Assembly: GCA_943736015.1 (NCBI GenBank)
Contig: OX031062.1
Coordinates: 31,655,462-31,719,461 of the forward strand
Reading direction: 5' to 3'
Origin: Tridacna crocea
Taxonomy: Eukaryota > Mollusca > Bivalvia > Cardiida > Cardiidae
DNA length: 64,000 nucleotides
In this document: positions 1 through 64,000 of the stretch, piece by piece
Layout of the letters: every line of letters starts with the position of its first letter
How positions within the stretch are numbered: the first letter of the stretch is position 1
The notes under the pieces: model-generated
Told to the model about the DNA's origin: nothing
What the model saw: the letters and a program-made list of their open reading frames with translations, nothing else
The model's database searches: none
Position numbers and translations under genes: made by a program

Positions 1-222
1 TTACCACATGAGACAATTTTGGACTGGTCCAAATTGAAAGCATTTGCAGACGACAAAATAAAGGTGACTGAAAAATAGAAATTTGTTCTGGAAAGGGTAG
101 AAAACACTGTGGGAAAAGGAGAAAATGCTGGTTACCAGCATTTTCTCTTTTTCCCCACAGTGTTTTCAAAAGGCTTTTTTCTCAGGAGCGTCAAAAGTAG
201 GGATTGAGTGGTAATGGGTTAA
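1..222 (-). mobile_element. TM-A MITE, cut by the window edge
   Basis: Q arm at left, palindrome centre GCTGGTTACCAGC, P arm at right ending GGTAATGGGTTAA. The left TTAA lies outside the window. Confidence 0.9.
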
Positions 223-1073
223 TTTACACTGTCTGCAACAAAACCTTACGCCTTAGTTTACTCTTTACCAAACAATCTCCAATGACAGTTTTTGAAAATT
301 TTGCAGAAAAGGGACCAATTTCTTGTTAGCCGCTATTAATCCTTTCCCTTTTTTTTTTTAAATATACATGTACTTTATTAGTAAATCACCTTTCCCTTTC
401 CAATGAAATGTTTGCTCATTATTCTTAAATGTAATGGCTTTTGGAAATAGGCAAAAAAGCATGTGCAGTAAAATGTCAGGTTCTTCTCTGAGATATAGAC
501 CAAAATCAATACATGTAATAGACTATGTTTGGCCTTATCAATGTATATAGGAACTTTGGCCAATGACAAGTATATAATATTACAAAATGAAATTCTATGC
601 CAGAAAAAATAATTACCAATACTTCAATATTTATAACAACCCCCACATTATATAGTCCATAGTTATAAATAGACCCTTTACAGATAATGGGTTGAACTCT
701 TATCTATACCAAATTTTATATCTACAGTCCACAAAAAGTAATAAACAAAATGAAAATTTATATTTACCAACCTGTCAAATCTGTGAACAGCGGCTACTAC
801 AGGTAAGTCCTGATAATGGCTGCTGTTCACAGATCTGCTGTTGTCCACAATTTGCACTTCTTGCACTACATTTTGTTGCAAATTGATGGTTTTATAAGTA
901 GAGGTTTGTGTGGACCAAACTTGAACTCTGCCTCTATTTGAAACACAAAAATAATATACGCAAGTAAGATTGTGAAGTGAATATGGAAAGGCAAAAAATT
1001 GTTTTCACTTTGTAGAACTCGATTCTCAGTTTTACACATAATTCAATAAAAAGGGATTCATCACAGTGTTTTT
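223..1073. other. Gap: no gene; short TM fragment and repeat debris
   Basis: A left-end TM fragment (CTCTTTACCAAACAATC) lies near 260-330. At 785-885 a stretch contains CTGTTCACAGAT, also found at 1685, with a donor-like CAG/GTAAGT on the plus strand. I could not assign a gene. Confidence 0.4.
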
Positions 1074-1300
1074 TTAACCCTTTCCCAAACGACAAATTTT
1101 GGACTCTTCCACACCAAAAGAGACTGCAGACAACAATTTTAGATTGGAGAAAATGCCAGAAAGTTCTCAAAAAGGGTAGAAAACACTGTGGGAAAAGGAG
1201 AAATTGCTCGTTACGAGCAATTTCTCCTTTTCCCACAGTCTTTTCAAAAGACTTTTACTGCAGCCACGTAAAAACCAGGGCTTGTTTGGGAAAGGGTTAA
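1074..1300 (-). mobile_element. TM-D MITE, intact
   Basis: TTAA at both ends; CCCTTTCCCAAACGAC left, CCAGGGCTTGTTTGGG right; centre GCTCGTTACGAGC. Confidence 0.92.
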
Positions 1301-1426
1301 AGTACAGGCTGTGTGAAAATTGGTTGCCTGCAATAAAGGTCGCTGTTACATACAGGTCATAAACAGTGTAATCATACCAAGTAAGGTGACTGCTGGCTGC
1401 ACTTTGCAGATTGTTGTTATACACAT

Positions 1427-1634
1427 GGGCCCCGCTTCACCAAGGTAGTTACGAACAAAATTTGTGTAAGTTTTACCTAGGTTTTGTGTAAGTTTTACCC
1501 AACTATGGTATAGTGATACATCTGCTATGTGATACATAAAAACTATCATGGTGATTTTCGCATAATGTGCCACTTTACTAGAGTTAAGTAAAACTTCCAC
1601 AAATTTTGATTGTATCTACCTTAATGACACAGGG
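1427..1634. mobile_element. MITE with GGGCCC/CACCAAGGTAG inverted ends
   Basis: Left GGGCCCCGCTTCACCAAGG and right inverse of TTGGCCCTGTGTCATTAAGG, then extended inverted similarity (AAAATTTGTG). Superfamily not certain; only copy in the window. Confidence 0.6.
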
Positions 1635-1819
1635 CCAAGGTATTTAGAAAAGAAATATTCGCTGGCTGACTTATATTGGCTGCTGTTCACAGATATTGGC
1701 TGCTGTTCGTGTGAAGCTGCTAGCACAGATTGGAATGCACCATCTTGTGAGCCAACAATAACTTGGAACTCTTTATCACCTAATTAAATTTGCACCAGAT
1801 GACTGGAAATATCTATGAA

Positions 1820-2086
1820 ATTGCTTGAAAAAGGAGAAAATACTGCTTTCTAGGTTTTTCTCTCTGCCTACCATGTTTCTTACCTATTCTTCTTAGAACC
1901 TCAACAACGGAGTCATATTTGACTTCAAAATGGAGTGTTAAATTTTGTCATCTAGTAAGCCTATAAAGCAAAATTTCCAACCGTTGCAAAAACAAATTTT
2001 AATTTATGAGTCACATTTTGTTTTGTCCTCTGCAAAGGCTTTCAATCTAGACATGCCTAGATTCTTGTTTTTTGGTAAGTATTTAA
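1820..2086 (+). mobile_element. TM-A MITE, degenerate
   Basis: Core remnant at 1830-1890 and a clear Q arm at 1975-2086 ending in TTAA; the middle is poorly preserved. Confidence 0.5.
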
Positions 2087-2089
2087 TAC

Positions 2090-2540
2090 ATTTAACTTTA
2101 GACAACATAGTGGCCATAACAGAAATTGCTCATTTTGAACAATTATTCCTATTGCCATATAATTTCAAATGTGGTCTGTTGAAACACAAAAAGTCATATG
2201 CAGACTGCCTAATGTTAACCCTGAATGCATCAAAGAAATTTAAAAGAAAGTTTTGGTCTAGAAATTAGATCAAAACAACCAGTTTCGTTGAAATGATATC
2301 CCCTTCCAAAAAATTTACTTGTCGTCGTAACTTAAAATCATTCCCAGTTGGCCATTTTTTATTGAATCAAAACAAAAAATGTCTTGGCAGAATGGGTTAT
2401 TTTACATATATGAATATAAATTTCATGAAATTCCGTCAACATGAGATATTCTCCTGGACAAACAATGCCGTCAGCGGTGAATAATGATTGCAACTGTAAA
2501 GATTGCTTTTGTTCAGAATGTTTCTTCTAAGCAGACACAG
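2090..2540. other. Gap: unique-looking AT-rich sequence
   Basis: No repeat family, domain or splice-consistent coding stretch recognised on either strand. Confidence 0.3.
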
Positions 2541-2544
2541 TAGA

Positions 2545-2762
2545 TTAACCCCTACTTTTGACGCCCCTGAGAAAGAAGCTTTTTGAAAACACTGTAGAAA
2601 AAGGAGAAAATGCTGGTAACCAGCATTTTCTCCTTTTCCCACAGTGCTTTCTACCCTTCCCAGAACAAATTTATATTTTTCAGTCATCTTTATTTTGTCG
2701 TCTGCAAATTAATGCTTTCAATTTGGACCAGTTTAAAATTTTCTCATGTCGTAAAGGGTTAA
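2545..2762 (+). mobile_element. TM-A MITE with a short P-arm deletion
   Basis: TTAACCC runs straight into CTACTTTTGACG, losing about 13 bp; otherwise full. Confidence 0.9.
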
Positions 2763-3225
2763 AGATCAGAATTCATGTTTAGTGCAGTCAGATCTTGTCT
2801 CTGAGGATTAAAAGAAAACCAACATAAAAATGTTGCTGAAACCTGAAAAGGACCCCGAAAAAGAAACACTGCAATTTTTAATTTCTTTTGAAAAGGAGAA
2901 AATGCTGGATACCAGTGTGTATCGTGTTGCAATGATTACATGTATGTTTCAATGCTTACAATACATGTACTAATTCTGAATGTTGCATTTATCAATTGTC
3001 GATCAGACAGTCTAGTAGCAACACACAAATATTCTTGAAATTGTAAAATCAGTTTTGTATCCAATTTACATATTCTAATTTAACACAATCAAAGAGAAAT
3101 TGCCTATTTACTATTTACGATTTTTTACTTTAATCAATTTCATGCATAAAATCTGACAGGCAAGAACACATCTATCATACTACATTATTACATGTGAAAT
3201 TGGCCGATTTACAGTCTAAAATCTA
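2763..3225. other. Gap: no gene
   Basis: AT-rich; only a core scrap (AAAAGGAGAAAATGCTGG) near 2890. Confidence 0.3.
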
Positions 3226-3453
3226 TTAACCATTACCACATAAATTCCTACTTTTGACACCCTTTAAAATGACGCCTTTACAAAACATTGTGGGAAAAGG
3301 AGATAATGCTGGTAAACAACATTATCTCCTTTTCCCACAATGTTTTCTACCCTTCACAAAATAAATTTCAAATTTTCAGTCACTTTTATTTTGTCATCTG
3401 CAAATGCTTTCGATTTGACAAGCCTAAAATACTGTCGTTTGGTAATGAGTTAA
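3226..3453 (+). mobile_element. TM-A MITE, intact, with paired core changes
   Basis: TTAA both ends. Both arms of the core carry a matching private change (GATAATG left, CATTATC right). Confidence 0.92.
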
Positions 3454-3573
3454 AAGTTAAAAACAAATATTGACCAAGGTAAAGGCAGGGTGTAAATGCT
3501 TGTGCAAACAAAAATCCCCATTAATACATTTCCTCCTGCATGCTACTTTCTTTTTGCCTAGTAGTGATGTGCT

Positions 3574-4605
3574 TCAACCCTTTACCAATTAATCCTGTCT
3601 TTCAAAGACTCTAAACAAGAGGACCATAATGGTCCTATATCGCTCACCTGAGTACTAAGCAGCAAAGGCCTACAACAAAGACTATAATTACCAAATATTG
3701 AGGTTCAAGGGCTAATGATGATGAAACAAGAGCGGCAAATTGTTGCAAAATATGCAATCCCACCGCTAGTTGTAAAGGAGGTATAATAGTTGCAAAGGGC
3801 AGGCAATGCAACAAACAATTTGACTTGAAACTTCCAAACAATACAATTAAAATAAAGATCAAAGTGAAATTACCCAATCTCCATGCTAGGTAGAGTTACT
3901 GTTCTTGAACACAGTACTCTGTAATATCACAACAAACATGCATACCAATTTTGAAGTCGTTCCGACTTGAGATGACAAAGTTATATTCCGAACAAGCATT
4001 AAATGCAAACTCATGTGAGATTTCATCAAGACAGACATTTTAACCAATTTTCAATTCAGCTTAGCAAGAAATGTGGTCGCTGGAGTGCCCACAAGAAGAT
4101 TTTTAAAGACTTCCCTCTCTACCTCTATGTGAAATCTGAGACCAACAACATAGGGCTAACTTTCACCCCAGAACCATAATTTGAAGTACCGGTATTTTGG
4201 TAGAGGGCCACTAGATGATGCTACATACCAAATATGAAAGCTCTAGCCCTTATGGTTTGGGAGAAGAAGATTTTCAAAGATTTCCTTCTTTATCGCTATG
4301 TGAAATCTGAGAACCCACAAAATAGGGCCATTTTCAACACTAGGGCCATAATTTGAGGTAGAGGGCCATTAGATGATGCTACATGCCAAATATGAAAGTT
4401 CTAGCCCTTACAGTTTTGGACCTTACAGTTTTTTGTAATTTTCAACTGACGGACGGACAGACGGATGATGGACAATGACTGATCACAATAGCTCACCTTG
4501 AGCACTCCGTGCTCAGGTGAGCTAAAAAGAGGGCTTTTGAAAACAGTGTGGGAAAAGGAGAAAATGCTGGTGACCAGCATTTTCTTCTTTTTCCAAAATT
4601 TATTT
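3574..4605 (+). mobile_element. TM-A MITE split by a helentron-like element
   Basis: Left arm at 3574-3612 (AACCCTTTACCAATTAATCC) resumes at 4529 with GGGCTTTTGAAAAC and the core to 4605; the 3613-4528 element lies between. The right arm is missing. Confidence 0.65.
3613..4528 (+). mobile_element. Helentron/HINE-like non-autonomous element, family 1
   Basis: Starts AAACAAGAGGACCATAATGG; ends in a hairpin (GAGCACTCCGTGCTC) then AGGTGAGCTAAAAA. Subterminal inverted repeats GCTCACCTGAG / CTCAGGTGAGC. Internally two ~160-bp units (at about 4210 and 4370, both containing CCAAATATGAAAG) and a GACGGACGGACAGACGG tract before the tail. The class is inferred from architecture. Confidence 0.7.
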
Positions 4606-4644
4606 CAACCCATTCATTGACAGAAATCATCAAATGAGCTACAT

Positions 4645-4874
4645 TTAACCCATTATCACACAATCCCTACTTTTGACGCCCCTGGAAAAGAAGCCCTTTT
4701 GAAAATATTGTGGGAAAAGGAGAAAATGCTGGTAACCAGCATTTTCTCCTTTCCCCACAATGTTTTCTACCCTTCACAAATCTACTTTCAAATTTTCATT
4801 CACTTTCATTTTGTCGTCTGCAAATACTTTCAATTTGGACAAGCCTAAAATATTGTCGTTTGGTAATGAGTTAA
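4645..4874 (+). mobile_element. TM-A MITE, intact
   Basis: TTAA both ends, centre GCTGGTAACCAGC. Confidence 0.93.
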
Positions 4875-4978
4875 TTTGTCATCTGTCAGTGTGTACAGTT
4901 TTCTCAAGTCTAAATTCCATGGTCTAGCTAATAATTAAACAGTCTGAAAGAGGCTATCCTATAAAGTGCAGGTATCTA

Positions 4979-5035
4979 TTGGTAACCAGCATTTTCTCCT
5001 CTTCACACTATGTTTTTTATCATTTCATACAGAGA
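4979..5035 (+). mobile_element. TM core right-half fragment
   Basis: Begins exactly at the palindrome centre (GGTAACCAGCATTTTCTCC). Confidence 0.6.
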
Positions 5036-5990
5036 CAAATCATTAAAGCCACAACTAATCTGTGATCTGTGAAGTCTCTGGAACAGTCCTTGTACGAGGG
5101 CTGTTCGGAAATTTTTGAGACATTGGTTATAATATGAGAATGATAAGACTTACAAACGAAATACATGTACCTTATCACAGTTAACATAATTATACTTTAT
5201 GCCTTTATACATGCCAAATATCATGTCTTCTGTGTAAGTGTCAGGGCCCTTCTGAAATATACCACTTCAACGTTTTAAACAACAGTGTGACATCCTATCA
5301 ACTTTACAGTGTGTTTTACAATTACAAGCCATTCTTTTTCAATTTAAACTGTGGTTGTTTTATTATACTGCATGGTTGTTTTAACATACTGCAAAGAAAT
5401 TTCTTGTGATCTGATTCGTTAACATGCCAGGAACATATATATCATGTTCCCTGGCAAAAACCATGTAAAGGCAGTTTCCCTTTTGAGTAAACATCACTAC
5501 ATGTGCAACACAACATCCAAAATGGCAGCGTTGATAGAACACCAGACTGCACATTTACGCACCAAACTGCAAGTTTCAGTGACGTCAGTTTCCAGTGACT
5601 TCAGTTTTCATTGAATTGGGTCACTCAGAAGGGAATATCTGTTTCTTCAGTATACTGGATTCGTGAGATTATAAAACAGGAAAATTTCCCTTAAAGCGCT
5701 TTGAAAGTGTAAAACTTTGTTGTACGATCAGGTGACTGGGGACTTGGAAATTTGTTCACGGCTCGGGGCGACATGATTTATCACAGCTGTGAACAAATTT
5801 CCAAGTCCCCTACCTCGTGACTGTGCAACTAAAAATGTCTATGGCTGGCTAGAATAGGAATATTTGCATTTTCTTCTCTTTCATAATCTGTGCAGCCTTG
5901 CAGCCGTCAGGGGCAACATTTGGCACAAAGGTAAAAAAATGATTATAATTTCATATATAAACATCAAAGTTCAGGGGCATTTGTCTGTCT
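5036..5990. other. Gap: no gene; hairpin and possible mariner-end scrap
   Basis: CGAGGGCTGTTCGGAAA at about 5096 resembles mariner-type termini but nothing follows it. The hairpin at 5726-5825 is listed separately. The rest is unassigned. Confidence 0.3.
5726..5825. repeat. Long hairpin
   Basis: Arms GGGGACTTGGAAATTTGTTC (from 5738) and its inverse ending at 5810, loop ~28 bp, with weaker outer pairing. Probably a palindromic MITE; no second copy seen. Confidence 0.6.
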
Positions 5991-6000
5991 CTTGCACAGT

Positions 6001-6066
6001 AGCAATTATTGTGGGGAAAAAGAGAAAAGCCTGGTTACAAGCATCTTCTCCCTTTTATTCAGGATT
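6001..6066 (+). mobile_element. TM core fragment
   Basis: ATTGTGGGGAAAAAGAG ... CCTGGTTACAAGC, degenerate. Confidence 0.5.
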
Positions 6067-6291
6067 GTTTGGTTAAGATTTAAAGGTCAAGGGTTGTGCA
6101 AATACCAGTTGTCACAACCAGTTCCCTTACTGAACCACAAAACTGACCTCAAAAATCATTAAAACATATTTACACAAACTTTAAAAGCTCTAAAATTAAA
6201 CAGTACGCGTCAAAATATCAAATATGGCTAAAATAATACAATAATTTTCCTAAGCTTCAATGTATCTGCGATCGATTTTCAAGTCTTTAGA

Positions 6292-6455
6292 TTAACCCTT
6301 CACTTTCACTGCATTTGCGGACATTAATTTTGTTGTGGTGGAATATTTCTTTGATAGGGCAGAAAAAATTGTGGGAAAAGGAGAAATGCTGTTTACCAGC
6401 ATTTTCTCCTATTCCCACAATTTTCAAAAGGCTTCTATCCAAGGGTCATTAGAAG
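6292..6455 (-). mobile_element. TM MITE, right arm lost
   Basis: TTAACCCTTCAC left end and near-intact core; no right TTAA. Confidence 0.7.
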
Positions 6456-6598
6456 ACAGCATTGTGCAGTATAGACTACTGTTTTGACCCAAAAAGGTCT
6501 GAAAGTGGTTCAAGCTATTTTTAGAAGACAGTGTATCAGGCAACATAAAATATGGAGTTTGATCTTTGATATTGTCCTCTAGCTGGCTACTTGTAATT

Positions 6599-6820
6599 GT
6601 TTACCAAACGACAAAATGTTAGACTGGTCCAAATCGAAAGCACTTGCAGACGACAAAATAAACATAGCTCAAAATGTGAAATTTGTTTTGAGTAGGGTAG
6701 AAAACATTGGGGGAAAAGGACAAAATGCTGGTAACCAGCATTTTCTCCTTTTCCCACAATGATTTCAAAAGACTTCTTTTCCAGGGGTATAAAAGTCGGG
6801 ATTGTGTTGTAAAGAATTAA
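6599..6820 (-). mobile_element. TM-A MITE
   Basis: Q arm left, core with one asymmetric change, right TTAA shared with the next copy. Confidence 0.88.
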
Positions 6821-7058
6821 CCCATTACCACTCAATCCCTACTTTTGACGACCCTGAGAAAGAAGCCATAAAAAAAAAAAAAAAAAAAACATAGTGGGAA
6901 AAGGAGAAAATGCTGGTAACCAGCATTTTCTCCTTTTCCCACAATGTTTCCTACCCTTCACAAAACAAAATTCAAATTTTCAGTCGCTTTTATTTTGTTG
7001 TCTGCAAATGCCTTCGATTTGGACAAACCTAAAATTTTGTCGTTTGGTAATAAGTTAA
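6817..7058 (+). mobile_element. TM-A MITE with poly-A expansion
   Basis: Abuts the previous copy through one TTAA (6817-6820). A run of ~20 A replaces TTTTGAAAA before the core. Confidence 0.92.
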
Positions 7059-7215
7059 GCAATGTAATACTATCTGCAATAACTACTGCTGTTTTTTCAA
7101 ACCAAAAAAATCCATTTCAATTTTGCATTTTAGGGAGAAAGTACACATGTAATTACTGGTTAAAAAAGGGGTACAGAGATTTCAATTCGGTGGGAAATGT
7201 TCCAGCAAAAGGGGC

Positions 7216-7439
7216 TTAACCCATTACCACACAATCCCTACTTTTGACGCCCCTGAGAAAGAAGCCTTTTGAAAACACTAAGGGAAAAGGAGATATTGCT
7301 GGTAACCATCACTTTCTCCTTTTCCCACAGTATTTTTTACCTTTCCCAGAACAAATTTCAATTTTTCAGACACATTTGTCATCTGCAAATGCTTACAATT
7401 TGGACCTGTCTAAAATTTTCTCCTGTGGTAAAGAGTTAA
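7216..7439 (+). mobile_element. TM-A MITE
   Basis: TTAA both ends; core arms moderately diverged. Confidence 0.92.
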
Positions 7440-7574
7440 TGCATCTGTATGATGCATCATTCCACAAAAGTCATCACATAATTACGAATCCATAAAAATT
7501 GTGCGTTTCCATCAGCTGGCTCCAGAGGTAAAATGGTCCTCCGACAGGCAGAAAATCTACAAAAAACTAAACAT

Positions 7575-7805
7575 TTTAATCCTTTACCTGATATGCCAAT
7601 TTGAGGCTCTTCTATTTCAGCAGCAAATAAAGATATGATGTCAAAAATATGGATAAATGCAGATACAAATATCTGACTAAGTGGAAAACATTGTGGGAAA
7701 AGGAGAAATTGCTCATTACGAGCAATTTCTCCTTTTCCCTCAATGTTTTCAAAAGCTGTCTGTTGTTGATACGTCAAAATGAGTATCTGTGGAGTAAAGG
7801 GTTAA
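7575..7805 (-). mobile_element. TM-B MITE
   Basis: TTAA both ends, TTTGAGGCTCTTCTATTTCA at left, centre GCTCATTACGAGC. Confidence 0.9.
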
Positions 7806-7890
7806 CCCCTGTCAGCCTGCATAGGCCGACATACGTGAATACATTTTGCAGATACTATTTAGCCCTCTTTTATAGAGCATGGCATTGTAT
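7806..7890. mobile_element. Fragment of the GAGCCATGCTCTG hairpin MITE
   Basis: GTCAGCCTGCATAGGCC and TTTAGCCCTCTTTTATAGAG match the right part of the copy at 31212-31478. Confidence 0.6.
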
Positions 7891-7896
7891 CCATGT

Positions 7897-8055
7897 TTAG
7901 CTCTTTACCATACAATCCCAGCTTTTTCTTCTTTTCCCACAATGTTTTCTATCCTTCCGAAAGCGAATTTCAATTTTTGAGCCACATTTATTGTCATCCG
8001 CAAATGCTCTTAAATTTGGGCAAGTCTACAATATTGTCGTTTGGTAAAGAGTTAA
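7897..8055 (+). mobile_element. TM-A MITE, left core arm lost
   Basis: TTAG left end; P arm passes straight into TTCTTTTCCCACAATG; Q arm complete. Confidence 0.85.
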
Positions 8056-8281
8056 CCCTTTACTCCATAGATACTCATTTTGACATATCAACAACAGATA
8101 GCTTTTGAAAACATTGTGGGAAATGGAGAAATTGCTCGTAACGAGCAATTTCTCCTTTTCCCACAATGTTTTCAACTCAATCAGATATTTGTAGCCTCAT
8201 TTGTCCATATTTTTGACATCATATCTTTATTTGCTGCTGAAATGGAAGAGCCTCAAATTGGCACATCTTGTAAAGGGTTAA
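8052..8281 (+). mobile_element. TM-B MITE, intact
   Basis: Shares TTAA 8052-8055 with the preceding copy. Centre GCTCGTAACGAGC, right arm TTTGCTGCTGAAATGGAAG. Confidence 0.92.
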
Positions 8282-8338
8282 AAGAATAGTGAGGTATATT
8301 TTTTGTCCTTCACTACAGTGCATGAAATGGATTCTCTT

Positions 8339-8548
8339 TTAAGCTTCTACCACATAATCTTGAATTTTAACATGCCTGAAATAGAGCAGGTTTTTAAAAC
8401 ATAGTAATCAGTATTTATCTTTTTCTCCTACAATGTTTTCTAATCTACTAAAGAAAGACAGCATCATCTGAGCTACATTTTAATTTGTCATCTGGAAATG
8501 CTTCACAATCTAATTAGTTCAATATTTCATTGTTTGGTCAAGAGTTAA
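8339..8548 (+). mobile_element. TM-A MITE, degenerate
   Basis: TTAA ends still visible; the core palindrome has largely collapsed. Confidence 0.6.
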
Positions 8549-9127
8549 ATTATCTCAAAGTGACAATTTTAATGAGTTCCCATAGCAAGTGCTTGTTAAG
8601 AAAATATGTTTCAGAGTTAGTGAACAGCGTATTACTTTTTCATCAGGCGTATTCCTTTCCCTACTCCAAACACTGGAGTATTTCGGAACACTGTGCCGTG
8701 TTCCTCAGAACATGTTCTGACTTCTAATCCAATTGAGGTGTAGCGCACCTGCTGAACGGTTGCTAGGTGATTCAAGATGGCTGAAAGACGGACAAATCTT
8801 CATGGCTAAATTTGCAATTGTAATTCTTTACGATATGAATGCCATAAATAAGAGCATAGTAGACTCGTCTCTACTCTCTCTCTGCAGCTAATCATATTCT
8901 CAACTAACACAGCTGGGACAGTCATCATGTCAAAGTACTTTCATTTTGATATGGTTTCAAATAATGTTCTGAATGTGCTTCATTCAGGACATACTTCCAT
9001 AACAGTGTATTGTGTTCTGAAATATTCCTTTCAATGCATTCCAGAACAGCATTCCAGAACACAGAACATTGTGCCAGAACAGGTGAAAGGAATCATGTAA
9101 TGGGCAATGGAAGGTGGACAGTATAAA
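8549..9127. other. Gap: no gene
   Basis: Repeated GGAACACTGTGCCGTGTTCC/CAGAACA-type words near 8680 and 9040-9080 suggest an old, unnamed repeat. Nothing coding is convincing. Confidence 0.3.
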
Positions 9128-9340
9128 ATCAATCCCTTACCAAATAATTACGTTTTTTTTTTAAAACAACCCTAAGAATGAAGCCTTCTAAAAAGATTGT
9201 TGGAAAAGGAGAAAATGCTGGTTACCAGCATTCTCTCCTTTACCTCACAATGTTTTTTACCTTTTCCAAAACAATTTTCAACTTTTGAGTCACATTAATT
9301 TTGTCTTCTGCAAATGCTTCCAATACTATGAGATCAGATT
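9128..9340 (+). mobile_element. TM-A MITE, right end lost
   Basis: P arm, core GCTGGTTACCAGC and most of Q; stops after TCTGCAAATGCTTCC. Confidence 0.8.
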
Positions 9341-9529
9341 GCACGGAGTGAACAGTATTTTCTTCATGGCACACCAGCCAAAACAGTCTAGAATTGACAA
9401 TATGTTGAGAATACTTAGAAATGCTTTCTTTATTTATTTGACAGTGCAAGGGTCGACCTATAAAAACACAGTTATTGCATCCTTCATGCAGATGAGGAAG
9501 ACAAATATTTCAAACATAGAAATTGCATA

Positions 9530-9757
9530 TTAACCCATTACCACACAAGCCCTACTTTTGACGCCCCTGAGAAGATGTCTTTAGAAAACATTGTGGGAAA
9601 AGGACAAAATGCTGGTAACCAGCATTTTCTCCTTTTCCCACAATGTTTTCTACCCTTCACAAAACAAATTTCACATTTCCAGTCACTTTCATTTTGTCGT
9701 CTGCAAATGCTTTCAATTTGAACAAGTCTAGAATTTCTTTGTGTGGTAAAGAGTTAA
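9530..9757 (+). mobile_element. TM-A MITE, intact
   Basis: TTAA both ends; right TTAA shared with a truncated copy. Confidence 0.93.
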
Positions 9758-9889
9758 CTTTTTGGAAGGGTAGAAAACATTGTGGAAAAAGGAGAAAAGT
9801 TACCAGCATTTTCTCCTTTTCCTTTGATGTTTTCAAAAGGTTCTTTCTCAGGGTTGTTAAAAGTTTAGATTGTATGGTAAAGGGATAAA
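9754..9889 (-). mobile_element. TM-A MITE, Q arm lost
   Basis: Core missing TGCTG at its centre; P arm ends GGTAAAGGGATAA. Confidence 0.75.
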
Positions 9890-9926
9890 GTAGGTATGAT
9901 CTATTTTCACCCTAACTTCAAGTGAT

Positions 9927-10155
9927 TTAACCCTTTACTCCATAGATACTCATTTCTACACATCCCTTGTAGGAGCCTTTGGAAAACATCGAGGCAAAAG
10001 GTGAAATTGCTCGAGACGAGCAATTTCACCTTTTGCCACAATGTTTTCTACACTATCAAAAGATGTCATATACACATATGAAATGCCTTTATCCTTGCTG
10101 TTATTTAGGGTCAATTAGAGATACCATAGAAATGCATCATGGGGTAAAGGGTTAA
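9927..10155 (+). mobile_element. TM-C MITE, intact
   Basis: TTAA both ends, centre GCTCGAGACGAGC, right arm AATTAGAGATACCATAGAAA. Confidence 0.92.
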
Positions 10156-10189
10156 CAGATTTGTTTGTTGTGGAATTTAACACACACCT

Positions 10190-10312
10190 TAGGTACCATT
10201 ACTGACACATCTTTCTTTCCAAGCTTCCCACTGATTTTCTCACTTGCACCAGAATTGAGAGGGGAAAACTGCTTGAAAGAAAGTTTGCCTAAACCTTGGG
10301 TACAATAGTAAG
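10190..10312 (-). mobile_element. SINE tail fragment
   Basis: ACATCTTTCTTTCCAAGC and GAAAGAAAGTTTGCCT match the bodies of the tRNA-headed SINEs at 44942 and 62395; head missing. Confidence 0.55.
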
Positions 10313-10407
10313 GGTCATGCAAATGCACAAAAGTTCACTCAAGCAGTGAAAATGCTTCTTAACAAGGTTGATTCAGGATGTGATGAGTAACAGAGAACTA
10401 TACATAC

Positions 10408-11604
10408 CCTAGCCCTTCATCTGTAATCTTAAAGCAACCCGACAGACTGAGGTATTCCAAACATCTGAATCCCTCAGTGACTTCCGGACTATTATCACTG
10501 ACAGTTCTGTAAAGAACAGGGTCTGGTCTCTCTTTCTCATTGAAGTCTTCTTCTTTTGTCGATGCCCAATCAATAATCATACTGCCCTCCCTTGTTTCAA
10601 TCAAATCAGTTTCTTCAAGCCAAGTTTGTATAATAGCCAAAGTGTCGGGACCTTCAATATTAATTTTATTATGTTTATCTACCTCACTGGTATTTGTAGT
10701 TGTATCTGCATTTTTCTCTACAATTCTCTGACCATTTTCTTGATCTGTTGAGGATACTGTCAATTCTGTGTCAGGTATTTCCATGACTAAAGTGCCAACT
10801 CCTGTTTCAGGTTTGGATGATGGAGTTGATAAATAATCATTACAGGTGAGACTATCATTTCTATAGTTAACATGATCCATGCCACTAATAATTAGGACTT
10901 CAGGTTGGAGGTCACATGTTGTAGAAACCTTGACTGGTTGTGTGTAAGACTCACACCTACAACTTTGAAACGTAGGTTGATCAACGTAAGTTAAACCATT
11001 TTCTTCAACGTGATCTCTTCTAGGTCCACATTCTGTAGATGTGACAGAAGAGTCTTGTAGTGACCAGCAACCTTGACATCTATCCACAGCATTATCTTTG
11101 CACCTATTGCCAATACAACAATGCACCATCTCTTTATCTTCACACTTCTCTGCCCTATCACAGTCATTACATACATCAGTATTGCACTTGTCCCTCTCTC
11201 TCTTCAAACAACAATCCATAGGCTTTTCTACAATGCTACAACCTGTGCACACTTTCTGAACACTGTTCCTGCAGTGATTTTCCTGCTGTGGGTTACAGCC
11301 TAACAGCCATGGATCCTGCCCCTGGTATCTTTCTATGTGTTCATATTTCTTGCAAGTCTTGTCTCTTTCTCCAGTATTATCACTGGCTAAATTTTTGTCA
11401 GATTCCTTACAAAGCTTTGCTTCTTTTTCTGTCGGTATTTCTTTCGTAAGAGTGATCTCTTTCTGCTGTTTGCTTTCTTCTGTAACATGAGATGACTGCC
11501 TATTAGTTGCTTGTGCCACCCTCTGTAATGTTATGTCAGTGATATACAAACATCCAGTTAGATCAAGATGTTTGAGTTCTTGTCCACATCCATCTCTCTC
11601 CAAC
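10408..11604 (-). CDS. FBXL5: FBXL5 exon 8 (LRR, expanded Cys-rich insert, LRR)
   Basis: Starts after TTTTACAG, completing Gly from exon 7. It opens with an LRR (ELKHLDLTGCLYITDITLQ) and closes with another (CLEYLSLSGCFKITDEGLG) before donor GTATGT, phase 2. Between them is about 340 residues of low-complexity, charged sequence rich in cysteine (e.g. CTGCSIVEK, CNDCDRAEKCEDKE, CCIGNRCKD). Human FBXL5 has a shorter (~200 residue) insert here that is also Cys-containing. Function of the insert is unknown. A degenerate TM copy begins about 20 bp upstream of the acceptor. Confidence 0.93.
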
Positions 11605-14600
11605 CTGTAAAACAAAAATGGATGGTAACCCCTTTATAGCACAATTCCTACTTTTGATGTTCCTGAAAAAGAAAAGTATTTGAAATCATGGTGGGGAAAT
11701 GAGAAAATACTGGTACTCAGCATTTTCTTTTTTTTCCCACAATGTTAAATATACTCTTCCCAAAACAAAGTTTAATTTTTGAATCACAATTATTCTGTTG
11801 TCTGCAATGCAGACATGTCAATAATTTTGTCGTTCTGTAGAAGCTTTAAGGGAAAATTGTAGCTCTGTGGTGATAACATGAATATTTACAACTGTCAAGT
11901 AAATATATGACACACGCTCTAAAGTTCATGTATGTTATATACACAAGAATTATACATTGAAATCCTGAAAAGGACAAAGATAGTTTGTCAAAGTTTATTT
12001 AAACCTAGACTCATGCCAAACACTTTACTACGTTCATTTTCACTTGAATATCTGAGTATGGCCAATGTCAAAGGTCATCCACAGAGGATATCCTATTATA
12101 ACTATTCATAGGTCCCATATGATTTGAATTAACACTATTTCATGACCACAACTATTTCATTATTTTTATCACACAACAATGTGTTTTTATGACCCCTGGG
12201 AAAATGGCTTTGGTAAGCAATGTTGAAAAAGAAGAAAATCCTGGTAGCCAGCATTTAAACTTACTTCAATAATGTTTTCTACCCCTTCAAAGATGTATCA
12301 TGTCATTTTACCCTTTATAATCTATGGTGTACACATGCTTTCAAAATCGACAAGTTAACCCTTTGCCACACGAGAAAATTTTACACTGGTCCAAATTGAA
12401 AGCATTTGCAGACGACAAATAAAAGTGACTGAAAAATTGAAATTTGTTCTGGGAAGGAGTGAAAACACTGTGGGAAAAGGAGAAAATGCTGGTTACCAGC
12501 ATTTTCTCCTTTTCCCACAGTGTTTTCAAAAGGCTTCTTTCTAAGGGGCGTCAAAAGTAGGGATTGTGTGGTAATGGGTTAAGAAATTTAAAGTACAGAA
12601 TTAACCCTTTCCCAAACAACAGATTATGGACCCTTCCAAACCAAAAGTGTTTGCAGAAGACAATTCTAAATTTGGAGAAAATTGCAGAAAGTTCTCAAAA
12701 AAAGGTAGAAAACACTGTGGGAAAAGGAGAAGTTGCTCGTTCTGAGCAATTTCTCCTTTTCCCACAGTGTTTTCAAAGACTTTTACAGCAGACACGTAAA
12801 AACCAGGGCTTGTTTGGGAAAGGGTTAAGTTTGGTTTACAGGTTTTTCGTAGCAAAAACGAAAAGTGATATTTTGTTCTGCATCAACTAAAAAATTTGCA
12901 AGAAGGTAGAGATAGCTTTCTCTATCTTACTCCAAACCCCCATGAAAGAAAAGGAGATCCTGCTTCGTACTAGCAATCTTTCCTTTCCACTTTAAGTTTT
13001 TATGTGTGAAATAAAGGTTTTGAAAATATTTTGGGAAACAGACAAAATGCTGGTAACAAGCATTTCCTCCTTTTTTCACATTGATTTTTACCTTTTTCAA
13101 CAAGTCTAAAATTTTGTCTGTTCAGTATTGGTAAAGGGGAAACCCGAGTTCATGTAATTATTTCCCATGCCAAAGGAAAATTCCCAACTCATCCAATAAT
13201 GTGCCGAAAGTACAATTATGAATAGTATGATGAATGATTTTTATGAAAAATCAGAAAGTTGTCAAACATACCCTTTAAATCCAAGATCAGAGACCCTTGT
13301 CTGTGTTAAATCCAAATACTCCAAATTTGGACAAAGGGAGAGAATCTTGTACAGCTAAAGCAAATAAATAAGAAGGTAAATCACAAAAAATAAATACGAG
13401 TTCACACGTCTCAAATGCACTGCCTCCAAGGATAAATCTGAAGCAGATTGATTGGAAAAAGTGGAAATAGTCCACATGCATTTTGGTTTAACCCTTTACT
13501 CCATACATACTCGTTTCTAAGCATTGCTTGTGGGAGCCTTTTGAAAACATTGTGACAAAAGGTGAAATTGCTCGTAACGAGCAATTTCACCTTTTGTCAC
13601 AATGTTTTCTATGCTATCAAAAGGTGTCATATACACATAAGAAACGGCTTCATCCTTGCTGTTATTTAGGGTCAATTAGAGATACCATAGAAATGCCTTA
13701 TGGGGTAATACATACACAAAATACCTAGTAACAGCAAATTTCTGCTTTATCCACCAAAATGGTTTCATTACTACTCTACAAGCAGCTAGAAGACAGTAAG
13801 GTGGTGTGCTGGAAAAAAAATATCTGTATTTATAGGGCCTAACAAAAAGCATCTGTGTTTAGGGTTTCAGTCAGAGATACTGTAGATAGGGTAGGAAGGG
13901 AGATTTTTTTTTTTCTTAAAAAACTTTTTACATGGAAGATATAGTGAAATCACACCTGACAGGTAATTGAAATCACACCCGACAGGTAATTATTGTTTCA
14001 ATCATGGCAAAAAAAAGTTTAGGGTGGGCAGAACTTTCTAGGTAGGGCAGGGAAACCCTTATCAGAGATTTTTTATGGGGGCCTAGGATATGCATACAGG
14101 AGTTTAGAGCTTTCATTCTGTTCATCTATTGTCATCTTACTGGACAATTTTAGAGTTGAAGTGAGTAAATCATAAATACATAATTCATGTTACTATTCCA
14201 ATTCAATTCAGTAAAGCAAAAAAAGTTTGCATTTTGAAAATGCCTATAAAATTAATTACTTCCATTAGATAGTAGTATTAGTATTATACATGTACAATCA
14301 CAATTCTATAGGAGATTTTTTCAAATCAATAAGCACTTTCATTACCATAGCAGCATAAACTATGTAGTGAAAAATATGACATTAAAGGATACGTATGTAT
14401 TATATGTTTCATAGGACAATAGTTCTTGACTAAACAATCCCGGTTTTAGCGACCCTTTATAATAAGCCATTTGAAAACATTGTGGGAAAAGGAGAAAATG
14501 CTGGTAACCAGCATTTTCTCCTTTTCTCACAATGTTTTCTACTCTGACAAGGACAAGTTCTGCCATTTGAGCCGTCTCTAATATGTCGTCTGCAAATGTG

Positions 14601-17600
14601 TTGAATTTGGACCAGTCTAAAATTTTGTCTTTTGAAAAAGTGAAACCAGACTTTGTTTTGCCATTTTGAAAGAAGATCTTGATAAATAAATATAATTTCC
14701 AATAGTGTGACTGTGACTTGAAAAATTAAAACATTGATAGAAAAACTTGTGTTGAAAATACCAGATTTACCGATTTCATCTAAGTTTTTTCCTGTAAGAC
14801 TTTCTATTCTAATAATAACTTTGTCAGAACTGCATAATAGTTATAAATACATTTTTAAGCATGGTAAAGGGTCCCTTGGATCCATAGTTCAAACTTTCGG
14901 TCTTGTCAAAATCTAAAGCATTTGCAGATGACAAAATCAATAAGGTTTTGAAAGGGACTGAAGATTTGTTGGAAAATGAGATGCGGGCTGTCAGCATTTT
15001 CTCCTTTTCTTACAATATTTTCAAAAGCCTTCTTCTTGATATCTTTAAAAATTTGGAAATGTGTGGTAATGGGTTAACAAATGACTCATTTTCACCACTA
15101 GACTCCCTTTTAACCCTTTACCAAACGACAAAAACTTAGTATGGTCCAAACTGAAAGCATTTGCAGACAACAAAATAAGTGTGGCTCAAAACTTGAAATT
15201 TGACTTTTGAAGAGTAGAAAACATTGTAGAAAAAGGAGAAAATGCTGGTAACCAGCATTTTCTCCTTTTCCAAAAACGTTTTAAAAAGGCTGCTTCTTTG
15301 GGGTCATAAAAACCAGGGATTGATTGGTAAAGGCTAAAACTTATCTAAATAAGTGTCCTGTGAAAGGATGATGTATAAAATCTTGTAGTTAACTCACGGT
15401 TCCATTGGTAATTCCTTTACTATATGCCAAATCACATTTCTCAACCGCAGCACCAACTCGGGAAAGAAGAAATTTACACATGCTTGTCAACATCTTTGAT
15501 TCCTTCTGTATCTGTAAATAAAGTACATGCATTCTATTTCTTTTAGAGCCAAATATATGGTGCAGAAACAGAAGAAGTAAGGTTTCCAGCATTTTCTCCT
15601 TTTCCTAGAATGTTTTCAAAAGGCTCTTTTCTCAGGGTCTTGAAAACCAGGGATTGTTTTGGAAAAGTTTTATGTATCAAAAATTCTTTAATGGATACTT
15701 GCCTTTGTTGGATAGGTTCCCCTTTCAATATTAATAAGTTGTCCATTTTTGAAGTAAATATCTTCAGTAACAACAGAGCTATAACAATATGTTGAAGTGT
15801 TTGTTCAGCAGCCCAGGCTATGACACAAGGGCCAGGGTCCAAAAAATCCACTTGTCCTTACTAGTAAAAATTTTGTGAGGGCAAGTGGATTATCCTTCTT
15901 TGTCTAACTGTAGGACAAGTGCAAAATAGCAGGAGGACATGAGTTAGACACACTAATGTCCACTTCTGGGGGCTACGAAAACAAAAAAAACAAGTCAAGC
16001 TTTTCTTCAAAAACCGCCAAGCTATGACTTAATGGAGACAAACCACACTTACATAGCCAGGGTGAATTAATGCAGACTTAGATGTCTAAAATTTCAATAA
16101 AAATCCATCAACCTATGCTGTAATATCAACACAAACACCCTAACATGGTTCTGGCCTGTTTCCTTTTGGATTTATTAAAGAGAGTTAACTCTTTAACACA
16201 CAATCCCCACTTTTAACGACCCTGAGAAAGAAGCCTTTTAAAAACACTGTGGGAAAGGGAGAAAATCCTGGTAACCAGCATTTTCTCCTTTTCCCACAGT
16301 GTTTTCTACCCTTCCCAAACCAATTTTTAATTTTTCAGTTCCCTTTACTTTGTCGTCTGAAAATGCTTTCAATTTAGACCCGTCTGAAATTTTGTTTTGT
16401 GGTAAAGAGTTAATTATGGTAGCCATAACATAATATGGAGTACATTCTGCAAAATTGGTGATGGCCCATTACACATAATTGCTTCCTTTCCATTTTTTTT
16501 AGCAATTTACGGCATCAAGATTTCTTAAAATTTTACTGAGGAATGAGGTACATTTTATTGGATTAGTATACTTCTGTGCCTTTCATGTTCAAGCCATCCC
16601 TTTTACAATTGCAAGTTAAACAAGAGCGGCAAACTGTCGCAAGATACGCCCGTCTTACCCCAAGTTGTAAAGCTGGGGCATGCACCAGACTAAATTCAAG
16701 TATGAAAAACGACAAAGGGCAATAACTCAAAAATTAAGCGAGCAAGAGTTATGATTCCTGCGCACTGCACTCCCCCTTGATGAGATCTATCCACCCATGA
16801 AATTTCATAACCCTAGCTAGTATAGTTTTGGAGATATTCACCAGACAAAAATCAAGTATGAAAAACAACAAAGGGCAATAACTCAAAAATTAAGCGAGCA
16901 AGAGTTATGATTCCTATGCATTGCACTCCCCCTTGATGAGATCTATCCACCCATGAAATTTCATAACCCTAGCTAGTATAGTTTTGGAGATATGCTCCGA
17001 ACAAAAATCAAGTATGAAAAATGACAAAGGGCAATAACTCAAAAATTAAGCAAGCAAGAGTTATGGTTCTCATGCACTGCACTCTCCCTTGATGAGATCT
17101 ATCCACCTATGAAATTTCATAACCCTAGCTAGTATAGTTTTGCAGATATTCACCGGACAAAATTCAAGTATGAAAAACGACAAAGGGCAATAACTCGAAA
17201 ATTAAGCAAGCAAGAGTTATGATTTCTGTGCACTGCACTCCCCCTTGATAAGATCTATCCACCCATGAAATTTCATAACCCTAGCTAGTATAGTTTTGGA
17301 GATATTCACCGGACAAAATTCAAGTATGAAAAAAGGACAAAGGGCAATAACTCAAAAATTAAGCAAGCAAGAGTTATGGTTCTTATGCACTGCACTCTCC
17401 CTTGATGAGATCTATCCACCCATGAAATTTCATAACCCTAGCTAGTATAGTTTTGGAGATATGCTCCGGACAAAAATCAAGTATGAAAAACGACAAAGGG
17501 CAATAACTCAAAAATTAAGCAAGCAAGAGTTATGGATCCTGTGCACTGCACTCCCCATTAGCGAGATCTATTCACCCAAGAAATTTCATAACCCTAGCTA

Positions 17601-20600
17601 GTATAGTTTTGGAGATATGCTCCGGACAAAATTCAAGTATGAAAAACGACAAAGGGCAATAACTCAAAAATTAAGCAAGCAAGAGTTATGGATCCTGTGC
17701 ACTGCACTCCCCCTTGGTGAGATCTATCCACCCAAGAAATTTCATAACCCTAGCTAGTATAGTTTTGGAGATATGCTCCGGACAAAATTCAAGTATGAAA
17801 AACGACAAAGGGCAATAACTCAAAAATTAAGCAAGCAAGAGTTATGGTTCCTGTGCACTGCACTCCCCCTTGATGAGATCTATCCACCCATGAAATTTCA
17901 TAACCCTAGGTCGAATAGTTTTGGAGATATGCTCCGGACAAAGAACTGGACGCCGCCCGCCCGCCCGCCCGTCACGGGTGATCCCATAATACGTCCCGTC
18001 TTCGACGGGCGTATAAAAAGCTGTTTTTATCAGAACACCTGGCAACAAAGCAGAAATTGTAAATCAAAAAGCCAGACTGTATGGTTTCTATGGTCTGCCC
18101 ATAATCTACAATGTTCACATAATCAAATCCTGGGTTTGTATTTACCTACAGTTCTTAAGAACAATCTTAGTCTTATTCTTCGGAATTTTCCAAATTTGAA
18201 AGTGACACAACTTCTGATTGGCTAAACCAAATGGTTTAGCCAATCAGAAATTGTGTTACATTCAAATCTAGAAAATGTTGGAGAATAAGACTAGAAATGT
18301 TCTTACAGATCCTGGTTCAGCGCTAAAAAAATGAAAATCTCTCAAGAGAATATTTTTAACCCATTCATAATAAAAAGAACCATTATACATACCTGCATGG
18401 CTTCCATATCCCAATCATCAGACTCATCTATATCAGCATCTTCATCATACATTTTACCTTCAAGCTTTTTATTTAAGTCTTGGGACTCTTCATCGTATAT
18501 ACCCTCTGTGGCATCCCAGTCGCCTGTAAGAGTGCATAGAATAAAACTAGACACATCCAATGGGGTGCAAGGTCAACTGTCTATGCTGGTTGTTTGATTG
18601 TATGGTGTATAATGCCATTTTCAACATTATTTCAGTTATATCATGGCAACCAGTGCACCTATCTATGCTTTCCTGGAGTTTCTGTTACCAGTACTCTGCA
18701 CAATATTCTTTCCAAGCCACTGGCTGCTTTCCCACATAACCATTCTGGAGACATCAATCAGCTGTGAGAGAGGAATGTAGTCGCAATGACTATCAGGAAT
18801 CCTTTGAAAGAAATTGGCCGAGCCAGTGATCAAACTCATGACCTCCTGTTCTCAAGTCCTGTATGCTACCAGCTACCAACTGAGCTACCAGGGCTTGGCA
18901 ACTGTCTATGTTGTCCATGTTCTCCTAGGGCAAGTACAAGTTTAGCAATTTTCATTCAACTTTTTACCAAATGATGAAATTTTCGACTTGTCCAAACTGA
19001 ATGTATTTGTAGACAACAAAATGAACATGACCCACAAGTTGAAACATGACTTTGAAAGAGCACAAAACAACGTGGGGAATGGACAAAATGCTGGTTACCA
19101 GTAAATGCTAGTTACCAGCATTTTCTCCTTTTCCAACGGTGTTTTCAGAAGGATTCTTCCTCATGGCTCATTAACCTATTACCACACAATCCCTACTTTT
19201 GATGCCCCTGAGAAAGAAACCTTTAGAAACAATGTGGGAAAAGGGGAAAATGCTGGTAACCAGCATTTTCTCCTTTTCCAACACTGTTTTCTACCCTTCG
19301 CAATACAAAATTCAAATTTTTCAGTCACTTTAATTTTGTCGTCTGCAAATGCTTTCTATTTGGACCTGTCTAAAACATTGTCATTTGGTAATGGGTTAAA
19401 GGGACTGTTTGGTGAAGGGTTAATCTACTTTATCATTCATTACATCATAGATGAGCAGTTTATAGTTTTGATAAACCTACTACACAGCAAAAGTTTTTGA
19501 TTAAAGCAGAGTTAGACAACAGACTAAATCAAATCAAGGTTTTGCCTATGGCAGAACAAAGAGCATTGTGAGAAAAGGACAAAATGCTCATAACCAGTTT
19601 ATGTTGTTTAAAACCTGGGGTACTGAAAATCAAGTTTCAATTGAAAAAAAAAAATCATTTCTTCTTTAAAAATCAATATAATGTCTTGTTCTGTTCCTTG
19701 TTTTGAACCTTTGGTGAGAAATTAATTTCACATCCCTTCCTAATTACAACATGCATAGTATAGTTCATATAAAAAATCATGCAGTAAATTACTTAACAAA
19801 ATGACGAAACATATGGAAATTGTTCGACTAAGGCAATTTTCCATTTTTTAAGCTGTTTTGGGGAAATAGGGTTTCATTAAAGCAAGCAGGAGAATTAATA
19901 ATAGGCTTGGATTATTTGCAAGACACCATACATTATTTTATTCTTGAATATGACAATACTCTCTTTTCTTCAACCCAGATTTCTTCCAATACATCAAAAT
20001 GATAATTAACCCTCTGCAAAACATATAGCTTCTTAAAAGATTGAAGGAAAGGGGGAAAATGCTGGTAATCTGGATTTTTTTTGTCCTTTCCGACAATGCT
20101 TCTTACCCATCTAAAGGAGGAACTCCATCATTTCACCCTCATTTCTGTTGTTTGCAAAAGCTTTCCAAATGCCAGAGTCTAAAATCTCATCATCTTTACT
20201 ACATGGCAAAATTTCTGACTTGTCCAAATTTAAATCATCTGCAGATAATAATTCACTCGAAAATTGACATTAGTTAACATACAGGTAGAAAATGTTTCTT
20301 AAAAAAGAGATAATGCTAGTTTGTAGCATTTTGTCAGTTTATTTTATAAACCTCATACCTACAGCTTGTTTCAAGTAAACCAACCATTTCTCCTTTTTGC
20401 ACAATGTTCCGAAAAATCTTCTTTGGGGTCATTAAAACTAGGGGTTGCCTGGTAAAGTCACTTAGAGAGAAAGCTACAAACCATTAGCCCAGCTAACCGG
20501 ATACAGGTTTTTCCACAGTGTTGGGTCAAATGCCAGATTGTTCCATCTCTTACAACCCTGTGCAACATGACACAGATCCTTTGGGTTTAAATAAGAAAAG

Positions 20601-23600
20601 ACATTTAATAGGACTTCATCTGGAAGACTATCAATGTTTACTGAGGGCTCTGTTGGGTCTTTTGTCTTTTTTCCAACCTTCTGTTTAACTGCAAAAGAGC
20701 AAAATACACATAACATTCTACACAGTATCTTATTTATTGTACAGAAGACCAGTTTTGAAAACACTGTGGCAGACAGAAGAAACAGTTTTAAGCCTACGGG
20801 TAATAAATTGACCTTTTCAATTCGGAAAAACACTGTCATTTCATGGTTGTTTGAAAATATATTTCTTCAGCACCACAAAACACTACAAAGAGTTAAGTAA
20901 AGAACATCTTAAGGTACAAGATACGACTAACTGAAAATGCCAGAGTTAAACAATTATTAATCTCAAAGGATCATATCAGCTTGTTTTTTTAGCCTACAGC
21001 TTGAAACAGTTTTACTGTATCACAACTCCCAGATACTCTCTTTATCAGACAATAGTTAGATTTGTTCATCCTGAAAGTATTTGCACCCAAAATTAAATGG
21101 GACTCAAATGAGAGAATTTGTCTTTGAAAGGGTACAAAATACTTTGCAAGTAGGAGAAAAATGACAGATTCAAGCATTAACTGTGGCTGATATTGCTACA
21201 TTATTGTCAAATTGGTGATATTCCAACAACTCTTTCCAAAGTTTTCTTTCACAGGGTCTTAAAGACCTGCTGGAGGTCTTCTGGTAAACGGCTATGCTTA
21301 CCAGATTTACTATCAACAATGACTTTCTCTTCCTCTGCTTCCACTTTGAAATGTTGTTCTAGAACAGCTGCCTTGATCTGTTTCAGTTCTTCAAACGTAA
21401 AATGTTCCATTAGTAGGGGCTGAAACACCTGAAAAATTGTAAGGTTTACAGACAATGATATAGAAAAGAAGTTTTCAGCCATATTTAACCAGGCCCTGGG
21501 TCTGTATTCAGTATTCACCAACCAATTTTAAAGAACATTCTTCATCTTATTCTCAAACATTTTCTAAACTTGAAAATAAAACAACTACTGATTGGCTGAG
21601 AAAAAAAATACTGAACACCAAGTTGTGTATCTTTCTAAATCTAGAATAAGACAAAGAATATTCTTAACACTTTACCAAACAACAAACTAGAAGGCCCTGA
21701 AGGGCCTGAATATGCTCTACTGGCAGAGTTTGCTTTTATGATAGCATATATTATGAATTCATTATGCAAAAAGACGCAGTAATGAATGAATAGCGTTTTA
21801 AGGCCCGTCGACAACTTAGGTCATATTGGGTGCACTTACTTAGTAAACAATAATGCGAGGTGAAAATAACATACATGTGCAACAACATAAGACAAACATG
21901 ATAAATGAGGAATGGACGAAAAAGACAAAGTAGATTTTCAGTCCCTTGATGAATCTTCAAAAGAATTGCATCAACACAGTAAATTTCATTGCCTAAACAA
22001 GAATTGGAAATTTTCAACTTTGAACAGTTACATTTCCAAAACTGATTGTCAGATTTTCTTTTTGAATGAATAGGGTTCAAGCTTTTTATAATACAAAGCA
22101 ACTGTGAGAGTTTTGTGAAAATCCAACTAAAACTGCTGACCTAATCACTTAAATAAGAATTTTCAACTTTAATTGGCTACTTTTCCGATATTGTTTATTA
22201 TTTTTTTTCAAAATCAATAGGGTTGAAGCTACTGATAAGATAAACAAACTGTGTGATTTTCAAGAAAATCTGACAAGAAATGCAGACTTTATCACGTAAA
22301 CAAGAATTGAAATTTTCAATTTGAAATAGCTACTTTTCCCACACTGTTTGTTGGGTTTTTTCCTAAATCAGTATGGTGGTTTTTTTTCAAAATCAATATG
22401 GTTGAAGCTGATGATGAGATAAACAAACTGTTCAAGTTTCACAAAAATTTGATAACAAATGCACATTTTATCGCATAAACAAGAATTTGAAATTTTCAAC
22501 TTGAAATAGCTACTTTTCCCATATTGTTTATTGGATTTTTTCCAAAATGAATAGGGTTGAAGCTACTGATGAGATAAAGAAACTGTGCAAATTTCATGAT
22601 AATGTGACCACAAATTAAGACTTTATCGCATAAACAAGAATTTGAAATTTTCAACTTGAAATGGCTACTTTTCCCATACTGTTTGTTGGATTTTTCTCAA
22701 AATTGATAGGTTGAAGCTAGTGAGGAGATAAACAAACTGTGCAAGTTTCATGAATATCTGACAGCAAATGAAGACTTAATTGCATAAACAAGAATTGGAA
22801 ATTTTCATCTTGAAATGGCTACTTTTCCCATACTGTTTCTTGGATTATTCTCAAAATCGATAGGGTGGAAGCTATTGACGAGATAAACAAACTATGCAAG
22901 TTTCACAAAAATCTGACAACAAATGAAGACTTTATTGCGTAAACAAGAATTGGAAATTTACAACTTGAAATGGCTACTTTTCCCATACTGTTTGCTGGAT
23001 TTTTCTCAAAACCAATAGGGTTAAAGCTATTGATGAGATAAACTGTGCAAGTTTCACAAAAATCAGACATCAAATGCAGACTTTATCGCGTAAACAAGAA
23101 AAAGACTGACGGATGGACAACGGAAACCCAGCCATGACATAAGCTCTGCCGGCTTTCAGCCAGTAGAGCTAAAAATTAGACTGGTCCAAACTGAAAGGAT
23201 TCCCAGACAACAAATTAAATGTAACTGAAATAATGATTTTTGTCTTGGATGAGGAAGAAAACATTGTGGGAAAAGGAGAAAATGCTGGTTACCAGCATTT
23301 TCTCCTTGTCCCACTATGTTTTCACAGGCTTTCTTTCTCATGGGTTGTTAAAAGTCAGATTGTGTGGTAAAGAGTTATGAAGGGCTGTTGACTATGAACC
23401 CAGAGCACTGTTTAACCCATTACCAAACGACAATATTTTAGACTGGTCCAAATTGAAAGCAATTGCAGACGACAAAATAAAATTGACTGAAAATTTGAAA
23501 TTTGTTTTGTGAAGGGTTGAAAACATTGTGGGAAAAGGAGAAAATGCTGGTTACCAGCATTTTCTCCTTTTTCCACAATGTTTTCTAAAGGCTTCTTTCT

Positions 23601-26600
23601 CCGGAGCGTCAAAAGTAGGGATTGTGTGGTAGAGGGTTAATATGGCTGGAAACATCTTGATTTTCAATTTGACTGGTGCAAAATCTTTTCATCTGGTATA
23701 GTCGATAGAACAAAAAAAATATCTAAACTGTTCCAATTTCAAAGCATTTGCATTCATTACGATCAAACTGATCATGGTTTAAATATTGGGATTTGTCAAG
23801 CATCCTCTCCTCTTCCATAGATGTTTTATAAAAGCCACTTCCATCAAGGTCAATAAAAGTTTGAGCACTGTGGTAAAGGGTTGAATATCCTCATTTACTG
23901 GAAAACCACTGCTTTCTGCAAAATATATGCAGCAAACAAGTTTGAAAACAGTCCTTTAAAATGGTGATTAACAATAGTAATGAGGATAAGCGTTTGAATA
24001 CATTTGCAAACATTGTGGTAAAAGACAAATTACTTTTTTAGCAAATTCTTCTTTTGTCATCAGGTCTCCTTAATGATCCCCAGCACAAGAAGAACATTCA
24101 TAATCAAACAGCAATGATTTAACACTTTACCAAACAGATCCCCATCTAAACAACTCTGCAAAGGAAGGCCTTTGAAAACATTGTGGTCAAAGTGGACATA
24201 CTACTAAATGCCATTCCTTCCTATTCCCATGATGTTTCCAACACATAAAAGGGAAAAGGTGATCATTTTAACCCATTACTACACAATCCCTACTTTTGAC
24301 GACCCTGAGAAAGAAGCTTTTAGAAAACATTGTGGGAAAAGGAGAAAATGCTGGTAACCAGCATTTTCTCCTTTCCCCACAACGTTTTCTATCCTTCATA
24401 AAACAAATTTCGAATTTTCAGTCACTTTAAGTTTGTTGAATGCTTTCGATTAGGGTAAGCCTAAAATATTGTTGTTTGGTAATGAGTTAATAATATTTAG
24501 TTTTTTTTTTGTCTCCAAATGCTTTGAATTTGGATAAGTCAAACATACTGTCATTTGGAAAACAGTGACTCATGGATACATTACCTCCTCTTCCTCGGCC
24601 ATATGTGGTAGGAAAGTCTTTGTAAAATCTTCAAGGGCATGTCGTAATTTAATGCCATAGTTCTTCCTATCACTCTCTGACTTTTTCGTACATCTGTATC
24701 CATCTTCTAGAAGACTCAGCATATCTGTGAGTTGGTTATCTTTGTGACAATTGCAGACTGCCGTATTCTGGATGGATAAAGACCGCAACTTATTTTTCAG
24801 TTTTTTCATTATGTATTTATTTTCAATTTGTTCATGGGCAATGAATTCATGGAAAGTCTTTATCAAGTTTTCTAACAGCAAGTTCAGGTGGTAGACATCA
24901 GAAAAGTTTGTAGTTTTCATCTGAAATGAAAAGATACAGTGCTTATTACTTTCTGCAGATCCTGTTATCTTTTACAAAATATTTTACAACAGGTAGATTC
25001 AGAATATGCTAATTACAAGCATTTCTCCCTTTTACAGAATATCTTAATAAAACCTTTCCCTCTTCGGCTATCTACTCATTACCAAACGACAATATTTTAG
25101 GCTTGTCCAAATCGGAAGCTTTTGCAGACGACAAAATAAAGGCGACTGAAAATTAGAAATTTGTCTTTTGAATGGTAGAAAACATTGTGGGAAAAGGAGA
25201 AAATGCTGGTTATTAGCATTTTCTCCTTTTCCCACAATGTTTTCTAAAGGCTTCTGTCTCAGGGTCGTCAAAAATAGGGATTGTGTGGTAATGGGTTAAA
25301 GCATGGAAAAAGTTTGAAAAGTGTGGCAAGTACATGTATGTCTGAGTCAAAGGGAAAAGATTTGATGTGATTAAACTTCATATTATTTTCTTTTTCCATT
25401 ACAGATTAGTACCTCATGAATAGGAATTAATGTTCAATGACAATTTCTATGTTGACATGGTACCAATCGCAATTTTCTATTGCAGCTCATCAAATTGCTT
25501 CAGGACTAAAAAGTCCTGCATAGACAGGTGGTCAGACCTAATAGGTTGATTGCAGAGGCATGGTTGTAAACTATACTGCTGGGTCCCAACTTTCTTGAAA
25601 AGTGTACCTACAGTACTATTGTCAGCAGCTATCATTTCCAGTTCAAAAACAAAATGAAGTTCGGCGGTCAAACAAGAGGCAGTTTTAACCCGTTAAAACC
25701 ACCAATTGACCTCTATGACCAGTATTGACCAGTTATGACCAATTAAAACTCGTATTGACTGCCATCTTGTCAACTTTCTTTACTTTATCAACATGAAAAA
25801 TGCTGTTGAAGCTATATACCTTTCTGCAAGATTTGAATAAGTGTGTAAGAGAACATTGATAAAATGAAACTGTGCACAAGCATCATTTTCAAGTTATGTC
25901 CAGGCTTACTCTCAATAATGAGACACTATGGTGATTTTTTCATATTTGGACATTCATTATGCACCATACTGCCTCAAGTCCATCACAAAATTTAAGGTAG
26001 CAAAAGCAGAGCGCTGTACTGCTTACCTGTTTCGTCCGTTTAATCTGTAATAAATGCAGCAAAAAGCAACTAAATTTAAGTAACTTACATGACCAAAGAC
26101 AGATTATTTAACCTTTCATCATCTTAAAAGGTTGTAGAAGTCATTTATGTCAGGCATGTAAATCTCAAAAAAAACCACTGAAGAAATTTATCATGCGTGG
26201 CAGTGATTTTTATCGTTTTCGGGAATGTAAACAACTCGAGTAACTGATGAAATGCAGTTTTCTGTGATGTTCAGCATTTAAATTGAAAATATTTGTATTT
26301 CGAACAAAGGATTATTAAATAAACAGGCATTGAGGCAACAGGTATGTTTAAATCCTAGTTTTGTGCCCTATTTGCGAAATTATGAGATTTCCAATTTGCT
26401 CACAATATCTGTGCAAAACTTTCAACTGGTTTTGTCGTGAATGTCACTGTACCCAGAGGCAACCAAGTCAAAAAAAAAAAAGCCTTAGGGGACAGTTATC
26501 TGTTCTATGTTCAGGCTGTGTATTGCTGACTGTTTTCTATTTATTTAGTGGTGTCAGGAGAAATCGGCCCCTGGAGAAATCGGCCCCTGGTGAAATCGGC

Positions 26601-27760
26601 CCCAAAACGCTTGGGGCCGATTTCTCCGGAGAAATCGGCCCCTGGGGACGATTTCTCTGGAGAAATCGGCCCCAATAGAAATTTTGGAGAAATCGTCCCT
26701 AATGCCAAATTTTATATATATATATATATATATAGATATTGCTTTTTTTTTTTTCAGAAAATGTAATTTTTATTTAGGTTTTATTTAACACATACACTGT
26801 TTAAGCCATGTCTTGTTTCAAGTTGTTTTTGATTACACCTTCTTTGTTGTTTTGATGGCAATTTTCACAGTTTTTCATACTGATTGTTCTTTTTTTCACA
26901 CCTTCACACAGGTAGCCTACACCTGAAAGATTGTTGAATGTTTGTGTTTGTTTGAAATTGATATTGAATGAATTATGAAATATAAATGCTCACGATGCAT
27001 ATATGTGTATTTGTCATGTCATTCAAACCTATTTTTTTTTTTTTGCACCTTTCTCTCTCGATCTCTCTCCCTTTCTGCATGTTCGGCATAGGTAATAGTT
27101 ATCAATTTCATATTGTTGTTCTTCGTCGGATCAGATCTAACCCTTTCTCTCTCTCTCTGTTAATGAATATTGTTCATGTTGCAGAATGGTTTTTAGAACC
27201 ATCAGATGTCTTTCTCCAACCTTTTGACATTTACTCCTTTTCCCACTACGTTTTCAAAAGCCCTCTCCTACAGGTTTTTTAAAACTCGGGATTGTGTGGT
27301 AATGGGTTAAGTTAATCGATCATTGGTTCGATCAATGAAAGAGTTCTCCAACAAGAGTATGAATCATTGTAACGCTGTATATAAAAGAGCGATATAACTG
27401 ATAATTAGGCCATTGTGGACTCTATTTTATTTCATCAAAAAAAAAGGTTGCATTTTTAAAAAAACCTGTAAGAGAGGGCTTTTAAAAACATAGTGGGAAA
27501 AGGAGTAAATGTCAGCACTTTTGCACTTTCTCCTTTTCCCACAATTTTTCCCAGACAAAAACAATTTTTCCAGTTATATTTAATTTGTTGTCTGCAAATC
27601 CTTTGAATTTTGACCCGTCTAAATTTTTGCCGTTTGGTAAAGAGTTAATTACACAATATAACTGGGTCACTAGTAGTACAATGAAAAATGATAGAAAGAG
27701 AGAGTCAGAAAATGCAGCGGAAGTATACAGTGTGAGAGAGCGAGTATAATAACCGATCAA

Positions 27761-27791
<31 letters not shown>

Positions 27792-29026
27792 GCGAGACAG
27801 ACATAGAAAGACACAACAGATTGGAGAAAGACATCTGGTGGTTCTAAAAACCATTTCGTGACATGAACACTATTCATAAACAGAGAGAGAGAGGAGAGAG
27901 AGAGAGAGAGATCTGATCCGACTAAGAACAATAATATGAAATCTTACAGGTGTAGGCTACCTGTGTGAAGGTGAGAAAAGAGAACTATCAGTGTGAAAAA
28001 CTGTGAAAATTGCCATAAAAACAACAAAGAAGGTGTAATCAAAAACAACTTGAAACAAGACATGGTTTACACAGTGTATGTGTTAAATAAAACCTAAATG
28101 GAAATTACATTTTCAGAAAAAGCAACATCTAGATCTATATATATAAAATTTGACATTGGGGACGATTTCTCCAAAATTTCTCTTGGGGCCGATTTCTCTG
28201 GAGAAATCGTCCCCAAGGGCCGATTTCTCCGGAGAAATCGGCCCCAAGCGTTTTGGGGCCGATTTCTCCAAGGGCCGATTTCTCCAGGGGCCGATTTCTC
28301 CAGCATTCTATTTAGTCAGGAGGGGCAGGAATAAGGGAGAGAAGCAAATTATCAAGAGTGGGACAAATGACCCTATTTTCGCCCATGGTCTAAGGATGAT
28401 ATTAACCCTTTCCCAAACGACAAATATAAGACTCTTCCAAACTGAAAGAGTTTGCAGATGACAATTTTAACTTTCATAACTAGGGCAGAAAATTATCCAA
28501 ACGGGCAAAAAACACTGGGAAAAGGAGAAATTGCTCGTTACGAGCAATTTCTGCTTTTTCCTCAGTGTTTTCAAAAGACTTGTACTGTAGACACTAAAAA
28601 CAACGGCTTGTTTGGGAAAGGGTTAAGTAGGGTAAATTGTCTGTATTGATTGTCCTGAAAGTTATGTCATAGGTTATGAAACACCTTCTTCGAAGCCTTT
28701 CTAACCCTAACACACAAAATCTTGATGAACTATAATTTCAATCACAAGTAAGGTTAACGAGTCAAAAGTAAAGAGTCCAACAAATTTCAAGGAAAGCCAC
28801 CCACTTACTTAACATTCAAGAACTGATGATATTGAGGAACATAACCTAGAACAGTTCCAAGTAAATTGGTGTAAAGAATGGAGGTTAAATCTGAAGTTTA
28901 AGATATTAAAGTATTTTGGGACAATTTAAACTTCTTTACCATATCACAATATTTGTACACAAGTTCCTTCATTCGCGAATGTGGAATCTTGAAGACATCA
29001 ATTTCTTCTGGGGTCAGCGGCGCCAT
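10408..29026 (-). CDS. FBXL5: FBXL5, iron-sensing F-box/LRR ubiquitin-ligase adaptor (8 exons, 3' end missing)
   Basis: In animals FBXL5 is the substrate adaptor of an SCF (SKP1-CUL1-F-box) E3 ligase that degrades iron regulatory proteins when iron and oxygen are plentiful. Exons on the minus strand: 29026-28940, 24920-24585, 21428-21302, 20688-20482, 18523-18393, 15511-15398, 13354-13272, 11604-10408. All introns are GT-AG and the phases agree throughout; total 2282 bp, about 760 codons, against 691 residues for human FBXL5 as I recall it. Order: hemerythrin domain (1-~165), F-box (~202-247), acidic segment, LRRs, a very long cysteine-rich insert, one more LRR. The frame is open where exon 8 ends, so at least one further exon is expected; I searched 1-10400 by eye without finding it. 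The introns (0.6-4 kb) are packed with TM MITEs and other repeats. Identity rests on remembered human sequence but is consistent across every exon. Confidence 0.95.
11625..11849 (+). mobile_element. TM-A MITE, degenerate, beside FBXL5 exon 8
   Basis: GGTAACCCC start and CTTTAAG end. The core is diverged. It begins ~20 bp from the exon 8 acceptor. Confidence 0.7.
12172..12358 (+). mobile_element. TM-A MITE, degenerate
   Basis: GACCCCTGGGAAAATGGCTT, weak core GGTAGCCAGC; right end merges with the next TTAA. Confidence 0.55.
12355..12582 (-). mobile_element. TM-A MITE, intact
   Basis: TTAA both ends, centre GCTGGTTACCAGC. Confidence 0.93.
12601..12828 (-). mobile_element. TM-D MITE, intact
   Basis: TTAA both ends, CCCTTTCCCAAACAAC left; near twin of 1074-1300. 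Confidence 0.92.
13018..13140 (+). mobile_element. TM-A remnant
   Basis: AAATGCTGGTAACAAGCATTT core and a shortened Q end. Confidence 0.5.
13272..13354 (-). CDS. FBXL5: FBXL5 exon 7 (LRR)
   Basis: Reads LYKILSLCPNLEYLDLTQTR then VSDLGFK, an LRR that matches human [20 protein letters not shown]. Acceptor CTTTAG, donor GTATGT, phase 0 in and phase 2 out. The exon is only 83 bp. Confidence 0.92.
13488..13709 (+). mobile_element. TM-C MITE with paired core change
   Basis: Core reads GTGACAAAAGG ... CCTTTTGTCAC: both arms carry the same change against GTGGCAAAAGG. Right TTAA lost. Confidence 0.9.
13710..14424. other. Gap (FBXL5 intron 6): no gene
   Basis: A short direct duplication (AATCACACCYGACAGGTAAT) at 13949-13992 and AT-rich sequence. 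Confidence 0.35.
14425..14640 (+). mobile_element. TM-A MITE, ends eroded
   Basis: CTAAACAATCCCGG left, intact core, Q arm to AATTTTGTCTTTTG. Confidence 0.85.
14890..15077 (-). mobile_element. TM-A MITE, left core arm degenerate
   Basis: GCATTTGCAGATGACAAAAT left; right half good, ending GGTAATGGGTTAA. Confidence 0.75.
15110..15337 (-). mobile_element. TM-A MITE
   Basis: Left TTAA, core good, right end CTAA. Confidence 0.9.
15398..15511 (-). CDS. FBXL5: FBXL5 exon 6
   Basis: Thirty-eight codons, IQKESKML...LLSRVGAAVEKCDLAYSKG..., matching the human helix-rich stretch around LPYVGTSVKTLVLAYSS. Acceptor TTACAG, donor GTGAGT, both phase 0. A TM-A right half lies about 60 bp upstream of the acceptor. 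Confidence 0.9.
15572..15670 (-). mobile_element. TM-A right half
   Basis: Begins at the palindrome centre (GGTTTCCAGCATTTTCTCC). Confidence 0.75.
15671..16184. other. Gap (FBXL5 intron 5): no gene; small inverted repeat
   Basis: CCACTTGTCCTTAC / GTGAGGGCAAGTGG inverted pair at 15849-15889. The minus strand over 15700-15845 is open but fits no FBXL5 exon. Confidence 0.35.
16185..16413 (+). mobile_element. TM-A MITE, intact
   Basis: TTAA both ends, centre CCTGGTAACCAGC. Confidence 0.92.
16619..18024 (+). mobile_element. Helentron/HINE-like element, family 2, with 156-bp tandem core
   Basis: Starts AAACAAGAGCGGCAAACTG; ends with the CCCGTCTTCGACGGG hairpin then CGTATAAAAA. Subterminal inverted repeats ATACGCCCGTC / GACGGGCGTAT. 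Eight tandem units begin with CAAGTATGAAAAACGAC at 16697, 16853, 17009, 17165, 17321, 17478, 17634 and 17790, spacing 156 or 157 bp. Unit identity is high, so the array is fairly young or homogenised. A (GCCC)n tract precedes the tail. Confidence 0.8.
16697..17945 (+). repeat. 156-bp tandem array (8 units)
   Basis: Each unit holds AAAGGGCAATAACTCAAAAA, GAGTTATG, a CACTGCACTCYCCC box, and CATAACCCTAGCTAGTATAG. Resembles the BIV160/pearl cores known from bivalves (from memory). Confidence 0.92.
18128..18316. mobile_element. Palindromic MITE, family H
   Basis: Near-perfect inverted arms meeting at GGCTAAACCAAATGGTTTAG, ends near CCTGGGTTTGTATT and AGATCCTGG. Confidence 0.8.
18393..18523 (-). 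CDS. FBXL5: FBXL5 exon 5 (acidic segment)
   Basis: Starts by completing Gly, giving ...ANGDWDATEG, and contains DEDADIDES, which is identical in human FBXL5. Acceptor TTACAG, donor GTATGT, phase 1 in and phase 0 out. Confidence 0.93.
18607..18900 (-). mobile_element. tRNA-derived SINE
   Basis: Minus strand has a tRNA-like head: A-box-like GGTAGCTCAGTTGG, B-box-like region around 18830, then the SINE body to 18607. Confidence 0.7.
18958..19174 (-). mobile_element. TM-A MITE, P arm shortened
   Basis: Q arm with TGTCCAAACTG; a short duplication at the centre (GGTTACCAGTAAATGCTAGTT). Confidence 0.75.
19171..19399 (+). mobile_element. TM-A MITE, intact
   Basis: Shares TTAA 19171-19174 with the preceding copy. 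A P-end scrap (ACTGTTTGGTGAAGGGTTAA) follows to 19422. Confidence 0.92.
19548..19610 (+). mobile_element. TM core fragment
   Basis: GCATTGTGAGAAAAGGACAA then TGCTCATAACCAG. Confidence 0.45.
19611..20007. other. Gap (FBXL5 intron 4): nothing recognised
   Basis: AT-rich, no repeat or coding signal. Confidence 0.3.
20008..20200 (+). mobile_element. TM-A MITE, degenerate
   Basis: TTAACCCTCTGC start, core GCTGGTAATCTGG, weak Q arm. Confidence 0.55.
20197..20460 (-). mobile_element. TM-A MITE, degenerate, with ~45-bp insert
   Basis: Q arm left; the core is broken by TACAGCTTGTTTCAAGTAAA, a word also seen in a SINE at 31810. Confidence 0.5.
20482..20688 (-). CDS. FBXL5: FBXL5 exon 4 (F-box)
   Basis: Begins after TTTTGCAG and completes the split Val codon of exon 3. 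Contains the F-box: IDSLPDEVLLNVFSYLNP, then CKRWNNLAFDPTLWKNLY, which in the family binds SKP1. Ends PVSWAN + G at the donor GTTTGT, phase 1. Human has PVHWARGDW at this junction. Confidence 0.94.
21035..21290 (-). mobile_element. TM-A MITE, degenerate, at the FBXL5 exon 3 donor
   Basis: Q-like left arm, weak core, P-like TTCACAGGGTCTTAAAGACC reaching within ~15 bp of the donor. Confidence 0.4.
21302..21428 (-). CDS. FBXL5: FBXL5 exon 3 (end of hemerythrin domain and linker)
   Basis: Begins VFQPLLMEHFTFEELK directly after the EEEE of exon 2, as in the vertebrate protein, and runs into a short acidic linker (EAEEEK). Acceptor TTTCAG, donor GTAAGC, leaves one base (phase 1). The linker is much shorter than in human. 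Confidence 0.93.
21492..21663. mobile_element. Palindromic MITE, family H, diverged
   Basis: CCCTGGGTCTGTATTCA end; inverted arm around TGATTGGCTGAG, less symmetric than 18128. Confidence 0.65.
21664..23377 (-). mobile_element. TM-A MITE split by a helentron-like element
   Basis: TTAACACTTTACCAAACAAC at 21664-21690 resumes at 23172 with TTAGACTGGTCC and runs to GGTAAAGAGTTA; core and P arm intact. Confidence 0.8.
21690..23172 (+). mobile_element. Helentron/HINE-like element, family 3, ~155-bp tandem core
   Basis: Head GAAGGCCCTGAAGGGCC; tail hairpin GCCGGCTTTCAGC then CAGTAGAGCTAAAAA. Subterminal inverted repeats GCTCTACTGGC / GCCAGTAGAGC. About six or seven units marked by GGCTACTTTTCCCATA, spaced ~153-180 bp. 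Confidence 0.78.
23412..23640 (-). mobile_element. TM-A MITE, intact
   Basis: TTAA both ends. Confidence 0.93.
23690..23884 (-). mobile_element. TM-A MITE, degenerate
   Basis: Q-like GCATTTGCATTCATTACG and P-like end GGTAAAGGGTTGA. Confidence 0.5.
24118..24270 (+). mobile_element. TM-A MITE, degenerate
   Basis: TTAACACTTTACCAAACAG left; core arms present but centre lost. Confidence 0.55.
24268..24490 (+). mobile_element. TM-A MITE, intact
   Basis: TTAA both ends; a second Q-end scrap runs from 24491 to 24568, next to exon 2. Confidence 0.92.
24585..24920 (-). CDS. FBXL5: FBXL5 exon 2 (hemerythrin di-iron core)
   Basis: Codes residues 30-141 after acceptor TTTCAG and before donor GTAATG, phase 0 at both ends. 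By alignment with human FBXL5 it carries ligands His58, Glu59, Glu62 (in HEQIEN), His88 (in CHKDNQL), His135 and Glu139 (in LPHMAEEEE). With His16 of exon 1 all seven di-iron ligands are present, so the sensor should be functional. A TM fragment ends 17 bp past the donor. Confidence 0.95.
25072..25299 (-). mobile_element. TM-A MITE
   Basis: Left end CTCATTACCAAACGAC without TTAA, right TTAA present; a core scrap precedes it at 24995-25070. Confidence 0.9.
25300..26556. other. Gap (FBXL5 intron 1): no gene
   Basis: A small run of TTGACCAG/TATGACCA words at 25705-25755. A 64-codon minus-strand frame at 25477-25671 is not recognised. Confidence 0.35.
27228..27310 (-). mobile_element. TM-A right half inside the fold-back element
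   Basis: TTTACTCCTTTTCCCACTACG to GGTAATGGGTTAA. Confidence 0.75.
27465..27649 (+). mobile_element. TM-A MITE, P arm and core centre eroded
   Basis: AGTGGGAAAAGGAG core, Q arm complete to GGTAAAGAGTTAA. Confidence 0.75.
27695..27912. repeat. (GA)n microsatellite tracts
   Basis: GA-rich runs at 27695-27800 and 27882-27912; the matching CT tract in the other arm is at ~27055-27170. Confidence 0.85.
28402..28626 (-). mobile_element. TM-D MITE
   Basis: TTAA both ends; centre GCTCGTTACGAGC; lost T-G before the core. Confidence 0.9.
28627..28939. other. Gap (FBXL5 intron 1, near exon 1): nothing recognised
   Basis: No repeat or coding signal before the exon 1 donor. Confidence 0.3.
28940..29026 (-). 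CDS. FBXL5: FBXL5 exon 1 (start codon, first iron ligand)
   Basis: Encodes 29 residues beginning MAPLTPEEIDVF and ending YCDM, then donor GTAAAG; phase 0. The ATG has A at -3 and G at +4. His16 matches the N-terminal hemerythrin ligand (His15 in human). This exon is short and is seen only on the minus strand. Confidence 0.92.
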
Positions 29027-29051
29027 TTTTGTTGTTATTGTTGTTGTTGTT
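29027..29051 (-). promoter_or_regulatory. CAA-repeat 5' leader of FBXL5
   Basis: Immediately before the FBXL5 ATG the minus strand reads repeated AAC/CAA triplets with no G and no AUG. Such a leader would be unstructured and easy to scan. Confidence 0.5.
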
Positions 29052-29276
29052 TGGGAAAACCGGAACTGCTAAATCTCGCGATAATATCTGTGATTTGTGA
29101 CGTCATGTTACCTTAACGACGTTGATACGCTGTCATGTACAGCACTAGTTCTTTGGAAAGTTGATTTATGAAATAAGTTCAGGCTTTTTTCCGCTCTAAG
29201 CCTTTTTGTTTCGGACGTTTGTTTATACAGTTGGTTGTATGAAGACATCTCACTTCATTTTTGTTTCTGAATCAGA
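29027..29276. promoter_or_regulatory. Bidirectional promoter between FBXL5 and the SPMIP1-like gene
   Basis: 250 bp between two divergent start codons. Visible motifs: ETS site CCGGAA at 29060-29065, TCTCGCGA at 29074-29081 (half of the TCTCGCGAGA element bound by BANP in vertebrates), and a perfect CRE TGACGTCA at 29098-29105. No TATA box is obvious. These are typical of CpG-type bidirectional promoters. The stretch also contains both 5' UTRs. Confidence 0.7.
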
Positions 29277-29840
29277 ATGGCGACTCGAAATTATCCGGCA
29301 GACACACAAATTCAGAAGTTCTTAGAAGAATCGTATAATAAGGAGAGAGATACGCGACTGGGATGGTTTGCTAAACGAGGTGCCGTAGATTCTGGAAAAT
29401 CAAAACAGTACGAAGCATTCAGACGTAAAATTGAAAATGAAGCTAAACCAGCTGAAGGACTGTTAGCTAAACTGCCAAAAGATGTGAAAGAGCAGCGATA
29501 CAATAAGAAAATCAAGCGTTTTGACGATATCTTAGCAACCAAGGCTAACGGTGCCAATCTCTTGAGCGCCGAGATGAAACCAGTTACACCAGAGACAAAG
29601 GTGAGATTATATGATGGTTTCACCAAGGAAGGAAAAGGTCGCTACCAGTACTTGTCATCTCGATACGAAAGAAATCCAGAGGACAAATTTAGTTTTCCTT
29701 TATTAAGTTCTTGGGAGTACGGATGGAGGCTTGGTGATGTCATAAAGAAGGACGACATAAGAAAACCAAAACATGGACGCACAAGAATAGTTGCTGATAC
29801 ATTTTATACACGGACTGGTATTCCAACGGCAAGCATGTAA
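29277..29840 (+). CDS. SPMIP1 (ATP6V1FNB)-like sperm microtubule inner protein
   Basis: Single-exon frame of 187 residues, start ATG with A at -3 and G at +4, AATAAA 100 bp after the stop. The C-terminal half carries LYDG (111-114), GRYQYLSSR (121-129), SSWEYGWRLG (144-153) and TFYTRTGI (175-182). These align with what I remember of human SPMIP1 (LYEG..., GRYRYLNTR, ...FTYGWQLG), and the N-terminus has the matching basic helix (FLEESYNKERDTRLGWFAKRG). The family coats the inside of sperm-axoneme doublet microtubules. No signal peptide or membrane segment; highly basic. It shares a 250-bp promoter with FBXL5. The family call is from memory of one sequence; a different ciliary MIP family is the main alternative. 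Confidence 0.75.
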   Translation: MATRNYPADTQIQKFLEESYNKERDTRLGWFAKRGAVDSGKSKQYEAFRRKIENEAKPAEGLLAKLPKDVKEQRYNKKIKRFDDILATKANGANLLSAEMKPVTPETKVRLYDGFTKEGKGRYQYLSSRYERNPEDKFSFPLLSSWEYGWRLGDVIKKDDIRKPKHGRTRIVADTFYTRTGIPTASM

Positions 29841-29940
29841 TGACAGTTACCATAGTGCATTCAAGATATTGGACATGTTGGATATATTTTTGTGAAAAAA
29901 AAAAAAAAAACTTTTTTGCTCTTTCTTTTTTTCTATTTGT

Positions 29941-29946
29941 AATAAA
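29941..29946 (+). terminator. Polyadenylation signal of the SPMIP1-like gene
   Basis: AATAAA 100 bp after the stop codon, followed by T-rich sequence. Confidence 0.7.
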
Positions 29947-30733
29947 ATCTGTCCTTCTTGAAGTAACAAATACACAGTAGTCATTATTCTATCCACTGGT
30001 ATTTGAGAAACAATTAGAAACTGGACTGATTCAGTCAGATTCTTGGCTTGAAATCTTCGTCTTTTCATCAGGTCACCTATGCTTCGGTTTGCTTAAAAGT
30101 ATTGCAAATGGTATTTTCTCCTACAAATTTTACTAGTTACTGTTCCTTGCAATGTTTAAATCAGTATGATAGTTCCGATTGACAAGCCCTTTTTCCACAC
30201 ATTATCTCTTTCAGACAGCTTTGATTAAATAGCACTCTGATTGTGGTATCCGTCGTTCGAACGACACAAAAAATTTCTACAGCAAATTATTTCTCTAAAT
30301 GTGGCATGTTTTTACAAGATTTCATGTATTAAAATTGGATTTGTTTTCATCATGTTTTGCAAATCAATATTTGTTTCAAAGAGTATTGGGTTGAATAAGG
30401 GCTGTGTAATGTTGGATAAAACAGTATTATCTTTATCGCTTTTTTCCTTCTTACTTTACATGTTATTTAACTCGCCTGTACTATGCATGTGTACTTTCCG
30501 TATACTTCTACCTTTCATCAATTGATGCAAACAGTTCACTTGCATTATTTTTCAGTATTAATTGTTTTTGATCAAAGGATCATTTGCTGACATCATAATT
30601 TCCTTGTGAAAAAAAAAAGACCCTTGCTCAAATAGTAGCTGGTATTTACATAGCGTTTTATTTAAAATGTAATTCCTGTCAAAAATATTAGAATTAGATT
30701 TATAATGCCTACATTAGAAAGGATCAGAAAGTT
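29947..30733. other. Gap: 3' flank of the SPMIP1-like gene
   Basis: T-rich sequence; no repeat or gene recognised. Confidence 0.3.
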
Positions 30734-30945
30734 TTAACCCGTTACCTAACGATCCCGCATTTAGGACTTTTGAAAACATGGTAAGAAAAAAAGAAAATGC
30801 TTGTATTCAGCGTTTTCTAACTTTCCAGCGATTCTTTTTTATCCGCACAAGACAAATTCCAATGAGCCACGCTTGATTTGTTGTTTGATATTTTGTTCAA
30901 CATAATTGATTATGTTTTTAATTTTTTCGACTGGTAAAGATGTAA
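30734..30945 (+). mobile_element. TM-A MITE, degenerate
   Basis: TTAACCCGTTACCTAACG left, decayed core and Q arm. Confidence 0.6.
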
Positions 30946-31211
30946 ATCGCAAACTGGATCTAGATTTTTGTCCCAAAAGTAGAATTTCTTACTTTTTCCT
31001 ACGTTATATTTGCTGATAAAAACTTATTTGTGTTTAATTGTTAGTTGTATATTTGCTGAATATATTAGTTATATCTTATTTCTGAGGTTTATAGGAGGTG
31101 TGAATTTCTTAAAGCCTCTAAACCCTGTATCAGTGTCATCCGTCCAAGTATGACATATGCAAGAGTGTTACGTTCGAGAGATCTGTACACTCTTCTGTAT
31201 ATATATTTTTG

Positions 31212-31478
31212 TGAGCCATGCTCTGGCAAAAGGGGGTTTAATGCATCTCCGTTATACACGATACTATACATCACATTCATCACATAATTATGGATCCGTA
31301 AAAGCTACTTTCTTGAATAACTGACTTAATCATGAGGTTGACTTGCTCTTTGACCTACAGAAAATTGACCATTAGCGAAAAGTTTCGGCCCAGGTCAGCC
31401 TGCGCGGACTGCGCAGGCTGACCTGGGTCGATACTTTTCGCAAACGCATTTAGCCCTCTTTTCACAGAGTACGGCTCA
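31212..31478. mobile_element. Hairpin MITE ending GAGCCATGCTCTG
   Basis: Left GAGCCATGCTCTGGCAAAAG; right end inverts to GAGCCGTACTCTGTG. Contains the perfect inner palindrome CAGCCTGCGC-GGACT-GCGCAGGCTG near 31400. Resembles a repeat common in bivalve genomes. Confidence 0.75.
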
Positions 31479-31688
31479 ATTGTACATTTTTATTTTCATT
31501 AAATATATTTGTTACACATTTCTTTCCTTCACCCATTATTTTTTACTTTTGCTGTTGTTTTTAAAAAAAAGTTTGCTATAAAATGTTTCAATGCGCTTAT
31601 AAATTTCAACAGAAAATATATAGACTTGTTGTTTATTAGGCTTTTAATGAAGATCTCTCTGTCCCACTCTCTTACTGCCTATTTTGTT

Positions 31689-31895
31689 TCATAGCCATTC
31701 ATAGCTCAGTGGAAAAGGTGCAGGATTTTAACATAATCTCGGGGTTCGATCTCCGGAGTTGATGCTGACCACATTCGAGTGATAAATCGTCGGCTTACTT
31801 CGAAAATCTCGTAACTACAGCTTGTAACAAGTAAACCGACGATATGACAAGAAACTAAAGAGCACCAGCACAGGTTCCATGAAACCCATAAAATA
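31689..31895 (+). mobile_element. tRNA-derived SINE, second family
   Basis: Head: CATAGCTCAGTGG (A box) and GGGGTTCGATCTCC (B box), then a distinct body ending near CCATAAAATAGG. Confidence 0.65.
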
Positions 31896-32015
31896 GGAGA
31901 ATTATAGAACTGTTGCGTAAAACTAAAATGAAAAAAGGCATTCCCTCTCTCTTTCTCTTTCTTTCTCTCTCATTTATCAACGGACTACACGTTTTCATCC
32001 CACACAATTCACCAG

Positions 32016-32182
32016 CAGCGACGTAGGAAGCATTTCAAGATGGGGGGGGGGCTAACTTTGAAATGCTGAGATTTTTTGCGTGGTTGTGTCATTGCACTAA
32101 GAACTCATATTTTAGTTACTATGAATTTCAAAATTATTGGGGGGCTGAGCCCCCCTAGCCTCCCCCTGTTCCTACGGGCCTG
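32016..32182. mobile_element. MITE with CGTAGGAA / TTCCTACG ends, copy 1
   Basis: Shares GAAGCATTT, AACTCATATTTTAGTTACTA and CCCCCCTAGCC blocks with 34162-34342. Confidence 0.65.
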
Positions 32183-32244
32183 ACCAGACTGACTAGAGAC
32201 CATGATACGACGGGTACACGTTAAGCCGCTGGCCTACCAAGCAA

Positions 32245-32412
32245 TTAATTGATTTAGCGACCCCGAGGAAAGAGGATTTTGAAAACACTGATAACCAGAA
32301 TTTTTGCCTTTTACCACATTTTATTATCTGAAAGGAAAATCCTGTGAGGCGCTCTTATTTTGTCCGCTGCAAATGCGGAACCAATACGGATAAAATTTTG
32401 TAGTTGGGAGCA
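32245..32412 (+). mobile_element. TM-A MITE, degenerate
   Basis: GACCCCGAGGAAAGAGG, ATAACCAG core, TTTGTCCGCTGCAAATGC Q arm. Confidence 0.5.
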
Positions 32413-32424
32413 AACAGATATTGG

Positions 32425-32625
32425 ACTAAACCCTTTCCCTCGAAAAAGAGGCCATTTGAAGAAATTATGGGAAAAGGCGGAAATGCTGGTAACCGGAATT
32501 TTCTTCTTTTTACCACAATCATGTTTTTCCCATTTTCAAGCAAATCTTACCATTTTAGACGTATTGATTCTGACGTTTGCAGTTGCTTTGGATTGGAAAA
32601 GACATGGTCGTGTGGTAAAGTGCAA
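32425..32625 (+). mobile_element. TM-A MITE, degenerate
   Basis: Core TATGGGAAAAGGCGGAAATG then GGTAACCGG; end GGTAAAGTG. Confidence 0.6.
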
Positions 32626-33404
32626 GGTGAAATGACATTGCCTAAGGTTTGTGTGACCACAGGCCTTTGAAGCTCCATCACGAAACACTGAAATATTTGC
32701 TGCTCGATTAGGCTTTCTCTGCGCATATCATATTCTTCGAAGATTCGACTGTCTTATATGACGCATCACTACTAGCCCCGAAAGCGGGCTGACTGTAATA
32801 TTACGCTCTATAAATTAGCAATGTTAAAAATAGCTTTTACGTATCAATACGTTTGAGGAGAAATGAGACCTGCTTTAGCAACAGATTTCTCATTTCTCTA
32901 AACTGGTGATCATAGTTGAGTGAATTGCACGAGGTAGCGTTTTATTGGGTAAACCTTTTTTTTGTTGTTTTAAATTCAAAGTAACGGTTGTCGCGTAGGA
33001 AAGTGGTTCGGTTCTGTACCCAGGGTGCCCATATCAGATAGATGAGTATTCATAGAATGCCATCTAGCGGGAGATAATGCTCGATTAGGGGACACCGTTA
33101 CTGAAAATAGCACGTTTGCGATATACAGACGATGCGCCAGTTTGCTATTTTTAGTAAGGATGTCTGTTGATCGAGCAATGAAAATTGTAGTGTTTACGTT
33201 ATAGTCCAATTGAACTTCAGTGCCTTTAGTTCTGACTGTCTTTAGAACTGAGAATACCTGCAAATGACAACAAAGGCTATGATACGTTAGCTTAAGTATG
33301 GCTAGCACAGGGAAAAATGAGAAAGTGAACTGTCGCTGTGAAGTTAGTGGCGTTTCACGCTACTGAATGTAAACAAGTTGTACACAGAGACAGCCATGAA
33401 CACG

Positions 33405-33560
33405 TCCTGGGTCTGTATTCACCAACTGTTCTTGTGAATATTCTTAGTGTAATTTGATTGTCTAAATTTATAACACAACGTTTGATTGGCTAAACCGAAT
33501 GGTTTACCCAGTCAGATGTTGTGTTACTTTCAAATATAGAAAATGCTGGTGAATTAGGCA
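33405..33560. mobile_element. Palindromic MITE, family H, right end cut
   Basis: CCTGGGTCTGTATTCACC start; arms meet at GGCTAAACCGAATGG. Confidence 0.75.
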
Positions 33561-34161
33561 AAAAACATATTAAATTGAGAGAAAAAGGAAATTAAATTAT
33601 CACTTTATTTAAAATTCGCGCTAGTTGTTGGATATCATGAAAGAAACCCATACAAGGAGGGAAGATAGCCCTGTGCTATTTATACACAGTTATGCTGCTT
33701 TTTTCAACGTAGGTTGATAACTAAAAAGCAAATACAGACGTACAGATCAATAAGATCATTGGGAGTTTGAAAAGCGTCGTGTGCAGCAATCATCTTTTCT
33801 TATTCCACTGACGTGTAGACCTGTCCCTTCATAAACCCTCTCTTTGCCATGAGCGATATAATATAACTCTTGTTACTTGCAAAAGATCAAGATCAAAGAA
33901 TGCAAAGAGTGTAGTCTGATCTTGGGTCTACACTATACGCTTCCTAACCATAACAGAAATGTCATTTAACGTTTTGTTGTATTTTGAGAACAGTTGCACG
34001 AATTCATAACTCGTTTGGCAACAAACTAGTGTAACAAACACTCTCGGGGTCGTAAGATGCTACAATATAGGCCTATACGAAAAGTATATTACCATTGAAA
34101 CAAGGAAAATGATTTGAGATCTGTAAAATTACCCCCTTTTCACACACAGACGCTAGTCCAA

Positions 34162-34342
34162 GCAGGCACGTAGGAAGCATTTGAAGATTGGGGGTTCAAG
34201 ATTTTGGGCTTACTTCTAAATACTGAGATTTTGCATGCTTGTTGCATTGTACTAAAAACTCATATTTTAGTTACTATCATTTTCAAAATTATTGGGGGAC
34301 TGACACCCCTCCCCACTCCAGTCCCCTTGTTCCTACAGGCAT
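34162..34342. mobile_element. MITE with CGTAGGAA / TTCCTAC ends, copy 2
   Basis: GGCACGTAGGAAGC left, TTGTTCCTACAGGCA right. Confidence 0.65.
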
Positions 34343-34807
34343 GTACTTTGAGTCTAACTCAACAAATTAAGAGAAGTCCCACACTTTTGATGGCGCGGTC
34401 GGCCCTTACAACAAAGTTAATATTTATATATTGATTATGGTTGGGGGATTTTACAGACTAGTTTTACACTCAAGTATATTGAGTTTCTATAAACACAAAA
34501 GAGATATTGGGAAACGAACCAAGTTTAACCTGTAGATTTCCTATCGACTGATTAAGTTAACGTAATACAAAATTCATGTATATATGTAAAAACTCCATGT
34601 TATACCTTAGGGGGGCCGAACATGGAATGGGACATTTACGGTCGGTGGCAGGATAAAATTGTCTCTATTTTAATGAAAATTAAGTGAAAGTAATCAAGAA
34701 TATTCACCAAATTAGTAAACAGTGTAGATCCAAGATCAGACTGCTGTCTGATCTTGATATACACCATTTACCAACGAAAATAAGGTTTATACTTTGATCT
34801 AAAAGGG

Positions 34808-35036
34808 TTAACTCATTACCAAACGACTATGTTATAGGCTTGTCCAAATTGAAAGCATTTGCAGACGACAAAATAAAAGTGACTGAAAATTTGAAATTTA
34901 TTTTGTGAAGGGTAGAAAACATTGTGGGAAAAGGAGAAAATGCTGGTTACCAGCATTTTCTCCTTTTCCCACTATGTTTTCTAAAGGCTTCTTTTTCAGA
35001 GGCGTCAAAAGTAGGGACTGTGTGGTAATGGGTTAA
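34808..35036 (-). mobile_element. TM-A MITE, intact
   Basis: TTAA both ends. Confidence 0.93.
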
Positions 35037-35472
35037 AGATCATTCTCCGTTATGAATGGATGCCTCGTTACCTTGTCTAATTTAATGGATCCATTTAACA
35101 AAAAAGAATATGCAGCATATATGACTTTGTACATTATTTCCCGCTAGATGGCATTCTACAAATACTCATCTATCTAATCCGGGCATCCTGGGTGCAGAAC
35201 CAAACCACATTTCTACGCGACAAACGTTACTTTGAATTTCAAACTAAAAGAAACGTTTACTCAATAAAACGCTACCTGGTGCGATCCACTCAGCTACGAT
35301 CAGCGGTTTAGAGTAATCTGGAGCTAAAACAGGCCTGATCTTTTCTCAAACGTATTGATAAAAGCCATTTACTCCATTGCTACTTTATGGAGCGAAATAC
35401 TGCAGTCTCCCCGGGGAGAGTGATGCGTCATATAAGACAGGTCAAATCTTCGTAGAACATGACATGCGCAGA

Positions 35473-36226
35473 CAACGAGACTGTGCAAAAAATGTATGTA
35501 ACATTTGGATAATTACCATAAATCATGATCTGATCACTTTGGTTCTTATTTGAATGGTTGAGTTGCTTGACATACATAAATTTGTTCGTTTCTTGGATTT
35601 TGCTCTTTATTCACAATGGCATTAATAAATGGGCCGTGATCTGGCGAAAGGGCGTTCAGTACATCTTGAGATGCCTCTCTCTGTCTATCTCTGCCTCTCT
35701 ATCTCTCTATCTCACTGTCTGTCTTTTTCTGCCTCTCTCTCTCTCTCTCTCTGTCTTTGTCTGTCTCTGTCTCCTCTCTGTCCTTGTCTGTCTCTGTCTC
35801 CTCTCTCTCTCCCTTTTTTTTACCTTATCTATCACCTTACAACATTTATTTATTAGCAAGGTACCTACGTTCATGTATGTGAAGATCGATACGCCCATCG
35901 TATTTCCTGAAGCTTGTTTTGTTCTTCCTTGTCGACTATCGTTGTTGATACATCTGCCTTAGAAACAATGAATGTGAAACTTATCAAAGCCTAATTGTTT
36001 AGCCTCTACATTAGGCTATCAGTGACAATTTACGATGCTTTTCCGAACGGTGTAGGTTAAGTTCAGTCTGCACAGAACGTACATGCTGATCTGAAGTTTA
36101 CTATCTAAAAAAAAAAAATAGAAAAAAGATCCTTGGTACGTGAAAAAAAACCTTTGAAATCGCAATGTTTGCTTCGTTACTGTATGCTATAAGAATTATC
36201 CGTGAAATCCGTTTAGCATTTCCAGA
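35473..36226. other. Gap: no gene; CT/GTCT microsatellite
   Basis: 35660-35825 is a CTCT/GTCT tract; its open frames are low complexity. Confidence 0.6.
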
Positions 36227-36454
36227 TTATCCCTTTACCAAACGACAAAAATTTAGACTCATCCAATATGAAAGCACTTGCAGACGACAATATAAATGTA
36301 ACTCAAAAACTGAAACTTATTTCCGGCAGGGTACAAAGCATTGTGGGAAAAGGAGAAAATGCTGGTTACCAGCATTTTCTCTTTTTCCCACAATGTTTTC
36401 AAAAACATTTATCTGTGGATCGTAAAAACCAGGGCTTGTTTGATAAAGGGGTAA
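36227..36454 (-). mobile_element. TM-A MITE
   Basis: TTAT left, GTAA right; core complete. Confidence 0.9.
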
Positions 36455-36654
36455 CGGGAATAAAATATCCTTTCCGTTTTATTCAGAGATATCTTAATCC
36501 TTCGGCAGATAAGCATGATTCAAAGACCGTTTGCGGGCGGTGCAGATCAAGATCAGACTGCACAGAACGTCTAGCCTTATCTTGGATCTACACTGTCCGA
36601 TAGGAAGATTTCTTATTCACCCTTAAATACCTTGAAATTGCAACCTTTTGGGTA

Positions 36655-36849
36655 TTAACCCTTTACCCTATAAGGCATTTCTATGGTATCTCTAATTGAT
36701 CCTAAACAAGAGCAAGGATAAAGCCGTTTCTTATGTGTATATGATACCTTTTGATAGTGTAGAAAACATTGTGACAAAAGGTGAAATTGCTCGTCAAAGG
36801 CTCCTACAAGCAATGCGTAGAAATGAGTATCTATGAAGTTAAGGGTTAA
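36655..36849 (-). mobile_element. TM-C MITE with half the core deleted
   Basis: TTAA both ends. Sequence jumps from the centre GCTCGT to CAAAGGCTCC, removing one whole palindrome arm. Confidence 0.9.
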
Positions 36850-36894
36850 CTGTCGACTGGAAAGTTTCATTTCATATTTTTTGAAGGTTAGGCG

Positions 36895-37125
36895 TCAACT
36901 CTTTACCACAGGAGAAAATCTTAGACCAGTCCAAATTGAAAGCATGTGCAGACGATAAGATAAAGGGGACGAAAAAATATAATTTTTTCTTGGAAGGGTA
37001 GAAAACACTGTGGTAAAAAGGAGAAAATGCTGGTTACCAGCATTTTCTCCCTTTCCCACAGTGTTTTCAAAAAAGGCTTCTTTCTCAGGGGCGTCAAAAG
37101 TAGGGATTGTTTGATAACGGGTTAA
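36895..37125 (-). mobile_element. TM-A MITE
   Basis: Left CAACTCTTTACCAC without TTAA, right TTAA. Confidence 0.9.
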
Positions 37126-37195
37126 ATTAAATAGCAGACGATGCTGTCTCGTCATTACCATCACGGAGCTCCACATAAGAAGGAATGATAACTTT

Positions 37196-37427
37196 TTAGC
37201 CCTTTCCCAAACGACAAAATTTTAGACTGGTCCAAATTGAGAAGCGCTTGCAGACAACAAAATAAACGTAACTCAAGAATTGGAATTTGTTTGAAACAGG
37301 ACAGAAAACATTGTGGCGAAAAGGAGACAATGCTGGTTACCAGCATTGTCTCCTTTTCCCACAATGTTTTCAAAAGGCTACTATCTCAGGGTCGTAAAAA
37401 ACCACGGATTGTTTGGGAAAGGGTTAA
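37196..37427 (-). mobile_element. TM-A MITE with paired core change
   Basis: GAGACAATGC left and GCATTGTCTC right: matching private change in both arms. TTAG left, TTAA right. Confidence 0.92.
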
Positions 37428-37443
37428 TTTATCCGTCATTTTT

Positions 37444-37562
37444 CTTCCAAACACTATGTTATGGGTACTCATTAGAATCGTCTCGATTTAGTGGGAGAAT
37501 ACTAATATTTTCAATTATGAAATCAAAATCACTCCCTCCATCTGGAGCTCTACCATCATCTG
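37444..37562 (-). repeat. RAPD repeat, copy 1 (possible exon-like fragment)
   Basis: Minus strand, after an acceptor-like TCAG, is open for DDGRAPDGGSDFDFIIENIS and on to a stop after SNEYP. Same sequence as 49939-50094. A SINE abuts it. Confidence 0.7.
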
Positions 37563-37584
37563 ACCGGTTCTTTTTTAACTGGAC

Positions 37585-37865
37585 CCAGCCCCGGTGGCTC
37601 AGTCGGTAGCGTGGCTGACTTGAGAACCGGAGGTCGCTGGCTCGATGCTCGGCTGGGCCATTTTTTCCCAAGGACTGATTACAGTCATTGCAACAGGACC
37701 CATTTCCCTCTCACCGCTCACCATTGTTTCGACGATAATTATGTGGAAAAGCAGCCAGTGGCTTGAAGAAAAGAATATTGCGTGGAGAACCGGTAAAAGG
37801 AACTTCGGGAAATCATAGGTAGGTGGAATGACCGTTGGGATACAACTGAAATAATGTTGAAAACG
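37585..37865 (+). mobile_element. tRNA-derived SINE
   Basis: GGTGGCTCAGTCGGTAGCG (A box) and GGCTCGATGCTCGGC (B box) head, body with CCAGTGGCTTGAAGAAAAG. Confidence 0.75.
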
Positions 37866-38065
37866 GCTTTATATACAGTCTTAGCTGCGAGATTTATGCT
37901 TTCACTGTGCGAAGGGATATACCTGCAGTAAATCGGAAACTGTATCGGACTGATTCATCCTGATCGATATAGATTTTTCCATCAATGCATAAAGTTTGTT
38001 TGTCCCAGCAGCCTATCTTTTTTTTTTTGATAAGTGTGTCTGTCATAGGGTCATTCTTGCAACGT

Positions 38066-38283
38066 TTAACCCATTACCACACAATCCCTACTTTTGACGC
38101 CCCTGAGAAAGAAGTCTTTGGAAAACATGGTGGGAAAAGGAGAAAATGCTGGTAACTCCTTTCCCACAATGTTTTCTACCCTTCACAAAACAAATTTCAA
38201 ATTTTCAGTCACTTTTAATTTGTCGTCTGCAAATGCTTTCAATTTGGACCAGTCTAAAATAATGTCGTTTGGTAATGAGTTAA
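38066..38283 (+). mobile_element. TM-A MITE, core cut at its centre
   Basis: GCTGGTAAC passes straight into TCCTTTCCCAC; TTAA both ends. Confidence 0.9.
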
Positions 38284-38313
38284 ACATAACATAACATAAC
38301 ATAACATAACATG
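38284..38313 (+). repeat. (ATAAC)n microsatellite
   Basis: Five or six pentamer units, directly after a TM end. Confidence 0.9.
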
Positions 38314-38383
38314 TACATGTTTGATTTTGGTCTTTACCGTCTGCAAATCACTTTATCAGACAAAGAGTTGGACAAATCGATAT

Positions 38384-38611
38384 TTAATTCTTCACAAAAC
38401 GACAAAATTTTGGACTTGTTCAAATTCGAAGTATTTGCAGACGACAAAATAAATGTGAACCAAAAATTGAAATTAAATTTGGGAGGGTTAGAAAACATTG
38501 TGGTAAGAGGAGAAAATGCTGGTTAACAGCATTTTCTCCCTTTCCCACGATGTTTTTTAAAATGCTTGTTCATCAGGGTCGTGAAATGTAGGATTGTGTG
38601 GTAAAGATTTA
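38384..38611 (-). mobile_element. TM-A MITE
   Basis: TTAATTCTTCACAAAACGAC left; core good; right end GGTAAAGATTTA. Confidence 0.88.
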
Positions 38612-38689
38612 CAGGTTTTATTCAACAAATTTAAATACTGTTCCAATTACAGGAATTGGCTATTACACGGGGGGAAAAGTATTGGAAAA

Positions 38690-38947
38690 ACAGAAAACTC
38701 TATAGACCATCATTTTCTCCTTTTCCCGCAGTGTTTTTAAAAGCCCCCTTCTTTAGAGCCATAAAACACCGGACTGTATGGCGGGAGGTATGGCGGGAGG
38801 TTGATGATACCGTTTGGTAACGACAAAATTTTAGACTGGTCCAAATTGAAAGCACATGCAGACGACAATATAAACGCAACGCAAAAATTGAAATTTGTTT
38901 CCAGCAGGGTAGAAAACATTGTGGGAAAAGGAGAAAATGCTGGTTGA
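38690..38947 (-). mobile_element. TM-A MITE halves in swapped order
   Basis: A right half (core + P arm, to ~38800) precedes a left half (Q arm + core, 38813-38947), joined by a duplicated TATGGCGGGAGG. Confidence 0.75.
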
Positions 38948-38956
38948 TCATGTAAC

Positions 38957-39137
38957 AATAGTGTTTCCGGTCGGCATCGACCTGGGCTGTGGTATATCTC
39001 TAAAATTTCTCTCGTTGTCGGATGGTTTTCAACTACTGGGATTTCATGAACGAAGATTATAAGGCTTTGGGAGTATAAAGATTATTTTTCCGTATTGTTG
39101 TAAAATTTTTGTCCAATATCCGAAGGGCCACCTTTAA
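38957..39137 (-). mobile_element. AAAGGTGGCCC repeat, copy 1
   Basis: Inverse of 45781-45960: shares CCACCTTTAA end, GTTGTCGGATGGTTTTC and GTGTTTCC. Confidence 0.65.
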
Positions 39138-39394
39138 CAGGGAATGACCCCGAGTTTCGCCTAGCCTAGGTTCCAGCTCGACCATTCTTTGCTTTTGTAT
39201 ATGCGGACGTTACTTCGACAAAATGACATTGGACGTTACTTTGTCAAAAATGTAATTTTTTGCCATAGTAACGTCCGAAAGTAAAGAGGAAAAATGATCG
39301 GACTGAATCGCAGGGTAAGTTTCGCCCAGTATCTGTTACGAGGAACAAGAAATCATTTCGTTCAAACTGTTAGGGTGACTAGATGTGGAGTTTT

Positions 39395-39635
39395 TTTTAC
39401 CCTTTTCCCACATTATGAGGACCTTTGACGACCCTTGGAAAGAAGCCTTTTGAAAACATTATGGGAAAAGGAGAAAATGCTGGTAACCAGCATTTTCTCC
39501 TTTTCCCACAATGTTTTCGATAGGCTTCTTTCTCATCAGTAAACAATTGCAAAAATTGAGCCACAATGAAATTTTCGTCTGCAAATGCTTTCAATTTGGA
39601 CAGAGCTAAAATTTTGTCGACCGGTAAAGGGCTAA
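39395..39635 (+). mobile_element. TM-A MITE
   Basis: CCCTTTTCCCACATTATG left, core complete, Q arm ending GGTAAAGGGCTAA. Confidence 0.88.
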
Positions 39636-40236
39636 AAGATGAACGAGGATACAATTGCCGATCTGGGAGGGCAGTACTTGCATATTTTATGGTCCTTCTA
39701 ACAACTTCGTATTCGCACACATAGAATACTTCACAGATAACTGCGACCTGTATTCAATTCCTCACAAATTCAATCGAATAGAAATTACTATTTATTCATT
39801 ATAAATTAATACAAGTAGTTGAACCTTAGGCCCTCTACAGCTACGCCAAATTAGAATTCTGCTTGGTGAGTGGATTATTATTTTCTGTGTCAACTCGTTT
39901 TTTGGAAAGAAGAGAGCGAAAAATGAGTGAATTCAAATTATGCACATTAGACTTTCCAACAGATATCTTATTCAATTATTTGTGAGTTTGCATATTTCAG
40001 CCCTTATTTAACATTAGCTCGCACCCCCAAGTTGTATTTCAACTGCACTTCTGCACCTTTGGGCCATAAAAAAAGTGATAAAAAATGGCCTATTTCGTCT
40101 CTGTGGCCCAAATTTACGAGCATGCATGGAGATGCGGTTAAATTTGTGTTTATTTATCGCCGCCACCAGTTATCCGTATGCGCGACGAGCTCTGTGCATG
40201 GACTGTTAGCATTGTTACGGGGGATAGTCCAGATAC

Positions 40237-40409
40237 ATAGAGGATATTTGGTTTTTTCGGTGAAAGATCGAAATATATTTCATTGAGTGAACACCATCGG
40301 TAATATTTTCACGAGTGGCGCAGCCACGAGTGAAAATATTACCGATGGTGTTCACTCAATGAAATAGATCTATATTTCGATCTTTCACAAAAAAACCCAA
40401 ATATTCTAT
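40237..40409. repeat. Long near-perfect palindrome
   Basis: Arms of ~80 bp (GAAAGATCGAAATATATTTC, GTGAACACCATCGGTAATAT) fold around GAGTGGCGCAGCCACGAG near 40325. Related words recur at 40612-40665. Confidence 0.85.
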
Positions 40410-41009
40410 TTATTTATGCTTTTAACCCTTTCTGGGAGGAGCTTTATCAAAATTCAGTACAGTTCTTTTCCCGTATTCCCCGTGGCGTACCCCTCCCGCA
40501 TAGCAACGTTACGCCAAGCGCGAGAAATGTAAGGTATATGACGTCATATTTCCCATCTGGTTGTTAGGCACGCGCAATTTGCCTAGGCAACAAGAACGTG
40601 AAAATGGGTATTTTCACTGGTGGTACCAGTGTAAGATCGAAAAATATTTTCACTGCTATTTCTCGATATCCTACCGGAAAGCATGAAATAAAGAAAGAAA
40701 CCCATCCCAAGTTCTGCCTACTTCTTTAAAGTGCAGCGTATAGCACTGTCAAACAGGACCTCGCTTTAACGTCTGATCCGAAAGACTGTCGATAATTTTA
40801 GTTAGCTGGCTTTCGGAATCGAACCTCGTTCCGTTACCGTTACCGTTTCACTTATTTCATATGAAAAATATCTATGTTAATGCATTAATTTTAGAAAGCG
40901 CCCATCGCCAACTTAGTTGCTTAGAACTGTGCGAAGACTAGACTCAAGACAAGACTGAACTTCTTGTAGAGAGAAGACTTCAACATGGATTGAGCACTTG
41001 ACCAAAATA

Positions 41010-41430
41010 CTGGTCCAAATTTAAATCAATGGCAAACAAAAACGTAGCTGGGAATTAAATGATGAAATTGTTTAAGAAAGGGTTGAAACTTTGTGGGAAA
41101 AGAGCAATGACCCTTCCCTATACAAAATGACCCGGGTCATTATTCTTCTTAGAGAAATGAACCAAGAACTCATTTCACTATATACGTAGAAGAATGACCA
41201 GGGTCATTATTCTACGTAGAGAAATGACCCTCTGAGGTCATTTCTCTACGTAGCATAATGACCCGAGTCATTCCTCTACGTAGAGAAATGACACATGGGT
41301 CATTCCTCTATGTAGAAAAATGACCCATGGGTCATTTTGTAGGGGAGGGTCATTTCTCCGCATTACACCGGCCGCGATTTTCTCTGTTTCCAACAATGTT
41401 CTTCTAAGATCGGTATATTGAAATTTTTGA
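41010..41430. mobile_element. Degenerate TM copy hosting a palindrome array
   Basis: TTTGTGGGAAAAGAG at 41090 and TTTTCTCTGTTTCCAACAATG at 41381 are the two core halves, separated by the 41105-41357 element. Confidence 0.6.
41105..41357. mobile_element. Nested-palindrome element (ATGACCC / CTACGTAG array)
   Basis: Ends AATGACCCTTCCCTATAC and its inverse; inside, seven or so GGTCATT/AATGACC dyads alternate with CTACGTAG dyads. No coding capacity. Confidence 0.75.
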
Positions 41431-41794
41431 TAGAGGGTTCAATGTCTCGTAACTGCTGCATTAGCACCTGACTGCAAGTATCAAGTTTTACTGGCCCCTG
41501 TATAATTATTGAGTTGACTACCATTATAATTACCACATTGCTATTACGCCCCTATAGCTCTTGGTTTTTGAAAATATTTCGACAAAAAATTAAAAAAAAA
41601 AAAATTCTCAGTAACAATCTATACCAAAAATGTTTTCCATGCCTATATATTTTCTCGATTCTTTCCTTTGAGTTAATTGAGTTAATTGCAAAAGCTGTTT
41701 TGAAGGTCCAAAAAATTAGCACATACTTTTCAATAGGTCAGCAGTGGACTGATTGACAACATTGATTGACTTCTCGATATATAGCATTGACTGT

Positions 41795-41880
41795 AACCAT
41801 TAACCACATAATTCTGTGTCGGAAAGCTTTTGAAACATCCTCAGTGAAAAAGAATTGCTAGTTTAGAAAATGACAGGTCA
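41795..41880 (+). mobile_element. TM left-half fragment
   Basis: TTAACCACATAATTCTGTG, AAGCTTTTGAAACATCC. Confidence 0.5.
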
Positions 41881-41890
41881 TCAAAGTCTC

Positions 41891-42228
41891 TGCATCCCCT
41901 ACTACCCCATACTGCAGCCCCTAATGCCCGATTCTGTGCATACTGTATCCCCTACTACCCTATTCTGTGCATACTGCATCCCCTAATGCCCGATTCTGTG
42001 CATACTGCATTCCCCTGTTGCCCCATTCTGTGCATACTGCATCCCCTAATGCCCCATTCTGCGCATACTGCATCCCCTAATGCCCCAGTCTGCGCATACT
42101 GCATCCCAAAATGCCCCATTATGCGCATACTACATCCCCTAATACCCCATTCTGCGCATACTGCATCCCCTAATGCCCCATTCTGCGCATACTGCATCCC
42201 CTATTGCCCCATTCTGTGCATACTGGGA
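41891..42228 (+). repeat. ~31-bp minisatellite
   Basis: About 11 units of CATACTGCATCCCCTAATGC + CCCATTCTGYG. The long open frames over it on both strands are by-products of the repeat. Confidence 0.92.
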
Positions 42229-42245
42229 ATCAACCCTAAACATAC

Positions 42246-42473
42246 TTAACCCTTTTCCAAACAATCCCTACTTTTGACGACCCTGAGAAAGAAGCCTTTA
42301 GAAAACATTGTAGAAAAAGGAGAAAATGCTGGTAACCAGCATTTTCTCCTTTTCCCACAATGTTTTCTATCCTTCGCAAAACAAGTTTAAAATTTTCAGT
42401 CACTTTTATTTGTCGTCTGCAAATACTTTCGATTTAGAAAAGCCATAAATATTGTCGTTTGGTAGTGAGTTAA
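42246..42473 (+). mobile_element. TM-A MITE, intact
   Basis: TTAA both ends; lies directly after the minisatellite. Confidence 0.92.
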
Positions 42474-42484
42474 ATAGATTTTTT

Positions 42485-42685
42485 TTTCAAAGTGTGTTTG
42501 GGGCCTCATCTTGACTAAGATATAGGATTATCAATCCAGAGGTCCCTGGTTCGACCCTCGTCTGATGCAGTGTGTTTTACGAAGGAATGTCTTTGTAAAA
42601 ATGAACCTTACGACCCCAGGCATTGTGCTGATTCAGTTCAGGAAACACATGAATTTGTGAGCAGTTGCTGTGATACGACTGTAAT
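42485..42685 (+). mobile_element. SINE-like element with B box
   Basis: CCTGGTTCGACCCTCG resembles a tRNA B box, preceded by a loose A-box-like head. Confidence 0.45.
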
Positions 42686-42689
42686 AATT

Positions 42690-42832
42690 TTAACCCATTA
42701 CCAGACGAAAAAAAAAAATCCCATGTTCAAATTGAAAGCATTTGCAGATGACAACTTCAGTGTCTTAAATGGTGCATTTTTTCCTCGATAGGATAAAGCT
42801 TCTTTCCCAGGGTCGTTAAAAGTCGTCACACA
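42690..42832 (-). mobile_element. TM-A MITE lacking its whole core
   Basis: Q arm then directly P arm; no palindrome. Confidence 0.8.
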
Positions 42833-43270
42833 AAACTATGTTTGCTTATATTCTACAGAATAAAAATATCAATTTTTGGCATACTAAGCACCTGGCAGGT
42901 TGACAACAACATCTCCTCAATGGCATGCAGTAGGTACTTCCGGTGTGTTCTTGTACTCTCATTTGCTCCACAGGAATCAGCCACAAAGCAAATATAGATA
43001 ACCTGTTGTCACATTATGCCCCCTTTCATGCATGGTGAAAAGTGCATCCGGTATTCAAGGATTACATTTATCTAGACAGGGGTCGAAGGTCCAATCTGCT
43101 TCCTGTCCCCTACGGGTGACGTATATTTTTATAGTACAACTTAAAACTTGAATGCCCAGACTAGCTCTAATACAAACAATACACGATCAAATAAGCTGCT
43201 TTTGGGGGGGGGGGAATCATCATATTTTTAAGAAATATTTGATGCATTCCAAAACTAGAGACCAATTTAC

Positions 43271-43361
43271 ATTACCAGCATTTTCTCCTTTTCCTATAAT
43301 GTTTGCAAAAGGCTTGTTTTCCAGGAGCGTCAAAAGTAGGGATTGTGTGGTAATGGGTTAA
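43271..43361 (-). mobile_element. TM-A right half
   Basis: Starts at the centre (ATTACCAGCATTTTCTCC), ends GGTAATGGGTTAA. Confidence 0.85.
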
Positions 43362-43689
43362 GCCACCTGAATATATCGTCTACAAATGCTTCTTTTAATC
43401 TCTCAGCTGCAGATATCACATGGTAACGAAAACATGGCCACATAGTTTTTCAAATGAAGACAGTCGATCCTGACGTCCTGCAAGGTAAAGCCAGCAGAAC
43501 TCGCTGACCCTAATCTACAGTTTCTTCAAATGGTCTTTTGATCTTCTTCTGTATTGTCTAAGAAAGCAGTTAAAGAACTACTTGGTCCTTTGAGGATCTA
43601 TGTGCAACTGAATTTACCCAATAAAACCGTTCTCTATCAATATATATGTGCAGTTAAGGTACAGGAACAAAGAGCAAAACATTCTTTTT

Positions 43690-43907
43690 TAAATCATTAC
43701 CAAATGACAGTATTTTGCGCATTTCCAAATCGAAAGCATTTGCAGACGACAAAATAAAAGTGACTAAAAAATTGAATTTTTTTTTTTTTTTTTGAGAGTA
43801 GTAAACATTGTGGGAAAAGGAGAAAATGCTGGTTAACAAAAAAAAATTAACAGCATTTGCTTTCGATTTGGACAAACCTAAAATATTGTCGTTTGGTAAT
43901 GAGTTAA
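43690..43907. mobile_element. TM-A mosaic: Q arm on both sides
   Basis: Q arm and core to GCTGGTTAAC, an A-rich patch, then an inverted Q arm ending GGTAATGAGTTAA; no P arm. Confidence 0.75.
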
Positions 43908-44055
43908 GGGAATACCATCAAAAAAAATTTTTTTTTGTAATTTTATGATTCTTAATTACTGATGATTTGTATTGTTTTTTTTTTCATATAAATTTCAGTG
44001 ACATATATATTTTTTAATTTGCTGTGATGTGAAAATTCTAAATACCCACCTTTAA
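43904..44055 (+). mobile_element. TTAAGGGAATACC element, copy 1
   Basis: 152 bp, TTAAGGGAATACCATCAAAA to CCACCTTTAA; abuts a TM through one TTAA. Confidence 0.75.
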
Positions 44056-44129
44056 CCTGTCACTGGGCAAAAATATGGACTCCTATAAACTCAAAACACA
44101 TTTTGCAAACAAATTTCATGAGGCTCAAA

Positions 44130-44420
44130 CAATGTTTCTTTCTATGATAGAGTAGAAAACATCGTGGATAAAGGAGAAAAAGCTGGTTACCAGTATTTTC
44201 TCCTTCATTGTTGCTAAAGTGATAGTACATGTATCTGTCTATGATAGAGTAGAAAACATTGTGGATAAAGGAGAAAATGCTGGTTACCAGTATTTTCTCC
44301 TTCTTTATTGCTCAAGTAGTAAGTACATAATGTATCTGTCTATGATAGCATAGAAAACATTGTGGACAAAGTAGAAAATGTCGGTTACCAGTATTTTCTC
44401 CTTTTTTCAAAAGCCTTTTC
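44130..44420. repeat. TM core triplication
   Basis: Three ~100-bp tandem units, each TCTATGATAGAGTAGAAAAC then core with GCTGGTTACCAG; starts near 44140, 44233 and 44335. Confidence 0.85.
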
Positions 44421-44562
44421 CGAGTTGTTAAAGAATGGGAACAAAGGAGTCTAATGGTCACTATCGATAAAACTACAGGTAGAGTACTCATGACACCAGC
44501 GGGTCACCTTGTATGAGATTTTAATGTAAATTTGATTTACCACAAGTACAGCTTATCAGCTC

Positions 44563-44797
44563 TTAACCCTTTACCAAACAATTCCTGGTTTTCACGACCC
44601 TGAGATAGAACCCTTTAGAAAACATTGTGGGGAAAAGGAGAAAATGCTGGTAACCAGCATTTTCTCCTTTTCCCACAATGTTTTCTACTCTATCTAAGAA
44701 AAAAAAAAAACCACCATTTTAGCCACACTGAAATTGTCGTCTGCAAATGCTTTCAGTTTGGATAAGGCTAAACTTTTGTCGTCTGGTAAAGGATTAA
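44563..44797 (+). mobile_element. TM-A MITE, intact
   Basis: TTAA both ends; A-rich run after the core. Confidence 0.92.
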
Positions 44798-44941
44798 ATA
44801 CTATATAGGGATTTAGTACAAGTGTCCATCCTACGACCATCATACCTTTCTTCTCCAGGAAAAGTTTTGCATGATGAAATTTCCAGAATATGTTATGGTG
44901 TGATGCCATATCTTTTTAAAGCCAAGTTCATTGGTTGTATT

Positions 44942-45205
44942 GGTTGTATTGGGGTTTAACGCCACTTTAACAGCTAAGGTCATATCATGGCGGTCGGTGA
45001 TGCAAATGTGTTTCCTGGCTTTCTCACACCGATACTAACACAACTTTCTTTCCAAAGCCACCGACTACTTTTCTCACATGCTTCAGCAGAGGTTAGAGGC
45101 GACAATATGCCGGAAAGAAAGTTCGCCTCAACCGGGTATCAAACTCACAACCACCAGGTCATGAGTCTAACACGCTCACAACTGAGCCACCCGGGTGGGC
45201 TCAAT
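44942..45205 (-). mobile_element. tRNA-derived SINE
   Basis: Minus strand: GGTGGCTCAGTTGTGAGCG (A box), GAGTTTGATACCCGG (B box), then the body. Confidence 0.75.
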
Positions 45206-45427
45206 TGAAACAAGTCTATGTTTTTGCCATTTGGTAGAGTTAACACATTTACATCTATGTACACATAATTCATTCTGTACATTACGATGATTATATTGTT
45301 TAGTGATGTTTTATGGGCCAGAGGCCTATGCACTGAGATAAATTGTACAGTTCTAATCTGCAAGAAATGAGAAGAAATGAGAGAAAAAGAAGAGCAAGAC
45401 TTCATTATCAAGAAAGTATCCCACATT

Positions 45428-45597
45428 GTAAACTCTCTACCACACAAAAATTTAGACCTCATAATTAAAAGCATTTGCAGACAACAAATCAATGTAGTTT
45501 TCTTGACAGTACTTTCTCCTGTTTCCACACTATCTTTGAAAGCTTAGTTTGTTCCTTAAGGTCAGTAATACTTAGGACTGTTTGACAAAAGGATTAA
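45428..45597 (-). mobile_element. TM-A MITE, degenerate
   Basis: CTCTCTACCACACAAAA, GCATTTGCAGACAACAAA; half of the core remains. Confidence 0.6.
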
Positions 45598-45783
45598 CTC
45601 ACTACATCTTAAAACAAATCAGCAGATGCCAAAGAAGAAAGCTTTTGAAAACATTGTGGTAATACGAGAAAGTGCTGGCTTTTGCAGATAACAAAATAAA
45701 AGTGACTGAAAATTTAAAATTTGTTTTCTAAAGGCTTTTTTCTCAGGGGCGTCAAAGGTAGGAATTGTGTGGTAATGGTTTAA
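45593..45783. mobile_element. TM-A mosaic, core centre replaced
   Basis: P-like left arm and core to GTGCTGGC, then Q-arm sequence, then P end GGTAATGGTTTAA. Confidence 0.7.
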
Positions 45784-45960
45784 AGGTGGCCCTTCAGATT
45801 TTGAGACTAAAAATTTACAAAAGTTAAAAAAAATCTTCCTTATGCTCCCATTGTCATACTATTTTCATTTATAAAACCCCAGTACTCGAAAACCATCCGA
45901 CAACAAGAGAAATCAGAGATTTAATATGGCCAAGGTCAACACCGACGGGAAACACTTTCT
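45781..45960 (+). mobile_element. AAAGGTGGCCC repeat, copy 2
   Basis: TAAAGGTGGCCCTTCAGATT, GAAAACCATCCGACAACAAG. Confidence 0.65.
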
Positions 45961-46177
45961 ATTTTTACATGAGGAACTCGCTCATTTACGTACTGGAAAT
46001 ACACATGCGAAGTTTCAAACATAGCGTCCGAAGAAGATAATATGAAAAATAATTACATGTTTGTTATGTTATGGAATTTAAATGTCATTAGTCACGTGCT
46101 AGTCACTTAACATTCCCACAATGCATCTTTTTATTTTTGGCATGAAATCTAAAAATAGCTTAAGAGGCTACGTAGCC

Positions 46178-46332
46178 TGTTAAGGGAATACCATCAAAAA
46201 TTTTTTTTTGTAATTTTATGATTCTTAATTATTGATGATTTGTATTGTTTTTTCACATAAATTTCAATGATATACCGGTATATATTTTTTAATTTGGTGT
46301 GATGTGAAAATTCTAAATATCCACCTTTAAGT
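46178..46332 (+). mobile_element. TTAAGGGAATACC element, copy 2
   Basis: Same ends and body as 43904-44055. Confidence 0.75.
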
Positions 46333-46337
46333 AGTAC

Positions 46338-46392
46338 TACAGCTTGCTTCAAGCTGTAGTTAACAGCTTGTTTCAAGCTGTAGTTACAAGGT
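46338..46392. repeat. Tandem small hairpins
   Basis: CTACAGCTTGCTTCAAGCTGTAG, a 23-bp dyad, followed by a partial repeat of it. Confidence 0.7.
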
Positions 46393-46401
46393 TTTTGAAG
46401 T

Positions 46402-46500
46402 TAACTGACAATTTTCTCCATTTCCAACAATGTTGTTAACCCTACCAGAACGAAGTTCAGTTTTTGAGTCCCAATTAGGTCTACTTTGCTGTTAGAAAAT
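46402..46500 (+). mobile_element. TM-A right-half fragment
   Basis: AATTTTCTCCATTTCCAACA then ACCCTACCAGAACGAAG. Confidence 0.55.
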
Positions 46501-46649
46501 GAGATTTAAGCCAAAGGGTTGCTGTTTGATCTGATCAATACTGAAGAGGTTTTATCTAAAGCCAACCACTTGGGTCAATTTGTGACATGATACCGCATCT
46601 ATTATTTGGACAGGGATATAGCTGATCGCCATACCTTATCTGTGTTCAC

Positions 46650-46810
46650 ATCTTTACCTCACGCCAAGTGGAAACATACATAAGAGTGGAATAAATGATG
46701 GAATTCGTCTCTAGGGTACAGAATATTGTGAAAAAAAGGACTAACAATGGTTTCTGGCATTTTCTCCTATTGCCGCAATGTCTTCAAAAGCCTCACTTAT
46801 TAGTCATTAA
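46650..46810 (-). mobile_element. TM-A MITE, degenerate
   Basis: GTACAGAATATTGTG left core, TTTTCTCCTATTGCCGCAAT right core; right end merges into the next copy. Confidence 0.6.
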
Positions 46811-47035
46811 TCCTTTACCTAACAATCCCTGGTTTTTACGACCCCGAGAAAGAAGCCTTTTGGAAACATTGTGGGAAAAGGAGAAAATGCTGGTAACCAG
46901 CATTTTCTCCTTTTTCCACAATGTTTTCTTCTCTGCTTAGAAAAATTTTCAGTTTTCGAGTTACGCTTATTTTGGAGGCTGAAAGTGCTTTTAATTTGGA
47001 CTAGTCTAAAATTTTGTTGAATGGTAATGCGTTAA
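46807..47035 (+). mobile_element. TM-A MITE, intact
   Basis: TTAA both ends. Confidence 0.92.
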
Positions 47036-47084
47036 AACTTGAAATGTTTGCTAAAGGAATAAACTTTGCTACTCCAGAAGAGTT

Positions 47085-47190
47085 TTTCCGGGTCCAGTAT
47101 AAAGCAAGCAGTTTTTTGAAAACATTGCGATAAAGTTGTTCATAATCAGCAATTTCTCCTTTTGCTGCAGTACTTTAATATGTATCAAGG
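47085..47190. mobile_element. TM core remnant
   Basis: GAAAACATTGCGATAAAG, AGCAATTTCTCCTTTTGC. Confidence 0.45.
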
Positions 47191-47278
47191 ATCATAGTTA
47201 TTATTGATACATGTATGGATAATTGGACCTCTCAACATTTTTATATATATTAACCTTTAATATCCTGCTAGATGAATT

Positions 47279-47333
47279 AAACAAGAGCTTTACAGAGCGG
47301 CGCATATATGCCTGAAGGGGCTTGTCACTGAAT
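47279..47333 (+). mobile_element. Helentron-like head fragment
   Basis: AAACAAGAGCTTTACAGAGC to GGGGCTTGTCAC, followed at once by TM core sequence. Confidence 0.6.
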
Positions 47334-47377
47334 TTTCTCCTTTTCCCATTATAACATTTTCAAAAGAAGTATTCCTC

Positions 47378-47506
47378 AACTCATTACCAAGCGACAAAAT
47401 TTTAGGCTTGTCCAAATTGACAGCATTTGCCGACAACAAAATGAAAGTGACTGAAAATTTGAAATTTGTTGTGTGAAGGGTAGAAAACATTGCAAGAAAA
47501 GGAGAC
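47378..47506 (-). mobile_element. TM-A left half, interrupted
   Basis: Q arm and core to GAAAAGGAG, where a helentron-like element begins. Confidence 0.75.
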
Positions 47507-48027
47507 AAGAGCTTCGCGAAGTGGCGCATATACGCCCGAAGGGGCTTGTCAGCAAAATGAGTTGAAATGACGGAAGGGCCATGAATGAAGAATAGTTAAT
47601 CTCCATAATATGTGAAAAATATTAAAGGGCAATAGCTAAAAAAAGAAAAGTGGCACAGTTACAAATTTTGTAAATTGCTGTTCTCCACAAGGTGTTCTAT
47701 CAGTCTTGAAAGGTTCAAGATCATAGCTTTTATATTTTAGAAATTATGTCCCAGACGAAAATTCAAAGAGAAAACTAACAAGGGGCAATAACTCAAAAAG
47801 AAGGATGGCAGAGTTATGGTTCTTATGCAGTACACTTCTTCATAATGTGTTCTATTAGTCTTTGAAGTTTCAGATGATAGGTTTTAAAGTTTGGAAGTTA
47901 TGGCCTGGAAAAAAATTCAAACTGAAAATTAACAAAGGGCAATAAATAAAAAAAAAAGTCAGAGTTATGGTTCATGTGAACTGCACTTCTCTATAATGTG
48001 TTCTATCACCTTATGAAGTTCCAAGCC
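47507..48027 (+). mobile_element. Helentron-like element, 3' truncated, ~155-bp units
   Basis: Head ACAAGAGCTTCGCGAAGTGG; three units marked by AAGGGCAATA near 47624, 47783 and 47935. Unit words (GAGTTATGGTTC, CACTTCT) recall family 2. Confidence 0.7.
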
Positions 48028-48520
48028 CCCTTTTCATAGAGCAGGGCTCAATCGTTATATACAATCCCTGCACCTCATCTACGCAAGCCAAGACTGACAA
48101 TTCACTACGCTACTCTACCCTTGGCAGATCAAGCTTGATTTTTACATTCCCCCAATACTCTTTTTCATTGGATGCAGCCAGCTCTAGCTGCAACGAATGA
48201 AATCGCTCATAGCATTTCATCTTTGATAAAAATAGAATAAGGTCGCGACCGTTCGAAAAGAAGGTATACATGGAAACCCAAGTGATGTCTGCTTATCGCT
48301 TCCTGTTGAATAATTGTATTCGTAAGCGGTTTGTAAAACTATACTTCATTGGCTTTCAGAAATATGATGTAAAAGGGGGTGATAACCAGCATCCAATAGA
48401 GGGCGCATCGCAGGAATCTCGAAATCGGGCTCAATCAGCCAAGGTAAGATACACGTAGTGATCGTAACCTTGGCTCGCAAAGATGCTGCACCTACACTAG
48501 GGTAGACTTTAGTATTTGCA
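48028..48520. other. Gap: MITE-end scrap and an unassigned open frame
   Basis: CCCCCTTTTCATAGAGCAGG is the end of the GAGCC hairpin MITE. A frame at 48270-48443 ends at a good donor (AAG/GTAAGA) but is unrecognised. Confidence 0.35.
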
Positions 48521-48524
48521 GTCA

Positions 48525-48592
48525 TAATATTCCCACAATGTTTTTAAAGACTTCCTTCCTCAGGGTTGTTTAAAGCTTGATTGTGTGGTTAA
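48525..48592 (-). mobile_element. TM-A right-half fragment
   Basis: TTCCCACAATGTTTTTAAAG to GTGTGGTTAA. Confidence 0.65.
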
Positions 48593-48818
48593 TCCTTTAC
48601 CACACAATCACCACTTTTCACGACTCTGAGGGAGTAGCGCTTTGAAAACATTGTGGGAAAAGGAGAAAAATGCTGGTAACCAGCATTTCCTCCTTTTTCC
48701 ACAATGTTTTCTACCCAGCTAGAAACCAATTTCAGTTTTTGAATTACATTTATTTTGTCGTCTGCAAGTGCTTTCAATTTCGACTAGTCTAAAAATTTGT
48801 CGTTTGGTAAAGGGTTGA
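48589..48818 (+). mobile_element. TM-A MITE
   Basis: TTAA left, TTGA right. Confidence 0.92.
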
Positions 48819-49148
48819 AAGGTTAGAGCATCACAATGTCAGCATCAAACAGTGAGCTTGTTTCATCACTATGTGCAGCAGTGACAAGTGATATTTTACA
48901 ACATAATACCAACAAATATTGCATTGATACACTGGGTTTATCTAGGAGTCAACCTTTTCTCTGCCGAAATACTACATTAAGTACATCAGTGTATAGAGAA
49001 ACAAAGAAAACCTATCAAACAGTGTTGTTTTTTGATATTTTATTGAAAATAGAATAAACACAGGCCTGCTGCGGTGAATACTTAAAATTGTTACAATAAC
49101 TTTTCAACTTGTTGTAAATGCTGTTAGAAAAAAAAGAAGATAACATTA

Positions 49149-49378
49149 TTAACCCATTACCAAAGGACAATATTTTAGACTGGTCCAAATTGAAAGCATT
49201 TGCAGACGACACAATAAAAAGTGACTGGAAATTTGAAATTTGTTTTGTCAAGGGTAGAAAACATTGTAGGAAAAGGAGAAAATGCTGGTTACCAGCATTT
49301 TCTCCTTTTCCTACGATGTTTTCTAAAGGCTTCTTTCTCAAGGGCGTCAAAAGTAGGGATTGTGTGGTAATGGGTTAA
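49149..49378 (-). mobile_element. TM-A MITE with paired core change
   Basis: TTGTAGGAAAAGG left and CCTTTTCCTACGA right: both arms carry GTAGG for GTGGG. TTAA both ends. Confidence 0.93.
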
Positions 49379-49484
49379 AAACCCAATAACAATCATTGCT
49401 TTGTTTTCTGAGACAGAAAGGAATGTTCTCTAGATCAAACAGTCAATGTTAAGAAAAGAAAAAGGTTATCAATAAAATGGTCAT

Positions 49485-49712
49485 TTAGCCCTTTACCATA
49501 CAATGGCAACTTTAAACACTCCTGAAAGAGAAAGCTTTTGTAAAAATTGTGAAAAAGGAGAAAATGCTGAGTACCAGCATTTTCTCCTTTTCCAACACGT
49601 TTTTCTATCCTATCAAAGTCAAACAATTTCATATGAGCCACATTAAAACTAGCATCTGCAAATGCTTTCAATTTGGACAGGTCTAAAATTTTGTTGCGAG
49701 GTAAAGGGTTTA
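49485..49712 (+). mobile_element. TM-A MITE
   Basis: TTAG left, TTTA right; core slightly shortened. Confidence 0.88.
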
Positions 49713-49938
49713 CATCAAATCAAAACAATGTTTCAGTAACATTCAGCCACTGATTCTTAAAAACAAATAAAAACTTAAAAAAGTAAGAAAATCCCCAACA
49801 CCAAACAAAAATTGAAATAAAAATCATATGTGAAAGAAAAGACTAATTTGTTAACTGAAAGACATTTTATGTTAGTCAGGCAAGTTAAGTCTTTACAAGA
49901 AATGCTCTGCACAGAATCTTTAATAAAGAATAATGCAG

Positions 49939-50094
49939 ATGATTATAATATCAGAGCTCCAGATAAAGGGAGTGATTTTGATTTCAAAATTGAAAATATT
50001 AATTGTTCTCCACTAAACCCTATCTTGTGGGTACTTATTAGAATCGTCTCGATGAGACGATTCTTATGAGTACCCACAACATGGGGTTTGGAAG
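49939..50094 (+). repeat. RAPD repeat, copy 2, with inverted duplication
   Basis: After TGCAG, frame DDYNIRAPDKGSDFDFKIEN. A 33-bp stretch at about 50017-50049 is the inverse of the next 33 bp. Confidence 0.75.
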
Positions 50095-50180
50095 ACAAAT
50101 AAAGGATTTAGAATACCATCACTTCCTTTCATCCGCAGCTCTGTAGTATTATATATTATGTACATCATCTAAATGACAGA

Positions 50181-50410
50181 TTAACCCATTACCACACAAT
50201 CCCTTCTTTTGACGCCCCTGAGAAAGAAGCCTTGTGAAAACCCTATGGGAAAAGGAGAAAATGCTGGTAACCAGCATTTTCTCCTTTTCCCACAGTGTTT
50301 CCTACCCTTCCCAGAACAAATTTCAATTTTTCATTGACATTTATTTTGTCTTCTGCAAATGCTTTCACTTTGGACCAGTCTAAATTTTTTCCCGTGTGGT
50401 AATGGGTTAA
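50181..50410 (+). mobile_element. TM-A MITE, intact
   Basis: TTAA both ends. Confidence 0.93.
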
Positions 50411-50649
50411 AAGAAAATAAAATGTAATCAAATGTAAAATCATATCACAGCAACTGGTAGATTATGATAGAGAAAAAGAAAAACAACAAATCTTGATAAG
50501 AAAAATAAAATTTTCAAAATGTATAACAAAGTAACAGAAAATGCACATGGGAATGATTTCTACTTTGGACAATGTAGGAGGGGGGAAGGGGGGAGGGGGA
50601 GAGGGGAAAGGTTTTTCCAGACACAAACAGATCTGTGTAATTAATGTCT

Positions 50650-50877
50650 TTAATCCTTTACCACACAATCCCTAATTTTGGTGACCCTGAGAAAGAAGCC
50701 TTAAGAAAACACTGTGGAAAAAGGAGAAAATGCTGGTAACCAGCATTTTCTCCTTTTCCCACAATGTTTATACCCTTCACAAAACAAATTTTAAATTTTC
50801 AGTCACTTTACTTTTGTCGTCTGGAAATGCTTTTAATTTGGACAAGCCTAGAATATTGTCACTTGGTAATCAGTTAG
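50650..50877 (+). mobile_element. TM-A MITE
   Basis: TTAA left, TTAG right. Confidence 0.92.
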
Positions 50878-51311
50878 CATTTTATCAGACTAAAATTTAC
50901 TTCTCTGCAGCTGCAAACATTAGTTGGTGGTGTTCATCCATAAATTCTTAAAGGTGACACATCAGCTACACAAGTGCTTGTGACATTTTTGAGGTTTTAC
51001 TTGATAAAGGTAACTTTGACTACCTGCGTGGCTGGCTACAGAACTGACATAAAAGACACTTTTGGACATCTAGTAATAAAGTTTTTGGTTTTCACTCCAT
51101 TTGTACTTGAGGTGACATAATAAATTATGCTGATTTCGCAGACAATGTAGGTCAAGATAAGACTGAACAGATTGTGTAGCCTGATCTTTGATAGACATTA
51201 TCTGATATTAAATGAAAGTAATACTGAGTGATACAGCCTTGACATTAGAATATGCTAATCCTGTTTACTGACTGAGAATTTCTATTTTATTCTTTGAATA
51301 CTACAGGTGCA
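50878..51311. other. Gap: no gene; dyad near 51140-51205
   Basis: GTCAAGATAAGACTGAACAG and TAGCCTGATCTTTGATAGAC form a loose repeat also seen at 33890, 34725 and 36540. Confidence 0.4.
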
Positions 51312-51484
51312 ATTAACTCTAAGATTACAAACAACAAACCAATTATTGGTATTTTCAAATTTGAAAGCATTTGGGGACCAAAGTGTAACTGTAACTTGAA
51401 TAGTGATTAAGCTTGTCTTTGATAGGTTACCAGCATTTCTTCCTTTTCCCACAATGTTTCAACTGGCCTTTTTCTCAGCATTTT
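51312..51484 (-). mobile_element. TM-A MITE, left core arm lost at the centre
   Basis: Q-like arm then GGTTACCAGCATTTC; right end disrupted. Confidence 0.65.
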
Positions 51485-51712
51485 TAACCCTTTAACCCAT
51501 TAGGCATTTCTATGGTATCTCTAATTGACCCTAAATAACAGCAAGGATAAAGCCATTTCTTATGTGTATGTGACACCTTTTGATAGTGTAGAAAACGTTG
51601 TGGCAAAAGGTGAAATTGCTCGTCATGAGCATTTTCACCTTTTGCCACAATGTTTTCCAAAGGCTCCTACAAGCAATGCGTAGAAATGAGTATCTATGGA
51701 GTAAAGCGTTAA
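51484..51712 (-). mobile_element. TM-C MITE, intact
   Basis: TTAA both ends; centre GCTCGTCATGAGC. Confidence 0.92.
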
Positions 51713-51885
51713 GTCCTAGAAATATTATAGAAAAAGGATGAAATGCAGGTAACAACCAAATTCCCCCCTTTTCCACAAAGTTTTCCCTTACCCAAAACTA
51801 TACAATTTATGAATTGCATTTATTTTGTCATCTCCAAATGCCTTTAGTTTCGACAAATCTCAGATCTTGTCATTTGGTAGAGTTA
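51713..51885 (+). mobile_element. TM-A MITE, P arm lost
   Basis: AGAAAAAGGATGAAATGCAG, Q arm to GGTAGAGTTA. Confidence 0.65.
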
Positions 51886-51934
51886 TTGATTTTTCAGACG
51901 ACAAAAATTTAGAGACAGGTCCATATTGTGAGCA

Positions 51935-52174
51935 TTAATTCTTTACCACACGACAAAATTGTAGACTTGTCCAAATTGAGAGCATTTGCAGACGACAAAA
52001 TAAATGTCTGCAAATGCAGGCTAAAAAATTGAAATTTGATTTGGGAAGGGTAGAAAGCATTGTGGGAAAAGGAGAAAATGCTGGTTACCAGCATTTTCTC
52101 CTTTTCCCACAATATTTTTCAAAGGCTTCTTTATCAGGTTTGTTAAAAATCGGAATTGTGTGGTCAAGAGTTAA
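51935..52174 (-). mobile_element. TM-A MITE with Q-arm duplication
   Basis: TTAA both ends; TGTCTGCAAATGCAGG inserted after GACGACAAAATAAA. Confidence 0.92.
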
Positions 52175-52221
52175 TTCATAGATAAAATATTAGATGAGGC
52201 TCTGATGATTGGATTTAGTTT

Positions 52222-52505
52222 TGTTGGGGTAAAAACTTTGAAGGAAAAGAAGAAATGCCAGTCACAGCATTTTTTTCTTTTTCCCACAATGTTTTCAGGG
52301 GCGGATCCAGGATTTCTTCAGGGGTGGGTCAACTCAGTCAATCTCAGATATGCAGACACGGACCCAAAGCATAAATCAGTCGCCAATGAGTTGGAAGTCC
52401 TTTGAAAAAAATCTGAAAATTTAGGGGGGTTCGTCCGAACGCCCCCTGGATCCACCAGTGGTATTTAAAAGCCCTTCACAGGGTCATAAGAATACAAGGT
52501 TTTCA
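52222..52505 (-). mobile_element. Degenerate TM copy hosting another MITE
   Basis: Core to CCCACAATGTTTTCA (52298) resumes at 52463 with TTTAAAAGCCCTTCACAGGG. Confidence 0.65.
52299..52461. mobile_element. MITE with GGGGCGGATCCAGG / CTGGATCCACC ends
   Basis: Inverted GGATCCAG ends and a CCCCC/GGGGG-bounded body; sits inside a TM core. Confidence 0.7.
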
Positions 52506-52837
52506 TTGCAGGGTCAGATAAAGTTGTTGCAGTATTTTATTGACCATAGAGTTTCATTTGTCTGATTTTAATTACAGACATATTCCTACAACCTGCAGTA
52601 AAATTCTCGAAGACCAACCAAATTAAAGTCACCTGCATCATCTGTATTGATTTTAGGGTCATCTTACATGATTTCAGTGTCTAATTATGTAATTAAAATC
52701 ATTTTCCCTGGACTGATTCATTTTATTGATATTTGTGTAAAACTTAGATCATTTGGAGAGCTTTGTTTCTTATCCAGTACACAGGATCATGATACAACAA
52801 TGAAAAAGACTCATATTTTTTTCAAGTGCCTTCTCAA
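52506..52837. other. Gap: nothing recognised
   Basis: AT-rich, no gene or known repeat. Confidence 0.3.
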
Positions 52838-53076
52838 CCCAGACCTGTATTCACCAACCATTCTCAAAAACATTCTTTGTCTTATTCTCCAGAATTTTCT
52901 ACATCTGTGTGTAACACTTATGATTGGCTAAACCATTCGGTTTAGCCAATCACAATGGTTTAGCCAATCAGAAGTTGTGTTACTTACAAATGTAGAAAAT
53001 CTTGGAGAATAAGATTAAAGAAATGTTCTCAAGAATGGTTGGTGAATAAGAATGGTTGGTAAATACAGGTCCTGGT
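52838..53076. mobile_element. Palindromic MITE, family H, intact
   Basis: CCCAGACCTGTATTCACC to AATACAGGTCCTGG; centre has a duplicated TTTAGCCAATCA. Confidence 0.88.
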
Positions 53077-53150
53077 GTAGTTTAGGGTTAACACTTTTTC
53101 AAACATTTTTTACATTGACCCTTAAACCACCTATGTCATGGTGTGAGGAT

Positions 53151-53345
53151 AGGGTCTGATTTCACCAACCATTCTTTACAACATACTTGGTCTTATTTTC
53201 CAAGATATCAAAACAAATATGAAAGTAACACATCTAATTGGCTAAACCATTTGGTTTTGCCAATTAGAAGTTTTGTTACTTCAAATTTTGAAATTTCTAA
53301 TAACTAAGACTAAGAATGTTCTCATGGGGAGTTGGCAGGCCCAGG
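53151..53345. mobile_element. Palindromic MITE, family H, diverged
   Basis: ATAGGGTCTGATTTCACC start; arms meet at GGCTAAACCATTTGG. Confidence 0.8.
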
Positions 53346-53416
53346 AAGCAATCACTGAATGATCAATCTTAATTCTAGACCTTGTTTCACAATCAATATG
53401 AAATGAACTAGTTTGA

Positions 53417-53613
53417 AGTTTTTACCAAACAATCCCGACATAAAATTGAAAACATTGTGGGAAAAGGAGAAAATGCTGGTAACTAGCATTTTCACCTTTT
53501 CTCAGATTATTTTTGCCCTTCCAAAATCAAATTTCAATTTTTGATTCACATTTACGTTGTTGTCTGCAAATGCTTTCAATTTGGACTGGCTAATTTGTTT
53601 GATAAAGAGTTAA
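53417..53613 (+). mobile_element. TM-A MITE, P arm shortened
   Basis: TTTTACCAAACAATCCCG left, TTAA right. Confidence 0.85.
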
Positions 53614-53846
53614 CTCTTTTCCAGACAACATTATAGGCTTATCCATATCAAAAGCAATTGCAGAAGGAAAAAATAAATTGTGTCTTTTATTACGGAATTT
53701 TGTCCTTGACATGGTACAAAACATTGAGGGAAAAGAAGAAAATGCTACTAATAAGTTTTTCTCCTTTTTCATACGTTTTTTCAAAAGCTTTTCAAAAGCT
53801 TTTCTTTTCCAGATGATTAAAACACATGAATATTTGGTGAAGGGTA
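53610..53846 (-). mobile_element. TM-A MITE, diverged
   Basis: Shares TTAA 53610-53613; core ATTGAGGGAAAAGAAG; TTTTCAAAAGC duplicated. Confidence 0.75.
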
Positions 53847-54046
53847 AGTACAAATTAATGCACACAGTGAAAAAATTGTGGACAAAAAATCATTGTCTGT
53901 TGAAAAAATTACACGATGAATTTGCTGTAGTAAATAAATGCTGATGCCTATATGTCTTCCAAATTATCTTCTGCTTTCCGTTTTAGAACTGTTCTTCATG
54001 TGGTATCCTGAAAGAAAAGTAAAGAATACACTCTTAGAGCACTTAA

Positions 54047-54275
54047 TTAACCCATTACCAAACGACAATATTTTAGACTGGTCCAAATTGAAAGCATTTG
54101 CAGATGACAAAATAAAAGTGACTGAAAATTTGAAATTTGTTTTGTGAAGGGTAGAAAACATTGTGGGAGAAGGAGAAAATGCTGGTATCCAGCATTTTCT
54201 CCTTTTCCCTCAATGTTTTCTAAAGGCTTCTCTCTCAGGGGCATTAAAAGTAGGGATTGTGTGGTAATGGGTTAA
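54047..54275 (-). mobile_element. TM-A MITE, intact
   Basis: TTAA both ends. Confidence 0.93.
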
Positions 54276-54292
54276 TGGATGTAATAGACCTT

Positions 54293-54570
54293 CCTAACTC
54301 TTCACCAAATGACAAAATTTTAGACTGGTCCAAACTGGAAGCATTTACAGACAACATTTCAGATTTTGCTGCATTGATGATACAGTGAAAGTATCATAGT
54401 ATCTAGTGGGAACAAGAAAAAATATTGTTTACCCGCATTTTCACCTTCTGCCACAATGTTTTCTATGCTATCAAAAGATATCATATACACATATGAAACG
54501 GCTTCATCCTTGCTGTTATTTAGGGTCAATTAGAGATACCATAGAAATGCCTTATGGGGTAAAGGGTTAA
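54293..54570. mobile_element. Chimeric MITE: TM-A Q arm + TM-C right half
   Basis: Left CTCTTCACCAAATGAC ... GCATTTACAGACAAC; right TTTCACCTTCTGCCACAATG then ACCATAGAAATGCC and TTAA. Confidence 0.85.
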
Positions 54571-54599
54571 GAATTATATAACCATTTGGTCCCACAATT

Positions 54600-54760
54600 G
54601 ACTGAATCTTGAGATAGACTGATCCTTTGACATACAAAAAGATTACCAAAACCAAACAATTTGGACTTGGATCAGCCTGCATGGGCTGCACAGGCTGACT
54701 TGGGTTGATACTTTTTGCAATTGCATCAAGTCCCTTATTCATAGACCATGGCTCACATGT
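54600..54760. mobile_element. Copy of the GAGCC hairpin MITE, left part missing
   Basis: CAGCCTGCATGGGCTGCACAG-GCTG dyad, end CATAGACCATGGCTC. Confidence 0.65.
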
Positions 54761-54905
54761 ATTAGCAGATGCGAGATCTGCCTACACATTCTGATCTATA
54801 CCTAAACAGCCTGTAGATAGCCTTTCAAAGGGATCAATGAGGAATGAAATCATTGTCATGTTTCACATGAGCTGGGACAGGTTTTCAGCCATTTGTCTTA
54901 TCATT

Positions 54906-55135
54906 ATAAATCTTTACCAAACGACAAAATTTTTTAATCGACCAAATTGAAAGCATTTGCAGTCGACAAAGTCATTGTATCTCAAACAATGATTTTTGTC
55001 TGTGACAGGGTAGAAAACATTATGGGAAAAAAGGAGAAAATGCTGGTTAACAGTATTTTCTCCTATTCCCACAATGTTTTCAAAAGGCCTCTTCATATAG
55101 TTGTTAAAACACAGGATTGTGTGGTAAAGAGTTGA
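54906..55135 (-). mobile_element. TM-A MITE
   Basis: Left end CTTTACCAAACGAC, right TTGA. Confidence 0.9.
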
Positions 55136-55360
55136 CCCTTTACCAAACAATCCCTGGTTTTTACGACCCTGAGATAGAAGCCTTTTGAAAACATGGTGGG
55201 AAAAGGAGAAAATGCAGGAAACCAGCATTTTCTCCTTTTCCCACAATGTTTTCTACCCTGCTAGAAACAAATTTCAATTTCTAAGTTACGTTTATTTTGT
55301 CGTCTGCAAGTGCTTTCAATTTGGTCCAGTCTAAAATGTTGTCGTTTGGAAAAGAGTTAG
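55132..55360 (+). mobile_element. TM-A MITE
   Basis: Shares TTGA 55132-55135 with the previous copy; right TTAG. Confidence 0.92.
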
Positions 55361-55515
55361 CTCTGTGAGGATGCCAGGATACCAGCTGATTTGGCAGATT
55401 GTTATTGGTTTTCAATAATGAATGATTTAGTTGCTGGAATTGTGGTCCTGGGTAACAGCTACACCTGAATAATTTCTACCCAGTGTTACCCTTCATCCTT
55501 TCATCCCTGTGCTTT

Positions 55516-55576
55516 AACACTTTACCAAACAATCCGGAATTTTAAAAAGCCTGGCAGAGGTTTCAAAAAACAATCT
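55516..55576 (+). mobile_element. TM-A left-arm fragment
   Basis: TTAACACTTTACCAAACAAT, then cut by a helentron-like head. Confidence 0.7.
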
Positions 55577-55634
55577 AGAACAAGAGCTTTCAAGACCAGT
55601 GCATGTACACCCAAAGGGGCTTGTCAGTAAAATG
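55577..55634 (+). mobile_element. Helentron-like head fragment
   Basis: ACAAGAGCTTTCAAGACCAG to GGGGCTTGTCAG, as at 47279 and 47507. Confidence 0.65.
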
Positions 55635-55636
55635 GG

Positions 55637-55865
55637 TTAACCCATTAGCACACAATCCCTACTTTTAACGCCCCTGAAAAAGAAGTCTTTAGAAAACATT
55701 GTGGGAAAAGGAGAAAATGCTGGTAACCAGCATTTTCTCCTTTTCCCACAGTGTTTTCTACCATTCCCAGAACAAATTTCAATTTTTCAGTCACCTTTAT
55801 TTTGTCATCTGCAAATGCTTTCAATTTGGGCCAGTCTAAAATTTTCTCGTGTGGTAAAGAGTTAA
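55637..55865 (+). mobile_element. TM-A MITE, intact
   Basis: TTAA both ends. Confidence 0.93.
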
Positions 55866-56781
55866 AACCTAGAATGCCTACAGAGATCCAAATTTTAAAA
55901 GTCACATGCACAAGTGCACATCATGGAGATTCATTGTGGTAAGTTTGAACTTATTCTGATGGAAACTGTAAGAGAAATTGCGCATACAATATAATTGCTA
56001 AAAGCAGGACAGACAACCAGGCCATAATATAATACAAGTGGCTTCTTTAAAAAATAAGCCAGGAGAGGTCGACATCATTTTTTTCTAATACTTTTTATGC
56101 TTTTAGGTTAAATATAATCTAGGTACATGTAAAGAAACAAGAAACAATAAACGGGTAGTTGAAATCTGTGCAGTTGTAAATACACATTCATCAAAGTGGA
56201 TGGCAAAAACAGGATTCCGTATTCATCCGTCCTTGTAATTTATGTAAGTCACACGACCTTCTTCCCGCGTTTTAAGGTCACGTGATTTTTTCCGCTGTGT
56301 TCGTTTCTATTTTTAACGAAATTCTTTTTTCTTTTTCTTCTTTTTGTTAAGATTTAAGATTGTAATACAAAATTAAAATTGTTGGAAAGGGAATATGCAA
56401 TTAAATCCTTACAATTTTGTTGAAATTCGTGATATAGAAACAAACCACGTCTATTTCCTATTTCAGTTTTTAGACTTCGATTTCTTTATAAAATCATGAC
56501 GAAACAGACTGTGTATCCGAACAATTCCCCTACAAAGATTGGATTTAGACAGCAATTTCTGAGGCAGTCTGCCTTTTAAACTCAACAATGTTGGAGAGGT
56601 CTGATGACCTCTCCAATGACCCTCCAGGCATATAAAAAGGAGAACATGCTTGTTCTATGGAAACTAATAGCAAATTTTTGACCAATGACAAACAGATACA
56701 ACATATTAATACAAGGAACTGAAGAAAAGGTAAACATCATGTTTGAATAAAAAATTCAGGGAAAGGAGCAATTTGCTTGTG
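55866..56781. other. Gap: no gene; promoter-like patch
   Basis: GGTCACGTGA (56277-56286) sits beside a GC-richer patch and pyrimidine-rich tract (56225-56350). A TM core scrap lies near 56630. No coding sequence identified downstream. Confidence 0.35.
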
Positions 56782-57010
56782 TTAACTCTTTACCACACGA
56801 GAAAATTTTAGACTGGTCCAAATTGAAAGCATTTGCAGACGACAAAATAAAGGTGACTGAAAAATTGGAATTTGTTCTGGGAAGGTTAGAAAACACTGTG
56901 GGAAAAGGAGAAAATGCTGGTTACCAGCATTTTCTCCTTTTCCCACAGTGTTTTCAAAAGGCTTCTTCCTCAGGGGCGTCAAAAGTAGGGATTGTGTGGT
57001 AATGGGTTAA
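56782..57010 (-). mobile_element. TM-A MITE, intact
   Basis: TTAA both ends. Confidence 0.93.
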
Positions 57011-57125
57011 GCAAGTGCTACCGTATTTATTAGTTAGTTTCTTCAACAGGGACATGAAAAGTCCAACTGGTACAGTGGTGGCTTTTCTATTTATTACTCT
57101 TGAAATCTTTCTATACTGGTATACT

Positions 57126-57579
57126 TTAACTCTTTACAACACAATCCTGACTTTTAACCCATTACCACACAATCCCTACTTTTGACGCCCCTGAGAAAGA
57201 AGCCTATAGAAAACATTGTGGGAAAAGGAGAAAATTCTGGTAACCAGCATTTTCTCCTTTCCCCACAATGTTATCTACACTTCACAAAACAAATTTCAAA
57301 TTTTGGGTCACTTTTATTTTGTCTTCTGCAAATGCTTTCGATTTGGACAAAGCTAAAATTTTGTCGTTTGGTAATGAGTTAACAACCCTGAGAAAGAAGC
57401 CTTTTGAAAATATTTTGGGACAAGAAGAAAATGCCGGTAAACAGCATTTCCTCCTTTTCCCATAATGTTTTCTACCCTGCTGGAAACAAATGTCAAATTT
57501 TAAGATTTGTTTATTTTGTTGTCTGCAAATGCTTTCAATTTGGAACGGTATAAAATTTTGTCATTTGGTTAAGAGTTGA
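57126..57579 (+). mobile_element. TM-A MITE hosting a second TM-A
   Basis: Left arm 57126-57157 continues at 57383 with CAACCCTGAGAAAGAAGCC and runs to TTGA; interrupted at its internal TTAA. Confidence 0.92.
57154..57382 (+). mobile_element. TM-A MITE, intact, nested
   Basis: TTAA at each boundary is the duplicated target. Confidence 0.95.
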
Positions 57580-57957
57580 ATCAATGCATATAAACTGAAA
57601 ATTTAAAGGTTTTGTGTCTAAAGGTAATTATATTTCTTGCAATATCAGCAAGTGTGCGTTCATGATGATGCTGAAATTTTTGGGCTGTTCAATACCATAC
57701 CTGGCTGTCACAGGCCAATCTCTCCCGCCCTACCTGTTGCTTTATCGATGATTCAGAAAAAAGAACCAAAGTATACTGGTAGATATCTGTAACATCCTAT
57801 CGGTTAACCCATTGACCACACAATCCTTTTGACGACCCTGAGGAAGAAGCCTTTAGAAAACATCGTGTGAAAAGGAGAAAATGCTGCTAATCAGCATTTT
57901 TCTCCTTTTCCCAAGATGTTTTCTACCCTTAACAAAACATTCATATTTTCAGTCACT

Positions 57958-58405
57958 TTAACCCTTTATCAAACAATCCCTGGTTTTTACGACCCTGAGA
58001 TAAAAGCCTTTTGAAAACATTGTCCGAAAAGAAGAAAATGCAGCATTTTCTTCTTTTCCCACAATGTTTTCTACTCTGCTGGAAACAAAATTCAGTATTT
58101 GAATTTGCATGTAATCCTTTCCCAAACGACAAACTTTTGGACTAAACCAAATTGAAAGCATTTGTAGACAACAATTCAACTCTTGCTGAAGAGATGATTT
58201 CTGTCTCTGATAGGGTAGAAAACATTGTGGGAAAAGGAGAAAATGCTGGTTACCAGCATTTTCCCCTTTTCCCACATTGTTTTCAAAAGGCTACTATTCC
58301 AGACCCGTAAAAAACCAGGGATTGTTTGGTAAAGGGTTAATTTGTCGTCTGCAAGTGCTTTGAGTTTGGACCAGTCTAAAATATTGATGTTTGGTAAAGA
58401 GTTCA
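57958..58405 (+). mobile_element. TM-A MITE Y, middle shell
   Basis: TTAA left, TTCA right; interrupted at 58111-58340. Confidence 0.9.
58111..58340 (-). mobile_element. TM-A MITE Z, innermost
   Basis: GTAA left, TTAA right; Q arm left, core complete. Confidence 0.93.
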
Positions 58406-58609
58406 TTTTGTTCTCACTTGTCAGCAAATGCTTTGGATTTGGACAAATCTAAAATTTTGTCGGTTGGTGATGAGTTAATACAGTATCCCCTGCAGATGTC
58501 TCTCTTTCATCTTGCAAACAACCTCTTTTTAAAACTTAACAGCAAAGAAAGAAATTGCTTATTATGAGAAATTCGGTTTTGCCACAGTGTGTTCTTTTTC
58601 ATTGTTACC

Positions 58610-58770
58610 TTAACTCTCTGTCGAATAAAATGCTGGATACTAACAAAATACCGGTACCCAACTTTTTCTACTCTTTCACGGGGAAATCTCACCATTCAAG
58701 CCCATGTTATTATCTGCAAAAGCTTTCAATTTGGGAAAGTCTAAAATTTCTTGTACGGTAAAAGGATTAA
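58610..58770 (+). mobile_element. TM-A MITE, degenerate
   Basis: Q arm ATTATCTGCAAAAGCTTTC to GGTAAAAGGATTAA; core mostly lost. Confidence 0.6.
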
Positions 58771-58996
58771 CCCTTTACCAGACAACAAAATGTTAGCCGT
58801 ATCAAAACTGAAAACATTTTCAGACAAGAATTTCAGCGTGGCTAAGATGGTGCAATCTTGCCTTTATGGAGTACAAAACATTGTTGGAAAAGGAGAAAAT
58901 GCTGGTGACCAGCATTTTCTCCTTTTTCCCACAATGTTTTCAAAAGGTCTGTTCTATAGGGTCGTTAAAACTATGGATTGTTTGGTAAAGGGTTGT
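58767..58996 (-). mobile_element. TM-A MITE
   Basis: TTAA left, TTGT right. Confidence 0.92.
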
Positions 58997-59006
58997 GACT
59001 TATAGA

Positions 59007-59230
59007 TTAATACCACACAATCGCTACTTTCGACGACCCTGAGAAAGACGCCTGTAGAAAACATTGTGGGAAAAGTAGAAAATTCTAGTAACCAGTATTT
59101 TCTCCTTTTCTCACTATGTTTTCTACCCATCACAAAACAAATTTCAAATTTTCAGTTACTTTTATTTTGTCTTCTGCAAATGCTTTTAATTTGGACAAAC
59201 CTAAAATTTTTTTGTTTGGTAATGAGTTAA
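59007..59230 (+). mobile_element. TM-A MITE
   Basis: TTAA both ends; lies at the edge of a SINE. Confidence 0.92.
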
Positions 59231-59733
59231 TGCCATTTTCATCACTATTTCAGTTAAGCTGCGCTGGCCAGTGCACCTATCCATGATTTAAGCCATTACC
59301 ACACAGTCCCTACTTTTAACGACCCTGGGAAAGAAGCCTTTAGAAAATATTGAGGGAAAAGGAGAAAATCCTGGTAACCAGCATTTTCTCCTTTTCCAAC
59401 AATGTTTTCTACCCTTCACAAAACGAATTTCAAATTTTCAGTCACTATTATTTTGTCGTCTGCAAAACGCTTTCGATTTGGACAAACCTAAAATTTTGTC
59501 GTTTGGTAATGACTTAACCAGGAATGTCTTTTACCAGTACTCCACACAATATTCTCCCCAAGGCACCTGTAGCTTTCTCACATAACTATTGGTGAAACTG
59601 TAGTCAGCGGTGAGAGACAAATAAATCCAGTCGAAATGACGGTCATCAATTCTCGGAAGGAAATGGGCCATGCAAGGGATCACACCCTCAAGCCCCGTAT
59701 GCTACTTACCGAGGTGCGGTGGTCCAGCTAAAA
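59231..59733 (-). mobile_element. tRNA-derived SINE split by a TM-A
   Basis: Tail 59231-59287 and head side 59518-59733 together match 18607-18900; head reduced. Confidence 0.75.
59288..59517 (+). mobile_element. TM-A MITE nested in a SINE
   Basis: TTAA both ends, clean insertion. Confidence 0.93.
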
Positions 59734-59970
59734 AGGGGATAAGACTAAATTCCTATTTCTGTAATCTGCATCAAATTGTTTTCAGACGTAATGAAACATC
59801 TAATCTGATATGGTATGATTATTTATGCCATTACCGGTAATGAAGTACACCTACTGTTTTTATATTACATCACTGGATAATTAATTAAACAAATCACAGT
59901 TGTATTTTTTCCTGAATCAATAAATACACATGTAGCATTGAACAATACCTATCAAAACAATGGTATTAAG

Positions 59971-60197
59971 TTAACTCTTTACCACACGACAAAATTTTAG
60001 ACTGGTTCAAATTGACAGCATTTGCAGACGACAATAAAAGTGACTGAAAAATTGAAATTTGTTCTGGGAAGTGTAGAAAACACTGTGGGAAAAGGAGAAA
60101 ATGCTGGTTACCAGCATTTTCTCCTTTTCCCACAGTGTTTTCAAAAGGCTTCTTTCTCAGGGGCGTCAAAAGTAGGGATTGTGTGGTAATGGGTTTA
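59971..60197 (-). mobile_element. TM-A MITE
   Basis: TTAA left; right GGTAATGGGTTTA. Confidence 0.92.
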
Positions 60198-60427
60198 CTC
60201 TTTACAAACAACAAAATTTTGGACCAGTCAAAACTGAAAGCATTTGCAGACGAAAAAATAATAATGAACCAGGTATAAAAATTTGATTTTGAAAGGGTAG
60301 AAAACATTGTGGGAAAAAGAAAAAATGCTGGTAACCAGCATTTTCTCCTTTTCCCACAATCATGTTTTCAAAGAATTTTTTTTTCTCAGGTTTGTTAGAA
60401 GTGGGGATTGTTTGGAAAAGAGATAAC
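60194..60427 (-). mobile_element. TM-A MITE
   Basis: TTTACTCTTTAC left, ATAA right; core carries an extra CAT. Confidence 0.9.
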
Positions 60428-60886
60428 CCATTGGCACATGGTAAAATTTTAGTCTTATCCATTTTGAGGGAATTTACAGACTTGTATCCAATATAATACA
60501 TGTAGATTCAGTTCTTGCAAAGGTAGAAAATATTGTAGAAAAAAGAAAATGGTGGTTACCAGTATTTTCCTTTTTTTCTCACAATGCTTTTAACCCTTTA
60601 CTCCATAGATACTCATTTTGATGCATCAACAACAGACAGCTTTTGAAAACATTGTGGGAAAAGGAGAAATTGCTCGTTACCGAAATTGCTCGGAACGAGC
60701 AATTTCTCCTTTTCCCACAATGTTTTCCACTCAATCAGATATTTGTATCCTCATTTGTCCATATTTTTGACATCATATCTTTATTTGCTGCTGAAATGGA
60801 AGAGCCTCGAATTGGCATAACAGGTAAACGGTTAAAATCTTCCTTCTCATGGTCATTAAACTCAGGATTGTTTGGTAAAGGGTTAA
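60424..60886 (-). mobile_element. TM-A MITE hosting a TM-B
   Basis: Left ATAACCCATTGGCAC to CACAATGCTTTTAA; right arm TCATTAAACTCAGGATTG to TTAA after the insert. Confidence 0.85.
60590..60835 (+). mobile_element. TM-B MITE, nested
   Basis: TTAA both ends; one core arm partly duplicated (GAAATTGCTCG twice). Confidence 0.92.
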
Positions 60887-61020
60887 ATCTTTGCCAAACA
60901 ATACAAATATCTTAGGCCCATCTGAATCAACAGATAATAAATGATGCTAAAATAATAAGACTGTCTGAAAAATTGTGGGAAGAGGACAAAATGCCAAATG
61001 CAGGCAATACCAGGAAGTGT
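60883..61020 (-). mobile_element. TM-A MITE, degenerate
   Basis: TTAAATCTTTGCCAAACAAT left, GTGGGAAGAGGACAAAATGC core half. Confidence 0.55.
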
Positions 61021-61039
61021 TTCATGAACTACAGAGTCT

Positions 61040-61267
61040 TTAATTCTTCACCACACAATGCCGACTTTGAAGGACCCTTGAAAAGAGGCCATTTTAAAAC
61101 ATCGTCGGAAAAGGTATGCTGGTGACCAACATTTTCTCCTTTTCCCACAATGTTTTATACCCTACCATAGATAGGTTGAACCATTGAGCTACACTGAAAT
61201 TGTAGTCTGCAAATTCAATGATTTTAACTATGACAAGTCTAGAATATTGTCATTTTGGGAGAGAGTC
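61040..61267 (+). mobile_element. TM-A MITE, right end lost
   Basis: TTAATTCTTCACCACACAAT left; core right arm good. Confidence 0.85.
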
Positions 61268-61289
61268 AAAAAAAAAATTATGCCGTAAA

Positions 61290-61450
61290 AAATTAATGGG
61301 TTTGTTAGTATGGTGTGTAACACTGTTTTCAAAATTTCAGTGATATTGTAGTGTCTACTGCACTTTTCTGTGCTTTCGTGGAGTTTCTCAGACCATTTCT
61401 TTGCACAAAGCTGCTGGATGCTTTCCCACATGAGCATCAGAGAAGGAAAG
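61290..61450 (-). mobile_element. SINE tail fragment
   Basis: TTTCGTGGAGTTTCTCAGAC and GCTTTCCCACATGAG match the 18607 SINE; cut by a TM-C. Confidence 0.6.
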
Positions 61451-61452
61451 TG

Positions 61453-61682
61453 TTAACCCTTTACCCCATAAGGCATTTCTATGGTATCTCTAGTTGACCC
61501 CAAATAACAGCAACGATGAAGCCGTTTTTTTATGTGTATAGGACACCTTTTGATAGCATAGAAAACAATGTGACAAAAGGTGAAATTGCTCGTCACGAGC
61601 AATTTCACCTTTTGCCACAATGTTTTCCAAAGGCTCCTACAAGCAATGCGTAGAAACGAGTATCTATGGAGTAAAGGGTTAA
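61453..61682 (-). mobile_element. TM-C MITE, intact
   Basis: TTAA both ends; core arms differ at one site (GTGAC left, GCCAC right). Confidence 0.93.
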
Positions 61683-61813
61683 ACTTGAGTACATTGTAGA
61701 TAGACGGAACTGGTAACATATTACAAATCTTATCAGAATAGATGTTTTTACTCATGCAAAATTTTCAATAGAGCTGTTTAAAGATAAAAATTCTCCAAAT
61801 ACTTTAATCTTCT

Positions 61814-62030
61814 TTAACCCTTCATCAAACAATCATGTTTTTTTTTCATGATCTTTATGAAAAGGCTTTAAAAAATATTGTGGTATAAGAGAAATCTTTT
61901 AGTTATTTGGTACAGAGTTACATCCTTACAAAACATCAAAAGTAAAATTGAACACATTTGCATACTACAAATTAAATGTAGCAGAACTGATTGAATTTGG
62001 AAAAATGGGATTGTGTGGTAAAAGGTTCAG
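61814..62030. mobile_element. Two core-less TM remnants in tandem
   Basis: P-type ends at 61814-61920 and Q-type left arm plus P-type end (GGGATTGTGTGGTAAAAGG) at 61921-62030. Confidence 0.55.
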
Positions 62031-62394
62031 ATATAAGAACATATATGCAGAAAACAAAATTTATGGCTTTGAAGGAGATAAAGCAAACATGATAAGTAAA
62101 CATGTCCCTTTAAGAGACAGTTATTTCATCTATTTCTTCAAGATCTACAGCCATAAGCTTATCACATATTTTTTCCTATCTACATTTTCAAATTTTAAAA
62201 GAAATAACAGGCGATAGGCTTGAATCATTTACCAAACAGTCGACAAAATGAGTGGTAAAAAGTGTTGCAAATAAAGTCTTCTCCTTGTTCTGTTCAAGAA
62301 AATTTGAAGTTAAATTAAATGAACATTCATGGTCAGATCAAACCCTACAAAATTAACATTGCTGTTTTTTCAGTTGGTTGTAATCAAGTTAAAC
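62031..62394. other. Gap: no gene
   Basis: A short TM left-end scrap near 62225; otherwise unassigned AT-rich sequence. Confidence 0.3.
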
Positions 62395-62632
62395 ACCATT
62401 ATCAAACAGCATCAGTCTTTATGGCAGTCAGTGCACCTATGCATGTCTTCCCTGGCTTTCTCGTTCCAACACTGACACAACTTACTTTCCAGGCTATTGA
62501 CTACTTTTCTCACATGCATTAGAAGTGAGAGGAAAACAATCACTGGAAAGAAAGTTTGTTTCAACACAGTATCAGACCAGACCAGCAAACGCCAGGTCAT
62601 GAGTCAGATAGCCTAACCACTGAGTTACCCAG
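62395..62632 (-). mobile_element. tRNA-derived SINE
   Basis: Minus-strand head GGGTAACTCAGTGG; body AACTTACTTTCCAGGC, as at 44942. Confidence 0.7.
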
Positions 62633-63754
62633 GGTAAGCTGTTTTTTTTTCACTGATTCTTTTGCATAGAAGTTGAAAGGGTAGATCAAGAAAAGGTTGA
62701 TTACTAGTATTCTATGCAATGTGCTCTTGACCTATAGTGTTCTCAGTTGATGAATCCTGAGTTCAGGGCTACAGATGTGAATACTAAAAGCACCAACAGA
62801 CATTCTCAGTCAAGAACTAACAACCTAATAGTTGCAGAATGTCTCGGTTAAAGACGTTTTCAGTTGTAATTTCTGCACATCACTTTGGCGATTTCAAGGG
62901 AGACAATAACAGACAGTAACTCTTCTCAAAGAAGGTACCGGTACTTGTATACAGTTTGGACAATACCTTGAATTTCGGATACGGTACTTTTCGAAGTGAA
63001 GAATGAGTCTACAATAACAACTTAATGGACATTTTGCAAAAAGATCTAAAGGGGAAAAGATCAGAAGAATACAGGAAAGTTTTCCGTGTTATCGACTTTC
63101 TCAGAGACTAGAGTCTTATTGACAGTGCCGATCGGTCTGAGTGCCCAACGGTTACTTTGGAAACGGCCATTTCTCAAAGAAATCTTAACACATCAACATA
63201 TCTTTTTCTTCTCATTTTTGTACTTACCATTTAATTTTACTACCCATACCAAAAAATTAGAAAATTCTATGAAAGGATTAAATTTTCACAAAACTGTAGA
63301 AAACGTCTAAGTGGATAGCGCAATGTATGCCTGCAATCTTCTTTCAAGACAGCATTGTATGGCTTGAAATATGGAAAGGCTAAGTTCAATGAAGTTCATG
63401 AAAACCACGTTGAAAAGAAATTAATGGTTAACAACCTGTCCTTGAACATACTTCTACAGAGGTGGAGAACGTTTTCAAGTGTCCTGGTACATGTTAAATT
63501 ATCTCTCAAAGGATTTATTTTCTACGGAAACAAAGAACATGGCAACCAAAGAGGGCTTGTGGTAACATAATTGTAAAATACATCATAGAATTAAAAAGCT
63601 TTTTGAAACACAACAACTTAAACAAGCTTATCTATGAACATGTTAGTAAAATCATGGGCCAGTATCCGGATACCTGAAAAACCTTTTTATTGGTATGTAT
63701 CTCAGACATATGATAGTTTTCTACCGAACAATCAACCAACAAACCTGTACTACA
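62633..63754. other. Gap: no gene recognised
   Basis: Mixed sequence with short open frames on both strands; none has a familiar domain or convincing splice sites. Confidence 0.3.
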
Positions 63755-63932
63755 GTGGCCATGAGAATGAAAACATTGTAGAAAAATGGGAGTGTTGGGT
63801 TACCTCTGCCCATGATGTTTTCTACCACTTTAAGACAGATGTCATCTTTGAAGCACACTATATTTTTAGATATTAATCTACAATTGCTTTTAACTTGGAT
63901 AAGTCTAATTTTGTTGTGCAATAAAAAATTTA
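63755..63932 (+). mobile_element. TM-A MITE, P arm and centre eroded
   Basis: GAAAACATTGTAGAAAAATG, Q arm to AATTTTGTTGTGCAAT. Confidence 0.65.
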
Positions 63933-64000
63933 ACTGTTGACCACATCATCCCAACTTCTGACATCCCTGAAAGAGAAGCCTTCTGAAAACATTGAGGGGA
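63930..64000 (+). mobile_element. TM-A MITE, cut by the window edge
   Basis: TTAACTGTTGACCACATCAT, P arm and start of the core. Confidence 0.85.

What the first reader, a model, noticed from the sequence alone, without database searches (positions are those of the whole stretch)
3226..49378. Paired substitutions keep the central palindromes symmetric in single copies
Individual copies carry private changes present in both arms: GATAATG/CATTATC (3226 copy), GTGAC/GTCAC (13488), GACAATG/CATTGTC (37196), GTAGG/CCTAC (49149). Independent mutation would rarely hit both arms at mirrored sites. This suggests intra-palindrome correction (hairpin-templated repair or replication template switching), which may also explain how A and B/C/D centres diverged while staying palindromic.
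Basis: partly seen in the sequence, partly recalled or inferred. Interest (0 to 1): 0.75.

Follow-up and report, generated by a model that had tools for sequence, protein, structure and literature searches.

The report
Jumping DNA keeps its palindrome symmetric
A very abundant small transposon in this animal genome carries a 67-base palindrome whose two halves change together between the families that spread but hardly ever in the dead copies left behind, so its symmetry seems to be kept while the element is mobile.

Summary
About a third of this animal window matches one group of ~230-bp TTAA mini-transposons, each with a 67-bp palindrome (33-bp arms). Over 80 copies, private mirrored changes are at chance (17 against 15.8). 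In the 42 copies with young flanks there are 4 against 1.14 (P 0.024), but sites hit differently in both arms are almost as raised (4 against 1.48). Older copies show no excess (11 against 13.4), so repair inside resident copies is not supported.

The strong signal lies between families. Right spacers of families A, B1, B2 and D have fallen to 32-66% identity, while the core stays 84-97% identical. Every core substitution separating six family consensuses is mirrored (five sites); none is unpaired. On a flank tree, mirrored:unpaired is 8:20 on internal and 4:208 on terminal branches.

Mirrored changes therefore belong mainly to source lineages. I favour selection for a symmetric, sequence-specific core during mobilisation; arm-to-arm template copying may supply the second change. 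No copies outside the window could be obtained.

The parts
3226..3453 (+). Element copy of the A-T66 type; core 3281-3347, mirrored T 3304 / A 3324 (site 82), with further unpaired changes
13486..13717 (+). Element copy of family D; core 13543-13609 is perfectly paired; mirrored A 13555 / T 13597 (site 71), right half shared with 61548 and 36749
37195..37429 (-). Element copy; core 37304-37371 with one inserted base; mirrored C 37328 / G 37348 (site 82), no other arm substitution
49149..49380 (-). Element copy; core 49257-49323; mirrored A 49268 / T 49312 (site 70), one unpaired change; fragment 43272 shares the left half
57957..58104 (+). Partial copy with mirrored site 78 and a deleted palindrome centre; fifth mirrored case among little-changed copies
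61548..61684 (-). Family D copy (matched part), sister of 13486: right-arm change at site 71 present, left arm unchanged
9924..10155 (+). Family D copy with the mirrored D core (sites 72, 79, 84, 89)
51484..51715 (-). Family D copy, D core with left site 84 unpaired
7574..7806 (-). Family B2 copy (B centre, T66)
8051..8283 (+). Family B2 copy (B centre, T66)
1073..1302 (-). Family B1 copy (B centre, mirrored C66)
12601..12830 (-). Family B1 copy (B centre, mirrored C66)
56781..57012 (-). A-C66 copy, highest-scoring match, no unpaired arm change
55634..55865 (+). Copy inside the A-C66 clade with only one arm C at site 66
60589..60836 (+). Family B2 copy whose inner arm and centre are duplicated (about 16 bp extra within 60645-60727)

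Best explanation
These are non-autonomous TTAA mini-transposons, most likely of piggyBac type. Their 67-bp palindrome is a maintained working part, probably needed in cis for mobilisation as a hairpin/cruciform or as a symmetric protein site. Shown: core sequence and symmetry persist between families whose spacers have diverged almost beyond alignment; the substitutions that separate family cores are all mirrored; changes in resident copies are nearly all unpaired; the small excess of mirrored singletons sits in little-changed copies and does not grow with age. Inferred: mirrored changes arise in mobile source lineages, because asymmetric cores spread less well and a second change that restores pairing is favoured, and are then carried into new insertions. 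The second change may come from independent mutation or from one arm templating the other.
For: Six of seven family consensuses have all 33 pairs; the substitutions separating the six are at sites 66, 72, 79, 84 and 89, all mirrored, none unpaired. Right-spacer identity between B1, B2, D and A types is 0.32-0.66 while core identity is 0.84-0.97. Internal branches: 8 mirrored, 20 unpaired, 1 differently hit; terminal branches: 4, 208, 13 (Fisher 5e-6 for mirrored against unpaired, 68 copies). No mirrored excess in 38 older or flank-poor copies (11 against 13.4). Arms carry fewer private changes than spacers in the two best-sampled clades, also when composition-matched without CpG (37/717 and 30/1044 against 84/1079 and 113/2097).
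Against: No function of the core was tested. Some unpaired changes are shared by well-supported pairs of copies (right site 71 in 61548 and 13486; left site 67 in 27458 and 23166), so a one-mismatch core can apparently still spread. Deep nodes of the flank tree have low support. The terminal repeats, also expected to be functional, show less of a deficit of private changes than the arms (16/263 and 24/502). Core exchange between families could imitate conservation.
Confidence: 0.5

Rival explanations
1. Arm-to-arm template copying tied to mobility: when the element is excised, replicated or repaired, the extruded hairpin lets one arm template the other, so that a single mutation becomes mirrored (or is erased) in the copies that spread.
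For: Excess of mirrored over differently-hit sites in little-changed copies (5 against 0.95; 1 against 1.23). 37195 and 13486 have no other arm substitution at scored sites. The family D trio looks like a step caught half way. Four of the five family-level sites are A-T/T-A or G-C/C-G flips, which have no G-U intermediate. Copies at 60589 and 18956-19166 have duplicated inner arms, as a switch at the palindrome could leave. Arm homogenisation by template switching is known (abstracts: PMC8794818; PMC8604942).
Against: It keeps arms alike but does not explain why the core sequence is conserved. The flips are over-represented against the resident spectrum (25% of 361 changes; binomial P 0.018 for 4 of 5, taken at 26%), which simple copying of ordinary mutations does not predict. 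In 42 flank-young copies the control class is almost as raised as the mirrored one. Centre inversion is weak: 8 T, 6 G, 3 C, 62 A and one gap among 80.
Confidence: 0.22
2. Exchange of whole cores between families: ectopic conversion among the many copies homogenises the core while spacers drift, and symmetric variants travel as modules.
For: The B centre occurs in two flank backgrounds, B1 (near A types on the flank tree) and B2/D, and mirrored C66 occurs both in B1 and in the A-C66 clade.
Against: The B pattern needs only one change if B1 branches at the base of A, which the low support of deep nodes allows. Core position is nearly constant (56-58 and 106-112 bp from the ends), as in plain descent. 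It does not explain how new symmetric variants arise.
Confidence: 0.14
3. Correction inside resident copies: hairpin-templated repair or replication switching acts on each copy where it sits.
For: Mirrored singletons in little-changed copies; the process is known in other organisms (abstracts).
Against: No excess in older copies and no age term. Unpaired changes outnumber mirrored ones 86 to 4 even in the 42 flank-young copies.
Confidence: 0.07
4. Chance: the listed singletons are coincident independent mutations.
For: All 80 copies together are at expectation (17 against 15.8), and the differently-hit control is also raised in flank-young copies (4 against 1.48).
Against: 5 against 0.95 in 54 little-changed copies (P 0.0015). 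It cannot explain the family-level changes.
Confidence: 0.07

Closest known systems
piggyBac-like non-autonomous elements (MITEs)
   Same: TTAA at the ends, followed by CCCTT or CCCAT, motifs reported for animal piggyBac ends (PMC10813416, passages; consensuses)
   Different: No transposase seen in the window. A long conserved central palindrome shared by families with unrelated spacers is not mentioned in the passages seen.
Kolobok / T2-MITE elements of Xenopus
   Same: TTAA target and long-lived MITE subfamilies (PMC6004289, passages)
   Different: T2-MITE ends carry an AGGRR motif after TTAA; these carry CCCTT/CCCAT. 'Palindrom' does not occur in that paper's main text.
Pearl-family MITEs of bivalves (e.g. 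DTC84)
   Same: Bivalve MITEs; DTC84 is reported to have a conserved palindrome near its repeat junction (PMC5139131, passages)
   Different: Pearl elements are modular with internal satellite-like repeats (same passages); these have one long palindrome. No sequences were compared, and that the window is bivalve is my guess.
Template switching in hairpins and inverted repeats
   Same: Both arms change together; arm homogenisation and spacer inversion (PMC8794818, abstract and one section; PMC8604942, abstract)
   Different: There the changes are described in RNA genes and yeast coding DNA; here they are confined mainly to the mobile lineages of a transposon, with conserved core sequence.

Membership tests
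piggyBac-like MITE | TTAA at both ends | tested here: inconclusive
   22 of 44 near-full-length copies have TTAACC at the left and TTAA at the right end; 26 left, 30 right. Whether TTAA is a target duplication needs empty sites, which were not available.
piggyBac-like MITE | Terminal motif CCC(T/A)T after TTAA | tested here: met
   Family consensuses read TTAACCCTTT or TTAACCCATT, except A3, whose three-copy consensus begins one base short; motif from PMC10813416 passages
piggyBac-like MITE | Mobilised by a piggyBac-family transposase | not testable with these tools
   Only three ORFs of at least 150 aa were scanned with Pfam, none a transposase; shorter ORFs were not scanned and no genome is held
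Kolobok / T2-MITE | AGGRR terminal motif after TTAA | tested here: not met
   Consensus ends are CCCTT/CCCAT; motif from PMC6004289 passages
Template switching between palindrome arms | Arm homogenisation beyond chance | tested here: inconclusive
   Excess in little-changed copies (5 against 0.95), not in the older or flank-poor copies (11 against 13.4), and a raised control in flank-young copies
Template switching between palindrome arms | Inversion of the centre between the arms | tested here: inconclusive
   Centre A to T in 8 of 80 copies, to G in 6 and to C in 3; not all eight are clean inversions
Pearl-family MITE | Internal satellite-like repeat module | tested here: not met
   The ~230-bp consensuses hold no such module on inspection; no sequence comparison with pearl elements was made

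The most novel reading that the evidence does not exclude
Mobilisation itself symmetrises the element: the 67-bp palindrome is extruded during excision, replication or repair and one arm is copied onto the other, so that transposition 'proof-reads' the core. The group thereby keeps a perfect palindrome while its spacers diverge to near-randomness.
Probability: 0.2. Interest if true: 0.8.

Novelty: new variant of a known kind. Interest (0 to 1): 0.48.

Why it matters
MITE interiors are usually taken as expendable filler (general knowledge, no call). Here an internal palindrome is the best-kept part of the element across families with very different spacers, and its halves co-vary mainly in the lineages that spread. 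If the density of this window holds genome-wide (an extrapolation, not measured), one assembly would hold of the order of a million copies and thousands of paired and half-paired cases. That would directly test how paired changes get fixed: by selection, or by template copying. It also corrects the tempting reading that each genomic copy repairs itself.

Tried and rejected
Correction in resident copies was set aside as the main cause. Chance was set aside for little-changed copies and for family-level changes, but not for the 80 copies together.

The strata were chosen after a first look at the data, so all are given. Permutation of right arms (mirrored observed against expected): flank branch <0.06, 2 against 0.23; 0.06-0.12, 2 against 0.42; >=0.12, 5 against 4.8; no tree, 6 against 5.1; unpaired count 0-2, 5 against 0.54; 0-3, 5 against 0.60; 3-5, 1 against 1.06; 6-9, 2 against 2.6; 10 or more, 7 against 9.7. 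The unpaired-count strata favour mirrored sites, because a mirrored pair adds nothing to that count, and the permutation ignores differences in divergence between copies. Simulation keeping each copy's own counts: flank <0.12, 4 against 1.14; rest, 11 against 13.4; total arm changes <=4, 5 against 0.95; 5-8, 2 against 1.5; >8, 8 against 12.0; differently-hit sites in the same order: 4 against 1.48, 17 against 17.5, 1 against 1.23, 5 against 2.07, 15 against 15.7., edge pair 59 included: <=6 changes, 8 against 2.4 (differently hit 4 against 3.0); >6, 9 against 13.5 (18 against 18.5). Pair 59 was dropped.

The likelihood-ratio P-values printed rest on a near-zero chance term for clean copies and are not used.

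Searches for copies elsewhere found nothing: three viral-contig scans and one genome-contig scan with short exact patterns. Rfam and tRNA scans were empty. Literature searches listed no paper whose title or visible abstract start describes this element; five papers were opened in part, so this is no proof of absence.

The A3 consensus (three copies) scored 26 of 33 pairs. Two of its copies have a one-base left-arm insertion, of different bases, which shifts the register. I count it as an indel, not as seven unpaired changes.
Full report
What it is. The window has no tRNA and no Rfam family at the gathering score, one ORF matching sperm microtubule inner protein 1, and no held genome. It is animal nuclear DNA; that it is a bivalve is my guess from a recalled resemblance of a repeat near 3620, no call. 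A profile built from 40 window copies gives 230 hits, 130 after removing overlaps, covering 33% of the window. The unit is about 230 bp, ends in TTAACCC(T/A)TT and holds a palindrome with 33-bp arms around one centre base, 56-58 bp from one end and 106-112 bp from the other in seven family consensuses. Four cores folded as single strands give near-perfect hairpins, z -13.5 to -15.1.

The four examples. All four mirrored pairs exist. Among the ten nearest flank relatives listed for the 3226, 37196 and 49149 copies, none shows the mirrored state, though several lack one or both sites. The fragment 43272 has the left-arm half of the 49149 change and no right arm. The fragment 47376 has the 37196-type base at the very edge of its match, which I take as uninformative. 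For 13488, the right half is shared with 61548 and the fragment 36749, and 61548 is its sister on the flank tree, support 100. Either the right arm changed first and the left followed, or both changed and 61548 went back.

Chance. Eighty copies with at least 26 of 33 readable pairs were classified against their core type: 17 private mirrored sites, 22 hit differently in the two arms and 341 unpaired changes, against 15.8 mirrored and 21.3 different in a simulation keeping each copy's divergence and site rates. Over the whole set, mirrored changes are thus at chance. In the 54 copies with at most four arm changes there are 5 against 0.95 (P 0.0015), while differently-hit sites are at expectation (1 against 1.23). 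Sorting by flank branch length instead, 42 young copies have 4 against 1.14 (P 0.024), but the differently-hit control is nearly as raised (4 against 1.48, P 0.054), so that test alone is weak. The permutation gave a smaller expectation (0.66) because it ignores differences between copies. Strata were chosen after a first look.

Age. Repair inside resident copies should make mirrored sites accumulate while a copy sits in the genome. The 38 copies with longer branches or no usable flank have 11 against 13.4. A Poisson fit, with unpaired arm changes as the measure of age, leaves no age term. In the two best-sampled A clades, arms have fewer private changes than spacers (67 of 1769 against 216 of 3319, sums). 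The difference remains after matching composition and dropping CpG (37/717 and 30/1044 in arms, 84/1079 and 113/2097 in spacers, for G+C and A+T sites), with terminal repeats in between (16/263 and 24/502). Unbiased copying between arms would not lower this count, since erased changes are balanced by doubled ones (my reasoning). The cause of the lower rate stays open: residual constraint, base context, or conversion from other copies.

Between families. Right-spacer identity is 0.32-0.50 among B1, B2 and D, 0.39-0.46 between A types and B2 or D, and 0.64-0.66 between A types and B1; left spacers range from 0.45 to 0.76 in these comparisons. Cores are 0.84-0.97 identical. Six of seven consensuses have all 33 pairs; the seventh (A3, three copies) has a one-base left-arm insertion and scores 26 by shift. 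Substitutions separating the six lie at pairs 66, 72, 79, 84 and 89, all mirrored, none unpaired. On the flank tree (68 of the 80 copies), parsimony puts 8 mirrored, 20 unpaired and 1 differently-hit change on internal branches, and 4, 208 and 13 on terminal branches (Fisher 5e-6, mirrored against unpaired). One of the eight is a return at site 66 caused by the place of copy 16182, and the mirrored change at 89 in B2/D is split by a noisy neighbour. Many internal unpaired changes fall on small groups of old copies, but two well-supported pairs (61548/13486 and 27458/23166) share one, so a one-mismatch core can spread a little. Mirrored C66 takes 3 Fitch changes on this tree, against a mean of 11 for shuffled labels: clade-bound, with at least two gains. 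Deep nodes have low support.

Mechanism. Symmetrising alone does not keep a sequence the same, and here sequence and symmetry are both kept. I therefore put first a maintained function of the core during mobilisation, with mirrored changes fixed in source lineages and carried into copies. Template copying between arms is known elsewhere (PMC8794818, abstract and one section; PMC8604942, abstract) and may supply the second change. For it: little-changed arms around the mirrored sites, and duplicated inner arms at 60589 and 18956-19166. Against it as sole cause: four of five family-level sites are A-T/T-A or G-C/C-G flips, while 25% of resident changes are (P 0.018, five sites only), and the centre-inversion signal is weak. 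Exchange of cores between families is possible too. Shown: the contrast between source lineages and resident copies, and conservation of the core. Inferred: that symmetry matters for mobilisation, and how the second arm gets its change.

Relation to known systems. The ends match motifs reported for animal piggyBac elements (PMC10813416, passages) and not those of T2-MITE/Kolobok (PMC6004289, passages). TTAA is present at both ends in 22 of 44 near-full-length copies. No transposase was seen in three ORFs scanned, and no empty site could be examined. Bivalve pearl MITEs are modular and one has a conserved palindrome (PMC5139131, passages); no sequences were compared. I rate this a new variant of a known kind, of moderate interest. 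All evidence comes from one 64-kb window, so 'private' means private among 80 copies.

Noticed in passing
60645-60727: One B2 core has an extra ~16 bp: the inner left arm and centre are present twice, as slippage or strand switching at the palindrome could leave.
   Followed up: partly
18956-19166: Another copy with a repeated inner arm and centre (two GTTACCAG stretches) and a broken left half.
   Followed up: partly
44129-44407: Truncated palindrome cores arranged as a 97-bp tandem repeat, 2.8 copies: a mini-transposon turning into a small satellite?
   Followed up: no
model sites 67 and 69 in many copies, e.g. 6816, 34808, 7677, 54047, 59286: Some unpaired changes recur and lean to one arm in separate families (T69A 7 left, 2 right; T67A 4 left, 2 right), as if the arms mutate differently.
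   Followed up: no
16680-17942 and 22377-23100: Two unrelated-looking tandem arrays with nearly the same period (156 and 155 bp; 8.1 and 4.7 copies).
   Followed up: no
26557-26673 and 28186-28303: Short tandem arrays of a palindromic GGAGAAATCGGCCCC unit at two places 1.6 kb apart, probably the ends of another element.
   Followed up: no
29277-29840: ORF matching sperm microtubule inner protein 1 (SPMIP1, E 2.5e-38), the one clear gene among three ORFs scanned.
   Followed up: no
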